From: Isoetes taiwanensis
Taxonomy: Eukaryota; Streptophyta; Lycopodiopsida; Isoetales; Isoetaceae
Reading direction: 5' to 3'
Length of the DNA stretch: 64,000 bases
Assembly (NCBI GenBank): GCA_021234155.1
Contig: JAJEKV010000058.1
Location: forward strand, 6,024,600-6,088,599
In this document: positions 1-64,000 of the stretch, piece after piece
How the letters are laid out: every line of letters starts with the position of its first letter
How positions within the stretch are numbered: position 1 is the first letter of the stretch
The notes under the pieces: model-generated
What the model was told of the DNA's origin: nothing
What the model saw: the letters and a program-made list of their open reading frames with translations, nothing else
Database searches by the model: none
Program-made: the position numbers and the translations under genes

Positions 1-297
1 GGCAATAAAAGGAATTGGAGTCAGATTCCTACCAAGAACCTCTCTCAACAAGACGTCTTTGTCTCATGGAAGCTTGCCCGAACCAGAAAGTTTGATGTGA
101 TGAAGAATGGTTTACTTTCGCCTCTTCATTGTGGCGGTGGCTTCATTATTGCTCTTAAATGGGCTTTCCTAAATTTTGGGCCTTCCACAACCAACAATGC
201 AAGTCTAGTAGGAATAAAAGGAGAAAAAAGAATGGAAGCATCTAGAATTTTACCAATTATACAGATGGTAGTGATGCATCTATAGATTAAACAAGCC
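1..297 (+). repeat. Dispersed direct repeat, copy 1
   Basis: This stretch matches 15,909-16,262 in the same orientation, with an indel of about 55 bp and scattered substitutions. Shared landmarks are CCAAGAACCTCTCTC, GATGTGATGAAGAATGG, TTATTGCTCTTAA, and a nearly identical last 90 bases ending GATGCATCTATAGATTAAAC. The match runs up to the window edge, so the true left end is not seen. No convincing coding frame is shared by the two copies. It is probably part of a longer dispersed repeat. Confidence 0.75.
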
Positions 298-1849
298 ACA
301 TCATAGATTATGGTGATTTCATAGCCTTGGATAAGGAGGGATACTTGGATTTGGAATATAAGTTTCCCATAATTAATTATCATGTTTTGTCTAATCATCC
401 TTCTTTCTTGAACTTGAGGAACATCAACTATGTGTTTTCAGAATTCCTTGCTCGCCATTTTTTGTGGTCATGTATAATGATAGGGTGGTACATATTGTTA
501 ACAAAGCATGAACATGAGACATACACTTTTCCTAGTTCTAAATATTCAAGCCGGTTTAAGGATTGTGAAGATTGTGGAAAAGGGTAGCCAATCGATTGAT
601 AACATATACTACAATTCTGAAAAAGAACATAATAGTTGCCCTAAACATCATTTGCTAGATAGGTCACATGTTAACACATAAACAACATTGCTCAATGTTA
701 ATTAGCCTTTAATAATACAACCATTTTCTTCACAATTTCTCCTTTTATTGCCTTCTTGGGTTACTTATAAAGACCAATAGTTGTTTGCATGGAGGTTGGG
801 CTAGTATTCTTAGCATTGTTACTACTAGCCAATCAAAACATTGTCCTGGTTTGAATAATGCCCTTTGTTCAAAATGAATAGCAAATTTGCCCAATGAATT
901 AGAAGAGCTATGGTCACGACACACCTATTTACCTTCATTCCTTTCATTAATAAGTCAAAGGTTCAAAGGTGGAGATGCTAATGCAAAAATCATAAATAAA
1001 TTAATAGGGTTACTTGTTGAGACATGGATAGCATGTCTTGCTTTCTTAGTTCCATGTACTATTAATTTCATTAAGAATTGTTCATAGAAAAAATTGCAAT
1101 TGTATCCAACTATATCACACTTTCCTCGATTTAAAGAGATAGCAAGATTTTTAATTCTCTTCTGTACCAATTTCTTTTGCATTTTATCTCGGGCTTAAGT
1201 GGCATGTTTTTATGTGCTTTATGAAGCAATTTTTATCCATTTTACAAGCACTTCTTTCACAACAATTAGAAGAAGAGCCTCGACAAGACCCATTCTTGCA
1301 TTTCATCACCAGCTTTGCTGACAAGCATTTAACCTTTATACATATGCCATTTTTGCTAAATTTGCTGGTATAAATTCTCAATTAAGAGTACAAGAAGGCG
1401 CTGCCAAGGTTTCTTTTCAAAATCAGTGCAGTTGGACCCCCGCTTAACGCCCAACATTCTCTTCTCAGAATGGCCAAGTGATTCTAGATTGATGTGAAGC
1501 AACTTCGTAAGATCTTACATTCTAACTCTAATTTAGAAATTACAAAATGGGAGAATATTTACCTTGCATGCAATTAGTGAAGGTAAGAGAAGCGCTCACA
1601 ATAGCTCTTCAAGTGCTCTCAATGCGCCGAGACAATAAGAAGGAGGCTTCTATTTATAAGATGGAGTTTGTTGGATGATCGACACACATGACTAATCTAG
1701 GGCTATATTTATGCCAAGTGCCTATATCGCAATCCTCGCATGTAATCATTAATATTATTCGATATATATTTCATATCCATAATTATCCTAAAATGGATAT
1801 CATTAAGATTCTATATATATTGGGATTGATATCTTCTAAACAAATTTGC
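298..1849. other. Gene-free stretch
   Basis: AT-rich sequence with only short ORFs under about 90 codons, none with a recognisable domain or a conserved frame. I see no repeat structure apart from the lead-in to the minisatellite. Confidence 0.5.
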
Positions 1850-2860
1850 CAATGGGCCGCAATAAATGCAAGTTGACACATGTCGCGGCTTTGATAATTC
1901 AAATAAATGCAAGCGATATTAATGGCCGCAATAAATGCAAAGTGCAAGCACATGTCGTGCTTTGATAACTTCGCAATAAATGCAAAGCGACAATAGCGCA
2001 ATAAATGCAAAGCGTATTAATGGCCGCAATAAATGCAAAGGGTATTAATGCGCCGCAATAAATGTAAAAGTGCACACATGTCGTAGCTTTGATAATTCAA
2101 ATAAATGCAAAGCGATAATGGCCGCAATAAATGCAAAGTGCACACATGTCGTGCTTTGATAACTCGCGAATAAATGCAAAGCGTATTAATGGTCGCAATA
2201 AATGCAAAGCGTTAATGGGTCGCGAATAAATGCAAAGGGTATTAATAGCGCATAAATGCAAAGTGCACACATGTCGTGGCTTTGATAACTCGCATAATAA
2301 AGCATATTAACGTCGCAATAAAAACAAATAAATCGCAGCGTATTAATCGGTCGCAATAAATGCAAAAAAGGTTAATGGCTACAATAAATGCAAAGTGCAC
2401 ACATAATGTGCTTTGATAATTCTTAATAAATTCAAAGTTTATTAATGGGCCACAAAAATGCAAAGTGTATTAATGGCGCAATAAATGCAAAGCGCATCAA
2501 CCGCCATAAATACAATGAATGCAACGTGTCATCCTATGGTAATGCTTATATCTTCCTCCTATATAAATGCTCATAAATGCCTCAAATGCAAAATTAATGC
2601 CCGCAATAAATGCTTTATAATCAATGAATGCACACAATATTCGAGGTTATTAATGTCGCAATAAATGCTTTACAATCAATGAATGCACACCGTACGTAAT
2701 GCATGTAATCACGCCAACATCACGAAATATTCGAGGTTACCGCGCAATAAATGCTTTATATAATCAATGAATGCAAAATGAATGCAAAAGAATGTTGATA
2801 AGGCCGCGAATAAATGCTGCAATAAATGCTTTATAAGTAATAAATGCACACAAGTACACG
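1850..2860. repeat. Degenerate minisatellite built on GCAATAAATGCAAAG
   Basis: About 1 kb made of dozens of degenerate copies of a 20-30 bp unit: (G)CAATAAATGCAAAGCG plus GTATTAATGGCC. A longer sub-unit containing CACACATGTCGTGCTTTGATAA is interspersed at least five times (near 1,876, 1,945, 2,073, 2,145 and 2,265). Toward 2,600-2,860 the unit drifts to CAATAAATGCTTTATAATCAATGAATGCA. The ORFs on the minus strand here are by-products of a repeat unit lacking stops. Confidence 0.9.
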
Positions 2861-3048
2861 TACATGTTTTTAAATTTTGAAGGAACAAAATGAAGGAGAA
2901 GAAAATTGGACACCCAATTACATAGGAAGGATAAGGTTCTTTGTTTGGTTTAGTGGCTAGTCCATAGGTTAGTAATTAAGAGATCTTGTGTTCAAGTCTC
3001 TAGGGTTCTGTCATATATATCCTCATGGATAGTGCCAATGTGGTATGC
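2861..3048. other. Short spacer, no feature
   Basis: Between the minisatellite and the next tandem repeat I see no gene or repeat. Confidence 0.4.
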
Positions 3049-3202
3049 CATAAAAATATTACTATCTATCTATCTATGTTTACATTTGTCTTTCTTTATT
3101 TGTTCTATCTATCTATGTTTACATTGATATCTATGTTTACATTTGTCTTTCTTTATTTGTTCTATCTATCTATATTTACATTTGTCTTTCTTTATTTATG
3201 TG
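3049..3202. repeat. Tandem repeat of about 50 bp with (CTAT)n cores
   Basis: Three units of CTATCTATCTATGTTTACAT plus TTGTCTTTCTTTATTTGTT occur in tandem, with a partial unit in the middle. The ORF across it (3,025-3,228) is repeat-derived and hydrophobic by composition, so I do not call it a gene. Confidence 0.85.
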
Positions 3203-4938
3203 AGGGGCTTATGTTATGTCCTATCTAGAATAAATATTGCTTCTATTTGAGATGATTACAAATATCCTTAAAAGTTCGAAAGTCCTCTATGTTTTCATGT
3301 TAATTCTTTTTGAATAAGAAAACTTAAATTGTACAAGAATCTTATCATGGCGGCCTCCACAAACATTTCTATTCCACGTCTCCCATGCACATCCAAATGT
3401 TATAAGACATGTAGGATTTGAACATGCATTTTATGACCTTGTGTTCTAGTATTTGTACAATAGAAAGTTTCTCGATCCTCATGACCATAAGATTTCGTGA
3501 TAATAATGGCATTTGATGATATTCGATGGGTTTTGAGCCTTGCATAAGGACACCCATACACAAATGATTTTGACCACTAGAGTATCACCATAAAACACAA
3601 AACATGTGTGGTGGATACAAAAACAATAATATAGCAATCTACTTTGTGATAACAACAATAACATAACAATCGAGTTTGTAATAGAATACCAGCGTAGTAA
3701 TTGATTTGTGTCAAGAGTTGTTTCATTATCTCCTTAGGTTTGTCCCATCACTTTTATTAGGAATTTCAAAGTTCATTTTTTAGTAAAGCTAGACTGATTA
3801 AAAGGTCATAGGACATGTATAATTCTACCAAATGAAGGTCATGATGCAATATGGCTTACCCTGTTAATTTAAGCCTCCATGTAGAAAAAAAAATAATCAA
3901 GGTACATAATTATTAATATTTTGCTACTCATTCCATACTGAAGTCTTCCTTCCTCTTGTTGCTGCAGGAAAGTAAAAGAACTTTAGTCTAAATCTGCTAA
4001 CATGCCTATGCAAGCTAATTCAAGTTAACCACAAGGATAGTCTAACTACTACAAATAATCTCCACTGGCTTCCAATATTGGTGGAATATATAAAGGTGGT
4101 TTTGAATAAGAGGAGATGTAGTAGTGAACTAGGATCCTTATTGCATGAACTTCCATTCCGATTGCTCCTTTAATCTGCAATGTTGCTAATGCATAAGATG
4201 ATATCTTTGGTTTCTTCAACTCCTCCCTTATGGAGTCTCTTTCAAAAGTTGCATATCTATTGCTTATTAACATTTGAAGCGCTTAGATAATTATTTCTCA
4301 TGCTACAGTCATGATATCATGATCGAACCCCTACACGTATTATGATTAGATCCAAACACAAAAAAAGAAACTGCAATTAATAAAGAATTAAGTTAGCACT
4401 AATGCTTTATCTCTATGCCCATTGAAGCATATATGCTTAGAAATGTACCAACATGCCAGATTTGATTATCATCCATCTACATTTTGCTTTAATAAGCAAG
4501 AGATTCATTTCCTCTGAAGTTCATGTGGCTATTCTTGAAAGTGACACATTTTGCATGTGCTAAATTACATAGTGTTTTTATTCTTCAAAGTTTGCATGTG
4601 CTACAGTGCCTACTTGACAAGGGATATCGAATAAGCAACAGTTGTTATTGAAGAGCCGCAACCTGGCATCTTCTTCTGTGAACCTAAAGCTTTAACTTTT
4701 ATGGGCGCTATATTCCATTTGAAGCGATACCAAATATGCAACTACTGGAAAGGAAATGGTTAAAGTGATTGCTTGAAGTAGTAGGAGAAAGCAAATGATA
4801 AAAATCATTGCTAGAACTAGTACATCAAAGAATAGAAACCTACCAAGTTTTATGGACAATGCATCTTGCCATCGAAGCCAAGAACATCTTGTTTGAGATC
4901 TTTCAAAATCCCTTAATACGAAATGCAAATATGCACCT
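3203..4938. other. Gene-free stretch
   Basis: AT-rich, with no ORF above about 80 codons, no recognisable domain and no large repeat. Confidence 0.45.
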
Positions 4939-5304
4939 CATTGCAACCAACACATAAATTAAAATCCCCCTGAAATCCCCTTTAGCTTGGGTGCATATTC
5001 ACACGGGGGTTACTCCAGGCACCAAGAGCTGTCGGACGAGCATATTTGCCCTTTATTCCTTGAACTGGACCGTACATAGCGATACTCGTTTGTGGGGTAT
5101 GCCTGTACAAGTTTTTGTATACTATATATTGAGGTTTGCAAAATACTATAAGTTTTGAAGGAATATACTAATGGTATCAATTTTGTACATGTGTTGTAAG
5201 TTTTTAGGGGCTCACTGCCTCTATGTAACCCCCTTTTGTAAATATGCACCCAAACCAAAGGGGGTTTCAGGGGGATTTTAATTTAAATGTGTCAGATGCA
5301 ATGG
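4939..5304. mobile_element. MITE with TIRs of about 60 bp, copy 1
   Basis: The left arm (about 4,939-5,006) and the right arm (about 5,232-5,302) are inverted repeats of roughly 60 bp. They share ACACAT, AAATTAAAATCCCCCTGAAA, GGTTTGGGTGCATATT (GCTTGGG on the left) and the GGGGG block. The interior of about 220 bp has no gene. A second copy in opposite interior orientation is at about 63,208-63,506. No transposase is encoded, so it is non-autonomous. I could not define the target-site duplication. Confidence 0.85.
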
Positions 5305-5699
5305 TTTGTGTTAATTAATGTTAATAGTAGTTATGTGTTAGTTGTTATATTAAAAAAAAATTTGGGCCCTTCGGGCCCTAATAAACCAAACTCCCAGGAA
5401 TTGAACCCACATGCATATCCATTTATCACATTATCGTATTGAAGTAGTAGAATATGAAGGGTCTTTGTTAGAAAATTGTATGCATTCTCAACATAACAAA
5501 TCAAAAGAATGGTGATTGAATACCTATAAATAAATAGAATTAGCTCATGCAAGCAAATACATTCATACAATAATAATTAGATTTCAAAAAAACCAGTGGA
5601 TTCTCACATTGCAACTGCATAAGCGTAAAAAATGCGGATAGCTAATTTAACACGCGTTTTGCAACAATAGCATTAAGTAAGGACTTTCTGCGTCTTCAT
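5305..5699. other. Gene-free stretch with a short GC hairpin
   Basis: AT-rich DNA containing a GGGCCCTTCGGGCCC hairpin at about 5,363-5,379. I see no gene. Confidence 0.4.
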
Positions 5700-6812
5700 G
5701 CGAACAAATATCCTGCAGTGAGCTCTATGATTGGGGCCATCGACAAATGTTCCGGGCCGGTCGAGCCCGGCCCTTCCTGGGATCGAGGTTTGGGGCCCTA
5801 CCGTCTCTTTGGCGACACAGAATTGACTTGAGCAAAAGTGTAAGGCATTTTTGGCACGAGCACTTGGGGTGAAACCTTCAGCCCCCATCGGTCTAACTTA
5901 GAAAACGGATTCTTCCGCTTCAATTGGCAGCCCTTTGATAGACACATCGTCTATTTTCGAAAAGTGGTTACTATGGGTGATGCTCGGCTCCCGACTGAGC
6001 TTACACTGTGGCCATGGGTCCTTGTGGGGAACTTTGTTGGAGGGGTAAGAGAGATCGATGGTTCGCCCGGATGGAACGTCTTGAGGGGAGACGCAGGATC
6101 GCATGTGAGTGGGCCGCAAATGACCCGATCGTGGCGACTAGCGGAGAATACCTAGGCAGCTTGTTTCCTTGGCAAGCTCTGGGACCCGGCTCTCGGAGCA
6201 GTCAAAATGGCCCATTACAAGGAGCACATCAACCCCGTGTTAGCCCGGGCCCACTCTACACTGCGTTCCCGGTACCCCCAAAAGCGCCAGACTCATTGCC
6301 TCCATTCGCAGTGCCCACCATCTTCGCATCGAGGCGGGCGGTGGATTGGGGAGCCCCGCCGGAGGTGAACTCTGTCAGTCTTTGTCAAACGGGTGCCATT
6401 GAGGATGAGTCTCACACTTTCCAGAGTTGCCCGGCCGGTCGGTCCGGGCGGATATGCTCCCTTAGTGCGGCGGACTTGCCCTTGCATTTCTGTGATGAAC
6501 ACACCGGCCAAGATGCGTGCCATGGGTCAGACATTCGGGAGGTACCGACTGCGAGGTCACCTTTGCCCCCACCGCCAGCTAATTAGGCACTACGGTGTGG
6601 TGCATGATCAGATATATTTGGGTGTTTCGCATTTTATATGTTAGGGCCGGTTTGTCGGCCGGTGATTCTTTGCCCGCGGTTTTCCCTCGAAAACCCTTCG
6701 GGGCGGGGGTTTTTTAACCCGGGCAGTAATCCGCTTGCTGCGTTTTTGTATTGGGTCCCATAGACCGATTGGTCTCCGTGGACGATAAAAGTACCTTCCT
6801 TCCTTCCTTCCT
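5700..6812 (+). mobile_element. GC-rich LINE-like 3' fragment with a (TTCC)n tail
   Basis: This island is much richer in G+C than its surroundings and ends in (CCTT)n/(TTCC)n at 6,796-6,812, like LINEs that end in short tandem repeats. A forward-frame ORF (6,008-6,586) carries a motif of the form CQTGAIEDESHTFQSC, resembling the CxxC..H..C reverse-transcriptase-associated zinc finger at LINE C-termini. The last 110 bp before the tail (about 6,672-6,782, including GTATTGGGTCCCATAGACC) recur in reverse orientation at 36,759-36,866. No intact reverse transcriptase is present. The class is tentative. Confidence 0.45.
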
Positions 6813-6835
6813 TTGAGAAGTTGCCCTTTATTCAT

Positions 6836-8590
6836 TTAAATTCAATTTCCATATAAATGGCATCCGTATCACTTGAAAAGTAAGTTGAATCAAGTCCTGT
6901 GCACAATGCAGGCCTGGCATATATGCCATGCTGCTGGACATTAGTGATGCCGAGTTGGAAGGAGGAAAAGATGCAACAACACCATCACTGCATTATTTGC
7001 ATTTGCTTCAGCTCAACGTGGCAAAAACACACTTCCAACAATTAAAAAAACATAATAATCAAGTGCTTGCAATATCTGATTATCAGGTGAATTTCTATAT
7101 TCTTATAGGTGATGTTCTGCAGCACAATCTTTCCATCTCCATTGCATGGATCTAACACAAAAGGCAACTTACCATCATCCATCTTTTCATCACCGTAGCC
7201 AGGAGGCTTACTTTAAGCATTGTTTCTTCATACTTAAAGTTCATCCAAAAACCATGTAAATAACATGAGATCTGTTTATCCTCTTTTGCCAGCAGGAGCA
7301 TCTTTAACAGAGGTAGCTTGGCCCAAGATCCCGTCATTTGATAATTTCGACCTCTTCAATTAATTTTGTTCTTCACAATTTCATTTCCATGCACCTCATT
7401 TTTTTCGTGCCAATGGTTAACTGTGCATAAACAATGGTGAAAAAAAAACACAATGGTGGCTTTACATTAAAGAATATCTTAATAAATTAATGGTTGTTTG
7501 AACGGGAGGTTATCAACCATTTAGGGAATGGAGAAGTTCGGGAGGCGGCAAGCAGAGTGCGGGTTCAAAACAGAGCCGATTCTGGAAAGCAGAGGAAGCG
7601 GGTTATCCATAGCCGGTTCAGGCAAACAGAGCAAGTTAGTGAAGTTGCAGGAGGCCGGGAGCGGAATATGATGGCAGAACCATGGCAATAGTTATGGGAA
7701 ATCCGAGATACAGAAGGTTTTTCCATAGCTGATTCTGGCAAATAGAGCAAGTTAGGGAAGGCTGCGGGGAGGTCTGAGTCGAATCTAATGGGGTTCGGAT
7801 AAAAGCTTAAAGTGTTTTGCCTGTTGTGTTCTTGCAGCTGTATTGCATGCCGAAATCTTAAAACTCTTCCTAAATATGCAAACAGAACTCGAATGTTTTG
7901 AAAAAGGTAAGGAATTAGAAGTTGGTTTTGCAGCAGCATATTGTAGAACCTATATTGTAGAATGAGCACCTGTATTGTAGAACCAGCACGTCTAAGGCTT
8001 TAGCTTACAAGAGCAATAGAGGAAAAAAACCCCCGAATCTGGCCTTAAACATGTATTTGACAAAAGGTAAGGAAAACAACTCTTTTTTGCAGCACTATGT
8101 AAAACCAGCACGTCTAAACCTTTACACTAGCCTACAAAGAAACAAAACAAAAAAAAACACCCCTTATGCTAACTGAAGAATTGCTACAAATACCTCTGTA
8201 AGAATAAATATCAGCAAGAATGCACTCCGTGTGATATCCTTTTGTCACCAACACATCAGCAAGGATCCACTCTCGCAGGAAGATCCCAAAAGGCCAAGGA
8301 TATGGATTTGGTGCATATAGAAATATAAAAGTAACTTCTTGTTATTGTGATATATATACAACCACACATGCAGTGAAAGACAACAACCATTAGATTGTTT
8401 TAGCCAAATTGAATCAACGGCCCATATAGGGTGCACTCTAGAAATATTATTTAGTACACCTCAATGAATACAAGGACGAAATCATAGAAAACCCATGTGA
8501 AAAGGGGTATAAAAATATAAAAGTAACCCCCTGTTATTGTGCTATATATTAATACAAATAGCGTAGCTATCCATCCGAAAAAGAAAGACA
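6836..8590. other. Gene-free stretch with weak internal duplications
   Basis: Weak duplications occur: 7,590-7,660 resembles 7,720-7,790 (CCATAGC..GATTCTGGCAAAYAGAGCAAGTTAG), and CAGCACGTCTAA-containing segments occur near 7,985 and 8,107. No ORF has recognisable domains. Confidence 0.4.
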
Positions 8591-9394
8591 TTTGTGGATG
8601 ACATTTTGTGGATGCAATGGGACTTGGGGTTCATATCTCACACTCCATCATGAATGGTCCAAGGACTTGTGTTTCTATGCCTGTGGACTTGCCTTTACCA
8701 GATTGTGTAGTTGTGAAGAGCGGGCCTTGGTATAAGAAGTTAGATCTTAAGCTTCTGAATGGTCCAGAATTAGCCCGCTTGTTTCCTGATAAGGAGGCTT
8801 TTGCTAGCTTTCGTCGAGGTACTCGTGCATCTCAGGCATCTGTTCAACATTCTTCTCAGGTTCAAGTTCCTACTGTTATTTCTTCATCTATTCATGATCA
8901 ACCTTTGCCAGTTGTCTTGCATTCCTCGGCTATGGAAGATGCTCTACACACAGTTCCAATGGTGTCGTCTTTAGCACCGCCAGTTGCAGCTATAGTTCCT
9001 ACCACTCTCCCGGTTGTTGCTTCTGCTTCGCATATTTCTGAGGTTGTTATGGCTGATGGTCCTAATCTTCAGTGCGCTAAGGAGTCATGGCAACAGGTCA
9101 ATTGGAAGAAGGCAGCGAGGAAGAAGTTGGTTATGTCATCTCACGAGGCTATCCTGCCTCGTTCTATTCAGTGGCATGATAACTTGATGTCTGTTGATGA
9201 TCATCCTGATGTTGCAGAACATGTTGAGTGTGATGAGGCCATTAAACGCCTCAAGGTGGCACAAGGAGTATGATTATGTACTGTGTTTGGGTGGTTTTGC
9301 TTAGTGGATTATCTCGTCCTCTAGGTTTTGAGTCCCATGTCACAGGTCCCTTGTATGTATCTTGATATTCCTTGATAATAGATTGTCGTCCTTC

Positions 9395-9422
<28 letters not shown>
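8591..9422 (+). mobile_element. Short LINE-type retroposon with poly(A) tail
   Basis: The segment ends TTGTCGTCCTTC followed by about 28 A's (9,395-9,422). The autonomous LINE at 60,683-62,873 ends with the same TTGTCGTCCTTC plus poly(A), and the LINE fragment ending at 58,678 has ATCCTTCAAAGAAAAA. The body holds one 221-codon ORF and no reverse transcriptase, so it looks like a deleted or non-autonomous relative mobilised by that LINE. The 5' boundary is approximate and I found no clear target-site duplication. Confidence 0.6.
8608..9273 (+). CDS. LINE-associated ORF, ORF1-like, unrecognised
   Basis: A 221-codon ORF sits between a 5' flank and a LINE-like 3' UTR with poly(A). The N-terminal third contains GPWYKKLDLKLLNGPELARL. 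The middle is Ser/Val/Pro-rich and low complexity. The C-terminal part is basic (WKKAARKKL). There is no CCHC knuckle and no RT motif. By position and basic character it could be the ORF1 (gag-like) product of the LINE, with the ORF2 region deleted. That is inference, because no full-length LINE here retains its own ORF1 for comparison. No intron is evident, as expected for a retroposed copy. Confidence 0.45.
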   Translation: MDAMGLGVHISHSIMNGPRTCVSMPVDLPLPDCVVVKSGPWYKKLDLKLLNGPELARLFPDKEAFASFRRGTRASQASVQHSSQVQVPTVISSSIHDQPLPVVLHSSAMEDALHTVPMVSSLAPPVAAIVPTTLPVVASASHISEVVMADGPNLQCAKESWQQVNWKKAARKKLVMSSHEAILPRSIQWHDNLMSVDDHPDVAEHVECDEAIKRLKVAQGV

Positions 9423-9425
<3 letters not shown>

Positions 9426-10629
9426 TCTAGCTCAATCTTGTCAACTATTATTTTAGTTAATCATTTTCAGAAGTATGAAATAGAAGAATTTCTGCTAATA
9501 GAGTATCAAAATGACGATGCTTTTGTTAATATCAATATAGAAACAAGGTCGCTTTTTTTTTTTCTATGGTGCATTTATATGAGGACACGTGGCATTGCCA
9601 AAACTTGGAATGGGAAGGTGGGTGCCCTGATTCTGAGTGACAGCTTTAACCAGTCACTTGTATTTTTTCAGAATGTTTTTATTTTAGCACTTGTAATTTA
9701 CACCTCATTACATTTGTTACATTCGATGCTCAAAAGCCATTACATAGAAAATCCCCATTTTTCTTCAAAACATATCAAAATTTCCACTAATTCAATGCCA
9801 AAACTGGACAATCCTGCACAAATCTAGTTTTGATACTCCTCTTTCTACACTTTTTGCCCTAATCCGACATGATTTGGGCTTCTCACGACCTGCCAATCCA
9901 GGTTATAGATGCTCAAAATAGCTCTCCACTCCAAACATGGCGATCTCCCTACTGCAAACAGCTCTGGAAGCAACAACGTTGGCTGGCATTTTCATGACAA
10001 GTCCTTACAAAGCGCAAAATTTTTGGACTTCATTCAAAAGCCATGGCCAGTCTTACATTAAAAAACATAGAGCACATAGCACTAAAACACCCTACACCCA
10101 AAAACCTATTACATGCTTTCTTTGCTTCAATAAGCACCCAAAACACTGAAAACCTCTGATCTCACCCTTTCTCCATTACTAAAACAAACAGGGTAGCCAT
10201 ACGCACAACCATCTATAATAACAAGATCAAAATATAAAAAGTTTGCATGCACGAAAAAATACCTACAGAAACTTACCTATAGAATAACTTACAGAAAATG
10301 TAAAAAATTTACTTACAGAAGACTCGCCATTTGCATGCAAGAAAAAATTTGAAGCAAAAACACATCAGAACTGCAAGGACTAACAAGTTTGAAGGATCAA
10401 GTAGAACTTGACTAGAAGCCATCACGAAAAACTCGTCAGAACTACACAACATCAACAAAAAATTATCAAAACTGCCAGCGCCTTCAACAAAAACTCGATA
10501 GACCTGTCAATGCCTTCATTCTACTTGAAGGCATCAAAAAAATCTTGCCGAAATGCCTGCGCCTCAACAAGCCATCGCTGGTGACAGGGGAAAGGAGGAG
10601 GAAAAAAATCTCCCATGTTTCTATATTGT
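9423..10629. other. Gene-free stretch
   Basis: AT-rich, with a poly-T run near 9,551. ORFs of up to 151 codons start inside the poly(A) tail and are not credible. I see no domain. Confidence 0.45.
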
Positions 10630-10742
10630 GGGGGAAGGGCACTTGGTCCCCCTTTCCGGGTGGCCGTGACCCGCTCTCCAGGTGCCACCGGTCGCGGGAC
10701 CCCATCGTCCACCCGGAAAGGGGTCCCAAGTGCCCTTCCCCC
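10630..10742. repeat. 113-bp inverted repeat (GC-rich hairpin)
   Basis: The left arm 10,630-10,663 (GGGGGAAGGGCACTTGG and onward) pairs with the right arm 10,709-10,742. The stem is about 34 bp with two or three mismatches and the loop about 45 bp. The surroundings are AT-rich, so the block stands out in composition. It could be a tiny MITE or a folded-back insertion. ORFs on both strands here reflect the palindrome. Confidence 0.85.
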
Positions 10743-13001
10743 ATACAAAAAAGTGTACCTGGAATTATGACGAATTTCATATTGGCCCAGTTGAACCATA
10801 GTCACTCAAACCCTGGCTTTTCTCTAACAACAACGACAATCTATACAGAGCAGAGGGAAAAGAGAATAAGATCCGAATTTGCAAAGAAAAAAATATATAG
10901 CAACCTTAACTCGATAAAAACTGGAAGGTTATGACAAGCAATAGCAGAAAGGAAATAATGGAGAGCCAAGAACATTAAACATCAAGACGATGCAAATGAT
11001 GCCAAATACGTCGGAGTTGTAGTTATTCAACCGGAATATCAAACACCCACAATTCATCTAGATATTGCCATAATTTGTGCGCCCCAAATCATTTAGATAT
11101 TGCCATGGCAAGTCGCTACATAATCTGGCAAATTCTTGTAGGGACTGTAGGCAGAGCTATAATTATGGATGCCAATTTTTTTATCCTTTTGCCTGGACTC
11201 TGTAGAGAGGGAAGGGTGAGCCCAGACCACTTTTTATCCTTTGTCTTTACCCTCTATACTATCTTCTACACTCAAGCTTAAAGTTAGAGGCACAAAATCG
11301 GCGGCACCCTGGGCTTCACCATAGCCAAAGCAAAGAAATCTCAGGTATTCAGAACAGATTCGCATCAAGAAATCTCAAACAGGACATTTTTGCCCTAAAA
11401 TTTTGTTTCTGCATACATGTCAGCCTAAGACGTGATTGGCTTCAAAGAAATTTTACCAGGTGTCAATCTGAGAAAACATTGGCTTCAAGCAAATTCAGTC
11501 TGAACAAAAATTGTATCATATATACAAATAATTTATTGCGGCGGCCAAGGCCGCTACAAACATTTCTTTAGTTCCAACCCTGTGAAATTGGAAGTCTACA
11601 ATAAGTTCGAGGTTAAGTTGAGGGTCTCGAAGAAGTTCCATGTCATGTTAAGTTGTAGGTCTTTAATAAGTCCTATGTCATGTTAGCTGCAAATGAATAT
11701 AGAACATCCAAAGTGATGAGTAGAATAGAAATAAATGAGCTTGGAAAGCTGACTTCCTGAGCCTTCTTGAATGAGAGCATAATCGCTTTTGATTCATATC
11801 CTTAGTTCGAAACCCTACTGAAAGAAACAGAAAGAAGCATTAACGATTCTTGACTCCTGTTAGAAATCCTAGTCAAAGAAACAGAAAGGAACTTTGGAAA
11901 TTCTTGCCAAAGTTCCCCATTTGCCACTTTCTAATCGTATTGGCAAAGGGGATAAATTTCCTTTTTTCTTTCATGGAAAGCCAGTGCATCTAAGTCACGC
12001 TATCCATTGTCGAACATCATAGCCTCAAAACCGATCGTTCCATATAGATACTTTAGATATTTTTAGCATAAAAAACAAATTCCCATTCTGCAAAACTCTA
12101 GATGCTTCGTTGAAAATGAAGGCTTATGCATTTAATTAAATCCAATATGTTATGTATGACTTCAGGTGCTCTATGCATTTCAATAAATTTAGACCTTGAT
12201 TTTGGTCACTTTCCCATGTTTATTATTTATGGTTTACAGGTCTCCATGTCCAAGAGAGGTCGTAATAGATGTGTCAGAGTGTGGATTTTGCTATGCATTA
12301 TTTATGTCAATATGCATTTTCTGAAGTCAGTGGTTAACCTTGGCAAATATTATTAAATAGAGCATGACTATGCAGATGTCTTTTCTAACAAAAAAGGAAA
12401 TGAATTTGATTATAAATACCTAAGGCAACATAGGTGAGTGCAATATTGTCACTACATACTTATGTGCAGTTAACGCATCGAAGTAGATGTCAAACATTAG
12501 AGCCTTTTACTCTGGGAAAGTGTCTATAGAGGCTTCTTTGTGCATGTTGTACTTAGAAGACTTGGTATTAGAGTTCTTTTGTTTCTCAAGCATCGAAGCA
12601 ACAAGAAAAGGACTCTGAGAAAGGAAAAAAGAGGAATTAAGCTAAATACACTTCAAGAAAATTTGAAGAGTATTTTTATGCTTCAAACATATATCATAAA
12701 CAGAGGACTACTACCACATATTAGTGAGAAATATTAACTGGATGCAGAAATTAGGAATTGGTAACATTGTTTCTCATAATCTTATCATTAAACACTCAAA
12801 CAAAAACCAATTAATCCACATCTGTTGTGTTCAGCAGATTTGATTCTCACCTACCCACTACAATCTCAAGACAGAGAGATAGATAGAGAGAGGACTTGTG
12901 ATAATCAAACTAAATACTATTCACATGAATCTTCCTAAATACATATAGCTGCTCACACTGACAAATAATGCTCAATCTTGCAAATTGTTCTAGAACTTTT
13001 A
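10743..13001. other. Gene-free stretch
   Basis: No ORF above about 130 codons, no recognisable domain and no extended repeat. Confidence 0.45.
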
Positions 13002-13097
13002 GCAACTTTCCTCCTTGAGTTCAATAAAACTCTTTTGGATTGTAACAGAGCAACTTTCCTCTTTGAGTTCAATAAAACTCTTTTGCATTGTAACAAA
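13002..13097. repeat. 48-bp tandem duplication
   Basis: GCAACTTTCCTCYTTGAGTT and the bases that follow occur twice head to tail with a 48-bp period (13,002 and 13,050) and two or three differences. Confidence 0.85.
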
Positions 13098-13639
13098 GAT
13101 CTTCAACTTGTAGCTAAGAGAATGTGCAAATAAACTTGTGAGATGCCGAGATCATGTGATTGAGAAATGTAGTGGAATTGAGAGATATAAAAGTGTCCTA
13201 TCAGATACGAAAAATGATAACAGGTTGTGTGATTCCATAGCGCAAATGTGTCAAAAGAGAATATTTAGTTTGATAAAATGTGTCAATAGAGAATTTGAAA
13301 ATTTTTAAATGTCTCATTTGACACACTGACAAATATTAAGTGTGTAAAAAAAAAAAAAAATAGAGCCCCAAGTGCACTAGAATTGCGTTGTATTGGCTTA
13401 ATGTATGTGTATACTTAATAATGTGTATACTTAATGATGCGACCAAATTTGATTTCAAGTTATTTATGCTCACAAAAGTTATGCCATTTAATAAAATTTC
13501 CCCCAATTCAATTTTTCCCATCTTATATTATAAGGTTTTAGCATATGTCATGAAGCAAACCCTAATTTGGATAGTTGAGATCATCTAATTACATCCGAAG
13601 GCCGAGATGTATCGCACGAATTCTCACCACCGTGATTGG
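13098..13639. other. Gene-free stretch
   Basis: AT-rich, with a 14-A run near 13,348. No gene seen. Confidence 0.4.
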
Positions 13640-15310
13640 CCATGCTTTAATTTCTGAAGAGAAAAGGGAAAGGGAGGAGAAAAGGGCACAAGTAACAGGG
13701 AAAGAAAAGGGAAAAGGAAAAGAAAAAGAGCACGAAAAAAGGGAAAGGAAAAGAAAGGGAGAAAAGAAAGGAAAAAAGGACACTATGAAAAGGAGAAGAG
13801 GGAAAGGGTGAGGATCGGAGTAAAAGGGAAGGGAAAAAGGGGATGAGGAAAGGGTCGAAAGAAGGAAAGGGAAAAGGCAAAATGAAAGGAAAAGGGAAAG
13901 GGAAAAGGAAAAGGAAAAGAAAGGGGAGGATGAGGGAGCAAAAAGGGACACTGGGAAAGGGGAAGAGGAAAAAGGTGGGGAAAGGAGAAAAAGAGAAGGG
14001 AAAAAGGACGAAAAAAAAGGGAAGAGAAAAATGGAAGGGAGAAGGGAAAGCGAAAGGGAAAAGAAAAAAATAGGGGGAATCGAGAAAGGGAATGAAAAAA
14101 GGAAATTAGAAGAGAGAATGGGGGAAAAAAGAAGGGGAAAAAAAGGAAAAGGGAAAGTGCGAGGAAAAGGGAAAAGAGAAGGTACGGAAAAAAAGAAAGG
14201 GAAAAGAACAAAGGAGGGGGAAAAGGAAGGAAAAAAGGCACAAAAATAATACAGGAAAAAGGGCATTAAAAAAAAGGAGAAGAAAAAAAAAGGGGATATG
14301 GGAAAAAGAAAGAGGGAGGACGAGGGAGCGAAAAAGGACATTGAAAAAGGGGAAGAGAAAAAGAGTAGGCAAAGGAGAAAAAAGGAAGGAAAAAAAACAC
14401 CAAAAAAAGGAAGAGAAAAAGTGAGGGAAAAAGGGCAAATCAAAGGGAAAAAAAAAGGGGGAGGGGGAAGTGAGGAAGGGAAGAAAAAAGGGCATAGAGA
14501 AAACTGAAAGAGAAAATGGGGGAAGAGAGAAGGGAAAAAAAGGAAGAGGGAAAGTGCAAGGAAGAGAGAGGCTACGGAAAAAAGGAAAGAGAAAAGAACA
14601 AAGGAGGGGAAAAGGGAAGCAAAAAAAAAAGGCACAAAAATAAAGGGACGGGAAAAAGGGCACTGGAAAAAAGGAGAAGAAAAAAAAGGTGGAGAAAAGG
14701 GATATGGAAAAAGGAAAAGAGAAAAGGAAAAGGAAAAGGAAAAAGGGAAATAGAAAGGAAAAATGATATGGGAAAAAGTGGAAGAAGGAGAGGGGCGGAA
14801 GGAAAGAACCATCGAAAAATGAATGGGGAAAGGGAAGTGAAGCGAAGGGGAGTGGAGGAGAGGGGAGAGGAGAAAAGGAAAAGGGAAAAAAGATACAAGG
14901 AAAAGAGGAAGGGAAACGGGGAGGAGAATAAAGGGAATGAGAGAAAAATAAGAGTAAAATAGAAGTGGGAGGGGAGGCAAACAAAAAGGAAGAGAAAAAT
15001 AGAAAAAGAAAAAAGAGAAAAGCAGGGAATAAAAAAATAGAAAAGGAAGAAAAAAAGAAAAAAGGGGTGGAGAAAGGGTAAAAGAGGAAAATGAAAAGAG
15101 CATACAAAAATGAGAGAAAAGAGAATGTGAAATTAGAAAAATAAAAACATTGAAGGGGAAAATAAAAAAGGGAAAAGGAAGATGGTAGCAATAGAATAAT
15201 GGCAAAAGAAGACAGGTAAATGGTGGAAACGGGGAAGGGGAAAATAAAATAAAATAAAATATAAAATCATGGAAAATAAAAAGGAAAAAGAAATAAGGAA
15301 GGAACAGTGA
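13640..15310. repeat. Purine tract of about 1.67 kb (G/A-rich simple sequence)
   Basis: The + strand is almost entirely A and G: variants of GGGAAAAGGAAAAGG with rare C or T interruptions. Short motifs recur irregularly (GGGAAAGGGCAC, AAGGGACACTGG, GGAGAAGAAAAAAAAGG, GAACAAAGGAGGGG). Periods vary, so it is a degenerate polypurine repeat and not a clean satellite. The complementary strand gives a 577-codon ORF of Phe/Pro/Ser/Leu only because pyrimidine-only codons include no stop. It is not a gene. Confidence 0.95.
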
Positions 15311-15908
15311 AAATGTGGCCAAATCCTCTTAATTGTGTGATTTTAAGACGTAAATTAATTTAACCATTTGCTCCAGAGTGTATCATTTACAGTTCCTAGC
15401 TATGTCCAGCAACGCTGGGCTCCATTTCTAGTATAGAATAATGTCTTTCCTTCCTCCCCAATTCAATTTTTTCTCATTTAGAATAAGCCTGTTTTCTCTA
15501 GGAAATTGCCTAATAACCCATGTAACTTGCATTGGCATGAAGCTTTATTGAGAAACTGTTGGAATATTTGGATAAGAGATTTGATGATCTAGAGGTTTTC
15601 ACATCAGCAAAAGTCTATGATCCTACATCTTACCCTGAAGACGATTTAAAGAGAAAAGAACAACATTGACATGGGTAAATGTTTTGCTTGATAAGTTTGG
15701 AGATAAAGCCGGTGTTGATGAAGAGAAGTGTAGGATTGAATATGAAGGGTTTATTGAGAATACGAATGTCTCATGTGGAGAAAAGCATATAATAGAGCTT
15801 GAAGGTATTGTATTGCATTCAGATTAGTGTTAGCAAGGGAATTGCAGGTTCCTTGCCCTCACCAAGCTTCTGCACAAAACAAGGACAAAGCAAAAGAAAA
15901 GAAACAAA
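15311..15908. other. Gene-free stretch
   Basis: No recognisable ORF or repeat. Confidence 0.4.
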
Positions 15909-16262
15909 GGCAATAAAAAAGAATCGGGTCTGCATTCAGCCAAGAACCTCTCTCACCCCCACGGTCTTTGTCTGCTTTGAAGCTTGCATGAATAAAAAAA
16001 GCGGTGATGTGATGAAGAATGGTTTTTGCAAGCCTGTTATTGTGGCCGTGGCTCCATTATTGCTCTTAAGCATGGCTTTCCTAAAATCTGGGCCTTCCAC
16101 AGTCCGTTGCCACACATCCAGCACATGATCATTAAGAAAACCAAATTCATGCATTCAAAAGTTCTTGCAAGCCTAGTAGGAATAAAGGGGAAAAAAAGAA
16201 TGGAAGCATCTAGAATCTTACCAATTATACAGATGATGGTGATGCATCTATAGATTAAACAA
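15909..16262 (+). repeat. Dispersed direct repeat, copy 2
   Basis: Second copy of the sequence at 1-297, carrying an additional block of about 55 bp (about 16,105-16,165) and ending in the same GATGCATCTATAGATTAAAC. It contains poly-purine GGGGAAAAAAAGAATGG. No shared coding frame is maintained. Confidence 0.75.
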
Positions 16263-18008
16263 GGCACGTCCACATCCAGATCAGTAATCCACATCCAGTT
16301 CTAAGCCACGGCTTGCACTTACGGAATGCAGAATGATCGCTATGGCTTTAGATGCTTGGATTCAAGTGGCTGCTTCAGATGTCGCAGCTTACCTTCAGAT
16401 CTGGTCGCGCCGTGCCTAACATGCAAATCGTGCATGCCCTCTGTGCCACCTCTGGTTGCTCGCAGGAGGGACGGAAATATGCATGCGTTCAGAAGCCAAT
16501 GTGAGATGGACCTTTGGAGGGGGGTGGAAGAACCGCGCAAAGATGAGGATGTAGGATATATACCAGTACCTGCCTCCCGCTCCTAGGCCACATGGTGATT
16601 GGGTGAACCCTGGTCCAGTCGTAGTGGTGGAGGACGATTACCTTGTCTCGTGAGCTTCCAATACACTTCTATCTATATTATTTTTTTGATATTTTTCCCT
16701 GAGATCAGATGCACATGAACCCACATTCTTTGATGAGGATTTGTTTGCCATAATAGAATTTTGGCCATTGCATTGCTACATTGAGTTGTGTAATAGTTAA
16801 GTATGCGAGTGAATCAAAACATCTGGACATGCAATGTCTTTGACATCTGGACCTCTAGTCAGGCCTTCTTCCTTTGAACATCATAGTAGATAAAAACATG
16901 GTGACCATTGAAAAGAAGGGAGTGATGTAGAGGAACAGATGCCAATTGGAATTAGTGGACTAACTGCCATCCCTTTCACCTTGGCGTAGACTTTTTTTGT
17001 TTGTCCTGTTTGATGTACCCCTAGGATGAGTTCGCTCACTTATTTTAGGTGGCACTTTAGATTAATCAAATAGGAAAATCGAAAAGGGAGTAAGCCTGGA
17101 GTGCGACTAGCCTTTGTCCACTCTACACCCTCTCGAATGGTTGTCAACTCATCAGGCTTGTATTGTCCATAGCAAACAATATAGATTTCTCGGAATTCTT
17201 GTTACCTCCTTTAAAAAGAGCGAGCTTTGCTCTCGCTCTCTTTTGGCGACTCTCGGTCTCAATGTAGCTTAGTTATTTTGCTAGGTTACATTACACAAAG
17301 AGGCTCTAAATGGGAGGTGGAGCAAAACTCGTTCCTTCTAGAGGTAGAAGTTCTCATCTGCAAGTTGGATGTTAGAGGTGAGAGCGTACCCTAATTTCAA
17401 GCCAAAGTGGTGCTTGAGCTTTGTCCATCCATATAGCAGCTGTTAAGCACCAAATCATGGAATATTCTAACTCCTGCTATTGATGGAGTACCTCGAGTAG
17501 CACTCTGACTTGAAGTTAAAGGACGTCTCCCCTTCGGCGTCATGGTAGATTGTACAAGGACGGAGGTAATAAGATTTTTGAGAACTCTATTTTATTGTGG
17601 CCATCGATGATACAGCCTAGTGGTTGCTTGCGATTTTGTGGCTTCAAGTTCATGAGACGATGCTGAGAGAGACAAGTCATTGAAAAAAAGGGACAGATGC
17701 CATTGGGATTAAGTTGCCTAAGCGTGGAAGGGTTCATCAGAATTCATGTGGTTGATGAGTAAAAGCATCGAGAATTCACAATCTTTCTTTCCCCGCCTCT
17801 TTGCGCAATGTAGCTTAGTTACATTTCTAAGTTCCATCATTCAAGGAGGCATGAAAGCAAGATTTGGGAATGCACGATGCTTTCACGTTGATGTTCCTTG
17901 ATGTAGCTGATGGCTTTTGCCATGGTATTATACCACTATGCATGGAAATACAGTCGATTGGGGGCCTTGTGAACCTTTCTTAACCAGAGTACATCATAAT
18001 CATCAGCA
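16263..18008. other. Gene-free stretch
   Basis: No domain-bearing ORF. It contains a small hairpin (GAGCGAG..CTCGCTC, about 17,218-17,239). Confidence 0.4.
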
Positions 18009-18715
18009 GTGGATCATGTATCTTGTGAACCCTCATCTCCATCAAAATTGGCTCGACTGGTCTGTGGCTGTTTGGCCCCTTGGTATGCGTAGATTACTTC
18101 ACATCAGCAAGATTCTGTGGCATGCGAAGGGGCAAGCAACAACAGAAGTCGGCACGGTTCTGATGGGGGGAGGGTTCTCAACGCACTTAGTTCGACTGAG
18201 GTGATGGTGATGATCAAGATGAGATTTGTTCTCAAGGCAGTTAGGTCGAATGTTGAACACGAATATCATATGTGGATCATGGGGAGTCTTGTGAACCCTC
18301 CTCGTGATCGATTCATCTCAACCGATTCCGGTGGGTCGCTTGGCCCCTTTGGCATGAGTAGATTACTTCATCGCCAAAAATTGCGGGCATGCAAAGGGGC
18401 AAGTAGCAACAAAAGTCAAGACGATTCTGATCCAGAGAGGGTTCTTAAGGCACTACGGTCGATTGAGGGTTCAATTAGGTCGAAGGCACTTAGGTCAATG
18501 TTGAACCCGAATATCACATGTGGATCATGTATCTTGTGAACCTTCTGATGGATCAGATTCGTCTCAACTGGTTTGTGACTGTTTGACCCCTTGGCATGCG
18601 TGGATTACTTCTCATCAGCAAGATGCTGTGAAATGCGAAGGGGCAAGCAGCAACGGAAGTCATGATGATTCTGATCCACAAAAGGATCTCAAGGCACTAC
18701 GGTCGACTTGTTAAA
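18009..18715 (+). repeat. Three-copy tandem repeat of about 250-263 bp
   Basis: Units begin with GTGGATCATG at 18,009, 18,272 and 18,520; the third is truncated at about 18,715. Shared landmarks in order are CTTGTGAACC, TTTGRCCCCTTGGCATG, GATTACTTC, CATGCRAAGGGGCAAG and CGGTCGA. ORFs in different frames cross the units, which argues against a coding repeat. Confidence 0.9.
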
Positions 18716-19063
18716 ACGACAAAAACTGGTCGACTTTACTTTTTTATTAATGTGCCAGAACGGTTATTACTTTTTATTATTAATAGTAAATTTGTTATAC
18801 ATGAAACATGGAACACAGTGGCAAATTGTTAAAATGACAAGAACTATTATACTTGAAACATAGGACACGGTAACAAATTGTTTAAACTTATAACAAAAAC
18901 CTTTATTTTTTATTAATAGTGCCAGAATGGGTACAATAGATTGAAAAGCCTCATCCATGGTTATAATAGATTGAAGACACTCATCACATCATCTTTCTAG
19001 GCAGCACCATCTTCATCGTCCTGGGTTCCGTCCTCTTCTGCCTGCTAGTCTAGGTTCAACCTC
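18716..19063. other. Gene-free stretch with a duplicated segment
   Basis: TTTTTATTAATRGTGCCAGAAYGG occurs near 18,740 and 18,905, and TGAAACATRGRACACRGTRRCAAATTGTT near 18,800 and 18,855. It is an internal duplication of roughly 70-100 bp and no gene is seen. Confidence 0.5.
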
Positions 19064-19480
19064 CTATGGCCTTTTTCTTACTATAACGTCCTCGAGATGT
19101 GTTTCTTCTGACACGTTCTTGTTTGTCAGAATAATTGGCATTGGAGAGTCTAATGGAGCACGTACAGTTAAGTCCTCAAACGGAACTCCGGTATTACTTG
19201 CACCTGGCCTCTCTATATCAGACTCCTCTGTATCTTCGTTGTTGTCTGACTCGTCCGAGAACATGTTCTCATCTAAATCATCTTTGGCATCGACAAAATG
19301 GGTACGCTGAATTTCTTCGTCAACATATTAATGGCATTTACTGCAAATAGCTCGTGCTCACTGTCTTCGAAGCTGTCCTCTTCCACTTCGGAATCTGCAT
19401 CCATGAAAGGAAACTATAGCTTATCGACTACGGCTGCACCACTGTTAAGCAGAGTTTCATTAAATTTGGAAATTTCGTGA
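19064..19480 (-). pseudogene. Acidic coding remnant, unrecognised
   Basis: On the minus strand the sequence reads in two frames through acidic, Ser/Asp/Glu-rich stretches (for example DESDNNEDTEESD and DADSEVEEDSFED), followed by a segment ending VIVRKRP. Composition and frame changes suggest a decayed exon, not random sequence. It lies downstream of the ParB-like gene of element B. Element A has a comparable acidic linker after its methyltransferase-like part (46,190-46,260), so this may be a remnant of the C-terminal linker. That link is a guess. Confidence 0.3.
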
Positions 19481-19729
19481 TTCCATTTTCTCGCGAAACC
19501 AGTTTCTTCCCTGTTTTATCACACACTTATAGATAGATATGGCACTATTTACTTAAAAAGAAACCAGTTGTCATGTAAAAACCGCTACATTTAATATAAA
19601 ACAGCGCGGTTTTAGTTGTCAAGAAGAGAAGTATGCCGCCATTTACTAAGAAAGTATGAGGAAAAGCACCACGAGAACCTCGAAAGCAGATATTAAATTG
19701 CAAAAAAGCGCCCGGCAAGCAAACAAAAT

Positions 19730-19882
19730 GGCGCGGCCGCCGCGTTTGCTTAAAAATATCTACAAAGCAAATAGCGCAAATGCGCTATTTGCTTTAACAT
19801 AAAACCAAGCAAATAGTGCAGGCGCGCTATTTGCTTTAACCTGAAGACCAAGCAAATAGTGCGCTCGCGCCATTTTCCTATA
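19730..19882. repeat. Subterminal GC-rich inverted repeats of element B
   Basis: Four imperfect palindromes follow one another: AAATGGCGCGGCCGCCGCG, GCAAATAGCGC..GCGCTATTTGC, AAATAGTGCAGGCGCGCTATTT and AAATAGTGCGCTCGCGCCATTT. They share the AAATRGCGC half-site of the CAGCTG palindromes elsewhere in the element, but with different centres. Confidence 0.7.
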
Positions 19883-19974
19883 GATAACATATTTTTTCAG
19901 AAGGCCATGTAGTTATATATTAATAAAAAGTACAATGTAGATACAATTTTTCAAAGTAAATAGAATTTTCTTTA

Positions 19975-22900
19975 ATAGTCTTGATCGAAGTGTACATCAT
20001 CGACTTTCTCATAGTCAGCAGGGTTAATTTTACTGCGATCAATTTCCTCCTCCTGCTCAGCTCCACCTTGGCCCGATGTCTCTCCTTTCTCTATATGAGA
20101 ACCTTGTTCGTCTACCCCCTTCTCAGCTTCACCATCTTTCAAAGTCAAGACTTCGCGCTGGCCAATGGCCTTTGGGGCAAGCAAGGGATATATGGCGTTC
20201 TCGACCCTACCCAGAATGCCCGATACGCATTTCATCTTTCCGAAGTCATGCTCATACGTCGCACTGATTCTTCCTATATGAAGTGATGCCCTAGAGAAGG
20301 CTCCAGCAGAGAAGAAATCTAGTACGATGTTACCTGGAGGGCAGAGCTTATCAACAAAGTAGAACGCAGTTGCAGGACCAATCTGCTTATGCATCAGATA
20401 TTCTCCCTCCATACCCTGCCAACTCCATTTAAACCTTCTTGCAGGAGTTTTTTAGCCATAACATCTCCCTCACTTCCAATGGCTTCGTTAGGGATAGGAG
20501 GAATTTGCGGGAGCTTTCGAGGATGATCGCCATATAGCCTGAGATCCAGGTCTTCATCAGGCTCTCCCGCCTGCGTACGAAATCCTCAGAGCAAGAATGA
20601 GAGTTTGTGGCTCTTTGATTCCCCACCACCCACCGTAGCTCCAGCTTCCTCTTCATAGATTCCTACAAACACTCTTGACCTAGATTCCAGTCTTTCAAGC
20701 GCACCGGCAAATAGAAAGTTATGTCTCTACCCCGACGAAACATAGAATCCAGTATGTCTCTACATTTGTCATCTGTGAGACGCTATAGAAGAATGCGGTT
20801 ATGTTCCAAACGGAGTAAGTAGCATCTATACATATCATGCCGGGCAGAGAATTGGCGGTTTCTGGAATCTCCCAGCGACATGTTCAACAAAATATCTTGG
20901 CAAGTCCTTTTCTCGCTTTGGGTCAAGGATTTTTCGAATAGATCTGGTCACGGAGAATGGCATGTTACCATGAACTCCCTCTTTGAGTATTCCTTCCGAA
21001 CACCCACTTATGGTGGCATACTCCCCAAGCCAGAAGTGCATTATCAGAGTGGCCTTCCTTAAGTCCTCGAATTTCTTGTACTTAATGCCAATTTGATCTG
21101 CAATGAAGTGCAGTATCTCCTTCTTCATGTAAGCAAGAATTCTTAAGTTTTGTGCTCTCGTCTTGAAGAAATTCTCGCCTTTGTAATCTGAGGTGACTTT
21201 GACGTATATATCCCCGCTTAATGCTTCTTCGAGGACCTTTCGACAATCATCATAGTCCAAGCCCCTCATGCATCTAAGGTAGTTGTCACTGAAGTAAAAT
21301 TGATTACTATAGCTTGACCCCTATTGTCCTTAAGTTCTCCCTTCCTCCATTTGTTCCACATCTGGCGGAAGAGTGCATAAACATCATCTGGCATGAAGAC
21401 AAACCTATTGACGTCCTTCGTGTGTTTGCCCCTCAGAATCTTATCTGCCATTTGAAGGTAGTGCTGCAACAGAACTGGCGATGTTAGAATTTCCAATGAT
21501 ATATGAAATGGCACAGCTGCGCCATTTATCGAAATGGCGCAGCTGCGCCATTTGGTGTAAATGGCGCAGCTGTGCTATTTATCGAAATGGCGCAGCTACG
21601 CAATTTGGTGTAAATGGCGCAGCTGTGCAATTTGGTGTAAGCCATTTACACCAAATGCGCCATTTACACAAAATGTATGGAAACACAGACGTAAAGGTAC
21701 CTTGTACTCATCACTTCTTGACTGTCCTTTACCAGCAGGAGCTGGTCTTCCACACTCCTGATACTGCTTACGCAGATGGTGAATCTGAGCCACATATGGT
21801 TCCTTGAAGACAGTCTTGGCTACTGTATCATTGACATCCACACTGAGCTGAAGAAGGTCCAAGTCACTGATCTCTCCAGAAAGAACTCTGCATATTCTGA
21901 AGTTATAGATCTTCCTGAGCTCAACTCTAGCATCTTCTGTCCCCAACTTACTGCACACAAGCTGAGCAGCAGAGACCGAATGATTACCATTGATAATATA
22001 AAATCGTTTCCCTACCAGATCAGATTCCTGTGACCAGGTCAGCAACTCCTTTATAGCTGGATCAAAGGGCACCACAACTGCTGGAGTGAATACCGGATGT
22101 GGATCCTCAGCAAAAGATTTGCATAGCCTCCTAACATGCTCAGGGTTAATAACCCTGGCAGTCATATTAGGTGGTGCCTCTTCTAGATCCCAGATAGATA
22201 TTCTTCTTGTGTATGTGACTCCAAGCGGGAATATGTGGCCGTGCTTTTGTATTTTTTTAATGTTTCCTCTGCCATTTCTTCTTCGACATCACGGTCCATC
22301 TTTAGTTCCTTGGGCACCTCAAGGTCTACAATCTTTTGCAATTTCCTTGCCCTTGTCTCCCTTTTTGTTTCTTTCTTTCTCTTTGCTGGTGTGCTATCTG
22401 TTGTGGATGCTACCACTTTTATGTGTTTTGTAGCCTCCTTATTATCACTAATTGTGCGATCGCTATCAGGTTTCCCAGAGGACTTCACAGGAGATTCCTT
22501 TTGGTGCGCCTCTTCCTCGTCCCTCTTCTCTTCCTGATGCTCGTCCCCCTTCTCTTCCTCCGGTCCTCCCTCTTGTTCTGCCTGCCTCTGTACTTCATTC
22601 CTCCTCCTGCCTTTGTTCCTTTGCCTGCTCTGATGGCTGGCTTAACCTTTACACTTTTTCTCTGCATCTCTCCCAGCAGCCATCTGCTATCCATTATTGC
22701 TGGCATGTTGCCTGAGAGCTTCGCTCTTACAATGTAGGACACAGAGTTTTTGGACATGTCCATTGCCGCTCGCAGAATACCAAATCCCTTGAGGATCTCT
22801 ATCGTGCCTTTGATATCTGCTTGCTCCCTGGACTCATAAGATGGCAGCGGCCAACCTTTTTTTTTGGCCGACAGTGCTTGGTCCTTTATGTTGGACTCCA

Positions 22901-23270
22901 TTATTGCCGGGGCGTCGCACTGGCAATCCATGCAGTAGAGATCAATGCTGCCACTGACCGGATCTTCCACTGTGCAGCCAAGAAAGTCAAGTCTTCCTTG
23001 TTTCTTGACTTCCCTCATGTTTACAATGATGCCCATCTGGGCCACGGAATACACTCCTGCTTCACCTCCACCTGACTTGACAAGGAGGCAAAGTTTTCGC
23101 CTCTTGTCTCCCTTCGATGGGTCACACCTTCAGTCAAGGGAATGGCTCTAACAATCTCTATACACCAAGACCTACCAGTCAGGACCAGGGTTCTCGATGT
23201 TACCACATTCCAAGCCTTCGGAGCAGCAGCTGCTGCAAGATAAGCATGGTGAGAAAAATGAAATGTATCA
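19975..23270 (-). pseudogene. ParB-like / degenerate DNA methyltransferase-like gene of element B (broken)
   Basis: Read on the minus strand from about 23,270. First comes an N-terminal domain matching element A (GRSWCIEIV versus GRSPSWAVEIM, and PLPSYESREQADIK versus KLPSYNNLQEAGIK), then a long basic linker (22,200-22,560). A ParB/sulfiredoxin-like segment follows (21,700-22,165) with IINGNHSVSAAQ, then EPYVAQIHHLRKQ. After an intron holding five palindromes come an alpha-helical region (20,835-21,480) and a methyltransferase-like end with VLDFFSAGAFSRASL..GR..YEHD, resembling motif I of N4/N6 DNA methylases. The position expected for DPPY reads IDATYS, so catalysis is doubtful. Frameshifts lie near 22,490, 21,296, 20,830 and at an A-run near 20,455, so the copy is dead unless the sequence has errors. 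No HAD domain is found, unlike element A. Confidence 0.65.
21506..21633. repeat. Palindrome array 1 of element B (five copies)
   Basis: Five copies of a 22-bp palindrome, core AATGGCGCAGCTGCGCCATT, start at 21,506, 21,532, 21,559, 21,585 and 21,612. The spacing is a regular 26-27 bp. The copy at 21,532 is a perfect palindrome and the others have one to three changes, mostly in the right half. A degenerate half-site pair follows at 21,641-21,668. The array lies inside an intron of the ParB-like gene, between the donor near 21,698 and the acceptor near 21,467. Confidence 0.95.
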
Positions 23271-23299
23271 ACTCTGCCCGACCCTAAAAGATAAAGAGC

Positions 23300-23650
23300 A
23301 AATGGTGCACCTGCGCCATTTAGAGCAAATGGCGCACCTGCGCCATTTCCATTGTGCTTATGGATCTCTGGTGTTAACGAGGTACATCTTTTGTAAATGC
23401 CATGCACCTCGGTAACACCAGAGACCCATAAGCACAATGGAAATATGTACCTCGTTAACACCAGAGATCCATAAGCACAATGGAAATGGCCCAGCTGTGC
23501 CATTTCCATTGGTATGGGTTCCCATCTAAAGGGAGACACATAGACATTCTAGAAATGGCACACCTGCGCCATTTCATATAACTAGTATAAATACCTAACT
23601 AGCCTATAACTAGCCTAACTAGCCTAGCGAAATGGCGCGTCCGCGCCATT
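23300..23650. repeat. Palindrome cluster 2 and 39-bp inverted repeat in the divergent region of element B
   Basis: Related palindromes lie at 23,300, 23,327, 23,484, 23,553 and 23,630. Two have centre CACCTG instead of CAGCTG and the last has GCGTCCGC. Between them, 23,348-23,386 (CCATTGTGCTTATGGATCTC and onward) is repeated in perfect inverted orientation just before 23,484. A third, slightly diverged copy lies at 23,406-23,443. The cluster sits at the 5' side of the ParB-like gene. Confidence 0.9.
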
Positions 23651-23756
23651 ACAGTTCTCTACGCTACTCCAAATCGATAAGAATAGAAACAACAGAAACT
23701 AACCTGAGCCTGGCTCCAGGATTTTGAGCGAAGATTGTGCCATTGTATTTGTACTG

Positions 23757-23790
23757 CGTATAAAAGTACTGGTTCGTATAAAAGTGACTC
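23757..23790 (+). promoter_or_regulatory. Duplicated TATA-like boxes, divergent promoter region of element B
   Basis: CGTATAAAAGT occurs twice 22 bp apart, in the orientation of the transposase-like gene and about 0.6 kb upstream of its presumed first exon. A TATAAATAC box lies nearby at 23,586-23,594. Promoter function is inferred from sequence alone. Confidence 0.35.
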
Positions 23791-23984
23791 CACCTTTTTT
23801 CGGAACGCTCCCGGATCAACAGGCGCTAGAGAGAGAAAATGTTTGAATAGGAGAGAGAGTGCATAATACCGGGCGCCGCGTATATGGAGGCGGAGGCGAG
23901 TAGGCGTAAAAGTAATGAAATGAAAAGTGGACTGAAAAGAAAAAGATAAGTCTGCGGAAAAGAAAAAAAATTTTACCCGCCCCG

Positions 23985-24392
23985 TCCCGCTTTTTTAATT
24001 TGCCCGCCCGTCAACGGCTCTCCAAATTTTTGAAATTTGAATTTTCCCTGGGTCCGCTTTTAAATTTGGTTCCTACCATCCGCCTCTCCAAATTTTTGAA
24101 ATTTGAATTTTCCCACCGGGTCTCCGCCCTTTCAAATTAGAATTTTCCTACCAGATTTTGAAATTTGAATTTGCCCGCCCGTATTTTGAATTTTGAATTT
24201 GCCTGTCCGTCCACTTCATAATCGGGGCCTTTCGTTGTCTTCGCTTCCTTGGCCGCTTGTCTTTCTTTTGCAGGCCACTTGGCACTTGTCTTCATTCTTC
24301 AGGCGCATTCTTCATTCTTCAGGCGCTTGTCTTCATTCTTCAGGCGCATTCTTCATTCTTCAAGCGCTTTCTTCATACTTCGGGCGCATTCT
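23985..24392 (+). repeat. Two short-unit repeats upstream of the element B transposase gene
   Basis: 23,985-24,205 has four degenerate units of CCAAATTTTTGAAATTTGAA plus TTTTCCC. 24,289-24,385 has about six units of TTCATTCTTCAGGCGC with a 16-18 bp period. Both end just before the ATG at 24,395. The ORFs overlapping the second array in all three frames are repeat-derived. Confidence 0.8.
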
Positions 24393-24768
24393 CTGATGGC
24401 AGATCCGGAATCTTCAATGACCTCCAGGTTAGAGGCTATTCAGTTTTAGTATGTTAAATGTGTACTCTCAATGTAGTTGATGTAGGATGGAACTGGAGAT
24501 GGTAGATTGCATGGGTTAATGTTGTGTATTTAATGAGAATTCTTTTCAGTGTGTTGCGCGTTGACCATAATTCTAAACAGGTTAAGTTTTTGAAGGGTAG
24601 ATCTTCTCTATTTTGCGTCAGTAGATAAGTTCTCAACAATTGATGTCTTAAAGGGTACATTTTCTTTGATTGCTGAATCTTGTAGTAATAAGAATCCGTA
24701 ACTCTAGTTATTAGATATAGCATTTAGATTAAAGATGCCATGTAGGTGTAAATGGGCCATTTTCCTAA

Positions 24769-24984
24769 AAATGGAGCGGCTGCGCCATTTACACGTGAAT
24801 GGGGCAGCTGCGCCATTTTCCTTTAAATAGCGCAGCTGCTCCATTTATGTGTAAATGGTGCAGCTGCTCCATTTAAAGGAAAATGGCGCAGCTGCCCCAT
24901 TTAAAGGAAAATGGCGCAGCTGCCCCATTTACAGGTAAATGGCGCGACATCGCCATTTCGTAAATGGAGCAGCTGCGCCATTTG
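24769..24984. repeat. Palindrome array 3 of element B (eight copies, 28-bp phase)
   Basis: Eight 22-bp palindromes start at 24,769, 24,797, 24,825, 24,853, 24,881, 24,909, 24,937 and 24,963, with intervals of 28 six times and then 26 bp. The core is AATGGCGCAGCTGCGCCATT with compensating variants (GGAGC..GCGCC, GCGC..GCCCC). Copy 7 keeps both arms but has GACATC at the centre. The six-base spacers are themselves often palindrome-like (ACACGT, TTAAAG). The array lies in the first intron of the transposase-like gene. Confidence 0.95.
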
Positions 24985-25885
24985 TCCCATGTCGTCTAAT
25001 TTCTTCCATATTTTCGCGCTATTTTTAACTAAGTGTATGTTATCGAGGGTTGCATATCTTTAACAAGTATGTGTGTGTATTGAATCTTAGAGGAAAAGGC
25101 CCCTGCGTAACCTTCTCCATGGGGATGTGGTTGTTGCCAGGGGACATGAATTGCATAGAGGCCATCTGTATGGCAGGAACATTGCATGGTGCAATGTGGT
25201 CGTGGAGGTCATTGAAGCCATAGTGCCCTCCCATGTGCTTCCCATTCTGTGTGCGGGCGTTAATAACATTGCTGAAGCCGTGGGGACATTTATCGAATGG
25301 CCTCGAAATCAAGTAAGAATCTGTGAAACTGCCTCACCTGTGTCATCGGGAACGTATGATACTGAAACCCCCAACTTGCCTAGTAGTCCCTCTACATCAT
25401 CATCAGACTCAGTGTCGACTGCTCCCCTCCTTCAAACAGTAAGCAGCACAAAGAATATGGTGAACCTAGTCAGTAATAATACTGTGGTTAGTAAGGGTGT
25501 CTTGGTGAATAGAACTTGCATCCATGGGAAGAATGTTGACGCATTCAACGTAGCAGTGCAAGTTACCGAGGCTGTAGTGCCTACCCACATCCTTCCGATT
25601 CCATGTGATGGCGCGGACAACATTGAAGAGGTCGTAAGCATGTTTATCGACCGCCTCTAGATATAAAGATATCATTTTCATTGATTTAGCTACTCCATCA
25701 CCGACCCTCTAATATAGAATCAGAGGCAAAGGTCGATGATGCGATGAAGAAATTGATCCTACAAAGGATCTAGCTACTCGCTTTCCTTGCAAGATAGCAT
25801 CGATGATGATGAACCACCACCTAGTTTCTCAAGAACCTAACTCTTGGATAAGCATTGCCACATTCTTCATGCATGTGACTGAAGT

Positions 25886-26550
25886 CATGGAATAAAATAA
25901 CGGCTAAGGTTAGCCAAATGGCTATTTTGTAGCATTTTTGCCAAGAAAAACGGCTAAAGTAAATGGAAAAAATGCCCAAAAAAAGAAAATTTTAGCCCAA
26001 ATTTTTGCCACCCAAGTGAGTTTTAGGTTGAATAGCCAAACCTTTACCTCCGCATATCCATCGTGACATGGATTAGCTAAATCTAAGATAGAGTGGGCTT
26101 GGAAAAATGGATAGATTAGCCTGCAATTCAACACCAATGTATGTACTAACTTTAAGAAATTTCAAATAGGGTTTATATTTTTCTTTTTTTTCTTTTTCCA
26201 CTTCCTTTCTTGTTCCAAGTACAAAGTTGAAGCATTAGAGGAAAAGGAACAATGTATTCCCCTTTTTTTAGGTTTTTGAACATGTTCATGTATGGTCGTG
26301 TCTTGATTTATGTATTTACAATAAATTCAATGCCTTTACCAAAATGTTTGGATTTTTTTTAATTACTATAGCATGATGGCTAATATTTGTCTTTCCATTT
26401 TGTGAAAGTTTAGCCAAAAGGAAGAAATTGTGATGGAGAAAAACCATTTAGTTTAGCCAAGTGTTAGAAACTTCTAGCCCCAATTTGAAGGTAGTTTAGC
26501 TAAACCTATTTTGGCTACACTAAAATATAGGAGTAGTAATTTATTCCATG
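25886..26550. mobile_element. 665-bp MITE-like insertion in the element B transposase gene
   Basis: The ends are inverted repeats: CATGGAATAAAATAAC on the left and AATTTATTCCATG on the right. They are flanked by ACTGAAGT (25,878-25,885) and TCTGAAGT (26,551-26,558), an 8-bp duplication with one mismatch. The interior repeats GGCTAAAGT/TTAGCC motifs and has no transposase. The 8-bp duplication fits hAT-type insertion. It separates the DUF8039-like exons from the transposase body. Confidence 0.7.
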
Positions 26551-29408
26551 TCTGAAGTAAATATGCAGAGGCTATAATTGTCTTCAGTGATTCCCAGGAT
26601 GCTGTTGACGATGAATTTTTAGGAGACTCAAAGGTAGGCCTCTGTGTGGGAAAGGTGCTTCCTGCACTAATTACAGAGGATCTCAAATGTCATGCTTGTG
26701 CAGAAAGGCCAGCAGAAAATGCACTTGTACAATGGAAAAATAGTGATGTGATGTTGCAGGATGGAAGGACTGTCTCACAACATCTGCAAGCTCGAGAAGC
26801 TAAAGAAAATGAGGATATAGAGCTAGAATCATTTGAAGACAACATTCAGGCTCAATTCAAACGAAAAAGGAAGTATACTTACACAAATAGAATTCCAAGA
26901 GAGCCCAAGGGAAAGAGCAAAGAGGAAAGGCTATGCTCCACAAGTTCCATCAACAAGTTTATGAAGTCAAGCTGCTGCAAAAATACTTTGCAACAAGAAA
27001 CTTACCAAGCATCAAGTACGTGAATTAAGAAAAGAATTTTTATCCCAACCATACAATGCAAGGGTTACGTATTTTTTTGACGTGCTGAGTGTCACTTACA
27101 CAGGAGAAGGAGATGACAGGATAGTGCTCAAGGGGATGGAATTCTGTCTGGCTGGGTGGCGCATGGTTTTAGGTATCAGTCAGTCAACATTTTACAATTG
27201 GAGAAACAGATTTGAAGCAGGTGGAAAGCTAGCTGAACATGGTAATACGGGCTCTAAGAAGCCTAGATCTTCTACATTGGCCACCGAATGCGTGCTAGAC
27301 AGATTCATTCAGGAGAATGCTGAAAGTATTCCCCATAGGAGCAAAAGAGGTAGAGATGATGTAAGAGAAAATGTACGCAAGCTTCCTTCCATTCTTAATA
27401 AGAAGCTTATACATAAAGAAGTTGGTGCAGTCGTTGAAGAGCTTACAGGAACAACTGTAGCCTTGAACTCTTTTTATAGTATATGGAAAAGAGAATTTCC
27501 AGATGTTAGCATTGCAAAAAATACAGCCTTCTCTAAATGCAACATCTGCGTGGTAATTAAGCAAAAGCTGGAAAAAACAAAAGATACAAGCGAGAGAGAC
27601 GAAATCTTGCAATTCAACATTGGGCTCATATGCTAGAGCAATGTTCTTGCAGAAGTCAATATTGGCATTGGAGAGCATTGTCACAGCGGTCTCTAGAAAA
27701 TCATTTATGTATAATAAGTGATAAGATGGATCAGGTTAAGACTTTAGTGCCTAGAAGTCATCATCTAGCAAAATCTGTATGGAGAGGTGATCGCTTGAAG
27801 AGCAGTTTGACAGGAGCTCTGACTCATGGGCATGGTGGTCGTGCCTATGGTCATTTTTCACTTGATTTATGGAAAGATGATTCAAACTTCCACATTGGTT
27901 CACTAATTTCTAGGATATTGCATAACTTGGAATTGGTACAAGAGGACAAGATAGGTGACTTATGTGGAAGTAAGCCTGCAGATTGCAAATGGATGCAAGC
28001 AGTCAAGGATACCAATCCTTTGAAGAATAAACTTGCTTCCATGGCAGAAGTATTGCCAAATACTTCAACTACAACGAACCCTGAGGTGTTCAACCCTCTT
28101 CCTCGAAATCTCTATTTGCAACTTGATAATGCATCAGGCCAAAACAAAAATAGGTATGTCTTTTCATACTTATCTTATTTGACTTGGCTTAAGGTCTTTG
28201 ATGAGATCCAAGTGGGCTTTATGATGGTCGGCCACACCCATGATGATATTGATGCTTTATTTGGAATTTTTTCAACCTTGATGAGTTCATCGGATGCTTT
28301 GACACTACCAGAATGCAAAATCTCCAATTCCATACTTTATTGATGAAGTTCCAAATTGGAAGGCGTTTGTGAAGGGATTCATCCCTGATAAGGGCCAAGG
28401 CCTGGTTGGGCTGAACCATTGCTCTTCAAATTTAAGATGGCAGGAGATTGGCCTGTTATGCAATACAAAATGTGTCCTACACATAAAGAGTGGCTTCCAG
28501 CAGATTCTCCAGGAGTTAGAATGTGGAAAGAGGATGAACATGGTCAGCCAATGCTACCAAGTGGTGTGCCACAAAATATTCCTCCTAGACCAACATTGAA
28601 AGATCTTCTAGGGTTGAAGGATAGCATCAACAAATACATCTCCCTATGGAAGGACATATGTAAGAATCAAGAATCTAGCTTGTTTGCAAGGCAATACACG
28701 GCAAGTGTTGAGTATTGGAGCCAGCTTCTTATCTCTTTGGAGGATGTTGCTCCAGGACGTCCTCAAAATGATGCATTTTGGCCACAAACAAGACAAGCTG
28801 CTCTAGAAAAAGTTGCATTTGTTCCAAAGGTCGACGTATCTGCCTTGGTCACGTGACCTTTACCATCTTATTGTGGCCCGTCAGATGGCCGTCCAGTGTC
28901 GCCTCTTGAAGAGTTTAAATCCTCACATACATGTGACAAAGGGTATGTTTGTTCTAGTCAGACCTGGTGCCACCTGGTTAGGATATGCAGAGGAGAATGC
29001 TGTTCTTGATCCAGAATCTACATATTTTGGCCATATTTATATATCGTGGTGGAAGCCTACTGGAGGGAAGTATAAAGACTGCTTAACTAAGCATTGGCGG
29101 CCTAATCCTTCCGATCCTTCAAGGTACCTTCAAGGTACGAAAATTTAGATGCTATTCATTATGCTTGGGATGCCAATGGCAAGAGGCCAAAAACTGTCCA
29201 GATTCTGAAATATATTGTAGACATGTGGAAAGACATAGCACATTGTTCATCTTAATACATGAGATCTTGTACTTGTAATACATATCTTTCATCTTAATAC
29301 ATAACATCTTGTACATTACTATAATTTAGATCATTACAAGTGCTCTTATGCATTACTATATCTTATATGCCAGAACATCACTACATTATATATTGCTGAA
29401 ATTCTGAT

Positions 29409-29651
29409 TCACTCATCCTCAACACCTGCTGAGGTGATCCCTGATATCTCATAGCTATTGCGCTCAGGAAGCCAAATAAGATGGATCATAACACGAGTTA
29501 GCCCAGGGCAACGAATCTCAGCACCATTTGCTTTGGATTGCAGGTAGGGATCAAGAAGAATACCCCTTATTTGGCAACCGACAAGATCATTGTAGCTCAT
29601 TGAGCACTTGATCGCCTCGATGTGGTGCACAGAAGATGGCAAATAATCCAT
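29409..29651 (-). CDS. Micro-gene 1, 80-residue unknown protein
   Basis: The ORF starts at 29,651 and ends at TGA 29,409. Recognisable blocks are IKCSMSYNDL, LDPYLQSKANG, TRVMIHLIW and the C-terminus GITSAGVEDE. There is no signal peptide or membrane segment. It has a relative 0.64 kb to the right on the same strand and a more diverged one on the opposite strand. Conservation between copies follows codon frame and extends into a matching upstream region with a TATA box, which supports a real gene. It lies just beyond the transposase gene of element B and could be a passenger gene or a separate small family. No function is recognised. Confidence 0.55.
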   Translation of the reverse strand: MDYLPSSVHHIEAIKCSMSYNDLVGCQIRGILLDPYLQSKANGAEIRCPGLTRVMIHLIWLPERNSYEISGITSAGVEDE

Positions 29652-29702
29652 GGGAGATGAATGACCTCTACCGCCGAATGGAGCTGCTTTTATAGCGAAG
29701 TA
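29652..29702 (-). promoter_or_regulatory. TATA box and leader of micro-gene 1
   Basis: On the minus strand TATAAAAG (29,687-29,694) lies 36 bp before the ATG. The interval AGCAGCTCCATTCGG..GTAGAGGTC..TTCATCTCCC is nearly identical ahead of micro-gene 2 (30,286-30,328), with the same spacing. AGCAGCTCCATT also resembles a half-site of the element B palindromes. Confidence 0.5.
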
Positions 29703-30052
29703 AAATTATTGATGTGAATTTTTAGTGTAGATTGTAGCGCCATTATTGAGCGTGTACAAGAGTCATGTACACGTACAAGTATAATGCATATTTTATATGG
29801 ATATGTGACTCATGTAAAATCATGCTTTGTATCTTGGATTTTAGTAAGGTAAAAGTATTTTCGCTTGAGTAAATTAGGTGTGCTTGAAATTAGGGACTGC
29901 TTGCAGAAAAAGTGGAGGTCGAAGAGCACACCGTTACAAATTACTCAGGTTCGATACATCAAATAATATTCATTATGCTTATACATCCTTACATATTCCA
30001 GAAGTGTTTATATCATTATATCTTAACAGGTACACAAGTCATCACTGATTCA

Positions 30053-30285
30053 CTCATCATCAACACCTGCTGAGGTGATGGCATTCAGCTCATAGATCTC
30101 CTGATCAAGAAACCAATAAAGATGGATCACAACACGAGTGAGCTTCCTGCAATGAGTCCATCTGCTTTGGATTGCAGCCATGGATCAAGTTTGACACCCT
30201 TTATCACGCATTCACAAAGATCATTGTACCTCATGTAGCACTTGATGGTTTGGATGTGGTCCGGACGATCAGGCAAGGAAGCCAT
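30053..30285 (-). pseudogene. Micro-gene 2, frameshifted relative of micro-gene 1
   Basis: It starts MASLPDRPDHIQTIKC and continues MRYNDL and LDPWLQSK, matching micro-gene 1. A frameshift near 30,155 then moves the conserved end (LTRVVIHL, AITSAGVDDE) into another frame. The upstream TATAAAAG element at 30,321-30,328 and the leader match micro-gene 1. The frameshift makes this copy probably non-functional. Confidence 0.55.
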
Positions 30286-30359
30286 GGGAGATGAACGACC
30301 TCTACACCCGAATGGAGCTGCTTTTATAGTGAAGTAAAATTATTGATGTCTACTGCATC

Positions 30360-30480
30360 AAAATTATTGGGTATATACGAGTACCATACAAGTATGTATA
30401 TGATCCAATAATTTCTATGTATATACCATCAATAATTTTGGTGGGTATATACCATCAATAATTTTGGTGGGTATAAATAT
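30360..30480. repeat. Short repeats of ATCAATAATTTTGGTGGGTATATA
   Basis: A unit containing CCATCAATAATTTTGGTGGG (period about 28 bp) is present twice, with related inverted pieces (CAAAATTATTGGGTATATA) just to the left. Confidence 0.75.
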
Positions 30481-30529
30481 ACATCAAATTGCCGAGTGCA
30501 GCAACATTGGCCTCCGTCTAGCTATGACG

Positions 30530-30760
30530 CATTCTGGTTCTGAACGTGATTCTATCACTTGATGAATCATGAGGACTTCAAGCAATGCCGCGAGCGAGAT
30601 ATACCGCTTGAAGACTGGCTCACCACTGTTGCCCTCAATCCTCGCCATTGATCCCTTCGATGTTATCATCCATCTTATATGGAATAGAGAGCATCAAATG
30701 TTCATGATCGAAAGGATCTCTGGAGCGCCTTCTGCTGGTTCTAATCATTTAGAAGAGTAA
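30530..30760 (+). pseudogene. Micro-gene 3, diverged relative on the opposite strand
   Basis: The plus-strand frame ends with DVIIHLIWNREHQMFMIE followed by SGAPSAG, which aligns with RVMIHLIWLPERNSYEIS and TSAG of micro-gene 1. The N-terminal half is not clearly conserved, and in-frame stops lie upstream of the available ATG at 30,569. It faces away from copies 1 and 2. Confidence 0.4.
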
Positions 30761-30811
30761 TAGTAGAAGAATAATAGTACTTGTTATCTTATTGTAATCT
30801 GGTTGTGTTAG

Positions 30812-30945
30812 TATACAACAGGTATACATAACCTTTTGTAATACACATAACCATACTATAAGTATTGAGGTGTACTAGTATACAACAGGTATACATAACC
30901 TTTTGTAATACACATAACCATACTATAAGTATTGAGGTATACATA
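30812..30945. repeat. 65-bp tandem duplication
   Basis: TAGTATACAACAGGTATACA with the following ACCTTTTGTAATACACATAA block is present twice head to tail (30,812 and 30,877), nearly identical. It lies between micro-gene 3 and the hAT pseudogene. Confidence 0.85.
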
Positions 30946-31038
30946 ACCCTCCAAGGTATACTATATAAAAAATTATTCCAACTTGTCTTCAGAATTCCAA
31001 ATTTAATGAAACTCTGCTTTGTTGCGATTCAAAAACTG

Positions 31039-32945
31039 TCAGTTTGAGAAGTTATATACAAGTTTGTCAGCCTTCTTATGCAGCAGGTGATTTCGTGTGA
31101 CACTGTGTATGTACTTATAGGCACTCCAATTCCTCTCACTTGCACTATTGAAGGATACCAAGGAGAGGATAGTCATTGCAAGGGCCTTTAATGTAGCAGT
31201 AACTTGTCGGTGGGCTTGCCACCATGCATAGGATTCCATATTGGGCTCCTTCTTATGACTCTCCAACGCGTCGTGAAGCTCTTCATCTGCCCATCTTCTA
31301 CTCAAGTTTTGGTACTCAGTTAACTTGGCAATGAAAGCTTATAGTCCGAGCTATTAGGATAGTACATTTTTGCAACCTTCTTCAAAGAACCCATAACTTC
31401 CTTATCTGTATGTTGGTCCATATCATGGTTGTGTGGGTCTAAGGTATGTGCGGCGCCATAAAGATCATTGTACGACTTCTTCCATCGTACAATGAAGTCC
31501 CTGAGCAGTGCTGCGCGCTTGGCATTGTCAAAGGGCGCATTGGGCCCGTCACGTTTTAGGAATGATTGAATTGAGTGCCAACACCTCCACACCTTACCAA
31601 TACTTGGGTAAGAGCATGTTAGGGTCTACATGTGTTGGAAACTACCAAGAAAATACTCTGGATAGTCAAACATGATGATATTATTTAGCTTCTTAACATC
31701 TTGTTGACATCACAAGATACCTTACAACATGCATGTATTATTACTCTTGAACATAGCACAATTCTTTTAGCCAAGATTGAAGTCTAGATACTTTAAAATA
31801 CAATTATATACTTGCACAGAAGTACACAGAAAAGTACCTTTTTGGTAACTTTTTATGTAGACCCTAACATGCTTTCACCCGCTTGCCTTTAAATAAAGAA
31901 TCAAGGGTTTTGATGGCATGACAAATAGGTTGCATGCACCTCACGCCATTCTTTACGTCTTTCCAAAATGTCTCCCGCCCAAGCATTTCTCGAAGGGCAA
32001 CGGCTTGCTGCCGGTGTTTGGATGCATTTTTGCCCTTCTACCTCCTCTCCCATTCAAAGAGGTCTGTATGATTGAAGGTCGAGATAATTGGGTCACGACA
32101 CCTGCTATTTCAACATAAATGTAATTGGAACCAAATCGGGTCTGGCCAGAATTTATGAGTGCTAGGGCCCTCTGACGCAATGACTTGTATATGGCATAAA
32201 TTGCCGGCTTCTTTGTGATGAACTTCACAAGACGAAGCACTTTTTGAATGGAATCTTTGAATCTAGTGTGTTATGAGAACCAATCCTTGAGCAACAAGTT
32301 TAGGCAATGACATTGGCAGCTAGTGGCATGCAATCCTAGAAATACGAACTCCAACAACTCACCCGCTAACTTACAATTACACGCGTTATCCATAACCTGA
32401 AATATTCTCTTCGGTCCAAAACTCTCTATCACAGCCTTTGTTTTCTGAAAAATCCAATCTCCTGTCATCTGATCAGTTTTAGTTTCCACGGTCTTCAAAA
32501 ATACTTCGCCCACTGGGTACACGATCATGAAGTCTATAAGGTGGTCCTTGTTTACATTGCTCCAACCATCAGTCACTAGTGAAACCGGCCTGGCTTCAAT
32601 AACACGATACAACTTCATCTCCACACTCTTGACCATTTTCCCGTGTATTTGATCCACCATTTTGTTATTGGCATGTTTGTATGAAGGCAACCTGAAAGCC
32701 GACCCCGCTTTGGCAACTTCTTGGAAGGCTTTTTTCATTGCTTTATGTTCTAAGGCATGTGGAGACAATCCGGCATATAAAAATGCCTCTACAACCTTCA
32801 ATTGTGTCTTCTTCAGTTGCTCTGATGTTAAACATTGGTCAACCCTCTGTTGCTTAGTCTGTCTTTCCACTATTTCAATTGTCTCTGCATTCTTTTTTTG
32901 CCCGTGCTTAACCCTATTGACCCTAGTCCACCTTCTGGTTGTCAC
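31039..32945 (-). pseudogene. hAT-type transposase (DUF659-like) pseudogene
   Basis: Read on the minus strand, 32,945-32,271 contains the DUF659-type segment (PVSLVTDGWSN, FQVMDNACNC, LHATSCQCHCLNLLLKD). 32,240-32,100 continues (VKFITKKPAIYAIY, GQTRFGSNYIY). 31,592-31,320 covers the insert region. 31,305-31,039 ends with the C-terminal dimerisation-type block (ALAMTILSLVSFNSASERNW). These are typical hAT-superfamily landmarks in the right order. Frames change between blocks and a 259-bp MITE interrupts it, so it is inactive. I could not define the transposon ends. Confidence 0.8.
31614..31872. mobile_element. 259-bp MITE inside the hAT pseudogene
   Basis: The ends are an inverted repeat, GCATGTTAGGGTCTACAT, perfect over 18 bp on both sides. 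The interior is AT-rich with no ORF. It splits the hAT coding sequence. The target-site duplication is not clear. Confidence 0.75.
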
Positions 32946-32949
32946 ATTG

Positions 32950-34995
32950 GCGCTGCAGGAGGGGTGGTGTCATTGAACTCTTCTACTTGGCACGGTTCTT
33001 GACTATCCCTTGGCTGTGTTTTTCTTCTGATGTTCTTTTTTCGAAGCAACACTTCAATTGCATCTTGTCATAGGTCGGCAGGTGCAGTACAAGTTTGCAC
33101 CCCAATTTTAGAGTCCCGTAAAATATGAGCTCAAATTCTTATCGCAGATCCATTTATTAACGTGTACCCACGCATAAGCAAAACTTCATTGAAATTTCGC
33201 TTACGTGAAATTTTCACGGTGTCAGAAATGTTTTTTAACGTATTATACTTCAATTGTGCCGTATCTTTCGAATAATACGTATTGCATATAAAACATATAC
33301 AGTATTGAACCTATCTCTGGTGGGAGGCACATTTGCCCTAGCGTTTGTAGTAGCCCACTGTATTAAGATAGAAAAAATTATAGTCAATCAAGATCAACTT
33401 TCGTCCATTAATGAGCTCTGCCCTAAGAAAGCGCCTAATAGAAGGATGTCTGCTTAATTCATGAATCTTCATTTTGATTTGTAAACTCAGCAGGTGCTTG
33501 CTATTCGTTCTATTGCATACTGTTGTCTAAATCATTGTTACACTAGCTATGACGTTTTTTTACGGAATCAATAGATGAGGGAAAGAAAATGCACATTTGT
33601 ATTTTTTGTTGTTCTGATTTCAAGTGATCTGAAGGTAGGAATGAATAGGCTAGCATAACACCAGATAGTATTGTAAGAACATGTGAAAAGTTTCCTTTCA
33701 CATGAGAAAACAACCAATTCATGGAGAAATTCTACTACAATTGCTCAAATTGCAAGTAAGTCTTATTTCAATTTGTGCCTTCATCCTGATATAAAGGTAC
33801 CTCCATTGTGCAACATGGTTTTTCTATCATGTGTGCTTGTAATGGCAAAATTCAAACAAATCCAACCAGTCTCCTAGCAGGCGAAACATTTTTAATAACT
33901 GGTCATTGAGAGCTCTAGATTATGAGCCAGGTAAATCATTTGCAAATAGAATCTGTTATGCTAGGTAGGTTCTCCATAATGCAAAATATAACTTCAGACT
34001 GTCCACTAATGTGTCTCGAGGGATCCACCTTCTTCATAGGGGATATGATAGGGTAGCCGAAAAACCCCTAGTATACGTGTTTCTGATAAGCAAATTTGAT
34101 TTACAACTAGAAGAACATCCCAAAACCCCTATGACCTCTATCATACATATGGAAAAGGGTAAAAAATCGCCCCCTCCCATTGATGCACGTGGTTTTGACA
34201 GGTTCCACAAGGTGACGCCCCCTTGTAATGTGTATTACAAAGAATTGTATGCTGGCTCCCAGAAGCTATTTAGTGCATGAAGATATATAGCACATGACTT
34301 AGTTTCACAAACAATCATGATAGTTATAGCTATGAATTTGAGTTGACTCTAGCTTCAAGGCTTGCAAGGAACTTAGTTCAGCAGTTCACCCACTTAGCTC
34401 CATATATAATCATTATAGATAGGAATTTGAGGTCACTGTAATAATGGATTTGTTACAGAATGATCCTGAACACAATGTCCAATACTTATCCAAGGAAAGA
34501 TCTATGAATGGACCATGAGTAATCTTTGTTACAGAGAAAACAAAATTACTTGTAGTTGAACCTCTTCTTCATCATATGCCAAGGGGTCCAAACTCCTAAA
34601 ATTTGCATGCCATACAGGATAATATCTAAATTAAGAGGCCATATATCTGAATGCTAGGATTGTCTTAAACTATTGAGTGGCCTGCAACATGAATAGCACT
34701 CCAGCATGAAAAGATTACATGGTTGATCTTGTTGTGTTGAAGGTAGAAGCACCAAATACATTTCTGCAATAATGGGAACCCATAGCCCAGCTTGCAGTAA
34801 AATCCAGCACCATCACTCTGCTAAACTCATCAAGTATTTGGAGTTGGAAGTATGGGCATAATGGAGACCGTTTTTACTTTAAATTAGAATAGATGTAATA
34901 AGAGAGCTTGTAAAGTAGCATACATGAACTCTGCAGAAAAAAACAACTCCATGCATCAGTACCTTCTGCAAAGTTTCAATGGCCTATGACAGTTG
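32950..34995. other. Gene-free stretch
   Basis: ORFs are under 90 codons without recognisable domains. It lies between the hAT pseudogene and the left target-site duplication of the copia element. Confidence 0.45.
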
Positions 34996-35000
34996 TACTG

Positions 35001-35196
35001 TGAAAGTCTATTGAATTCAATGTATTGAAGGAAATAGAGACCACAAAGGAAAATGGAGCGTAAGCTATCTCAGAATGCTACAGAGAAGAACCCCTGCTCT
35101 AAGCTGACTATGACATTTATAGTAGGATCATGTCAGTACAATAGGTGGCATACTATGCTGAGTCATTATAACAATGTGATATAGTGAATGTCTAAC
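35001..35196 (-). repeat. Copia 3' LTR
   Basis: On the minus strand it runs TGTTAGACATTCACTATATC...AATAGACTTTCA. It is preceded by the AGGGGGA polypurine tract (35,197-35,203) and followed by the TSD TACTG. Confidence 0.92.
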
Positions 35197-35208
35197 ATCC
35201 CCCTGATG

Positions 35209-35689
35209 ACCAGCATACCTGAAAGGAAATCTAAATTCTAACAAAAAAGAACCTTAAAAGGTTTTTATTCCCCCCTGGGAATGAGCCACAGGTGCAACAT
35301 GTAAGAAATTTTTCATAGTAGAGAAATTGTTGCCTGTAAGACCCTTAGTGAAACCATCAGCACACTGATCCTTAATAGAACAGTAGGAAAGTGTAAGTAA
35401 CTTATTCTGCAGCTATTCTCGAACAAAACAGAGTTTGATGTCCATGTGCTTGATTTGTAAATGAAGCTGATAGTCCTTCGCATGTTGTATTGCTCCAAGA
35501 TTGTCACAATATATCTTTGCTGGTGTAGTTAGAATGCCAAGATCTTCAAATAAATGAACTAATCACAACATTTCCTGCACTGTGAAAGTAAGGGCTTTAA
35601 TTTCTGCTTCAGTGATACTAATATTGTTAGAGTCTTGTTTTTGGGACTTCCAGCTGATAGGATTATCACCAAAGAAGGAAAGATAGCCC
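35209..35689 (-). pseudogene. Copia RNase H domain, C-terminal part
   Basis: Minus-strand translation gives CLTGYLSFFGDNPISWKS, ITEAEIKAL, IYCDNLGAIQHAKD and DQCADGFTKGLTG, the usual end of copia polyproteins. In-frame stops are present (for example after KLCFVRE). It is separated from the N-terminal part of the domain (36,359-36,604) by the hAT MITE. Confidence 0.85.
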
Positions 35690-35697
35690 GTGAGACA

Positions 35698-36350
35698 CAG
35701 GGATGCTTTTATTTATTTTCCCAATGCAAATTATATAGAATGGTTGGCGAATCTAAGGAGAATTAGATTAGTTTTAGTGGCGAATATGCTAAACTACCCT
35801 TTTTTTTTATAACTATTTGGCGAATTTGTTTGTTGTTGAAGCTTTAAAGTTTAGAAATATAGGCTTGCTGAAGCTTTATAATCTAGAATTATAGGCAAAT
35901 ACCACTCTTATACTGGCAGTAAAACACAATATAAATCATCTATTTGTTTTCTGTTTTGCTTCTACTCATATTAGTTTAAAACTCGAGCATTTCTAGTTCA
36001 TTCTCAACTCGAAAACATCAAATTGCTGAAAATGCAGAAAAGAAAAGCTCTTAAATCCTCAAGAAAACTACAAATATTTTTTTTTGATGCTCTAAAATCC
36101 GTGTGCTTGGATTGATCTGGGCGAATACTATACCTCCGGGGCAAGAAGGTGTAGAATGGAGGCGAATCCACTCCTATCTGAGATTAGATTACAGGGCGAA
36201 TACGTTCTTGGCGGGATGGCCTCCTATCAACTCGGGGCGAATATGCCAAAAAAAAATGGGCCACGTACACTACTCAACATTCGTATGCAATTTTCAAAAA
36301 TCCCTAAAAATTCGGTTTTTGGCGAATATTCGCCACTAAAATCATCACTG
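35698..36350. mobile_element. 653-bp hAT MITE
   Basis: Flanked by a perfect 8-bp duplication GTGAGACA (35,690-35,697 and 36,351-36,358). Ends are CAGGGATGCTTTTA on the left and, inverted, CAGTGATGATTTTA on the right, typical hAT termini (CAGGG/CAGTG). GGCGAATAT and ATATTCGCC motifs recur inside. No transposase. Removing it restores the copia RNase H frame (SKKCLTGYL). Confidence 0.93.
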
Positions 36351-36358
36351 GTGAGACA

Positions 36359-36604
36359 TTTTTTTGAGTCAATATCGGTGGAGGCCATGTCTGAATCAGA
36401 GTAAGGGATAAGTTATGGATTAGGCACTTTAGTGTAGTGTAGACCATCTGTGGCAGTGCCTTTTAGATATCGAAGTACACGCTGTGCTGCCTTCCAATGT
36501 GATTGTTTGGGATGGGTCATAAAGCGAGACAAGACTCCGACGGCATAGACAATATCAGGTCGAGTAGTACAAAGATATAGGAGTGCTCCAACTAATTGCC
36601 TATA
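36359..36604 (-). pseudogene. Copia RT end / RNase H start
   Basis: The minus-strand frame reads [20 protein letters not shown], then [20 protein letters not shown] and SDSDMASTDIDSKK. Its upstream end (codons D-S-T-L) lies across element A at 47,794, so the two flanks join in frame at the TAAT target site. Confidence 0.9.
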
Positions 36605-36758
36605 TAATAAGCACTATTTCATTAATTTGAGAACAATGCATAAAATTGAGAAATTGAAGAGCATATATTAAGTTCCATTTGTTAATACAAATACACAAAG
36701 TTTGAATTGAAATTGAATTACAATTAAATAGAATAGAATAAATTTTTTAACATCTACA

Positions 36759-36866
36759 GAGACCAATAGGTCATGGGACCCATACAATGGGCTAGTACAA
36801 TCATTACTACTAGGATTAAAAAACCCCTGCCTCGAAAGTTTTTCAAGGGAAAAACCTTTGCAGTAA
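36759..36866 (-). repeat. Segment shared with 6,672-6,782
   Basis: In reverse orientation this matches the end of the GC-rich fragment at 5.7-6.8 kb, including GGGGTTTTTTAAYCC and GTATKGGTCCCATRACCKATTGGTCTC-like blocks. It lies between the transposase stop and the left TIR of element A. Confidence 0.7.
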
Positions 36867-36943
36867 TGATGATACTAGACAATCAGAGATAAAACAAAAT
36901 AAAATAAAACACAACTACATTAAATAGTAACTTTGTCCATAAT

Positions 36944-39900
36944 TCAACCCACAAGCTTCAAGTTCCACTTTGCCTTCTCGGCATTCTTCTTTGGTATCTT
37001 GTGTGCATTCAGTTTTGAAATGTCTTTACCTCCCCAAGGTTGATACGAGAACAAGATACAACTTGTTAGTTCGCGTCTTGGAGGATCTGATGGATTTCTC
37101 ACCCATTGTTTACTCCAACAATTCTCATACAATGCCTTTTCATCAGTTTCTTTCTTTCTAGTGCCTCGTGGTGTCCAGTATTGAACCATGAACCAATACT
37201 TATTTGGGTCCTTTGAATTTTCATCTGGAAGCGGGTCTGAGAGTGCTTCCCCTAGCCATACAGGATATATGTCAGGATCGCTAGGTCTGACAAGGACAAA
37301 GCATCCTTTTTTTATGTCCTCACTTACTTCCCATTCTGGCAAGTCATGCCATTTAGGTCTAGATGCTTTGCTACCAACATGCCATGCAGATAAAGGATCT
37401 CGCCTTTTCCTGAATTCTCCAATTTCACAGCTATCAAAGCTTTCACCTTTCCATCGTGATGCAGGTAGAAAACCATCTTTTAAAGGACCAGCTGTAATGT
37501 CTACATTTTGTAAAGAGTCTAGTACTCTTCTCCAATATCCAATAGTATTATAAAGACAAGTAGCCTTTTCTTCCCCAGTGCTAGGGTGTTTCATCATCTG
37601 CTCCCAATGACTAATGAATTGTTGTACTCCTTTAGTCAACGATTGCATGTCCTTCAAGCTTCCAAAAGGTGGCAAGCTTTGTGGCTCACCTGTGGGTATT
37701 TTGGGCTTTCCATTTTCATCACGTTTCCACATCTCAATAGGATCACCCCAATTGTCATCAGAAGGGTGCATCTTACACTGCATAATTGGGATACCTTCTC
37801 TAACCCAAAACTTAAACTGCAATGGTTTAGAATGTCCAGTCAATGCTTCTTTTCCATCAGGCATATAGTCTTGAACAAATCCTTTCCAATCAGGCACTTC
37901 ATCCACAAGGAAGGCAACGGACCTAGGTGATACACTTGATTCAAATATCTCCATCAGTTGTGGTAGCGTGGTTATAGACTCCCTCTTCAAAGATGAAGAA
38001 AACACGCCAAAAAATGCATCGATATCCTCATGGGTATGTCCAACCATGAGAAATCCAACTTTTACTGTCTCAAAGACACCTCTTGCCGTTAAATATGAGC
38101 ATGCTTGAAATAGCCATCGATTCTTATTTTCTTTGAAGCAATTATCCAGCTGTAAACAAAACTCTCGAGGCAAAGGCTTTGGATAAAAATCTGGAACGTC
38201 CTCACTTGTTGTTAACGGCTTGTCACATGGCTTATTAGATGATGAGCTAGATGAAAACCTAATGGAATCCCGTAATGATCTCTGAGATATAAATGCTTGA
38301 TTGTCCATTAGAGCATCAAAAACACCTGTATAGCTAGCTGCCCCTGTGGACTTCAACACGCCTCTTTCCAAATTTCTTAAGCACTTGAATATTGAACCAA
38401 CATGAAAGTTTGGGCCATCCTCCCATAGATCTAAAGTAAAATGACCATATGCGCCAGCACCATGACCATGTGTAAGCATACCTGCTAAAGATATCTTCAA
38501 TTGCTGTGCATTACCACAATTCTTCGGTATTGGCTGGATCCTAGGCAAGAAAGTCTTATGTTGGTCCATTTTATCATGGATGATGCATAAACATTTATCA
38601 GGTTCTAAGTTGGAAAATGTTCTCCATTGCCAATACACGGATCTACAAGACATTTGCTCTGCTTGGTGTGCACGCAATTCCTCAAATAATGCATCATATT
38701 TTGCAGTAACCATAGTGCTCCTCATGGCCTCCCTCAGAGATATACATGTACTGCACTTGGAGAATGAAGAGTTCTTTCCCACTTCCACATTTGGAAAATG
38801 CTTTGCCCATAGCTTGCTAAATGCAGTTTGAGAGATAGAATGCCCTCCTAATCTAGTCATCACCGTATTAACCTCTTCCAAGCACACTTTTTGAATGTAA
38901 GATGGAGGTAACACTTTGACTACTTGTTTAGTCCCGTCAATCCCTACTTTTGCCCTATGTGGCATTGATTCTGCCATACTTTTTACAAGACCATCAAACA
39001 CATTGATAGCTAGCAATGTATTATCTCTTGTCTTCAATGAACCTGTGTTTCCATGCAGAGCTCTTCTAGCACCCATATCAAATTCTTCTTTGCTTCTGTA
39101 GAAAGTAGCATCAGAAATGTTAACTATCCTGCACCATGCCTCTCTGCAAACCCATTTGCCAAAAAGCGAATACTTAAGATGCCCTGTATCATTGTCCCTA
39201 TGGCATGCACCAAATATGGAATATCTCATTGTCCTTCTATCATTGCTATGTTGTCCCCAATATGTAGTCCTAATAGAAAGCAACTCATCTAGAGAGTATT
39301 GGATGGTGCATTGTGAAGGACAACAGGCCATACCCCTAACCAATTGCACTTGCTCCATTGGGCTTAATTGCTCTTTCTCCTTTTTTTTCCTTTTTGGAAT
39401 TGCTTTCTTTCTCATGGAAAATCGGTATGGTCTTTTCCTGATGTTGATTGCCTGCTCATATGGTACCAACTTCACATCATTGTTTGCATTACATTGCATA
39501 GGCAACAACCTACTGCCATCCATGTTCGTAACAAGTGAGATAGGCCATCTCATCAACACTCTAACCTCTAATGACCCCTTGCAAGCTTCACAACCATTAT
39601 TCAAAATGCCAACTTCATCTGGATTTGACGGCATCAATTCACTAATCATCACTCCAACAAAATCTTGTCCTAATGGCTGATTAGAAACAAAATCTAGAGG
39701 GTCAGTTACAATCATGATTCCAGTTGCAAAGCTCTCCGCAGAACAAGCATGCAACATCTTTACATATTTTCCTTTCCATTCGCTTCTCCTCACAACCATC
39801 TCAGGCGCATTCATATTTGATGCAGAACTTGACTTTGCTTGAGACACACTTGACTTTGTTTGTGGTGCACTCGATCCTGCTTCTTTGTTAGCTAGCTATA

Positions 39901-41208
39901 ACATTCAAATAGTTGACAGTTAGCAAACATTGTAATAAAATGGTCCAAATAAAACTGGTTAGATAAATTTGTACAAATTGACATTGTTTTTTGAAAAATG
40001 CATGTTTCATGGACATATGTCCGTATGCAGCACTATTTAGCTACTTAAGCTAAAACTAGAAGAATTATGCATCTTAATGTTCCCAGGAACATAAGAGGCT
40101 TAGGAAGACATCTAAAACTAAAGAGACTAACTAAGCAAACAAGGAGACTTAAAAGAGACTATCTAAGTAAACAACATAAGGATTCAAATAAACGAAAGGG
40201 AAGATATGCTATTAGAACCTATATATCTTTTGGTATGGCCAAAAACTTAGGATTCAAATGTTTATTAAAGTATTGAGGATACCCAAGCCTGGTATCCCCT
40301 TAAATATTAAACAAGAAAAAAAATCACGACAGAGCGGTGGCAGCCAAGCTACAGATCCGGCAAGCACCAATTCTGGATTCAATAAGGCCCAATTCTATCA
40401 CATGCCACCGGATTTCTACAAACAAAGGAAATTTGTAAGGAAGATTCGGATTTCTACCTCAAGGCCAGAGATTATCACATATCAGAGGTCGGCATAGCAG
40501 CATAAAAACGGATGCCATGGACGAATTTAGAGCAGGGTTAGGACGCCATGGACGGATTCAGAACAGGGTTCGGATGCTATGGACAGAAAAAGGGGCAGCA
40601 TCGAATGTTCTGAGCTCTGCTATTTGGGGTCGCTCTGAGGCAGATCCGGATATGAAATAGCCAGCATCTTTTTCATGCAGCAATGATAGATTTAGCCATA
40701 AAAAAGGCAGATCCGGATATAAAATGGAGGAATCGGCCAGAACCCTGCTGCAAAATCCGGCATCTTTAGCCCAGAGCTCCATTGTGTGATGAAAACAGAG
40801 TAACACAAACCCATTTTTCCTCAAAAAACAGAAATTTTCAAACAAGAATGTATGTGGCTTTGGAAACAGAGTTACTGGCCTGGTTTTTCCTCTGAAAACA
40901 GAGTAACACGAACCCATTTTTCCTCCAAAAACAGAAATTTTCAAACAAGAATGTAGTGGACTAACCTCTTTAGCATAGAGAATATCTTTTACTGGCCACT
41001 CCACGAATGATCCCACTGCTTCAGATACGGTCTCAGCTCCAAGAGTTGGTTTCGGCAGCATTATTTCGCCTCCCAATGAGGATCGCACCTCTACGTTGCA
41101 CCATCCAGCTTCAATGCTCTTGCAATGGATTGTCCCAAAGGATTCCATGACAATGCCTTTACCAACAATGTTTCCATCGATAAGAAGCTGGCATTCTGCA
41201 TGAGCCAT
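36944..41208 (-). CDS. DUF7869-like transposase of element A (two exons)
   Basis: Exon 1 is 41,208-40,966 (about 81 codons, donor AGAG/GTTAGT). Exon 2 is 39,895-36,944 (about 983 codons after acceptor TATAG), with no internal stop. Exon 1 is DUF8039-like (GNIVGKGIV..IHC..WCNVEV..LPKP..EAVGSFVEWP), a domain I recall from plant transposon proteins. Exon 2 holds a CxxC segment (CEACKG), basic KKKAIPKRKKK, CCPSQC, a helix-turn-helix-like ISDATFYRSKEEF, SKCSTC, and then the putative catalytic blocks IIHDKMDQ, LQLDNCFKENKNR and GHTHEDIDAFFG, giving D..D..D/E as in RNase H-fold transposases. The C-terminal part (YPVWLGEAL, WVRNPSDP) is also conserved in element B. The intact long frame suggests recent activity. 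The role as transposase is inferred. Confidence 0.75.
40010..40025. repeat. CATATG palindrome in the element A transposase intron
   Basis: TGGACATATGTCCGTA contains a perfect 12-bp palindrome GGACATATGTCC. The same motif is repeated upstream of the ParB-like gene. It lies in the transposase intron, matching where element B keeps its eight-copy array. Confidence 0.8.
40796..40960. repeat. Tandem duplication at the exon 1 donor of the element A transposase
   Basis: AGAGTAACACRAACCCATTTTTCCTC plus the following AACAGAAATTTTCAAACAAGAATGTA occurs twice, about 110 bp apart. The right copy ends next to the intron donor. Confidence 0.85.
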
Positions 41209-43233
41209 AGGACTTTAGACAAAATTTAAGACTGAATAGGAGTTGTGCACAGAAGTAAATTACCTTGGGTTTTCTCTTTAGTAGTATCCTGTGATGCCAT
41301 ATTCAGCCGCAGCCGCTTATGATGTTTTTGATGCCTCAGATAACTCTTCAATTTCCAACAAGACTGAAAATGGAGGTGCAGCCGAAAATGATGAAGAATC
41401 AGCGGGAAGTGGTGAAGAAAGAATTGTAACAGAAAGAAGCGCAGAGGATTTCGGGTTCAAGATTCAATCTTGGACGCCCATGTTTCAAATTTCGAATTTC
41501 TAAAAATAGCATCATTCTCCTTAACAAACCATTAAAGATTTTTCTGTTACACCCACCGCCTCTGATCGAGCGGCTAAAACAAGAAGAAGTGAAGACTGTT
41601 GAAGGCGGAGGAGGCTTCTCAAGAATGGAGGCAGCAAAACATGGACGTGAAGTACTCGGCATGACTTCCAAAAAAAGGCGAAAACCAGGTGGGTGCCCGT
41701 TCTTATTCTTCTTCTTCCTCTGTGAAATCTCTGAAATCTCTGTTGTTATCTCAAGAATAAGAGAACATGCGAGTATCTTTGGCTGCAAAAAGTCCGAGCA
41801 TGATCGTAGCTGATTATTTAGATTTGCTTTAGCCCATCTGACACAAACAAAAATCCTATGTACTACTGAACAAAAAATTGTATCCTGTGTACTACCGAAC
41901 CAAATCATGTGTCCTCGTTGCTTCTGTTAGATTTGCATATCCAAACACCATTTTTTTTTTTAAAATCTACCTTTGTTTTTCGTTTCTTTTGCTTACTTAG
42001 ATTTGCATGCTCAAATATCCCCTTTTTTTTTTCTTTTTACCTACCTTTGTTTTTCATTTCTTTTTCTTACTGCCACATCATCAAATATTACCTTTGAGAT
42101 AATGACCTTAATATTTTCAAGATACCTACTATCCTCCTTTTTTTTTACATTGCCACTATAAATATTAATGGCATTGCCTTCTAGAGGCCAATATTCCTTT
42201 GAGTCCCAAATTACTATTTTTACAACTTGTGATCTTTCTCCTTTTCTTGTTATGTTTGATGTTTGGCTTGCCCTTTTATTTGTACTTTTTTCCCCTTTCC
42301 TTATGTGATTATTGGATAGTGATTGACCATTCCATTGGATAATTGGTTTGGGGTTTTTTAATTAGAGATTAATCTCGACCGTCCATTTGATCCAACAATT
42401 GATCTTAGCCCCTGTCCATAAACCTCTGTGTCTTCGAAATACTTAGTTTTTTTGCTTTGTGTTCTAGTTTGCTTTATAACATAGAGAAAGAAAATATGGT
42501 GTTGTTACGGACACATGTCTTCAAAACTCTTTTTTGGCTTCCATGCTCTTTTGCTTTGGGTTTTAGTTTGCTTTATAATGTACAGAAAAAAAAATGTAGT
42601 GTTGTTACGGACATATGTTTGCAAAACCCTTTTCTTGGCTTTATGCTCTAGTTTAGTTTATAATGCATGAAATGTATCAAAACAAAAAAGAAAACGAAAA
42701 TGCTCTAGTTTATTTTATAGCATAGAAAAAATGTTTATTACGGACATATGTCTGTAAAAGCCTAGTTTTGTTTTGCTTTATTCTCTAGTTTTAAGGAAAT
42801 GTGGATGATGTCTGCAAGCCTCTAGTTTTATTTTGCTTTTCATCTAGATTATTTTATAAGGAAACATGCACAGTGCAGTGAAAATGAAAATGTATAATTC
42901 TTTATTACGGACATATGTCTGCAAACCTTTAGTTTTATTTTGATTTTCATCTGAAAATGTGGAAAGTGCATAGAAAAAAAGGCATAATATTGTATTACGG
43001 ACATATGTCTGCATAGTATCTTATTACTTCTACTTATACTTCTAGTTTTGCCTTTTTGCTAGTTTAGCTTGAAAAGAAAATGTGAGCAGTGCATAGAAAG
43101 GGTAATCCATAGACCTTATTACGGACATATGTCTGTAAACCTCGAGTTTTTTGTTATCTAGTTTATTGTATTATTCTAAGGAATCAAGTTCTAAGCCTCT
43201 TATCTACAGACGTATGTCTGCAAACATCCACTA
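41209..43233. promoter_or_regulatory. Divergent intergenic region of element A
   Basis: 2 kb separates the two start codons. It holds a short ORF (41,291-41,503) without recognised domains, a duplicated T-rich segment (41,945-42,065; CTACCTTTGTTTTTCRTTTC), and the CATATG palindrome repeats. Both genes probably take their promoters from here, though no single TATA box stands out. Confidence 0.5.
42430..43222 (+). repeat. Degenerate repeat carrying seven CATATG-type palindromes
   Basis: Palindrome ACGGACATATGTCTGC or close variants start at 42,507, 42,607, 42,740, 42,907, 42,997, 43,121 and 43,206. They are embedded in a degenerate unit of about 100 bp (CTCTAGTTTTATTTTGCTTT..AAGGAAAATG..AGTGCATAGAAAA). 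A weaker half-site lies at 42,810. The last palindrome ends 12 bp before the ParB-like ATG. The palindrome is better conserved than the unit around it. Confidence 0.9.
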
Positions 43234-46200
43234 ATGGATTTTTTTCTGAAAGATGCAGATGTGCAAAGGGAAATAAAGCAAGTAGGACCAAAAGGCAAAA
43301 TGACAATGGAAGAGAATGATGATGGTGCAATTTTTAAGATTGTTGTTAGTGGCTATGAGGTACCGAGAACTTCTTTATGTGGGAGGAGTCCAAGTTGGGC
43401 TGTAGAGATCATGGAAAGTAAAAAGAAGTATGACCTTTGCTTGCTTTATCGAGAGTCTAATATGATGGCTATGAAAATAGCTGGACAAGTTTTAGGTGTG
43501 GAGGAGATTGATAATGATGGGCTGACTTTGATGGTGGAAGGCCCTAAAACGAGAAGGCCTATATTGTTTGATGGACTGAAACTCCAATACTTTTCCCCAA
43601 GTCTAATGGAAGCAAGCATTAGTGGAGATGCTATGTCATGCGCAACATTTGGATGGAAGCTACCTTCTTACAATAATTTGCAAGAGGCTGGAATAAAAAC
43701 GTCCTTTGATTTGGCATGTAAAATATCTGTAGTGCGGCGAGAAACATATGCAAAAAGTATTATATCCGCATGTGTGCTTGAGCGTTTGAAGAAGAATAAT
43801 AGAGATGAGAGCATCCAAAGGGGAATTATGAATCACAAGAAATTGTGCAATCAAAGGTTGTGCGTAAGAGGAAAGAGAAAATTGTGTCTAGTGCATCCGA
43901 TACTCTCGATCACTCGGGATAAACGAAGAAGAAGGTTGTTCTTGACGGTTGAAGATCGAATGAGATTGATGTTCAACAATTAGCTGAAAAAAAACAGAAA
44001 TGGATATTTTCAGAGGCTGAACAAATGAATGTAGCTCAAGAGGCCTCAAAGGTGCTAGAAAGATGGGAAAAATTTTATCCACTTGGTATTCGACACTTGG
44101 TGGAGATTGATGTAACTAGACTCAAGGTTTGTAAGGGAAAAGCGTCATTGTTCAACCATCGTCCTTATAACGAGGAACATATGGATGAGATATTGGAATG
44201 TATGATTTGGCGCCCGTGTCGAAATCCCAATCCAGCTGATGTTCTCCCCGTGAAAGTGAATACACATATACCATTTCCTTGGACTGATGAAAAAGATTTT
44301 GCAGATCCAACAATGGAATTTCTTGTTATAGAGGGTCAACATTCAACTGGAGCAACACAAGTGTTGCTTGGGATGGCTGAATGCACAGAAAAAATGAGAA
44401 GATTGTTCTCAAAAAGGTCTTGCAGAGTGTTAGCTGTAAACACTCCACCTCTTGAGCTGGCAATTATTAGTCATGCACAAAACGAAATCAACTATGTATC
44501 GGCATATAAAAGGTTATCTACATTTATCTTTCTTTTGTATTTGAGTACATCTATTTTTTTCATTGTTTGATCTATATTGCTTGTTTGTATAGCCCTTATG
44601 TTGACCAAATCAGACATGCGCGTGCTCAATGGATAGCGCTTGGAAGACCTGAAAAGGCAATAGCTAATGCTGGAAAAAGCACTCGTTGGGAGGTATGTGA
44701 TACCATTTCCACTTGCATTTGAGATTTAGATAGTTATAGTCTTTGTTGCATTATAGGAATTTGAGGAATACTGTAAGCTTACCATTGGAGCAATAAGTAA
44801 TCGGCAAAGATCGTCAACAAAAGAGAAACCAAGAATGAGCGAACATCTGGCATTTATTTGCTTAAATGATGCTTGTTGGAAAAATTGGGATTTAATATGG
44901 ACTAAATGGATGGCAAAGCAATTAAATCAGTGGAATGGGAAGCCACCTGCAGAACCATCACTTGATTTTTTCAATACTAAGTTAATGCGTGATGTGCAAG
45001 GTTTACTTCCTGAGGAGATGTTGGATTTAACAAAACGCATATTAAGTGGTGAGGTGTTTATGACTAAGCCAGGAAAGCAAGCGGGAAAGCATACAGATGT
45101 AATGGATATGAATGGGTATGCTGTTAAATTGAAACAGAGAAGGGTAATAAGAAATGGTATTGCTTCTTATATTAACTTGATCCAACGAAAGAAACATGCT
45201 ACCTTTGAGGACCATGCCAAAAAATATGGTATCACTGATGAAGAAGTAGACAAATGTCGCAAGTGGGCCGGAACTTACATTACCTCAGTGCTACAAAAGA
45301 ATAAGAAGGAGGAAGATCTTCCCAACATAGTTTTGGATTGGATACACGATAAGTTGGGACTGGATAGTGAGAAAGTTGATCCTAATAAGATGTCTTCTCC
45401 TTTTATAATAGCACAAGGTGTTAAAGGTTATGTTGAGCCAGGAGTTCCTAAAGGCCCCATATCCCTTTTTGTTTTAGATTTGCATCTTGCTGCACGTAAG
45501 AACGAAAATTGGGACGCAGATGATTGGGAACAATTTTGGAAAAGGTGTTCCACACTAACCTCATGTGATACATATACAATAATTTTATTCACTCCACCAG
45601 GTCCACAGTGTTGGTCTGCAATGAGGTCAGTTGGGACAATGGAATGTGATAAACATATAGTGTACTCAACCTATGAGCACGACTCTCCATCAAAGCAATA
45701 CATTCCTTGTGATACTACGTTCTCATTTTGTTTCATAATTATGCTTGCGAAGCCAAATGATAAGAACTTAAAAGCAGGACTTTGTTGGACAAGCTCTAAG
45801 CCAATACACACTATGTTCCTGAAAGACGATATAGAAAGCCGATCATCGCACTTATATAAGTATCTTGCAGATGTTCCTTCTTACTCAGATGTTGGAATGG
45901 AAGGTGGGGTTGTTAATTCCGTTTCCATGAGACCGCATGTGGCAAAGTATTTGGTGCAAATGTTTACAAATAAAGATACTATGGCATGTGAATGGTATAT
46001 GCATGGGAGTATAAGTCAAGCAGCTATATGCCTTGGGAAAAAATGTGTGTCAATTGCTGCTGGAAGCGTAGAGTATGAGTTTTGTGAGAAGTTTTTGAAC
46101 AACGTTGTGGTATATCAAGAAAGCCTACATAAGAATGATGCAAAGAATAAGAAAAAAGATGTACACTTATTGGATAGAGCAGATAGTCCATCCAACATAG

Positions 46201-47405
46201 AGGAACCAGAAATCCATGACACAGATGAGTCTGATTCTGAGGGTGATATTTCACCATCTGTTGCTGCACAAATTGTGAAGAAGAGACGAGAGAACGCTAT
46301 GTAAGTTTTTTTATTCGATCATATATGTCTTACTTCGCATTTCTCATTTATTCAATTTTGAGTTTGATGCAGGTTGCACACATTAGAAAAGCTAGAAGCC
46401 TCGTCGGAAAGTGCTAGCACATCAGGCCAAGACATGCAACTCATGTTGGTGAACAATGAGGTGGTGGACGATGATAGAGGTATGGTTATGCTTAAGGAAC
46501 CTTCTGTGCATGAACCAAATAATGAGGTTATTGATACAAACATGGAAGATGCAGCAGTTATTCACATTGATGGAGAGGATATTGATATAGAGCCCCTAAA
46601 TGTAAATCAAGTGCAAAAAGATGACTCTATGCTTCATGATGATATAGGCACTAGTAATGAAGACCATATGAATTTAGATGAGATGCCAAAAGATGATGTT
46701 GGAAGTGCTAGTAAAGAACAAGAGAAGGATGCCATTGACCAATTCACGAAGAAGTTGCTTGTCTTAGATTGCAATGGCATTCTTTATAGAATCTATCAAA
46801 CAGGACATCATGATCCCTCAATATATGATCAGCCACCTGTATTCAATCATTGCCGGTATATCTATCCACGTCCGAAGGCATATGAGTTATTGATGGCTTG
46901 TCTAGTACATTTTGATGTGGCTCTTTGGTCAGTGTCTACTATGGATACTTTATTGGATGCTTTGGATGCATGTGGCCTTAGTAAGCTCAAAAATCGCTTC
47001 TTGTTCATTTGGGCACAAGCAGAATGTGAGAAAATGTTTCTCAATATCAAGGAACTGGGAAATACACAGATTTACTTAAAGAATTTGAAGAAGGTATATG
47101 GAAAGTTTAAGGGCAAGTATAATGGAATGAATACGTTCATGCTTGACGATGCAGCTTACAGATGCTATAATAACTTGGATAATGCAGGATTTCCAAAGCT
47201 ATATGAGCCTTCTGATTATAGAACTGATAACTATTTGATGACAGATTTGTTGCCAATGCTATATGAAATTGAGAAGTCTTCTGATGTAGTAATGGCATTG
47301 AACAACCTTGGGGAGCTGAAAGTAATTGACCCTACCAATGCAGTTGTCTTGGAGCAAATCAAGGAGAAGAAGAAGGCACGTGATGCCTCAAGTTCTATCA
47401 CATAA
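43234..47405 (+). CDS. ParB-like / methyltransferase-like / FCP1-HAD fusion gene of element A
   Basis: Approximate exons are 43,234-43,983; 43,986-44,513; 44,593-44,692; 44,757-46,300; 46,373-47,405, with GT..AG ends for the last three introns. The N-terminal domain matches element B. At 44,318-44,360 FLVIEGQHSTGATQ is a ParB/sulfiredoxin-like motif, followed by SPYVDQIRHARAQW. 45,400-46,100 resembles a methyltransferase fold, but its motifs are eroded (FVLDLHLAARKN; ACEWYMHGSISQAA). An acidic linker precedes a clear FCP1/NIF-type HAD domain (46,740-47,330): LLVLDCNGILYRI, VALWSVST, LKNLKKVYGKF, FMLDDAAYRC, DNYLMTDLLPML. The second motif-I aspartate is Asn, as in some plant relatives, so phosphatase activity is uncertain. 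Two in-frame stops or a frameshift near 43,800-43,980 need explaining, so the first junction may be wrong or damaged. Confidence 0.65.
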
Positions 47406-47793
47406 GAACCTTAACAATGACTCTACTAGTTTATGTTGTATTGTCTAATTCAAAGTTTTAATATGCAAAAAACTATAATGTGACTCAAGTTGTATTGTAT
47501 CTTATCTTATCTTGTATTGTGTGAAGTTAATCTTTAAAACTTTAATGTTTCTCATCTACAATTGGCCACTATGAAAATCTTTGATAATAAAATTATGTAG
47601 TTATTTGAAAAAGTTGTCTTTGTTTGAAATTTGTAATATGATTTGACTTTTAGCTACTATGAAAATCTTTTTAAGTTTCAAAGTTATTTACTGTTGTATA
47701 GTTCATTTTATATTATATTTATGCTAAAGTGTGTCCGTGAAGCATGCAAATGAGAAAGTGGTTATTCTCAAATTAACGAAATAATGCTTTAAT

Positions 47794-48193
47794 GTAGAAT
47801 CCACATCTTCTTCTGCAGACTCTAATACTAGCTTTTGACCCAAGTCAGATGGTATTGGAGATGTATTGCATTCTGCCATATGGAACTGAGAGGTATTTTT
47901 TGTTGAGACAGTGAGATACCTGTATGATTCTACCAGACTTCTATTCCAAGACAATAGTGCATGAGCCGTAGATCTGTAACCTCAAAATGATTTTTAAAAA
48001 GACCTTTTGTAGAAAGGTTAAGATCAGCGACATCCCCCATCATAATCGTGTCATCCACATACAAGAGTATTATAGAAACCAAATCCGCTTGGAATTTGAA
48101 ATATAAATTTGGATCTGCTCTTGATCTTTGGTACTCCATATCAGTAATGAATGTATTGATCTTCAGATTCCAACAGCGTGGTGCTTGTTTCAA
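47794..48193 (-). pseudogene. Copia reverse transcriptase, C-terminal part
   Basis: The minus frame reads SIYSLKQAPRCWN, LLYVDDTIMMGD (catalytic YVDD) and LRLMHYCLGIEVW. After a frameshift it reads MAECNTSPIPSDLGQKL, then DVDSTL at the TAAT target site. It is separated from the N-terminal RT by the inverted duplication. Confidence 0.88.
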
Positions 48194-48217
48194 GCTATAG
48201 ATACTTTTCTTGAGCCT

Positions 48218-48992
48218 TGATCCTCTTACCTATTCTCAAGCAGCAAAACATGCTCACTGGCAGGAAGCTATGAAAGAAGAATTGTCCATGCTTTCTAAGC
48301 AAGGAACTTGGGAACTAGTTCTAAAACCAGCAAATCACAATATTATTGGAGCCAAGTGGATCTTTCGTACGAAGTATCACTCAGATGACACACTATCTAA
48401 ACACAAAGCTAGACTGGTGGCTAGAGGGTACACACAAGAGGAAGGCTTTGATTACAATGGAGTATTTGCACCTGTGGTAAGATTGGACAGTATGCGAGCT
48501 GTTATCTCTTTGGCAGCACAAAAAAGTTGGCCCATCTATCAAATGGATTTCAAATCAGCATTTCTAAATGGAGAATTAGGTTGATTTTGATCTACAAATC
48601 CAGGTGGCTGCTGCATATACAGTTCTTCTTGTAGATCTCCATTTAGAAATGCAGATTTGAAATCCATTTGATAGATGGGCCAACTTTTTTGTGCTGCCAA
48701 AGAGATAACAGCTCGCATAGTGTCCAATCTTACCACAGGTGCAAATACTCCGTTGTAATCAAAGCCTTCCTCTTGTGTGTACCCTCTAGCCACCAGTCTA
48801 GCTTTGTGTTTAGATAGTGTGTCATCTGAGTGATACTTCGTACGAAAGATCCACTTGGCTCCAATAATATTGTGATTTGCTGGTTTTAGAACTAGTTCCC
48901 AAGTTCCTTGCTTAGAAAGCATGGACAATTCTTCTTTCATAGCTTCCTGCCAGTGAGCATGTTTTGCTGCTTGAGAATAGGTAAGAGGATCA
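48218..48992. repeat. Near-perfect inverted duplication within copia RT (357-bp arms, 60-bp spacer)
   Basis: The left arm 48,218-48,575 is the reverse complement of the right arm 48,636-48,992. Only a few bases differ; for example the arms encode RLDSMRAV and RLDTMRAV, and SAF and NGE/NGD regions vary slightly. The right arm is the native RT segment on the minus strand. The left arm is an inverted copy placed between FVDQNQPN and SIYSLKQ. A transcript would fold into a long hairpin. Confidence 0.95.
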
Positions 48993-50296
48993 CGTTCATG
49001 TAATACCTTAGCCATCAATTCATAATTATAGAATGTATAATTTGTAGTACTGGGACGTTGTAAAGAGGCTATTCGAGCAGACCTGCGTGGTAGTATACCA
49101 GAAAGGTGATCCGTAGTACTTTTAAAATCAACACCAGGTTCAACATCTTCAGATATAGCAGGAGATATAGAAGGAGATATAGCAGGTTCAACATAATCAG
49201 TGGGAACAAAATCGTCATAAGCATTGGAGATTGTTGGGACGACTTGAGCATCTGAACTTAATGGAAGAAGCACTGTTTTTAAGGAGGAACTGATAGATGA
49301 TTCCATAGAGAGTGGCTGACATGTAACATGAGAGTAATGGTCATCCAAGAGATTGCAAATTACTTTGTCATAATCTGTCTTGTTTAGCTGATAAAAATCT
49401 GATGAATAGACTGCATCCTCCACAAAAATCATACTTCGGGAAGCAAAAACATTCTTTGAGATAGGATCATAACACCGCCATGCTTTCATATTGGTTGTGT
49501 ATCCTATAAATATGACCTTGAGAGACCTGTCAGACAGTTTGCCATTCTTCTGTAATATCTCACGAGGGAATGCAGCATAGCCCAGGCAGCCAAATATCTT
49601 AAAATGAAAGACATCAGGTTTACGACCATACAAAACCTCAAAAGGTGTTTTTAGCAATAAAGACTTGGTTGTCACTCTATTGGACATATATGCTGCAGTG
49701 ACAGCAGCTTCAAACCAAAAAACTGGTGGTAATTGTTTGTGCTTGAGCATACTCCGAGTGAGAGCCATAATAGTTCTGTTTTTGCACTCAGCAACTCCGT
49801 TTTGAGCATATGGGACAATCAGCTCCCTGTGTACTCCTTTGGATTTCAGAAAATCTTCAAATTCTTGAGATAAGTATTCTTTGGCATTGTCAGACCTCAA
49901 TGCCTTGATTGTTGTAGAAAACTCATTTTCCACAAGCTTACTGAAATTTTTGTAAATGGAAAATACTTGAGACTTAAATGTGATTGGATATAACCACGTA
50001 TATCTACTAAAATCATCGACAAATATGATAAAGTACCGGCTGCCCGATAGTGATTCAAGTGGTAAGTAGCATATATCCGAATGAATCAATTGAAGAGGCG
50101 AAGTGGCACGAAATTGAGCATAGTCTGGAAAAGATGCTTGAACTTGCTTTCCAAGACTGCAGGCTGAACATTTTAAGTCTTGTTCTTTAAGAAGTGGTAA
50201 TCCATTTATTATCTGATGTTTGGACGTTGTTGCTAAGGCAAATTGACAAGTAATCCAGGTACTAATATCACATCCTCCAGCTTGAAAGTGAGGCAA
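48629..50296 (-). pseudogene. Copia integrase and N-terminal reverse transcriptase
   Basis: The long minus-strand frame holds the GAG-pre-integrase end (CSACSLGKQ), integrase core (HSDICYLPL..FVDDFSRYTW..ALRSDNAKEYLS..NGVAECKNR), the integrase C-terminal region (FKIFGCLGYAAFP) and the RT start (LSKQGTWELV, AKWIFRTK, KARLVARGYTQ, APVVRLDTMRAV, QMDFKSAFLNG). Zinc-binding residues of the integrase N-terminus are only partly visible. The frame overlaps the protease frame, so a frameshift separates them. Confidence 0.92.
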
Positions 50297-51009
50297 TTGT
50301 CTGTAGGAAGATTAACAGTACCTTTGCCAACTGATTTTTCTTCAGTCCCATCTGCCATTCTGACTAAAGTCTTATCATAAGACTTTAAAGTCTGAAAGAC
50401 AGCAGAATTTCCAGCAAGATGCTTAGTAGCTCCAGAATCAACTAACCAAACATCATCACTTCCTAAATTTTTCGTAGCAAGATTGAGGAATTGCCTTTCC
50501 AGTATATCAATATCAATATGAGAAACATGGGCAGCAACTTCAGGTGGAGAAATAGTTTCTGGTGATGGGGCATGAGGAGATGGCTTATCTCTGCAAAATT
50601 GGACAAACTCTCTCTTCAGTTTTCTGCAGTTACATTTGATGTGACCTTTTACACAACAATACCAGCAAGTAAATGGCTCTTTGCTAGAATTAGACTCAGA
50701 TCCAGAGATAGACCTTTTTTGAAATTGATTGGAAGAGTTAGAAGTGGACTTAACCTTGGAATAATGTGCTGCTTCTTGCTGGGACAAGTTCTTGCACTCC
50801 AGTTCAGCATCATATAATTGTTGCTGTAATTGATGAAAGGTGATGTGGATTTTTGGTTGCAATGTATAAAATTGTTTGATGTGTTGATATTCTGCTGATA
50901 ATTCATTCAAAGCATACAAGATTAGCTTGATTTCATTTGACCACCAGCTCCAAAGTACTTCTCTTGTAAGGCCTTTAACTATTGTAAACAATCCCTCATA
51001 TTTGCACAA
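50233..51009 (-). pseudogene. Copia gag C-terminus and protease
   Basis: CWYCCVKGHIKCNC approximates the CX2CX4HX4C nucleocapsid knuckle with substitutions. DVWLVDSGATKHLAGN holds the aspartic protease DSGA motif. Basic and Ser-rich sequence lies between. It is frame-shifted relative to the integrase frame. Confidence 0.88.
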
Positions 51010-51461
51010 TCGGCCAATCTGAGGTTATCCATTTTGCCTTGTAGAGATAATTGTTTGCCATCTCCTTGATGAACACATGTAGTTTGAAGAAATTCATAAG
51101 CCTTCTTGAAGGCCTTGCAATCTCCTATGTCTTTCATAAATTCTGGAGATATACATGCCCTTTAGTGATTTAGGGCATAGAAATCCTTCTTCAGTTCTGC
51201 TGGTGTGAGAGCATTCCAGGTGCTTTCAAGAACCTCACCCAGATCTTTGAGATTCAAGTTTATTTGAAAGGCATCTTTCCAAGTAAAATAATTGTCCCCA
51301 TCTAATACTGGATGCTGGAAATATTTCCATGGATTTTGACTAACTGCCATTGTGAAGATCAGAGAATAGAGAAAGCAATTAGATCCAGTGAATCTTGCCA
51401 AAAAGAACACTGATCTGTGAGGAATTATTGAAAACAGAGAGGTGCAGTGACAATCTTGCAA
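51010..51461 (-). pseudogene. Copia gag N-terminus
   Basis: It begins near MAVSQNPWKYFQHPVLDGDN with FTWKDAFQINL, the usual copia gag start (the ORF extends upstream to 51,461). A stop after FYALNH and a frame change break it before it reaches the gag C-terminal frame. Confidence 0.85.
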
Positions 51462-51808
51462 ATCCTCAGGAAATTCCGGCGTGAAGAATCCTCATAAAGG
51501 ATCCGATGTGAAGACCTTCACAGCGTGAAGTGTGAAGTGTGAACGTCAACCAAAAAAAAGAAGAAGAAGAAATTCGACGTGAAAGAAATCGATGTGAAGA
51601 AATTCGGCGTCAGTCGAACAAAATCTGACACAATCCGGCAATTCTGAGACAAAACACGTCTCGAAACCTTGTTCTTGCAGATTCGGCAAAAACTAGTCAT
51701 CGTTCTTCTGATTCAAGAAATCCTGGGCTTGATCACAAGCACCAGCAATTTTGACCCATTCTTAGAAGAATCCACCTCCAAATCAATGCTGACTCTCTCC
51801 TCCAACCT

Positions 51809-51821
51809 GGCTCTGATACCA
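51809..51821 (-). promoter_or_regulatory. Copia primer binding site
   Basis: TGGTATCAGAGCC on the minus strand abuts the end of the 5' LTR and is complementary to the initiator tRNA-Met 3' end. Confidence 0.9.
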
Positions 51822-52015
51822 TGAAAGTCTATTGAATTCAATGTATTGAAGGAAATAGAGACTAACAAAGGAAAATGGAGCGTAAGCTATCTTAGATGCT
51901 ACAGAGAAGAACCCCTGCTCTTGACATTTATAGTAGGATGTCATGTCAGCACAATAGGTGGCATACTATGCTGAGTCATCATAATAATATGATATGATAT
52001 AGTGAATGTCTAACG
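51822..52015 (-). repeat. Copia 5' LTR
   Basis: Matches 35,001-35,196 with scattered substitutions and small indels. The terminal base adjoining the TSD has changed (TAACG instead of TAACA on the + strand). Confidence 0.92.
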
Positions 52016-52020
52016 TACTG

Positions 52021-53350
52021 CAAAAATAGTGCAGGAAATATAAAATGAATTACAAAGGATGTTCAAGTTCAGATGTTCAACTACTCCATGGCATCCCTTG
52101 AATTACAGTCCACATAGCTTTGGGCCTTTGCAGCAGCTATGATTTCCAATCTTGCCTGTTGGATGAAGAGAGTAGAGTTTAATCAACACATCTTTTTAGT
52201 AGGCTACTCAACACACCTTATTAGTGGGCTACTACTAACGAGAAATAAGTAAAGAGTAATTGCCTAATTATGCATTATAAATAGAAAGCAATGAAAAGCA
52301 AGCACTGCACATAGACTGTCAAAAGCATAGATAATCATAGCACTAACAATTGGAATTGTCTTTGGCTGCACAACACTATTAGCTTAATGGAAGCTTGCAT
52401 CTACTTTCCAAGTTAAAATTAAAAAGCCACCAAAGGGCAAAGATCATGTACAAAAGTTCAAAAACACGTTAGGTTTTAGCTTCCCAATCTAAGACACCTT
52501 TTGAAACTGAACTCCACACACTCTACTTTCTCACTCTCATACACTCTCTCTCTTCAAATTCTAGAAACGATCTGGTGCCAATATTCTTGTACAACTATGT
52601 CAAGAAAATCATCCAAGTCAAAATGTTTTTAAGTTGAGTGCCACTTATAATTTGAAAGGCCTGCGGACATGCCTGCACCACATTGCAAATGGCAACAACA
52701 AGGTTCCGAAGATGGGGAGAACACAATGAGCTTCTTTGATACCTGTGAAAAGGTCTTTTGAGATTCTAGAAGGTCAGCGGGATAAAAAATTAAAATCTGC
52801 AGCACCATCCCAACCTGGAAAAATACCGATCCTCAAAGTGCATACAGCTTTGTTGCCTCACTCTTGTGCGACAAAGGAAAACAATGGACTATATGTAATG
52901 GCTAAAGGTCAGATAAAAATGTGGAGAATGAGATTACCTGCGAGAAAGACACATATCTGCTAAGGGGGAAAAAAGGAGAGTATGTTACTGATCCAGAAAT
53001 TATAAACTAATACAACATGCAGTTTCTGCTCAAAACTGGCCTGTATCGATTCAAGCTGCTTTCCAAAGGATAACGCTAGGATGGCTGATGCAAAGAAATT
53101 ATATGTTTTTTGTCTTTACAAACCTAAAACCGGAATGAAATCTAATCCATCAATCATGCTTACAGCATTGTAATCTTTCTTTGCATTCTTCCTCTACAGC
53201 TACGACATCTGCCGTAGCTAGATTGAGCAAGATTGAAGCTGCTGGAATGGCATCTCTACCTTAAGGACATATCACTTCCACCAACAAAGGGCATCGCCAT
53301 ACCTGCACCGCCCAACAACCCTAAAAACACAAATGTTTCTCATGGCCTAA
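52021..53350. other. Gene-free stretch
   Basis: No ORF above 80 codons with recognisable domains and no large repeats. Confidence 0.4.
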
Positions 53351-53525
53351 AGGCTTAAGAAAACCAAGTTAAAATGCCTGAATGATCACGCAGGCTCATT
53401 TCTTCGATTACTTGTGTTACTTTGCTTTCGCTGAAGGCCGAGGAAACCAAGTTAAAGTGCCTGAATGATAGTGCAGGCTCATTTCTTTGATTACTTGTGT
53501 TAATGTGCTTTCGCGGGAGGCTGGA
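53351..53525. repeat. Tandem duplication of about 87 bp
   Basis: RAAACCAAGTTAAARTGCCTGAATGATMRYGCAGGCTCATTTCTT and following bases occur twice head to tail (about 53,352 and 53,440). Confidence 0.85.
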
Positions 53526-54026
53526 GGCCATGCTTGAAGAAGATGAATTTTGATGACGTGGGCGTAGAAAGCAATTAAAGTTTTGGTGATGTGGGTGCCC
53601 ACGTGGATAGCTTAGAATTGCACGAAATTGTGCACCTCATATAAGCCTGCTAACTTAGATGCTAGCAAAACATATATGAAGCAGTTTATAATTTTTCTTT
53701 TTTGTCCCTCCTATTTTTTCTGCGCCGCAATCCTTTTGTTTATTTCTTGAGCAAAATGGACACCTATAGGCGAAATAGGGTCGGTCCGCGCGAAAGGGCC
53801 TTCCGAAACTGTCGGAAAGGGGTTTGGCGCGGACCAACCCGGTTTCGCGATTTTTTTGCTCGGAAGAAAATTTTTCTAATTAGGGTAAGATAATTAAACT
53901 CTTACAAGTTAGATACAAAAATTTTTAGTACAATTTGACTTTTGTAACTACCTTTTTAACATCAATTTTTCAAGACAAGAATTATATTATACCAAAATTT
54001 TAGTTACAGGTACAAAATTAGGAGGT

Positions 54027-55141
54027 TCAAGGGTACTCCTTGCGGATTCTTCGCGCCAAGTAGAGGTCCTTGGGCATTACGGTCACCCTCTTGGCGTGAA
54101 TTGCGCATAGGTTGCCCTCCTCAAAAAGCTGGGTCAGCTCTGCTTCGGCTGCCACCTGCAGGACCCGTGTCGTCAGAGATGTCACTCTATAGTCGGTGAC
54201 GAACTCCTGCATGACTTCCCGCATCAGGCGCTCGAAAGGAGCCTTCCTGATCAGGAGATTAGTGCACTGCTGGAAGTGCTTAATCTCCCGGAAAACGCGG
54301 GCGTGCGGCGAATTAGGCCCATGGTGGACCTTCTTGGCTTCACCGGGGCGTGGAGGTGGTGGCCCGGCTGGTCCTTCTTCGCCCGACCCGGCCGCCCCGC
54401 TTGGCGTAAGCGCTCCACGTTACGCTTGCAATACCAATCATTGTACCTGCGTCCGGCGGCGGAGGTACTCACAGTATACCTTCAAGCGGCTTGAATTAGC
54501 GATCCTCTTGGGCGCAGAATGCCGCTTCGCCACCTTCGCTTCTTGACTACCTTTGGTGGCTTGGGCCACTTTGGGTAGGGTGGGCGTGCGTTAGGGTCGA
54601 GGGCTCCCCAGCGTCTTCCCTCTTCCTCCTCGACCTCGTCCTCTTGCTCTTCCTCCTCCGGCCGGGGCTCTTCAATAACGACGGTCGTGCGAGGCCGGTC
54701 GTTCCTTCTCTTGGTGCGTCTCTCCTGCTCCCTCAGCTCCCGCTCTCTCTCTCTCTTCTTCCTTGCGGCCCTGTCTTCCGGCCACTCCGCAACCTTCTCC
54801 TTACCCTTCTTTTTGGGCACTGAAGGGCCCGCTTCTTCGGTTTGGTGGTGGTGCTGCTCTTCCACCTGTTCTTCAACCTGTTCTTCCACCTCGGTGTCTG
54901 AGGCCCCGAAGTGGCGAGATTCTCCGGTTCTCTGGGTGCCTGCTGACGAAGAGCTACTGTCAGATCCCCCCTCCTCAGCGTCATGGTAGGTCGCGTCGCT
55001 GCTGCTGGAGGGAAACTCCTCTTCGCCTGGCTTCGGCCGAAGGTGCTCGGGGACCTTCTTGACGTGCCGCCCTGCTGCCTGCGCCATGGAAAGGGTGGGC
55101 CTAGTGCCAGGTTTCCTGTAGGTTTGCTTGGTTCTTGCCAT
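54027..55141 (-). CDS. Histone H3-like protein with long charged insertion
   Basis: The N-terminus [10 protein letters not shown] mimics the canonical H3 tail (ARTKQTARK). Then comes a roughly 190-residue insert: Ser-rich, three EEQVEEQ repeats, a basic [16 protein letters not shown]-type stretch, and [13 protein letters not shown]. The C-terminal 90 residues are a histone fold: [61 protein letters not shown], end to end with H3 alpha-N to the C-terminus. Loop 1 has the ordinary H3 length, unlike typical CenH3. Tail (54,482-55,141) and fold (54,027-about 54,420) are in different frames, so an intron or a frameshift lies at about 54,380-54,500 (candidate donor CAG/GTACAA near 54,447). A TATA-like TTTTTAAATA lies about 90 bp upstream. 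Confidence 0.75.
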
Positions 55142-55230
55142 ACTTAACGGTAGGGAGAACAGATGACGTAAGGCTGATCAAGAGAGATAGGGTGGAGAAA
55201 AAGTTTGGAGGGAAAATGAGGTGTCAGGGG

Positions 55231-55240
55231 TATTTAAAAA
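55231..55240 (-). promoter_or_regulatory. TATA-like box of the H3-like gene
   Basis: TTTTTAAATA on the minus strand, followed by a pyrimidine-rich leader to the ATG at 55,141. Suggests an own promoter instead of sole dependence on the upstream LTR. Confidence 0.45.
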
Positions 55241-55241
55241 G

Positions 55242-55712
55242 GAGGGTCCCTGGGAATATTCTCCTACCATAATTAGGCCTATTTATTAGCCTCCCCTTAT
55301 TAATTACACCATAGTACCCTTATTAATACTATATACTTAATTTTTAATACACATACCTAAATTCATATTATACCTTTAGAATTTCAAATTTCCTAATAGT
55401 TTGAAGTATTAATCATAGATTTGCACCATTTTTCACTCGGGTCTCAGATTGGCATGATTCTTTGACCCATTTTTGGTGAAATTTGATGCAGATGCATAAT
55501 TTTCACTCCAATTTTACTAGAAGGTGAATTTGACTCATTCATTCCTTAGTCTAACACTTAACCTAATTCCGGACCACTACCTAGGAGAAAAAAAAATTTT
55601 CCTCCTATTTTCGAGGTTCGATGGTGGAAATTTTATTTCGCACCCCTATAGGTCTTGTTAGGCTACTTTCATGGTTATGGTCAGTGCTAGTTCTTGGTCA
55701 ACCAAGAACATC
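55242..55712. other. AT-rich spacer between LTR/PBS and the H3-like gene
   Basis: No ORF of note. It is presumed internal DNA of the LTR element, to which the primer binding site belongs. Confidence 0.4.
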
Positions 55713-55724
55713 GCTCTGATACCA
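55713..55724 (-). promoter_or_regulatory. Primer binding site of a second LTR element
   Basis: TGGTATCAGAGC on the minus strand, one base from the end of the 1.63-kb LTR. tRNA-Met type. Confidence 0.85.
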
Positions 55725-55725
55725 T

Positions 55726-57355
55726 TGTGACGCTCCCTGCTAAGTAGACGGTGCCCGGCCGTACACTCGGCAGGAAATCCCCCGTCCGGCTCAACAACCG
55801 CACAGGCCCTCCGTCTATCCCGCACTCTGGAGCTCCGTAGTGCGGGAAGGGGATACGAAGGTGTCTTCCGCGCCCTTCCCTTATGGGCTCCTATCACAGC
55901 GGAAGCATAAACACGTCAGAACTAGCAATACGATACAATATGCTACCTCGAAGGGTAGCTCAATCGCATATCCATAGATGCAAAGAACATAATCATATGC
56001 CATAAAACATGGGAGGTCCTACCCGTGGCTCCGACACATAAGGAAGTCGACTGACTGGATAGGCCTCAAGATAGAGCAGACCGAGTCATAACAATGGCGG
56101 GGCTGGCATAAGACAATGGCTAGGGTTGACCACTCCATCCGCCCCTCCCCGCATACTTTGCAGATGGGCTAGATCAGGCTCTGGCATGACTCTAACCTTC
56201 CGGATACGTAATCCCATGGTATCACCCATCGGGACTACTCCAGGTTGCATCTCCCTGGTCCGTAGAGGTAGGTAGGGTTGCATCTCCCCTTCCCGGGGTC
56301 TAGAGGCTCCATGGGCGGCTAGAGAATCGTGACGACACACGATTCGTACCCGACTGAACCCCCCCAAAACAAGAGCCAAGCTGGCACTTGCAACTCTTGA
56401 GAGGCAGGGCAACACCATTGCCCCAAGAGGTGTCGGACCCATGCCCGGTCCACACGAAGTGACCGACCATAAGCCTAGTCCACTCTGGGATCCCCCGTAG
56501 CCCCCACTCGGCAGGGATCCTCCCCCCATCTTGCCTCTAGCCCCGTTGTGTAGTGCTGAGTCGCATCATAGCCTCCGTAGCCCGGTGGGTTCCTATGCAC
56601 AGGCCGCAATTAATAGGAACTAAGGGATCTACACTAGGAGCATACTACATATGGCCCTAGGTCTCTACCCCCCTTCCCAACACAAGAGGAACAACATGAT
56701 CAACCATCATCACATAATCATCATGAACAATATCATATGAACATCTTAACCTAATCATACATATCTATCTATCAGTTAGGGTTCCTTGATTAGGGTTCAA
56801 GATGTTCAACAATGGATCTAGGGTGGCTCTAACCTAGGCACAAAATACTAACCCACCTGGAATGCTAACTCCCAGGTGAACTAACATAAACTCTACTCAA
56901 CCTACCTCCTCCGGAAGCGCTTCCTCCCATCCCTGGCGTCTCCATGCTCCTTGACGAGGTTCGAAGACTTGCTCCCTCAACGATCATACACACCTTCCAG
57001 GGGCTGCTGCTCCAGGCTAGGCTATGACGAACGATGCTCGAAACGGGGTTTCGGGCACGTGGATGAGAGCTTAGGTGCTAGGTCAGGGAAAAAAGGTCTA
57101 GGGTTAGGGTTAGAGCTAATATAGGTGTGGATGCCACGTGGCACCGCTAGGATGGGGCCGTGTGGCGGTTGCTCCAATAGGATAAGGCCATGTGGAAATG
57201 GGCCTTATCCTAAGGTTATCTAAGTTAAGCAATTAACTTAGATGTGCACCCCTTGCCACTTATCCCAGGGCATACAAGGCTACCTAGGTAGACTTGTATG
57301 GTGACGGGTCCAGGAATATACGTATTTAGGGCGTATATTCCCTTGGAACGTCACA
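55726..57355 (-). repeat. 1.63-kb LTR (gypsy-like TGTGACG..CGTCACA)
   Basis: It begins TGTGACGTTCC and ends GGGAGCGTCACA on the minus strand and is followed at once by a tRNA-Met primer binding site, so this is the 5' LTR of a minus-strand element. It is GC-richer than the flanks. The TGTGACG start plus PBS is common in plant Ty3/gypsy elements. No second LTR and no gag-pol are visible in 53-55.7 kb, so the element is partial, deleted or of a non-autonomous large-LTR type. Its right flank is LINE sequence, which it appears to interrupt. Confidence 0.75.
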
Positions 57356-58678
57356 CCGTAGGTGGACTCGTAATCTTAGACCTCTCTCTTCACAGTTAGG
57401 TGTTGATCTCCAACTTCATCTGGAAAATTCTGCGGAATGAGATTGACTCTCCGGGATGCCCTTGCTTCATCAGTCTCTGTCTCACTCCATTGTGTTTCAT
57501 AAGTCGACAGTCCATGCGTGTCTATCATGGGCACTATTCTTTAAGATCAAACCCTATGTCCACGCCTCTCCTTTCCTTAAAGACCTTCTAAGAGCTTGGA
57601 AGCATGTTTTCCCATTGTTTGAAATTGACACAGAAGCATGTATTCAATTGTCTGCGCCACCATAGTGGATCCTGCTTGCTCCAGGTACGATATCATCCAT
57701 ATTGGCCTCAGATATCGATCCACGGATTCAACGGAGGTGGTCACAACACGCTCTTTGGAAGATTAGTACTATGAGGATCAGTTGGCGCCTTGGCGGTTGT
57801 TCCATGACAGATTCCATCTTAAGGAGATAGATATGTTGATTTGGGTTCAAGTGGCTAATATTCTTCTGCTTCACTCACAAGACATCGGCCCCGTATGGCA
57901 CTGTAATTCGTGTACTGATCCTGCCAACTATGTCAAGTCATGCTATCACCTTCTTGCTATCCAGGATGAACTCCCTCCCTCAGACGACTGGGTTTTATAA
58001 GTCCCAGGAGATGATTGGAGTCAAATATGGAAGTGGGTTTGGAATTCAATTGCACCACCGAAGACTTGCACCTTATTATGGCAAATTGTACATTGCTCTC
58101 TAAGTGTGAACACCTGGGTTCACAAGATCAAGCCTTCTATCAGTGACTTGTGTCCGATGAATGGCCTCCTCTTGGAGACCGTGGAGCCCTGTATATTTTT
58201 TTGCCCAGAGATCCAACCTATTTGGTGTTGGTACAAGGATTATTCCACTCCACACCACACAGTCAAGAGGTCCTTCTGGGTTTATATCCAGTTAGATGGC
58301 CACGGGTAAACAAGTTAGCTTTTCACTTCTGTAAGGCATGGTTGCTTTGGATCATATGGAAGAGATGACGTCTAAAGGTCTTTAGGATTGCAGTGATGCA
58401 ACCGGATGCTCTAACCCCACAGCTGAGGTATAAATTGTACATTTCATATCAGGCATCCAAGCGGAAAGAACAATTCAAAGCAACTATTTGGGAAAGGACG
58501 CTTCACATTGAGGACAATCAGGGTGCATTCCTCCCATGAGGAATGATATAATGTGTGGCAATGCAATATGCGGGCTCTCTCTGAGTTTACCTACTTGGGC
58601 GAATGTTCCCCTTCATTGCGTCTTTTGTATTTTGAGTTAAATTAATTAAATTAATTTTATCCTTCAAAGAAAAAAAAA
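57356..58678 (+). mobile_element. LINE fragment (3' part), degraded
   Basis: The frame LLISNFIWKILRNEIDSPG parallels KVMISKFIWRIFIGKDDSPG of the LINE at 60.7-62.9 kb. Downstream pieces match its linker and the C-terminal zinc finger area (LCPMNGLLLETVEPCIFFC). It ends TTTTATCCTTCAAAG plus A's at 58,678. Several frameshifts and stops are present. Its upstream part is cut by the 1.63-kb LTR. Confidence 0.8.
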
Positions 58679-60667
58679 TTACTTATGGATCTGCCTTCAA
58701 TGTTCTCATAATAAAGAAAACTTTTGGAAATCTTCATTTGAGATATTTTCTTGTCTCTTCCTTCTTCGAAGCGAACATAAAGTCCCTAGAAGTTGAACTT
58801 CTTCAAGGAAACCTAGAAGGATAAAAATTGAACTTTAGAAGAAAATCTCATCACATGATAAGTTCATTTTGATCTTCTATGTAAACCTTACCTTCTTACT
58901 GTTTTGAATTAATCTAGTGAGAATCAATTCCTGTCTTCTAATCATTCATCTCCTGCAAATTGGAATCCATTTGTGCCAATAATACGTGGGAGGCATGATG
59001 TAATATCAGAAAACAATGGTATATTGCTGATCATATCCTCTGTCTAAGACAGTGCCAGCCTTCCTTAAAAAAGCCACCATGGCTATCTACATATTGAATC
59101 TAAATGGATGTCATATAGTTTGACAGATACATTGTTATATGCCTGAATGGCATTTTCAGCATGGCCATGTTAGGCAAAGACTACATTGCATTCCACAATA
59201 TCATATTTTGCTTAGGCATATTATAATATGCTATGTGCATCTTTTAGTCCCCACACTTACTATATATATTGAGAGTGGTCATTGGGAGCTCTATAAATAA
59301 GAGAATAACATGGCAACATAATGGACAAAATATAGAGCCAGCAAAGATACAAGACATACTTGGAACAAAGCTCATGGCCACACCCTATAGAAGGAGAAAA
59401 AGTGAACCATTACAAATGGAGAAGTTAAATAGCACACTTGGAGAAATATTGGCGAATCAACGAACCAACCTTTTGCTATGACTGCACAATACTTCTTCAT
59501 GCATACAACGCAAAAGTTCAAATCCCAATGGTTGGGGCTCTACATTTCCAAGCCCATATTCCCTGAAATATCTCTTCTAAATAAGGGATGCTAATTAAAC
59601 TAGCATAAACATATATCTGACAAGTAATAGAAATTAAGACATATGCAGCCTTCATGTTGCATCTACTTATTGTCATGTCCATGATGAGCATGTGCAACAA
59701 TCATAGAATTCCAACAATCAAGATCTTAAACGGGCAATTTTTCAAAAGCAATATCTGCAGAAGTTCCACACATGTTAATAACCGAAGATCCCAGCTCCAA
59801 ATTAAAAACAAATCCACTCCTTATTATATGCGCATGTATCCCTTGCTGGGAGCTTGTGCGAGATGTCCAATGCACTCATAGATGCAGCCCAAGGTAACAT
59901 TATCTAGTGCCATACTTTTGGCAAACTAAAACCTGCCTTCTTGATAAGCTTGGCACTAAAAGCATCGTGAGATGTTGGACCCAAACACACATTGAAAACT
60001 TACAAAAGAAAATTGCCAATTTCTTTCTGATGTCATGGTCCACAAGAACAACAGTGCAACTACAAAAGCAAATTCAAACAATGCAAGCCATATTATACCG
60101 TGCTTTCATCAAAACAAGATAATTGGGACACATAAGAACCATGGTGCTTCATGAAACTCTTATCTTCTCTTACTCTACAACTAGAATAAAGGAAGAAAAT
60201 TGTACATATGAATTGACTTAGCTATTGACATATATATTGCACTTGATCAACCAGTGAGTTGCAGAGCCTTTACGGTGCAAGATATTCCTGCATACCTGTA
60301 GCAAAATTTTAGGCCAGACTTAGATTATGGGCACTTGAAGCTCAACTCTATTAACCAGAGTAATTAACCAAATGCCATCCTCAAGGTGAAGTTCAAGTTC
60401 AGTTAGTTCCCCCTCCATCAGCGCAACCACCACGTCATGGAAAAGACCATGTTGATGTTATGTCATTGTGGTTAGTTGGATACATCAATGACATGCGCTC
60501 ATCTATGCAACAGATTCATAATGCACTGAATTCAATTGAAAACTTCCATCATTGATGCATGCATATGTTTGGACATAGACCAACACATGCAGTTACGTGC
60601 ACAAATAAACAGGCTAACCGCCCTCTGTAGGCTGTTTGATTGGCAAATCAATGAAGATGTCTATCAC
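58679..60667. other. Gene-free stretch
   Basis: Only short ORFs (under 75 codons) with no domain. No large repeat seen. Confidence 0.4.
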
Positions 60668-60682
60668 ATCTTAAATCGCTAT

Positions 60683-62873
60683 GAAGACAATGTGGCTGCT
60701 GCATATGAAGGAATATATTGGGCCCGGTTACAGGGTCATAGAGCAATGTATCTTAAGCTTGATTTTGCTAAAGCTTACGATAGTGTTGATTGGGGCTTCT
60801 TGGAGAAGTGTCTTCTTGCGCTTGGGTTTGGGGAGTCTTTCACAAGGAATGTTATGAAGCTCCATACATCAGCCAGATCTACTGTCCTTTTCCAGGGCGA
60901 GCCATCTGATATTTTTGTAGTGGGTAGAGGAATTCGGCAAGGTTGTCCCTTAGCACCCTTGCTTTTCACAGTTGTGGCAGAAGTATTATCCCAGCTCTTC
61001 TCCGTGGCTACCCAAGATGGCATTATTCAAGGCCTCCCAATGGACGATGGTTCTCAAGAGTATGTAACCAATATGCCGATGACACTTTTTTGTTCCTAAT
61101 TGCCAAGGCTGAGAATCTTCGTAATGCTAAGCTATTATTGGACACATTCTCCTTAGCATCAGGAGTTCTTGTAAGGTGGCAAAAATGTACAGCTTTGTGG
61201 ACGTTGGACAGTCCCATTCCTCCTTGTATTTTGGACTATCCATGGAAGATTCTTCTGCATGGCAATACCACAAAGTTGCTAGGTATCCCAGTTGGAATTC
61301 ACGTCTCTGCTTCAGATGCTTGGGATGAAATCATTAATGGGTTGCAAAAGCACTTGTTTTGGTGGAATACAGCTAAACTGTCAATGCCCGGTAGAACCAC
61401 TGTGGCTAAATGTGTTCTTAATAATGCTCATGTCTACATGGCGTCTGCTCTATTAGCTCCGCAGTGTAAGATGGAGGAGATTATGCGCATCGTCAGAAAT
61501 TTTATTTGGGGTAGAAATGAGTTAGGAGCGGTAGTCAAGGTAGCTTGGGCGAAACGCACTAGACCTAAGACAGCTGGTGGTCTTGGTATGCTGGATTTTC
61601 ACCTCCAAAGCAAGGTGATGATATCAAAGTTTATTTGGAGGATTTTCATTGGTAAGGATGATTCTCCTGGCCTGAGGTTGTTGGTGCAGTCGATTCGGCA
61701 TTGTCTCCCATTTCATAAGGCCACCATTAAGCCCCTCCTTCCTTGGGCTTTGCTTTATCATATGCATCCGTATCCTAATGCTTCTCCCTTTCTAAAGAGG
61801 TTGCTTGCTGCGTGGGACACTGTCAGGTCTCTTTTCCATATTAATCCTGAGGCATGTCTTCAGTTGTCCACTCCATGCTGGTGGATTCCTTTGCAGGACA
61901 CTCCAGAGAATGTGCCTCTATGTGTGGTTGTTCATCCAAAGACACAACGATGATGGATAGCAGCTGGTATAAGCATTATTGCAGCTTGATATGAGTCTAG
62001 CCATCTCATGTCATGGGAAGCATTTAGAACAAAGTTCTTGTTGTACAGATGGGACAGAGTAATCTGGAATCATATTGTTGCATTGTTGCCACAGGATTCT
62101 GGTCCACAGATTGAGGTAGTCGTATGGGGTTGCCATCATCCAGCCAGGGCGGTTTGTGTCTTCTGTGTATAAATTGCTTTTGCATTCTGAAATCCTGCCT
62201 CCATCGAATAGGTGGCATCTTCAGGTCCCTCAGCCACAATGGAAAAGTGTTTGGATATGGGTATGGGATAAGCTGCTTCATCCCAAGTAGTAGTTTTATG
62301 GTGGCAAGTGATCCATAGATGCCTCAGAGTCAACAGGTTAGTCCATAAAATGGATAATCGGATCTCAGAGCTTTGTCCTTTATGCCAGCAAAGGGTTGAG
62401 AGTATTGAGCATTGTTTTTTCTTGTGTGAGCGGCTTCAGCAGGCATGGTCTTGGTTGCTCACCCTATTTGGCACGTCTCGATCTAGCCAGCAAATTTTGC
62501 TTGCTATCTATCCTGATGCTTGGCCCAAACTACGGAAACGAGCTTTTCATCTCGCAAGTGGCTGGCTTTTATGGTCAATCTGGAAGAGAGGGAGGTTGTT
62601 TATCTTTAAGGGCGTAGATACTGCAGAAGAGATTGTTCTTCAGTGGGCGCAACATAAAATTGTTATGGCTTACAATTGTTCTTCTCTTGATCAAGAGAAG
62701 AAAGTACTGATCTGGCATACTTACCTTCAGACTCATTCTTTTGCATAGGCAGGTGGTTGTGCTCAGTTGGATCGGTTTGTCCACTGGGGTTATAATCCTG
62801 TCTTTGCATTTTATGTTGCTCTAGTTTTTAGTTGGTGAATAAAGCTTGTCGTCCTTCAAAAAAAAAAAAAAAA
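60683..62873 (+). mobile_element. 5'-truncated L1-type LINE with 15-bp TSD
   Basis: Flanked by a perfect 15-bp duplication ATCTTAAATCGCTAT (60,668-60,682 and 62,874-62,888). Ends TTGTCGTCCTTC plus about 16 A's. The body begins within the reverse transcriptase domain, so the 5' part was lost on insertion. The coding frame is broken in at least two places. The perfect TSD points to a fairly recent insertion. Confidence 0.93.
60690..62748 (+). pseudogene. LINE ORF2: reverse transcriptase C-terminal half and zinc finger
   Basis: RT landmarks: AMYLKLDFAKAYDSVDWGFL, GIRQGCPLAPLLF and NQYADDTFLF (catalytic YADD), then the thumb region (SMPGRTTVAKCVLNN, MEEIMRIVRNFIWGR, GGLGMLDF), and near the end the zinc finger CPLCQQRVESIEHCFFLC. 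The frame shifts at about 61,060-61,090, between QGCPL and YADD, and again at about 61,950-62,310. The endonuclease domain and ORF1 are absent. Confidence 0.9.
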
Positions 62874-62888
62874 ATCTTAAATCGCTAT

Positions 62889-63207
62889 CTTTATTGAACA
62901 CATACTACTTTTATTTATTTCCAATCACTAAATAAATGCTTAAAAAATGTTTACATGATCACATATGCCACATATGTGTTACATATATGATCCACCTTGG
63001 TTTAAATAAATCCACATTGTGAAATGTAATGGTTTATTATTGTAGTTTATGATTTTTATTATTATGCTACATAACATTAACTATACAATCATTTGATTTC
63101 TATAAAATGTAATGGTTTGTGTTGAAGGCCCTAGGATCGAATTTTTTTTTTTTTAGTATAACGCAAACCATTACATTCCACCCCTTAAACCATTATATCT
63201 ACACTTT
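62889..63207. other. AT-rich stretch with a short inverted repeat
   Basis: AATGTAATGGTTTGTGTT (63,108-63,125) is inverted at 63,158-63,176 around a poly-T loop. A related CAATGGTTTGTGTT lies beside the first MITE copy (5,300). Confidence 0.6.
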
Positions 63208-63506
63208 TAAATTAAATTCCCTCTTAGGTCCCCTTTAGTTTGGGTGCATATTCACACGGGAGATGATGTAAGGCAACGAGAGCTATTCCTTCACCCGCAA
63301 GAACGTATAATACATGTACGAAATCAAGACCATTTAGTACAATAATTCAAATCTTATAGTATTTTTCAAACCCCATTATACAATATACAAAAACTTGTAT
63401 AAGCATACCCCACAAACGAGGATCGTTATGTATGGTCAAAATTGAGGAATAACTTGGTAATATGCCCTTCCAACAGCTCTTGATGCCCGGAATCACCCCC
63501 GTGTGA
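63208..63506. mobile_element. MITE, copy 2 (opposite orientation to copy 1)
   Basis: The reverse complement matches 4,975-5,270: AAGAGCTGTYGGA, CTCGTTTGTGGGGTATGC, TACAAGTTTTTGTAT, AAAATACTATAAG and GTACATGTRTTRTA in order. The end at about 63,208-63,262 is the long TIR (TTTAGTTTGGGTGCATATTC). The other end is eroded after CCCCCGTGTGA. Confidence 0.85.
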
Positions 63507-64000
63507 CCATATGTTGTGCTAGGTTTCCCGAAGAAGGTATAGACAAATCTATATTTGGTAGACATGAAGCACTTGGTTCGAGCATCTGGTCATAGACAGA
63601 AGATATGAGAGATTTGTACATCATCTATAAGCTTAAAGCTCCTATGGAATATGACAGATTAATATGCATGGCCAGGCTTCCTTGGACTACCTCTTTATTT
63701 GATACCAACTTCAACTAAATTGACATGGACGCTTCTGGCGTAAAATGCATTAGCAATGTAAGAAGTTTTGTTTAGTTTCCATGAACAATAGAACAAATCC
63801 TTTTGTACTTTGTTTACTTACATGGAAACCTCAAAGAAGGATGAGAGAACAAGCATTGAGCAAAGTTAGCCATTTTCCACGGTTATGGGATAAAACTATA
63901 TTTACTACTATATTTGCTCAGAAAGCACATAGTATTTGGAAGGCGGAGTCATGGGGGTTAGAGTCTTTGTGATGTTTCTGATCTTGAAGCTGGCATCAGT
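63507..64000. other. Gene-free end of window
   Basis: No ORF above about 70 codons with a recognisable domain. Confidence 0.4.

Follow-up and report, generated by a model that had tools for sequence, protein, structure and literature searches.

The window analysed here, a stretch of 64,000 nucleotides, contains one family of DNA transposons represented by two diverged members, elements B and A (Table 1). Both are bordered by target site duplications (TSDs) of 4 bp, the length given for Sola elements in the available text of PMC10741241. When the flanks of B are joined no long frame results, and the DNA around this element reads, by eye, as hAT-derived; in the empty site of A, with a single TSD copy, a 127-aa open frame spans the junction, and by eye this interrupted frame reads as Ty1/copia. 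The host DNA of both elements is plant-like in appearance.

In both elements a transposase gene and an accessory gene lie on opposite strands, a divergent two-gene layout that is directly established. The two transposases are 37.8% identical over 413 columns. When they were compared for a DDD-type transposase of possible Sola1 descent, the D residues of the motifs DKMDQ, LQLDN and GHTHxDID proved to be shared by A and one of the B frames. Among the frames scanned, only DUF7869 and NIF were matched above curated cut-offs within the elements, helix-turn-helix (HTH) families being sub-threshold. No relative of the transposases was confirmed in viral contigs (53 stretches) or genome contigs (72 stretches), and a search with the transposase motif pattern gave 0 matches. 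The end-repeat pattern occurs in two viral stretches and the palindrome pattern in three, both taken as chance.

Table 1. Coordinates of the two elements, their genes and their palindromic sites in the window.
Feature	Position	Strand	Details
Element B	19447-31019	.	11,573 bp; 25/25 perfect inverted ends; TSD TGTT on both sides
Element A	36609-47789	.	11,181 bp; 28-nt inverted ends at 89%; TSD TAAT
B accessory gene	19972-23252	-	frame breaks; limits by eye
B transposase gene	24396-29148	+	frame breaks; DUF7869 E 3.5e-34
A transposase gene	36944-41299	-	DUF7869 E 5e-41; exon limits by eye
A transposase exons	main 36944-39895; about 40965-41214; putative first 41261-41299	-	by eye
A accessory gene	43252-47405	+	N-terminal region, ParB-like stretch, methyltransferase-like stretch, NIF phosphatase domain
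B cluster 1	19727-19874	.	4 sites, spacing 42-43 bp; 280-430 bp from left end
B cluster 2	21507-21632	.	5 sites, spacing 26-27 bp; putative accessory-gene intron (by eye)
B cluster 3	23301-23650	.	5 sites; directly upstream of accessory coding region (by eye)
B cluster 4	24770-24982	.	8 sites, spacing 28 bp, last 25; between putative first exon and exon at 25091
A single site	40007-40026	.	transposase intron after exon matching B exon at 25091
A cluster	42505-43223	.	7 sites, spacing 85-167 bp; divergent region adjoining accessory gene

The accessory exons of A, joined from 43953, encode 1,078 aa without a stop, and the 5' part of the gene lies in a different frame (start and junction provisional). 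Its N-terminal part matches B by tblastn (E 1.4e-8), the ParB-like stretches of B and A are 24% identical, and the NIF domain of A is matched at E 3.7e-10. The accessory proteins read as ParB-like and methyltransferase-like by their motifs, but in neither did profiles of ParB or of methyltransferases score significantly. The ParB-like stretches had no Pfam match at E <=1, and with the ParB part and the whole of a profile of 26 ParB-methyltransferase fusions (25 among 120 listed of 7,996 scored, plus one phage protein) they ranked at P 0.11 to 1.0 among 1,000 shuffles. The methyltransferase-like fragment of B ranked at P 0.002, 0.012 and 0.015 with three overlapping profiles (20 tests in total, some shuffles scoring higher); the corresponding stretch of A ranked no better than shuffles. 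In profile-profile comparisons, the combined A and B pieces aligned at the expected methyltransferase motif and A alone aligned elsewhere, in both cases with no clear margin over three shuffles or the reversed sequence. Beta-class DNA methyltransferases carry a DPPY motif, and at this position A has DLHL and B has DATY by eye. Structure prediction yielded no usable fold, with a mean pLDDT of 36.4 for the methyltransferase-like stretch of A and 32.8 for the ParB-like stretch (two sequences). No relative of the A accessory protein was found among 3,696 candidates at E 0.001, among 3,313 at E 10 or among phages at E 10, and its best match among solved structures (E 0.058) is neither ParB nor a methyltransferase.

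Each element carries a palindrome of its own, as a preliminary description of this DNA had proposed. For the B palindrome, GCGCAGCTGCGC, 17 matches with up to two mismatches were found against 0.61 expected, a number reached in none of 100 shuffles. With a site defined by at least 14/20 identity to AATGGCGCAGCTGCGCCATT and at least 7/10 symmetric pairs, the whole window holds 22 B-type sites, all of them within B, where at least 18 had been reported; one match outside B also reaches 14/20 to AATGGCGCAGCTGCGCCATT, but only 5/10 of its pairs are symmetric. The A palindrome has eight matches at the same tolerance (0.57 expected; reached by 0/100 shuffles), and the eight A-type sites at >=15/20, the number given previously, all lie within A. 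The sites and their confinement to one element each are thus direct observations. When the 74 even palindromes of 20 bp with at most two mismatched pairs were clustered, families of 18 (B) and three (A) emerged and all others had no more than two members, the size also of the largest cluster in ten shuffles.

The centre of the B site is exactly CAGCTG in 11 of 22 cases and CANNTG in 15, and CANNTG is found at the centre of seven of the eight A sites. This common core, to which the preliminary description had drawn attention, carries no weight, since the consensus arms of A and B agree at 3/10 positions, with 2.5 expected at random; a CANNTG core as common ancestral site of the two elements was rejected on this ground. 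Host factors, for example bHLH proteins recognising CANNTG or transcription factors of another class, might bind the palindromes as enhancers of both element genes, and the frequent CANNTG centres and the position of sites near the divergent region are consistent with this. We consider it decidedly unlikely, however: the conserved core, at about 20 bp, far exceeds an E-box in length, conservation of the B site is highest in the outer AATGG/CCATT rather than in the centre, a single host factor would not need unrelated sites in sister elements, and the density of CANNTG in the elements is raised only slightly, palindromes counted (6.7 per kb in B and 7.5 in A, 5.9 window-wide).

Most sites fall inside the interval first delimited for them, 21506-43222, with the exception of the four B sites at 19727-19874, and 31020-36608 belongs to neither element. 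The proposal that the sites are equally placed in both elements holds only in part: both carry sites immediately 5' of the accessory gene, but the transposase-gene sites precede the matching exon in B and follow it in A, and B alone has sites in the accessory intron and near the left end. The A counterpart of the putative intron with B cluster 2 is 64 bp long and without a site. B cluster 1 is located past the stop codon of the accessory gene. On a coarse exon map covering 51% and 64% of the elements, 0/22 B and 0/8 A sites overlap coding sequence, and these gene models would place the sites in introns and other non-coding DNA. The map, including the first B exon at about 24396, was prepared by eye and with the site positions known, and five B sites lie wholly or partly in open frames of the accessory strand, two of cluster 2 in the frame 21596-22288 and three of cluster 3 in the frame 23021-23548, so that the non-coding placement in B provides no independent evidence.

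Only one of the four element ends, the left end of B, has sites nearby; at the thresholds used, the other three are site-free over about 6 kb (B right), 3.4 kb (A left) and 4.6 kb (A right), which disfavours the palindromes as end-recognition sites. This distribution also speaks against the possibility that the transposase, or a DNA-binding region at its N-terminus, binds the palindromes for transcription control or for assembly of a transposition complex, like TnpA of CACTA elements, as end recognition would be expected to involve both ends; moreover, A and B share their terminal repeats and not their palindromes. The transposase nevertheless stays a rival binder because the B transposase, rather than the accessory protein, gives the strongest indication of a DNA-binding domain, a sub-threshold HTH_29 match (E 2.8e-6; 27.7 bits, cut-off 28.1), and both the divergence of the two transposases and the proximity of B cluster 1 to the left end would suit such a role. 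We regard this as unlikely, albeit the most serious of the alternatives.

The sites are conserved over their cores. Between clusters, B sites have a core identity of 0.79 and a flank identity of 0.32 (177 site pairs), the corresponding values for A sites are 0.88 and 0.37, and in the 28-bp array of B (six units) they are 0.89 and 0.55. This excess of core over linker conservation, which is likewise directly established, argues that the sites are more than drifting repeats. It speaks against the view that they are minisatellite-like DNA without function, spread by slippage and by template switching at hairpins, for which the tandem arrays and regular spacing in B (26-28 and 42-43 bp) would speak. 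Local duplication did contribute to the B copies, as seen from a 65-nt inverted repeat carrying two sites; in A, however, the spacing is irregular and the flanks are dissimilar, and no other palindrome in the window has formed a family of more than two members, which leaves a functionless array very unlikely in our view.

Symmetry is also maintained beyond what the base composition of each column provides, with 184 of 220 pairs symmetric in B where 2,000 column shuffles average 176.4 (P 0.0085); taken by themselves, two-sided compensatory changes fall short of significance (5 against 2.4, P 0.068). In the presumed sense strand, the mismatched pairs comprise 6 G-U, 9 A-C and 21 others in B, cluster 1 being counted with the accessory strand, and 9 G-U, 8 A-C and 3 others in A. 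This lack of a G-U bias suggests a DNA site for a dimer more than an RNA hairpin, and RNA hairpins are disfavoured because G-U shows no clear excess over A-C. No known structured RNA was matched at Rfam gathering score across the window. Both B genes have broken frames, and the B sites may therefore have lost selection.

Our preferred reading, which we hold tentatively and with slightly less than an even chance of being right, is that the private palindrome arrays are sites for a dimer of an element-encoded protein, in all likelihood the accessory protein, whose gene is transcribed divergently from the transposase. Bound at numerous sites, in introns of its own element, in the divergent region and, in B, at one end, this protein would mark the element as self and keep its genes open to expression. 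It would probably do so by opposing silencing by the host, in the manner of VANC on VANDALs. Site and binder would have co-diverged once the two lineages had separated, and each element would now tag only its own kind. The identity of the binder, its binding as a dimer and the anti-silencing outcome are what we infer here; with only two elements, co-variation of site and binder is a contrast of n=2. The earlier impression of cognate sites is upheld insofar as two paralogous elements have private palindromes; the ParB label attached to it was not confirmed by profiles. In a variant that we consider very unlikely, a ParB-like accessory protein would load at the private palindromes in a parS-like manner and spread together with its methyltransferase-like and, in A, phosphatase domains, building a domain of active chromatin or of a DNA mark, with site and reader co-diverged into a self-code for each lineage. 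The least probable proposal, which overlaps with the preferred one, is that the palindromes are where the methyltransferase-like accessory protein modifies the DNA of its own element. The motif reading of this protein and a published relative, predicted in the available text of PMC12477816 to make 4mC or 6mA, are in keeping with it, whereas the motifs found by eye in place of DPPY and a domain unconfirmed by profiles are not.

In bacterial ParB systems, parS sites are clustered palindromes, and here too palindrome clusters adjoin a gene whose product has a ParB-like reading, with the differences that a ParB profile match is absent and that the genes read include no partition partner. CACTA/En-Spm elements have subterminal TnpA sites at both ends; these too are short sites occurring repeatedly within a transposon of plants, whereas the sites described here are near one of four ends only. 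A matching layout is that of Sola1-1_Ec32 from Ectocarpus, a large DNA transposon with an accessory gene opposite in strand to the transposase; this gene encodes ParB-like and methyltransferase-like stretches, labels that profiles did not confirm here, and binding of its product to the transposon that carries it has been proposed (PMC12477816). The available part of its description makes no mention of palindrome arrays, and it differs further in that A and B lie in plant-like DNA and A adds a NIF phosphatase domain. Among the literature matches listed, palindrome arrays in Sola elements are not named in titles or the openings of abstracts; TET/JBP genes are reported in fungal transposons in the accessible text of PMC12730594. 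Self-binding and marking had thus been suggested for transposons with a ParB-like/methyltransferase-like gene, with the binding site unnamed in the text available (PMC12477816). The arrays provide concrete candidate sites in two variants, which predict the specificity of two paralogous proteins and make the self-binding idea directly testable. For the VANDAL elements of Arabidopsis, the accessible accounts (PMC5735166, PMC10398659) describe element-specific motif arrays in non-coding DNA, as the by-eye exon map suggests here. VANC targets are short tandem motifs in intronic, intergenic and terminal non-coding DNA that differ between related elements and are thought to co-evolve with the element-encoded binder (PMC5735166). 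The VANC21 motif is a 9-base site, whereas those described here are palindromes of 20-22 bp, and the transposase and accessory protein look unrelated to the VANDAL proteins (DUF7869 and NIF, and no MULE transposase, above cut-off in the profile scan). If our preferred reading is correct, an unrelated transposon superfamily would have independently arrived at the VANDAL solution of private motif arrays and a self-encoded binder.

Elements A and B, two diverged DNA transposons of one family (Table), each carry a private, repeated and symmetric site of about 20 bp, and each encodes candidate proteins to bind it. At the thresholds used (B, at least 14 of 20 positions matching and at least seven of ten symmetric pairs; A, at least 15 of 20 positions), all 22 B-type sites, which form four groups, fall within B and all eight A-type sites within A, bearing out the preliminary description, in which each element carried its own palindrome; when the window was shuffled ten times, palindrome clusters were never larger than two. 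The CANNTG centre described there as common to both carries no weight, the consensus arms agreeing at 3 of 10 positions (2.5 expected at random). Between B sites of different groups (177 pairs), agreement is 0.79 in the cores versus 0.32 in the flanks, the six units of the 28-bp B array agree more closely in their 20-bp cores (0.89) than in their 8-bp linkers (0.55), and among the seven clustered A sites agreement is 0.88 in the core versus 0.37 in the flanks; information content, in bits per column, is 1.49 for the B core versus 0.40 for its flanks, and 1.67 for the A core versus 0.65 and 0.75. Symmetry in B exceeds that of column shuffles (P 0.0085; 2,000 shuffles), no such excess is seen for two-sided compensatory changes taken by themselves (P 0.068), and these conservation and symmetry values are only indicative, because related copies are counted as independent. 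At 23327-23505, B also contains a 65-nt inverted duplication (94% complementary, arms 49 nt apart) with two palindromes inside, likely a template-switch event, so the spread of the palindromes is partly mechanical. Minisatellite growth without function is an improbable explanation of the sites as a whole.

Coordinates (within the window) of the elements, their palindromic sites and the NIF domain
Feature	Position	Type or number	Remarks
Element B	19447-31019	transposon	perfect 25-nt inverted repeat ends; TGTT on both flanks
B group 1	19727-19874	4 sites	
B group 2	21507-21632	5 sites	
B group 3	23301-23650	5 sites	
B group 4	24770-24982	8 sites	
Element A	36609-47789	transposon	inverted ends 89% complementary over 28 nt; TAAT flanks
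A single site	40007	1 site	
A cluster	42505-43223	7 sites	
NIF (NLI-interacting-factor) phosphatase domain	46374-47402	profile match	C-terminal end of A accessory gene, attached via short intron

A pattern written from the A and B ends, allowing up to three mismatches, matches the window four times, at exactly these four ends (0.25 expected). When the flanks of A are joined with one copy of the target-site duplication (TSD), a 127-aa open frame that reads as copia spans the junction; B rests on its ends and TSD, because the longest frame across its joined flanks is 17 aa. The right part of B holds one block in two diverged copies (29404-30349; two adjacent pieces, 114 nt at 76% and 192 nt at 79%), and copia-reading sequence adjoining A holds a 165-nt inverted repeat (48410-48800; 98% complementary), which may extend beyond 48800, where the region compared stopped. 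The window looks like plant DNA: by eye, some of its frames resemble fragments of Ty1/copia and hAT elements, and there is a profile match to DUF659, a domain we take to be tied to hAT elements. It also contains tandem repeats of 28 bp and 69 bp (1856-2492; units AATAAATGCAAAG) and a strongly purine-skewed tract with imperfect G/A-rich tandem repeats (13000-15320; GC skew about 0.6, AT skew about 0.55).

The transposase of both elements contains a DUF7869 domain (A, E 5e-41; B, E 3.5e-34); alignment of the two shows 37.8% identity across 413 columns and 30.5% across 210, and one B frame shares with A all the aspartates in DKMDQ, LQLDN and GHTHxDID. Sola transposons, which are known from moss, encode a DDD transposase and are flanked by TSDs of 4 bp (PMC10741241); A and B are Sola1-like, short of proven Sola1, and the protein, phage, viral-contig and genome-contig collections searched yielded no family relatives. 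A neighbouring B frame has an HTH_29 helix-turn-helix slightly under the curated cut-off (E 2.8e-6; 27.7 versus 28.1 bits), and the transposase is a conceivable, if unlikely, binder of the palindromes. In both elements an accessory gene diverges from the transposase gene. In A, exons joined from 43953 give 1,078 stop-free residues, preceded by a part that is open in another frame, with tentative start and junction; the B counterpart is recognisable (N-terminal part, E 1.4e-8; ParB-like stretch, 24% identical to A), no NIF domain was found in the B frames scanned, and both B genes have broken frames. Judged by eye, motifs in the accessory protein suggest a ParB-like stretch and, after it, one resembling beta-class methyltransferases. 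Tests did not confirm these putative labels: Pfam gave neither match in the accessory frames scanned, PHROGs nothing better than E 0.13, and profile-profile comparison with 26 ParB-methyltransferase fusions nothing better than shuffles. Among 20 profile tests, the only ones to stand out compared the C-terminal part of the B protein with methyltransferase profiles (rank P 0.002, 0.012 and 0.015), and even there some shuffles had higher scores. That the palindromes are methylation targets, a reading overlapping with binding by the accessory protein, is the least probable we consider.

The equal placement proposed earlier holds in part: in both elements, by a reading of the genes by eye, sites lie in the divergent region directly upstream of the accessory coding region, but they fall on opposite sides of the exon encoding EAVGxFxEWP, which the B array precedes (as an intronic array only if there is indeed a first exon at about 24396, where one was read by eye) and the A single site follows. 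B alone has left-end sites (four, at 280-430 bp) and an array in its putative accessory intron, the A counterpart of which is 64 bp long and holds no site. No site overlaps coding sequence (0 of 22 in B, 0 of 8 in A) on a coarse exon map, which covers 51% of B and 64% of A and was drawn by eye while the sites were visible; two sites of group 2 and three of group 3 lie wholly or partly inside accessory-strand open frames. End recognition is disfavoured as a role, since neither end of A has a site closer than 3.3 kb, nor does the right end of B.

If the palindromes are cognate binding sites, as first suggested, we tentatively regard the accessory protein as the most likely binder, by analogy with VANC; a host factor is distinctly less likely, below even the transposase. 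Under binding by the accessory protein, palindrome type is predicted to follow accessory-protein type, a prediction based here on two elements. The closest tested system is VANDAL/VANC, by whose logic each accessory protein would bind its own element's palindromes: VANC21 binds a 9-base motif that lies in introns of its own element and in that element's intergenic and terminal non-coding DNA (PMC5735166), VANDAL motifs form tandem repeats that differ between related elements (PMC5735166), and DNA methylation is lost through the VANC protein (PMC5735166, PMC10398659).

Follow-up and report, generated by a model that had tools for sequence, protein, structure and literature searches.

The window, a 64,000-nt stretch of the Isoetes taiwanensis contig JAJEKV010000058.1 (contigs are denoted below by C and a number), carries at positions 36609–47789 an exactly bounded DNA transposon of approximately 11 kb, which we call element A. 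It opens with the left terminal inverted repeat (TIR) AAGCACTATTTCATTAATTTGAGAACAA (36609–36636, plus strand) and closes with a right TIR (47762–47789, minus strand) that pairs with it, the two being identical at 25 of 28 positions, and the same 4 bp, TAAT, lie on either side as a target site duplication (TSD; 36605–36608 and 47790–47793). Inside are two divergent genes, namely a DUF7869 gene on the minus strand, whose main exon is an open frame of 983 codons (36944–39847), and a second gene on the plus strand. A first-pass annotation of this DNA had already reported the exact bounds, the TAAT duplication, the imperfect 28-bp TIRs, the divergent genes and the long exon of about 983 codons, and all of these are borne out.

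The ends of element A recur elsewhere in the genome. The left 152 bp, used as a genome query, gave 20 matches, 11 of which extend to the terminal region (window copy included); nine of these start at base 1, one at base 2 and one at base 16, two left ends being shortened by 1 and 15 bases. With the right 200 bp there were 21 matches, 14 stopping exactly on the last base and seven stopping short. The first-pass annotation had named copies with different ends as evidence against its proposal of a mobile unit; the ends do recur, but not without these shortened examples. At the six loci where the search found both ends, the 4-bp flanks were identical in every case and represent five distinct sites (TAAT in the window, AGCT at C949 and C1037, TCCA at C1100, ATTA at C1027 and AACC at C969), C1037 being a duplicate of C949 that shares its flanks. 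The ends are 23 kb apart at C969 and 29 kb apart at C1100, and we therefore assume nested insertions at both. The left flank of element A, which is copia sequence, has 40 genome matches, the window's own counted, and all six copia paralogues that were fetched are uninterrupted across the site, with a single TAAT in four and CAAT in two. In addition, the intact copia paralogue L054 reads on through the insertion site when the protein letters are compared by eye. Two of the checks that had been proposed, a terminal search for copies with 4-bp duplications and a comparison with empty sites, came out in favour of mobility, and the exact ends, the duplications, the further copies and the empty sites confirm that element A is a real mobile DNA transposon with multiple copies, probably of a plant.

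The strongest transposase candidate is the long DUF7869 protein, as had been suggested previously, and it is predicted as such from its Pfam match (PF25273, E 5e-41); as a query of its own genome it gave at least 59 matches. The top-scoring stretch, placed by PF25273 and alignment (37760–38179, minus strand), contains LQLDN (D568) and HTHEDID (D610). The aspartates of D(K/G)MDQ, LQLDN and HTHxxID are all present in five of six aligned rows, the fragment L053 having the first without the third, and these three conserved residues form a predicted DDD candidate. A possible first exon with predicted splice sites (40969–41208, minus strand) had no match in Pfam, and the N-terminus, which we had presumed to be DUF8039-like, was rejected as such for lack of that Pfam match. 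A profile search of the PDB with the transposase (A3) returned only two matches, neither significant (E 1.1 and 1.4), and a literature search on DUF7869 found no paper. The single-sequence AlphaFold models made in this analysis were uninformative (pLDDT 37 and 39).

The second gene begins with an N-terminal open stretch (43234–43983, plus strand, as are all of its parts), in which the frame appears to break past approximately 43,840, followed by a ParB-like exon with a GQHS motif (44025–44570). These two stretches are in different frames, so the gene may be broken there or may hold an unrecognised intron. There follow an exon that aligns with N6/N4 DNA methyltransferases and has degenerate catalytic motifs (44835–46304), and a C-terminal NIF-type HAD domain (46374–47405; PF03031, E 3.7e-10) with the motif LVLDCNGIL. 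In this domain the second catalytic aspartate is replaced by asparagine, and DCNG opens the domain in place of DxDx(T/V); a search pattern blind to DxDx(T/V) copies picked up DxNG in 14 element loci. From its sequence, the gene is best read as a ParB-like domain, then a degenerate N6/N4 DNA methyltransferase and then a HAD/NIF domain. This refines the earlier label ‘ParB/HAD’ by the degenerate methyltransferase between the two domains and by the altered HAD residue.

Directly 5′ of the second gene lies an array of seven copies (0–2 mismatches) of the palindrome TTRCRGACATATGTCYGYAA (42505–43223), and a lone family palindrome with three mismatches to the search pattern adjoins the transposase exon on its 5′ side (40007–40026); pattern searching thus gives eight sites in the window versus 0.02 expected. 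Across the genome TTACGGACATATGTCYGYAA has 16 exact matches and its control none, two of the 16 (C1081) lying 23 kb away from the nearest family match listed. A palindrome array met in a ‘control’ chunk led to another complete element within the window, element B, of 11,573 bp (19447–31019, plus strand), with perfect 25-bp TIRs and the TSD TGTT (19443–19446 and 31020–31023). It carries a DUF7869 transposase piece (27561–28340, plus strand; PF25273, 4.7e-34) and, on the minus strand, a ParB-like exon with a GNHS motif (21599–22288) and a methyltransferase motif-I relic, VLDFFSAGAFS (19975–20451), both recognized by hhalign and neither matched in Pfam or NCBIfam. Its own palindrome, AATGGCGCAGCTGCGCCATT, occurs at 19 sites (up to four mismatches) between 19770 and 24982, the outermost 0.3 kb inside the left end and the others further inward. 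The earlier description of element A had missed both the palindrome arrays and this second element.

Other relatives retain much of this organization. In the near family, the divergent gene pair is found with 5–8 kb between the matched stretches at C1065, C949, C1037 and C1027, and 18–19 kb apart at C969 and C1100, where nested DNA is assumed; in distant families it is again 5–8 kb apart (C1032, C1030, C995, C976, C1056 and C952). The exceptions are C1034 and C1069, where both genes lie on one strand, 5–7 and 24 kb apart respectively. Three other families have both ends, with the TSDs AAAA (C976), TGTT (element B) and AGAG (C1066), so that the 4-bp duplications match at all eight distinct insertion sites with both ends (five of them in the near family); the C976 end search retained TSD-matching pairs, and the best unfiltered pairs fall at the same place. 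The TIR core kept across families is AAGC, five bases and TTCATTAA, and the termini start with AAGC in the window family, element B, C976, C995, C1030 and C1032, and with AACC in C1066. The second gene is kept in divergent relatives, with exon identity as low as 25%. It looks accessory, since no ParB-like frame was seen in the transposase-bearing relative C1066. Many ParB-gene matches lack a nearby transposase match among the matches listed. The first-pass annotation had counted the two genes lying apart in unrelated single-copy loci as an objection, and these cases leave some room for it, but the genes are repeated and not single-copy. At C1066 a convergent layout was suspected but dismissed, since the transposase at that locus lies in a separate 7.4-kb element. 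Hypermutation of the C1037 copy was likewise rejected, as its DNA is 96% identical across the transposase region and its low protein identity more likely stems from frame breaks.

A further group, lineage C, has an opposite-strand gene with ParB-like and N4C/N6A methyltransferase domains, as seen in the divergent pair at C1031 (PF25273, 3.2e-39; ParB TIGR03764, 2.8e-4; PF01555, 1.3e-18). Its methyltransferase exon scores 68 bits against a PF01555 cut-off of 26.7 and has the motifs DLPY and DAFSGSG, and from these features the enzyme is intact-looking; the TIGR03764 match, at 20.6 bits, is below the curated cut-off of 143.75. Pfam and NCBIfam gave no ParB or methyltransferase match with the exons of the window element and element B, nor did Pfam with the window-lineage and lineage-B relatives scanned. 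In single hhalign comparisons, the ParB profiles of elements A and B align with E 2.1e-20, and A plus B with lineage C at E 3.8e-4; the ParB profile did not match the window copy directly, and the alignment was reached through element B. For the methyltransferase the corresponding values, again from single comparisons, are 1.4e-4 (A and B), 5.4e-3 (B and C) and 0.021 (A and C), the direct A–C score being 25.7 where column shuffling reached at most 23.9. Both methyltransferase catalytic motifs are lost in the window lineage (LDLH and CEWYMHG); where (D/N)PPY and FxGxG would stand, this lineage and lineage B show LDLH, LDLY, LNL or INM, and A1 shows CEWY..G. In the relatives tested, purifying selection nevertheless acts on the degenerate exon, as judged from dN/dS values of 0.12 (C976/C995), 0.32 (L036/L038) and 0.17–0.30 (ten pairs among five lineage-B copies). 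In the sole close pair, the HAD exon is weakly constrained, with a dN/dS of 0.66. Neither the methyltransferase exon (A1) nor the ParB exon (A2) matched any PDB profile, and the queries A2 and A4 retrieved no relative from viral contigs.

Lineage-specific arrays of 20-bp palindromes in these elements are a new finding. Defined as three or more 20-bp palindromes, a palindrome family was present in 18 of 20 element loci, which include close relatives and are non-independent, versus none of nine control stretches and none of the shuffles; the two loci without one are L035 and L038, and element A reaches just three palindromes under this rule. For two of these palindromes the genome contains 3,786 and 1,925 exact copies, and the backward-read control gave none. 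In lineage C, an exact palindrome lies 0.9–1.7 kb upstream of the PF01555 match in six of the seven matches listed on contigs C1–C97, the match on C29 having none near it among the matches listed.

The defining features of the Sola group, and a DDD transposase for Sola1, were reportedly given by Bao et al. in 2009. Compared by Sola1 descriptions, a Sola1-like group is the likely home of element A. EnSpm/CACTA and Chapaev termini begin with CAC, and the termini here, AAGC or AACC, do not match them. A choanoflagellate Sola1 (SrosS) is given with an ITR of 32 and a TSD of 4 (PMC6875170), and the moss Physcomitrella is among the plants listed with Sola1 (PMC9033089). The Ectocarpus element Sola1-1_Ec32, as described in passages of a 2025 paper (PMC12477816), is also large and pairs its transposase with an opposite-strand ParB-like/N4C-N6A methyltransferase gene, as lineage C does here. 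The pairing of a transposon with a ParB-like gene, which had been thought undescribed, is therefore not wholly so. The window lineage differs from this precedent in its degenerate methyltransferase, its HAD/NIF domain and its palindrome arrays; ‘palindrom’ is absent from the text of PMC12477816, and its relevant passages make no mention of a HAD domain. That the elements form a superfamily apart from Sola1, with a similar accessory gene acquired by convergence, seems somewhat doubtful to us: the likeness is one of described features, but the 4-bp TSD, the TIR length and the opposite-strand ParB-methyltransferase gene all fit Sola1 (PMC12477816; PMC6875170). In the literature on ParB and DNA transposons, the Ectocarpus paper alone describes the combination among the matches listed (titles and abstract openings); matches listed for Sola1 in lycophytes or land plants held nothing useful, and a term search of a 6mA survey (PMC12695648) found ParB and land plants unmentioned.

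Taken together, the data make it probable, in our judgement, that element A is a cut-and-paste DUF7869 transposon, probably Sola1-like, whose second protein binds as a dimer to the palindromes of its own family in a role like that of VANC. The DUF7869 protein would be a DDD (RNase H-fold) transposase acting on the AAGC... inverted repeats and making a 4-bp staggered cut. The second protein would derive from a ParB-like/CcrM-like DNA methyltransferase and, by its sequence and by analogy, may recognise its own family's 20-bp palindromes, as we propose here. The lineage C protein could methylate its element, because its methyltransferase motifs are intact. In the window lineage and lineage B, where the motifs are lost and a degenerate HAD follows, it would most likely be a platform for sequence-specific binding or for anti-silencing/regulatory functions, as VANC is.

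Palindrome sequence varies between lineages that differ in both transposase and second protein, so covariation alone cannot assign the binder, and the palindromes might instead be transposase sites for transpososome assembly, the second protein having an unrelated role. One palindrome site 0.3 kb from an element end at C976 would suit such a function. We consider it unlikely, however, as the sites in elements A and B are mainly mid-element, 5′ of both genes and between exons, as the exact sites of lineage C are placed upstream of the methyltransferase in six of seven cases, and as no palindrome family was found in L053, L060 and L061, the three stretches of the C1066-type transposase element. 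A ParB-like frame was seen in none of these stretches (L060 and L061, both partial, lay outside the ParB search). Regular spacing in some arrays (26–28 bp in element B and approximately 42 bp in lineage C) fits tandem duplication, and hence host transcription-factor sites or tandem-repeat noise preserved by copying, but this origin is decidedly unlikely given that palindromy is retained while the sequence changes completely from lineage to lineage, that a host factor is not expected to vary with element family and that controls and shuffles lack such families. That the element merely carries the second gene as a passenger taken from the host, without using it, is very improbable; the frame-broken look of the window copy and the C1066 relative would agree with this, but the gene's retention in divergent relatives, the purifying selection and the usually adjoining array argue against it.

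VANDAL elements have a MULE transposase and a TSD of 9–10 bp, and with its 4-bp TSD and DUF7869 transposase element A does not belong among them, so the likeness is an analogy of working only. The targets of VANC are arrays of family-specific motifs, located in introns and in upstream regions (PMC5735166), and the VANDAL/VANC system shares with our proposal an element-encoded DNA-binding accessory protein and short motif arrays, in introns and upstream, that diverge rapidly between families (PMC5735166, PMC10398659). Its motifs are 8–9 nt, in contrast with the 20-bp palindromes here, ‘palindrom’ does not occur in the text of PMC5735166, and binding is proven for VANC and predicted for the second protein. 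With bacterial ParB/parS there are in common the ParB-like N domain of lineage C, the GNHS/GQHS motif and palindromic arrays near the gene. Bacterial parS is 16 bp, and the sites here are 20 bp and of another sequence; the lineage C domain also scores below the curated cut-off, as noted above. CcrM-type N6/N4 methyltransferases (PF01555) are matched by the lineage C exon, but the window lineage is without both catalytic motifs.

On a broader reading, to which we give an even chance, a large plant transposon superfamily may have domesticated a ParB/parS-like recognition of bacterial type, each lineage having a ParB-methyltransferase(-HAD) protein and a matching 20-bp palindrome of its own, which for two lineages occurs in thousands of copies across one genome; some of the proteins would tag their own DNA by methylation of adenine or of cytosine at N4, and others, the window's included, would have lost catalysis to become pure recognition factors that shield or activate their own copies. 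Were this so, transposons of a plant would possess a means of recognising themselves that resembles VANC in its working but is differently built, has 20-bp specificity and might involve adenine methylation. The authors of the Ectocarpus paper raised the possibility that a ParB-methyltransferase protein binds the transposon it comes from and modifies it (PMC12477816), and for the self-binding part of this idea the present genome offers candidate binding sites. It has lineages both with and without an intact-looking methyltransferase, each with different palindromes.

Element A, the 11-kb DNA transposon under study (window positions 36609-47789; 11,181 bp), carries TAAT on both flanks and 28-bp terminal inverted repeats that match at 25 of 28 positions, bearing out the exact bounds and TAAT duplication proposed in the first-pass annotation. 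We searched the genome (1.66 Gb in 1110 contigs, where the window is C1065:6024600-6088599) with the end sequences for more copies with 4-bp duplications. The left 152 bp gave 20 matches, 11 of which take in the terminal region and start at base 1 (nine), base 2 (one) or base 16 (one), and the right end gave 21, with the last base as the match end in 14. Both ends were located at six loci and the 4-bp flanks were identical at all of them: TAAT (window), AGCT (contigs C949 and C1037, scored as a single insertion event on account of their common flanks), TCCA, ATTA and AACC. Empty sites were also found, in that the flank of the copia element into which element A inserted has 40 genome matches including the window's own, and all six of the others that were fetched are without the element and have a single junction, TAAT in four and CAAT in two. 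Element A is a transposon with exact bounds that has been inserted repeatedly. The common insertion site and flanks of C949 and C1037 suggest that the element was carried along in a segmental duplication. A left end with TAAT and a near-identical copia flank also lies 62 kb upstream (C1065:5999127-6000400) and is perhaps a duplicated segment or a partial copy of the window element's insertion.

The transposase of element A is encoded by a minus-strand frame of 983 codons, which matches Pfam DUF7869 at 5e-41 and has at least 59 genome matches with 34-100% identity (47 candidates scored of 17,172). Five of six rows across lineages have the Asp residues of DKMDQ/DGMDQ, LQLDN and HTHxxID, and the sixth is a fragment (locus L053) with the first Asp motif present and the third absent. 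From these motifs we infer that the DUF7869 protein is a DDD transposase; neither a PDB sequence search nor single-sequence folding confirmed its fold.

This gene is divergent to a second gene, with 5-8 kb between them, in the window and in the near-family contigs C949, C1037 and C1027, as well as at C1032, C1030, C995, C976, C1056 and C952. In near-family C969 and C1100 the divergent pair is 18-19 kb apart, nested DNA being assumed, and both genes are on one strand at C1034 (5-7 kb apart) and C1069 (24 kb apart); among the matches listed for either gene, many have no listed partner nearby. The C976 element (12,069 bp; target site duplication AAAA) has a terminus, AAGCCATAATTCATTAAACTGG, related to that of element A, and a single related terminus was found at each of C1030, C995 and C1032. 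A 7.4-kb relative with transposase, C1066:8251660-8259058 (L053), has perfect AACCATCATTCATTTAAATTGG ends and an AGAG duplication. Its transposase-like fragments gave no Pfam match, so it is identified as a relative by its termini and by alignment, with 34% identity across a fragment. No frame resembling ParB was noticed among its listed ORFs, and the second gene thus looks accessory. A C-terminal transposase query from this element gave at least 150 matches (150 scored of 7600 candidates).

The description of the second gene as a ParB/HAD gene stood for its ParB-like and NIF/HAD parts, whereas the middle exon between them aligns, via relatives, with a methyltransferase. The C-terminal exon in element A is a NIF/HAD domain (3.7e-10), the start of which reads DCNG in the window copy and DxNG in 14 element loci found with a search pattern unable to show DxDx(T/V) copies, and the second catalytic Asp is therefore absent from these copies. 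Neither the middle 489-aa exon nor the one preceding it had a Pfam match, and the identity of both was explained through relatives. A genome search with PF01555 gave at least 150 matches, all above the cut-off (150 scored of 1,444 candidates). At one of them, C1031, a DUF7869 transposase (3.2e-39) is divergent to a ParB-like domain (TIGR03764 at 2.8e-4, under the curated cut-off) followed by a methyltransferase (PF01555, 1.3e-18) with DLPYGF and DAFSGSGTT motifs, which looks intact from its sequence. We refer to such relatives as lineage C and to the window lineage of element A as lineage A; element B is a second element in the window, described below, and lineage B includes the stretches L039-L045. 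In single profile comparisons, the ParB-like region gave 2.1e-20 for lineage A against element B and 3.8e-4 for lineage A plus element B against lineage C, and the methyltransferase region 1.4e-4 (A against element B), 5.4e-3 (element B against C) and 0.021 (A against C); each scored above its 20 column shuffles, the last narrowly (25.7 against 23.9). The motif-I region shows progressive decay, reading DAFSGSGTT in lineage C, DFFSAGAFS in element B and CEWYMHGSIS in lineage A. The degenerate methyltransferase exon is conserved all the same, with dN/dS values of 0.12 for C976/C995, 0.17-0.30 for ten pairs from five lineage-B copies and 0.32 for loci L036/L038; the HAD exon is under less constraint (0.66 in the single close pair). 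As its first two open stretches are in different frames, the window copy of the second gene may be broken. At a further locus, L046, a PPR-like open frame, recognized by eye, adjoins a methyltransferase exon and points to a land plant.

In element A, seven copies of the palindrome TTRCRGACATATGTCYGYAA lie directly 5' of the second gene, with an eighth beside the transposase exon (eight observed at three mismatches or fewer, 0.02 expected). The lineage B palindrome is TCTCGACTCGCGAGTCGAGA, that of lineage C is AGTGTATTCCGGAATACACT, and other 20-bp palindromes in relatives are TTACAGACACTTGTCTGTAA, TTTCAGACATCTGTCTGAAA, TTGCGGGCACGTGCCCGCAA and TCACGGGCATGTGCCCGTGA. Exact copies genome-wide number 16 for the window palindrome, 3,786 for that of lineage B and 1,925 for that of lineage C, the genome places of the latter two being known for the first ones listed; the backward-read control patterns of all three have none. 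Fourteen of the 16 are in or adjoin window-family copies, and the nearest listed match to the other two (C1081) is 23 kb off. The exact lineage C palindrome lies 0.9-1.7 kb upstream in six of the seven PF01555 matches listed on contigs C1-C97, the exception being C29. Under a more permissive rule (8 of 10 pairs, at most four mismatches, at least three members to a family), 18 of 20 element loci, which include two close-kin groups (L036-L038 and L039-L045) and so are not independent, have a palindrome family, L035 and L038 being without one. Nine control stretches, and 20 shuffles of each, gave at most two palindromes; this set excludes two window chunks overlapping element B, and 14801-19446 was left out of the retest.

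Element B was discovered through these controls without being sought, since in the initial run the window chunk 22201-29600, which sits within it, unexpectedly gave eight palindromes. It spans 19447-31019 and is a second complete element of this kind, with perfect 25-bp inverted repeats AAGCAGAGTTTCATTAAATTTGGAA, a TGTT duplication, a DUF7869 transposase (4.7e-34) and an array of 19 palindromes AATGGCGCAGCTGCGCCATT at four mismatches or fewer. Its divergent ParB-like exon and methyltransferase relic, which had no Pfam or NCBIfam match, were recognized by alignment. In lineage B, seven stretches of 7.3 kb each (L039-L045), selected among the listed genome matches of the second gene, hold 4-14 TCTCGACTCGCGAGTCGAGA-type palindromes within and around their ParB-HAD gene.

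These elements most likely belong to a Sola1-like type. A choanoflagellate Sola1 has a 4-bp duplication and a 32-bp inverted repeat (PMC6875170), and Sola1 is also reported from moss (PMC9033089). The pairing with a ParB-like gene, thought at first to be undescribed, has a precedent in Ectocarpus, where a 21.5-kb Sola1 element encodes on the opposite strand a ParB-like/methyltransferase protein (1104 aa) proposed to bind and modify its own transposon (PMC12477816, which cites previous reports from green and red algae). In a literature search covering largely titles and the starts of abstracts, we found neither the degenerate methyltransferase plus HAD form nor lineage-specific palindrome arrays, nor arrays on the scale seen here. 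The duplications and empty sites suggest that the transposase would cut the element out and insert it with 4-bp staggered cuts. The second protein, a probable ParB-methyltransferase descendant, would bind the palindromes of its own family, as suggested by their lineage specificity, the palindromy kept, the site beside the second gene and their absence from C1066-type stretches. In lineage C it may methylate its own palindromes and in the window lineage it is most likely a catalytically dead recognition factor, with anti-silencing, autoregulation or marking as candidate effects. The closest working parallel to this putative binding is VANC, a protein of VANDAL elements in Arabidopsis; it binds arrays of short motifs, located in introns and upstream, whose sequences diverge together with its own, and it lifts silencing (PMC5735166, PMC10398659).
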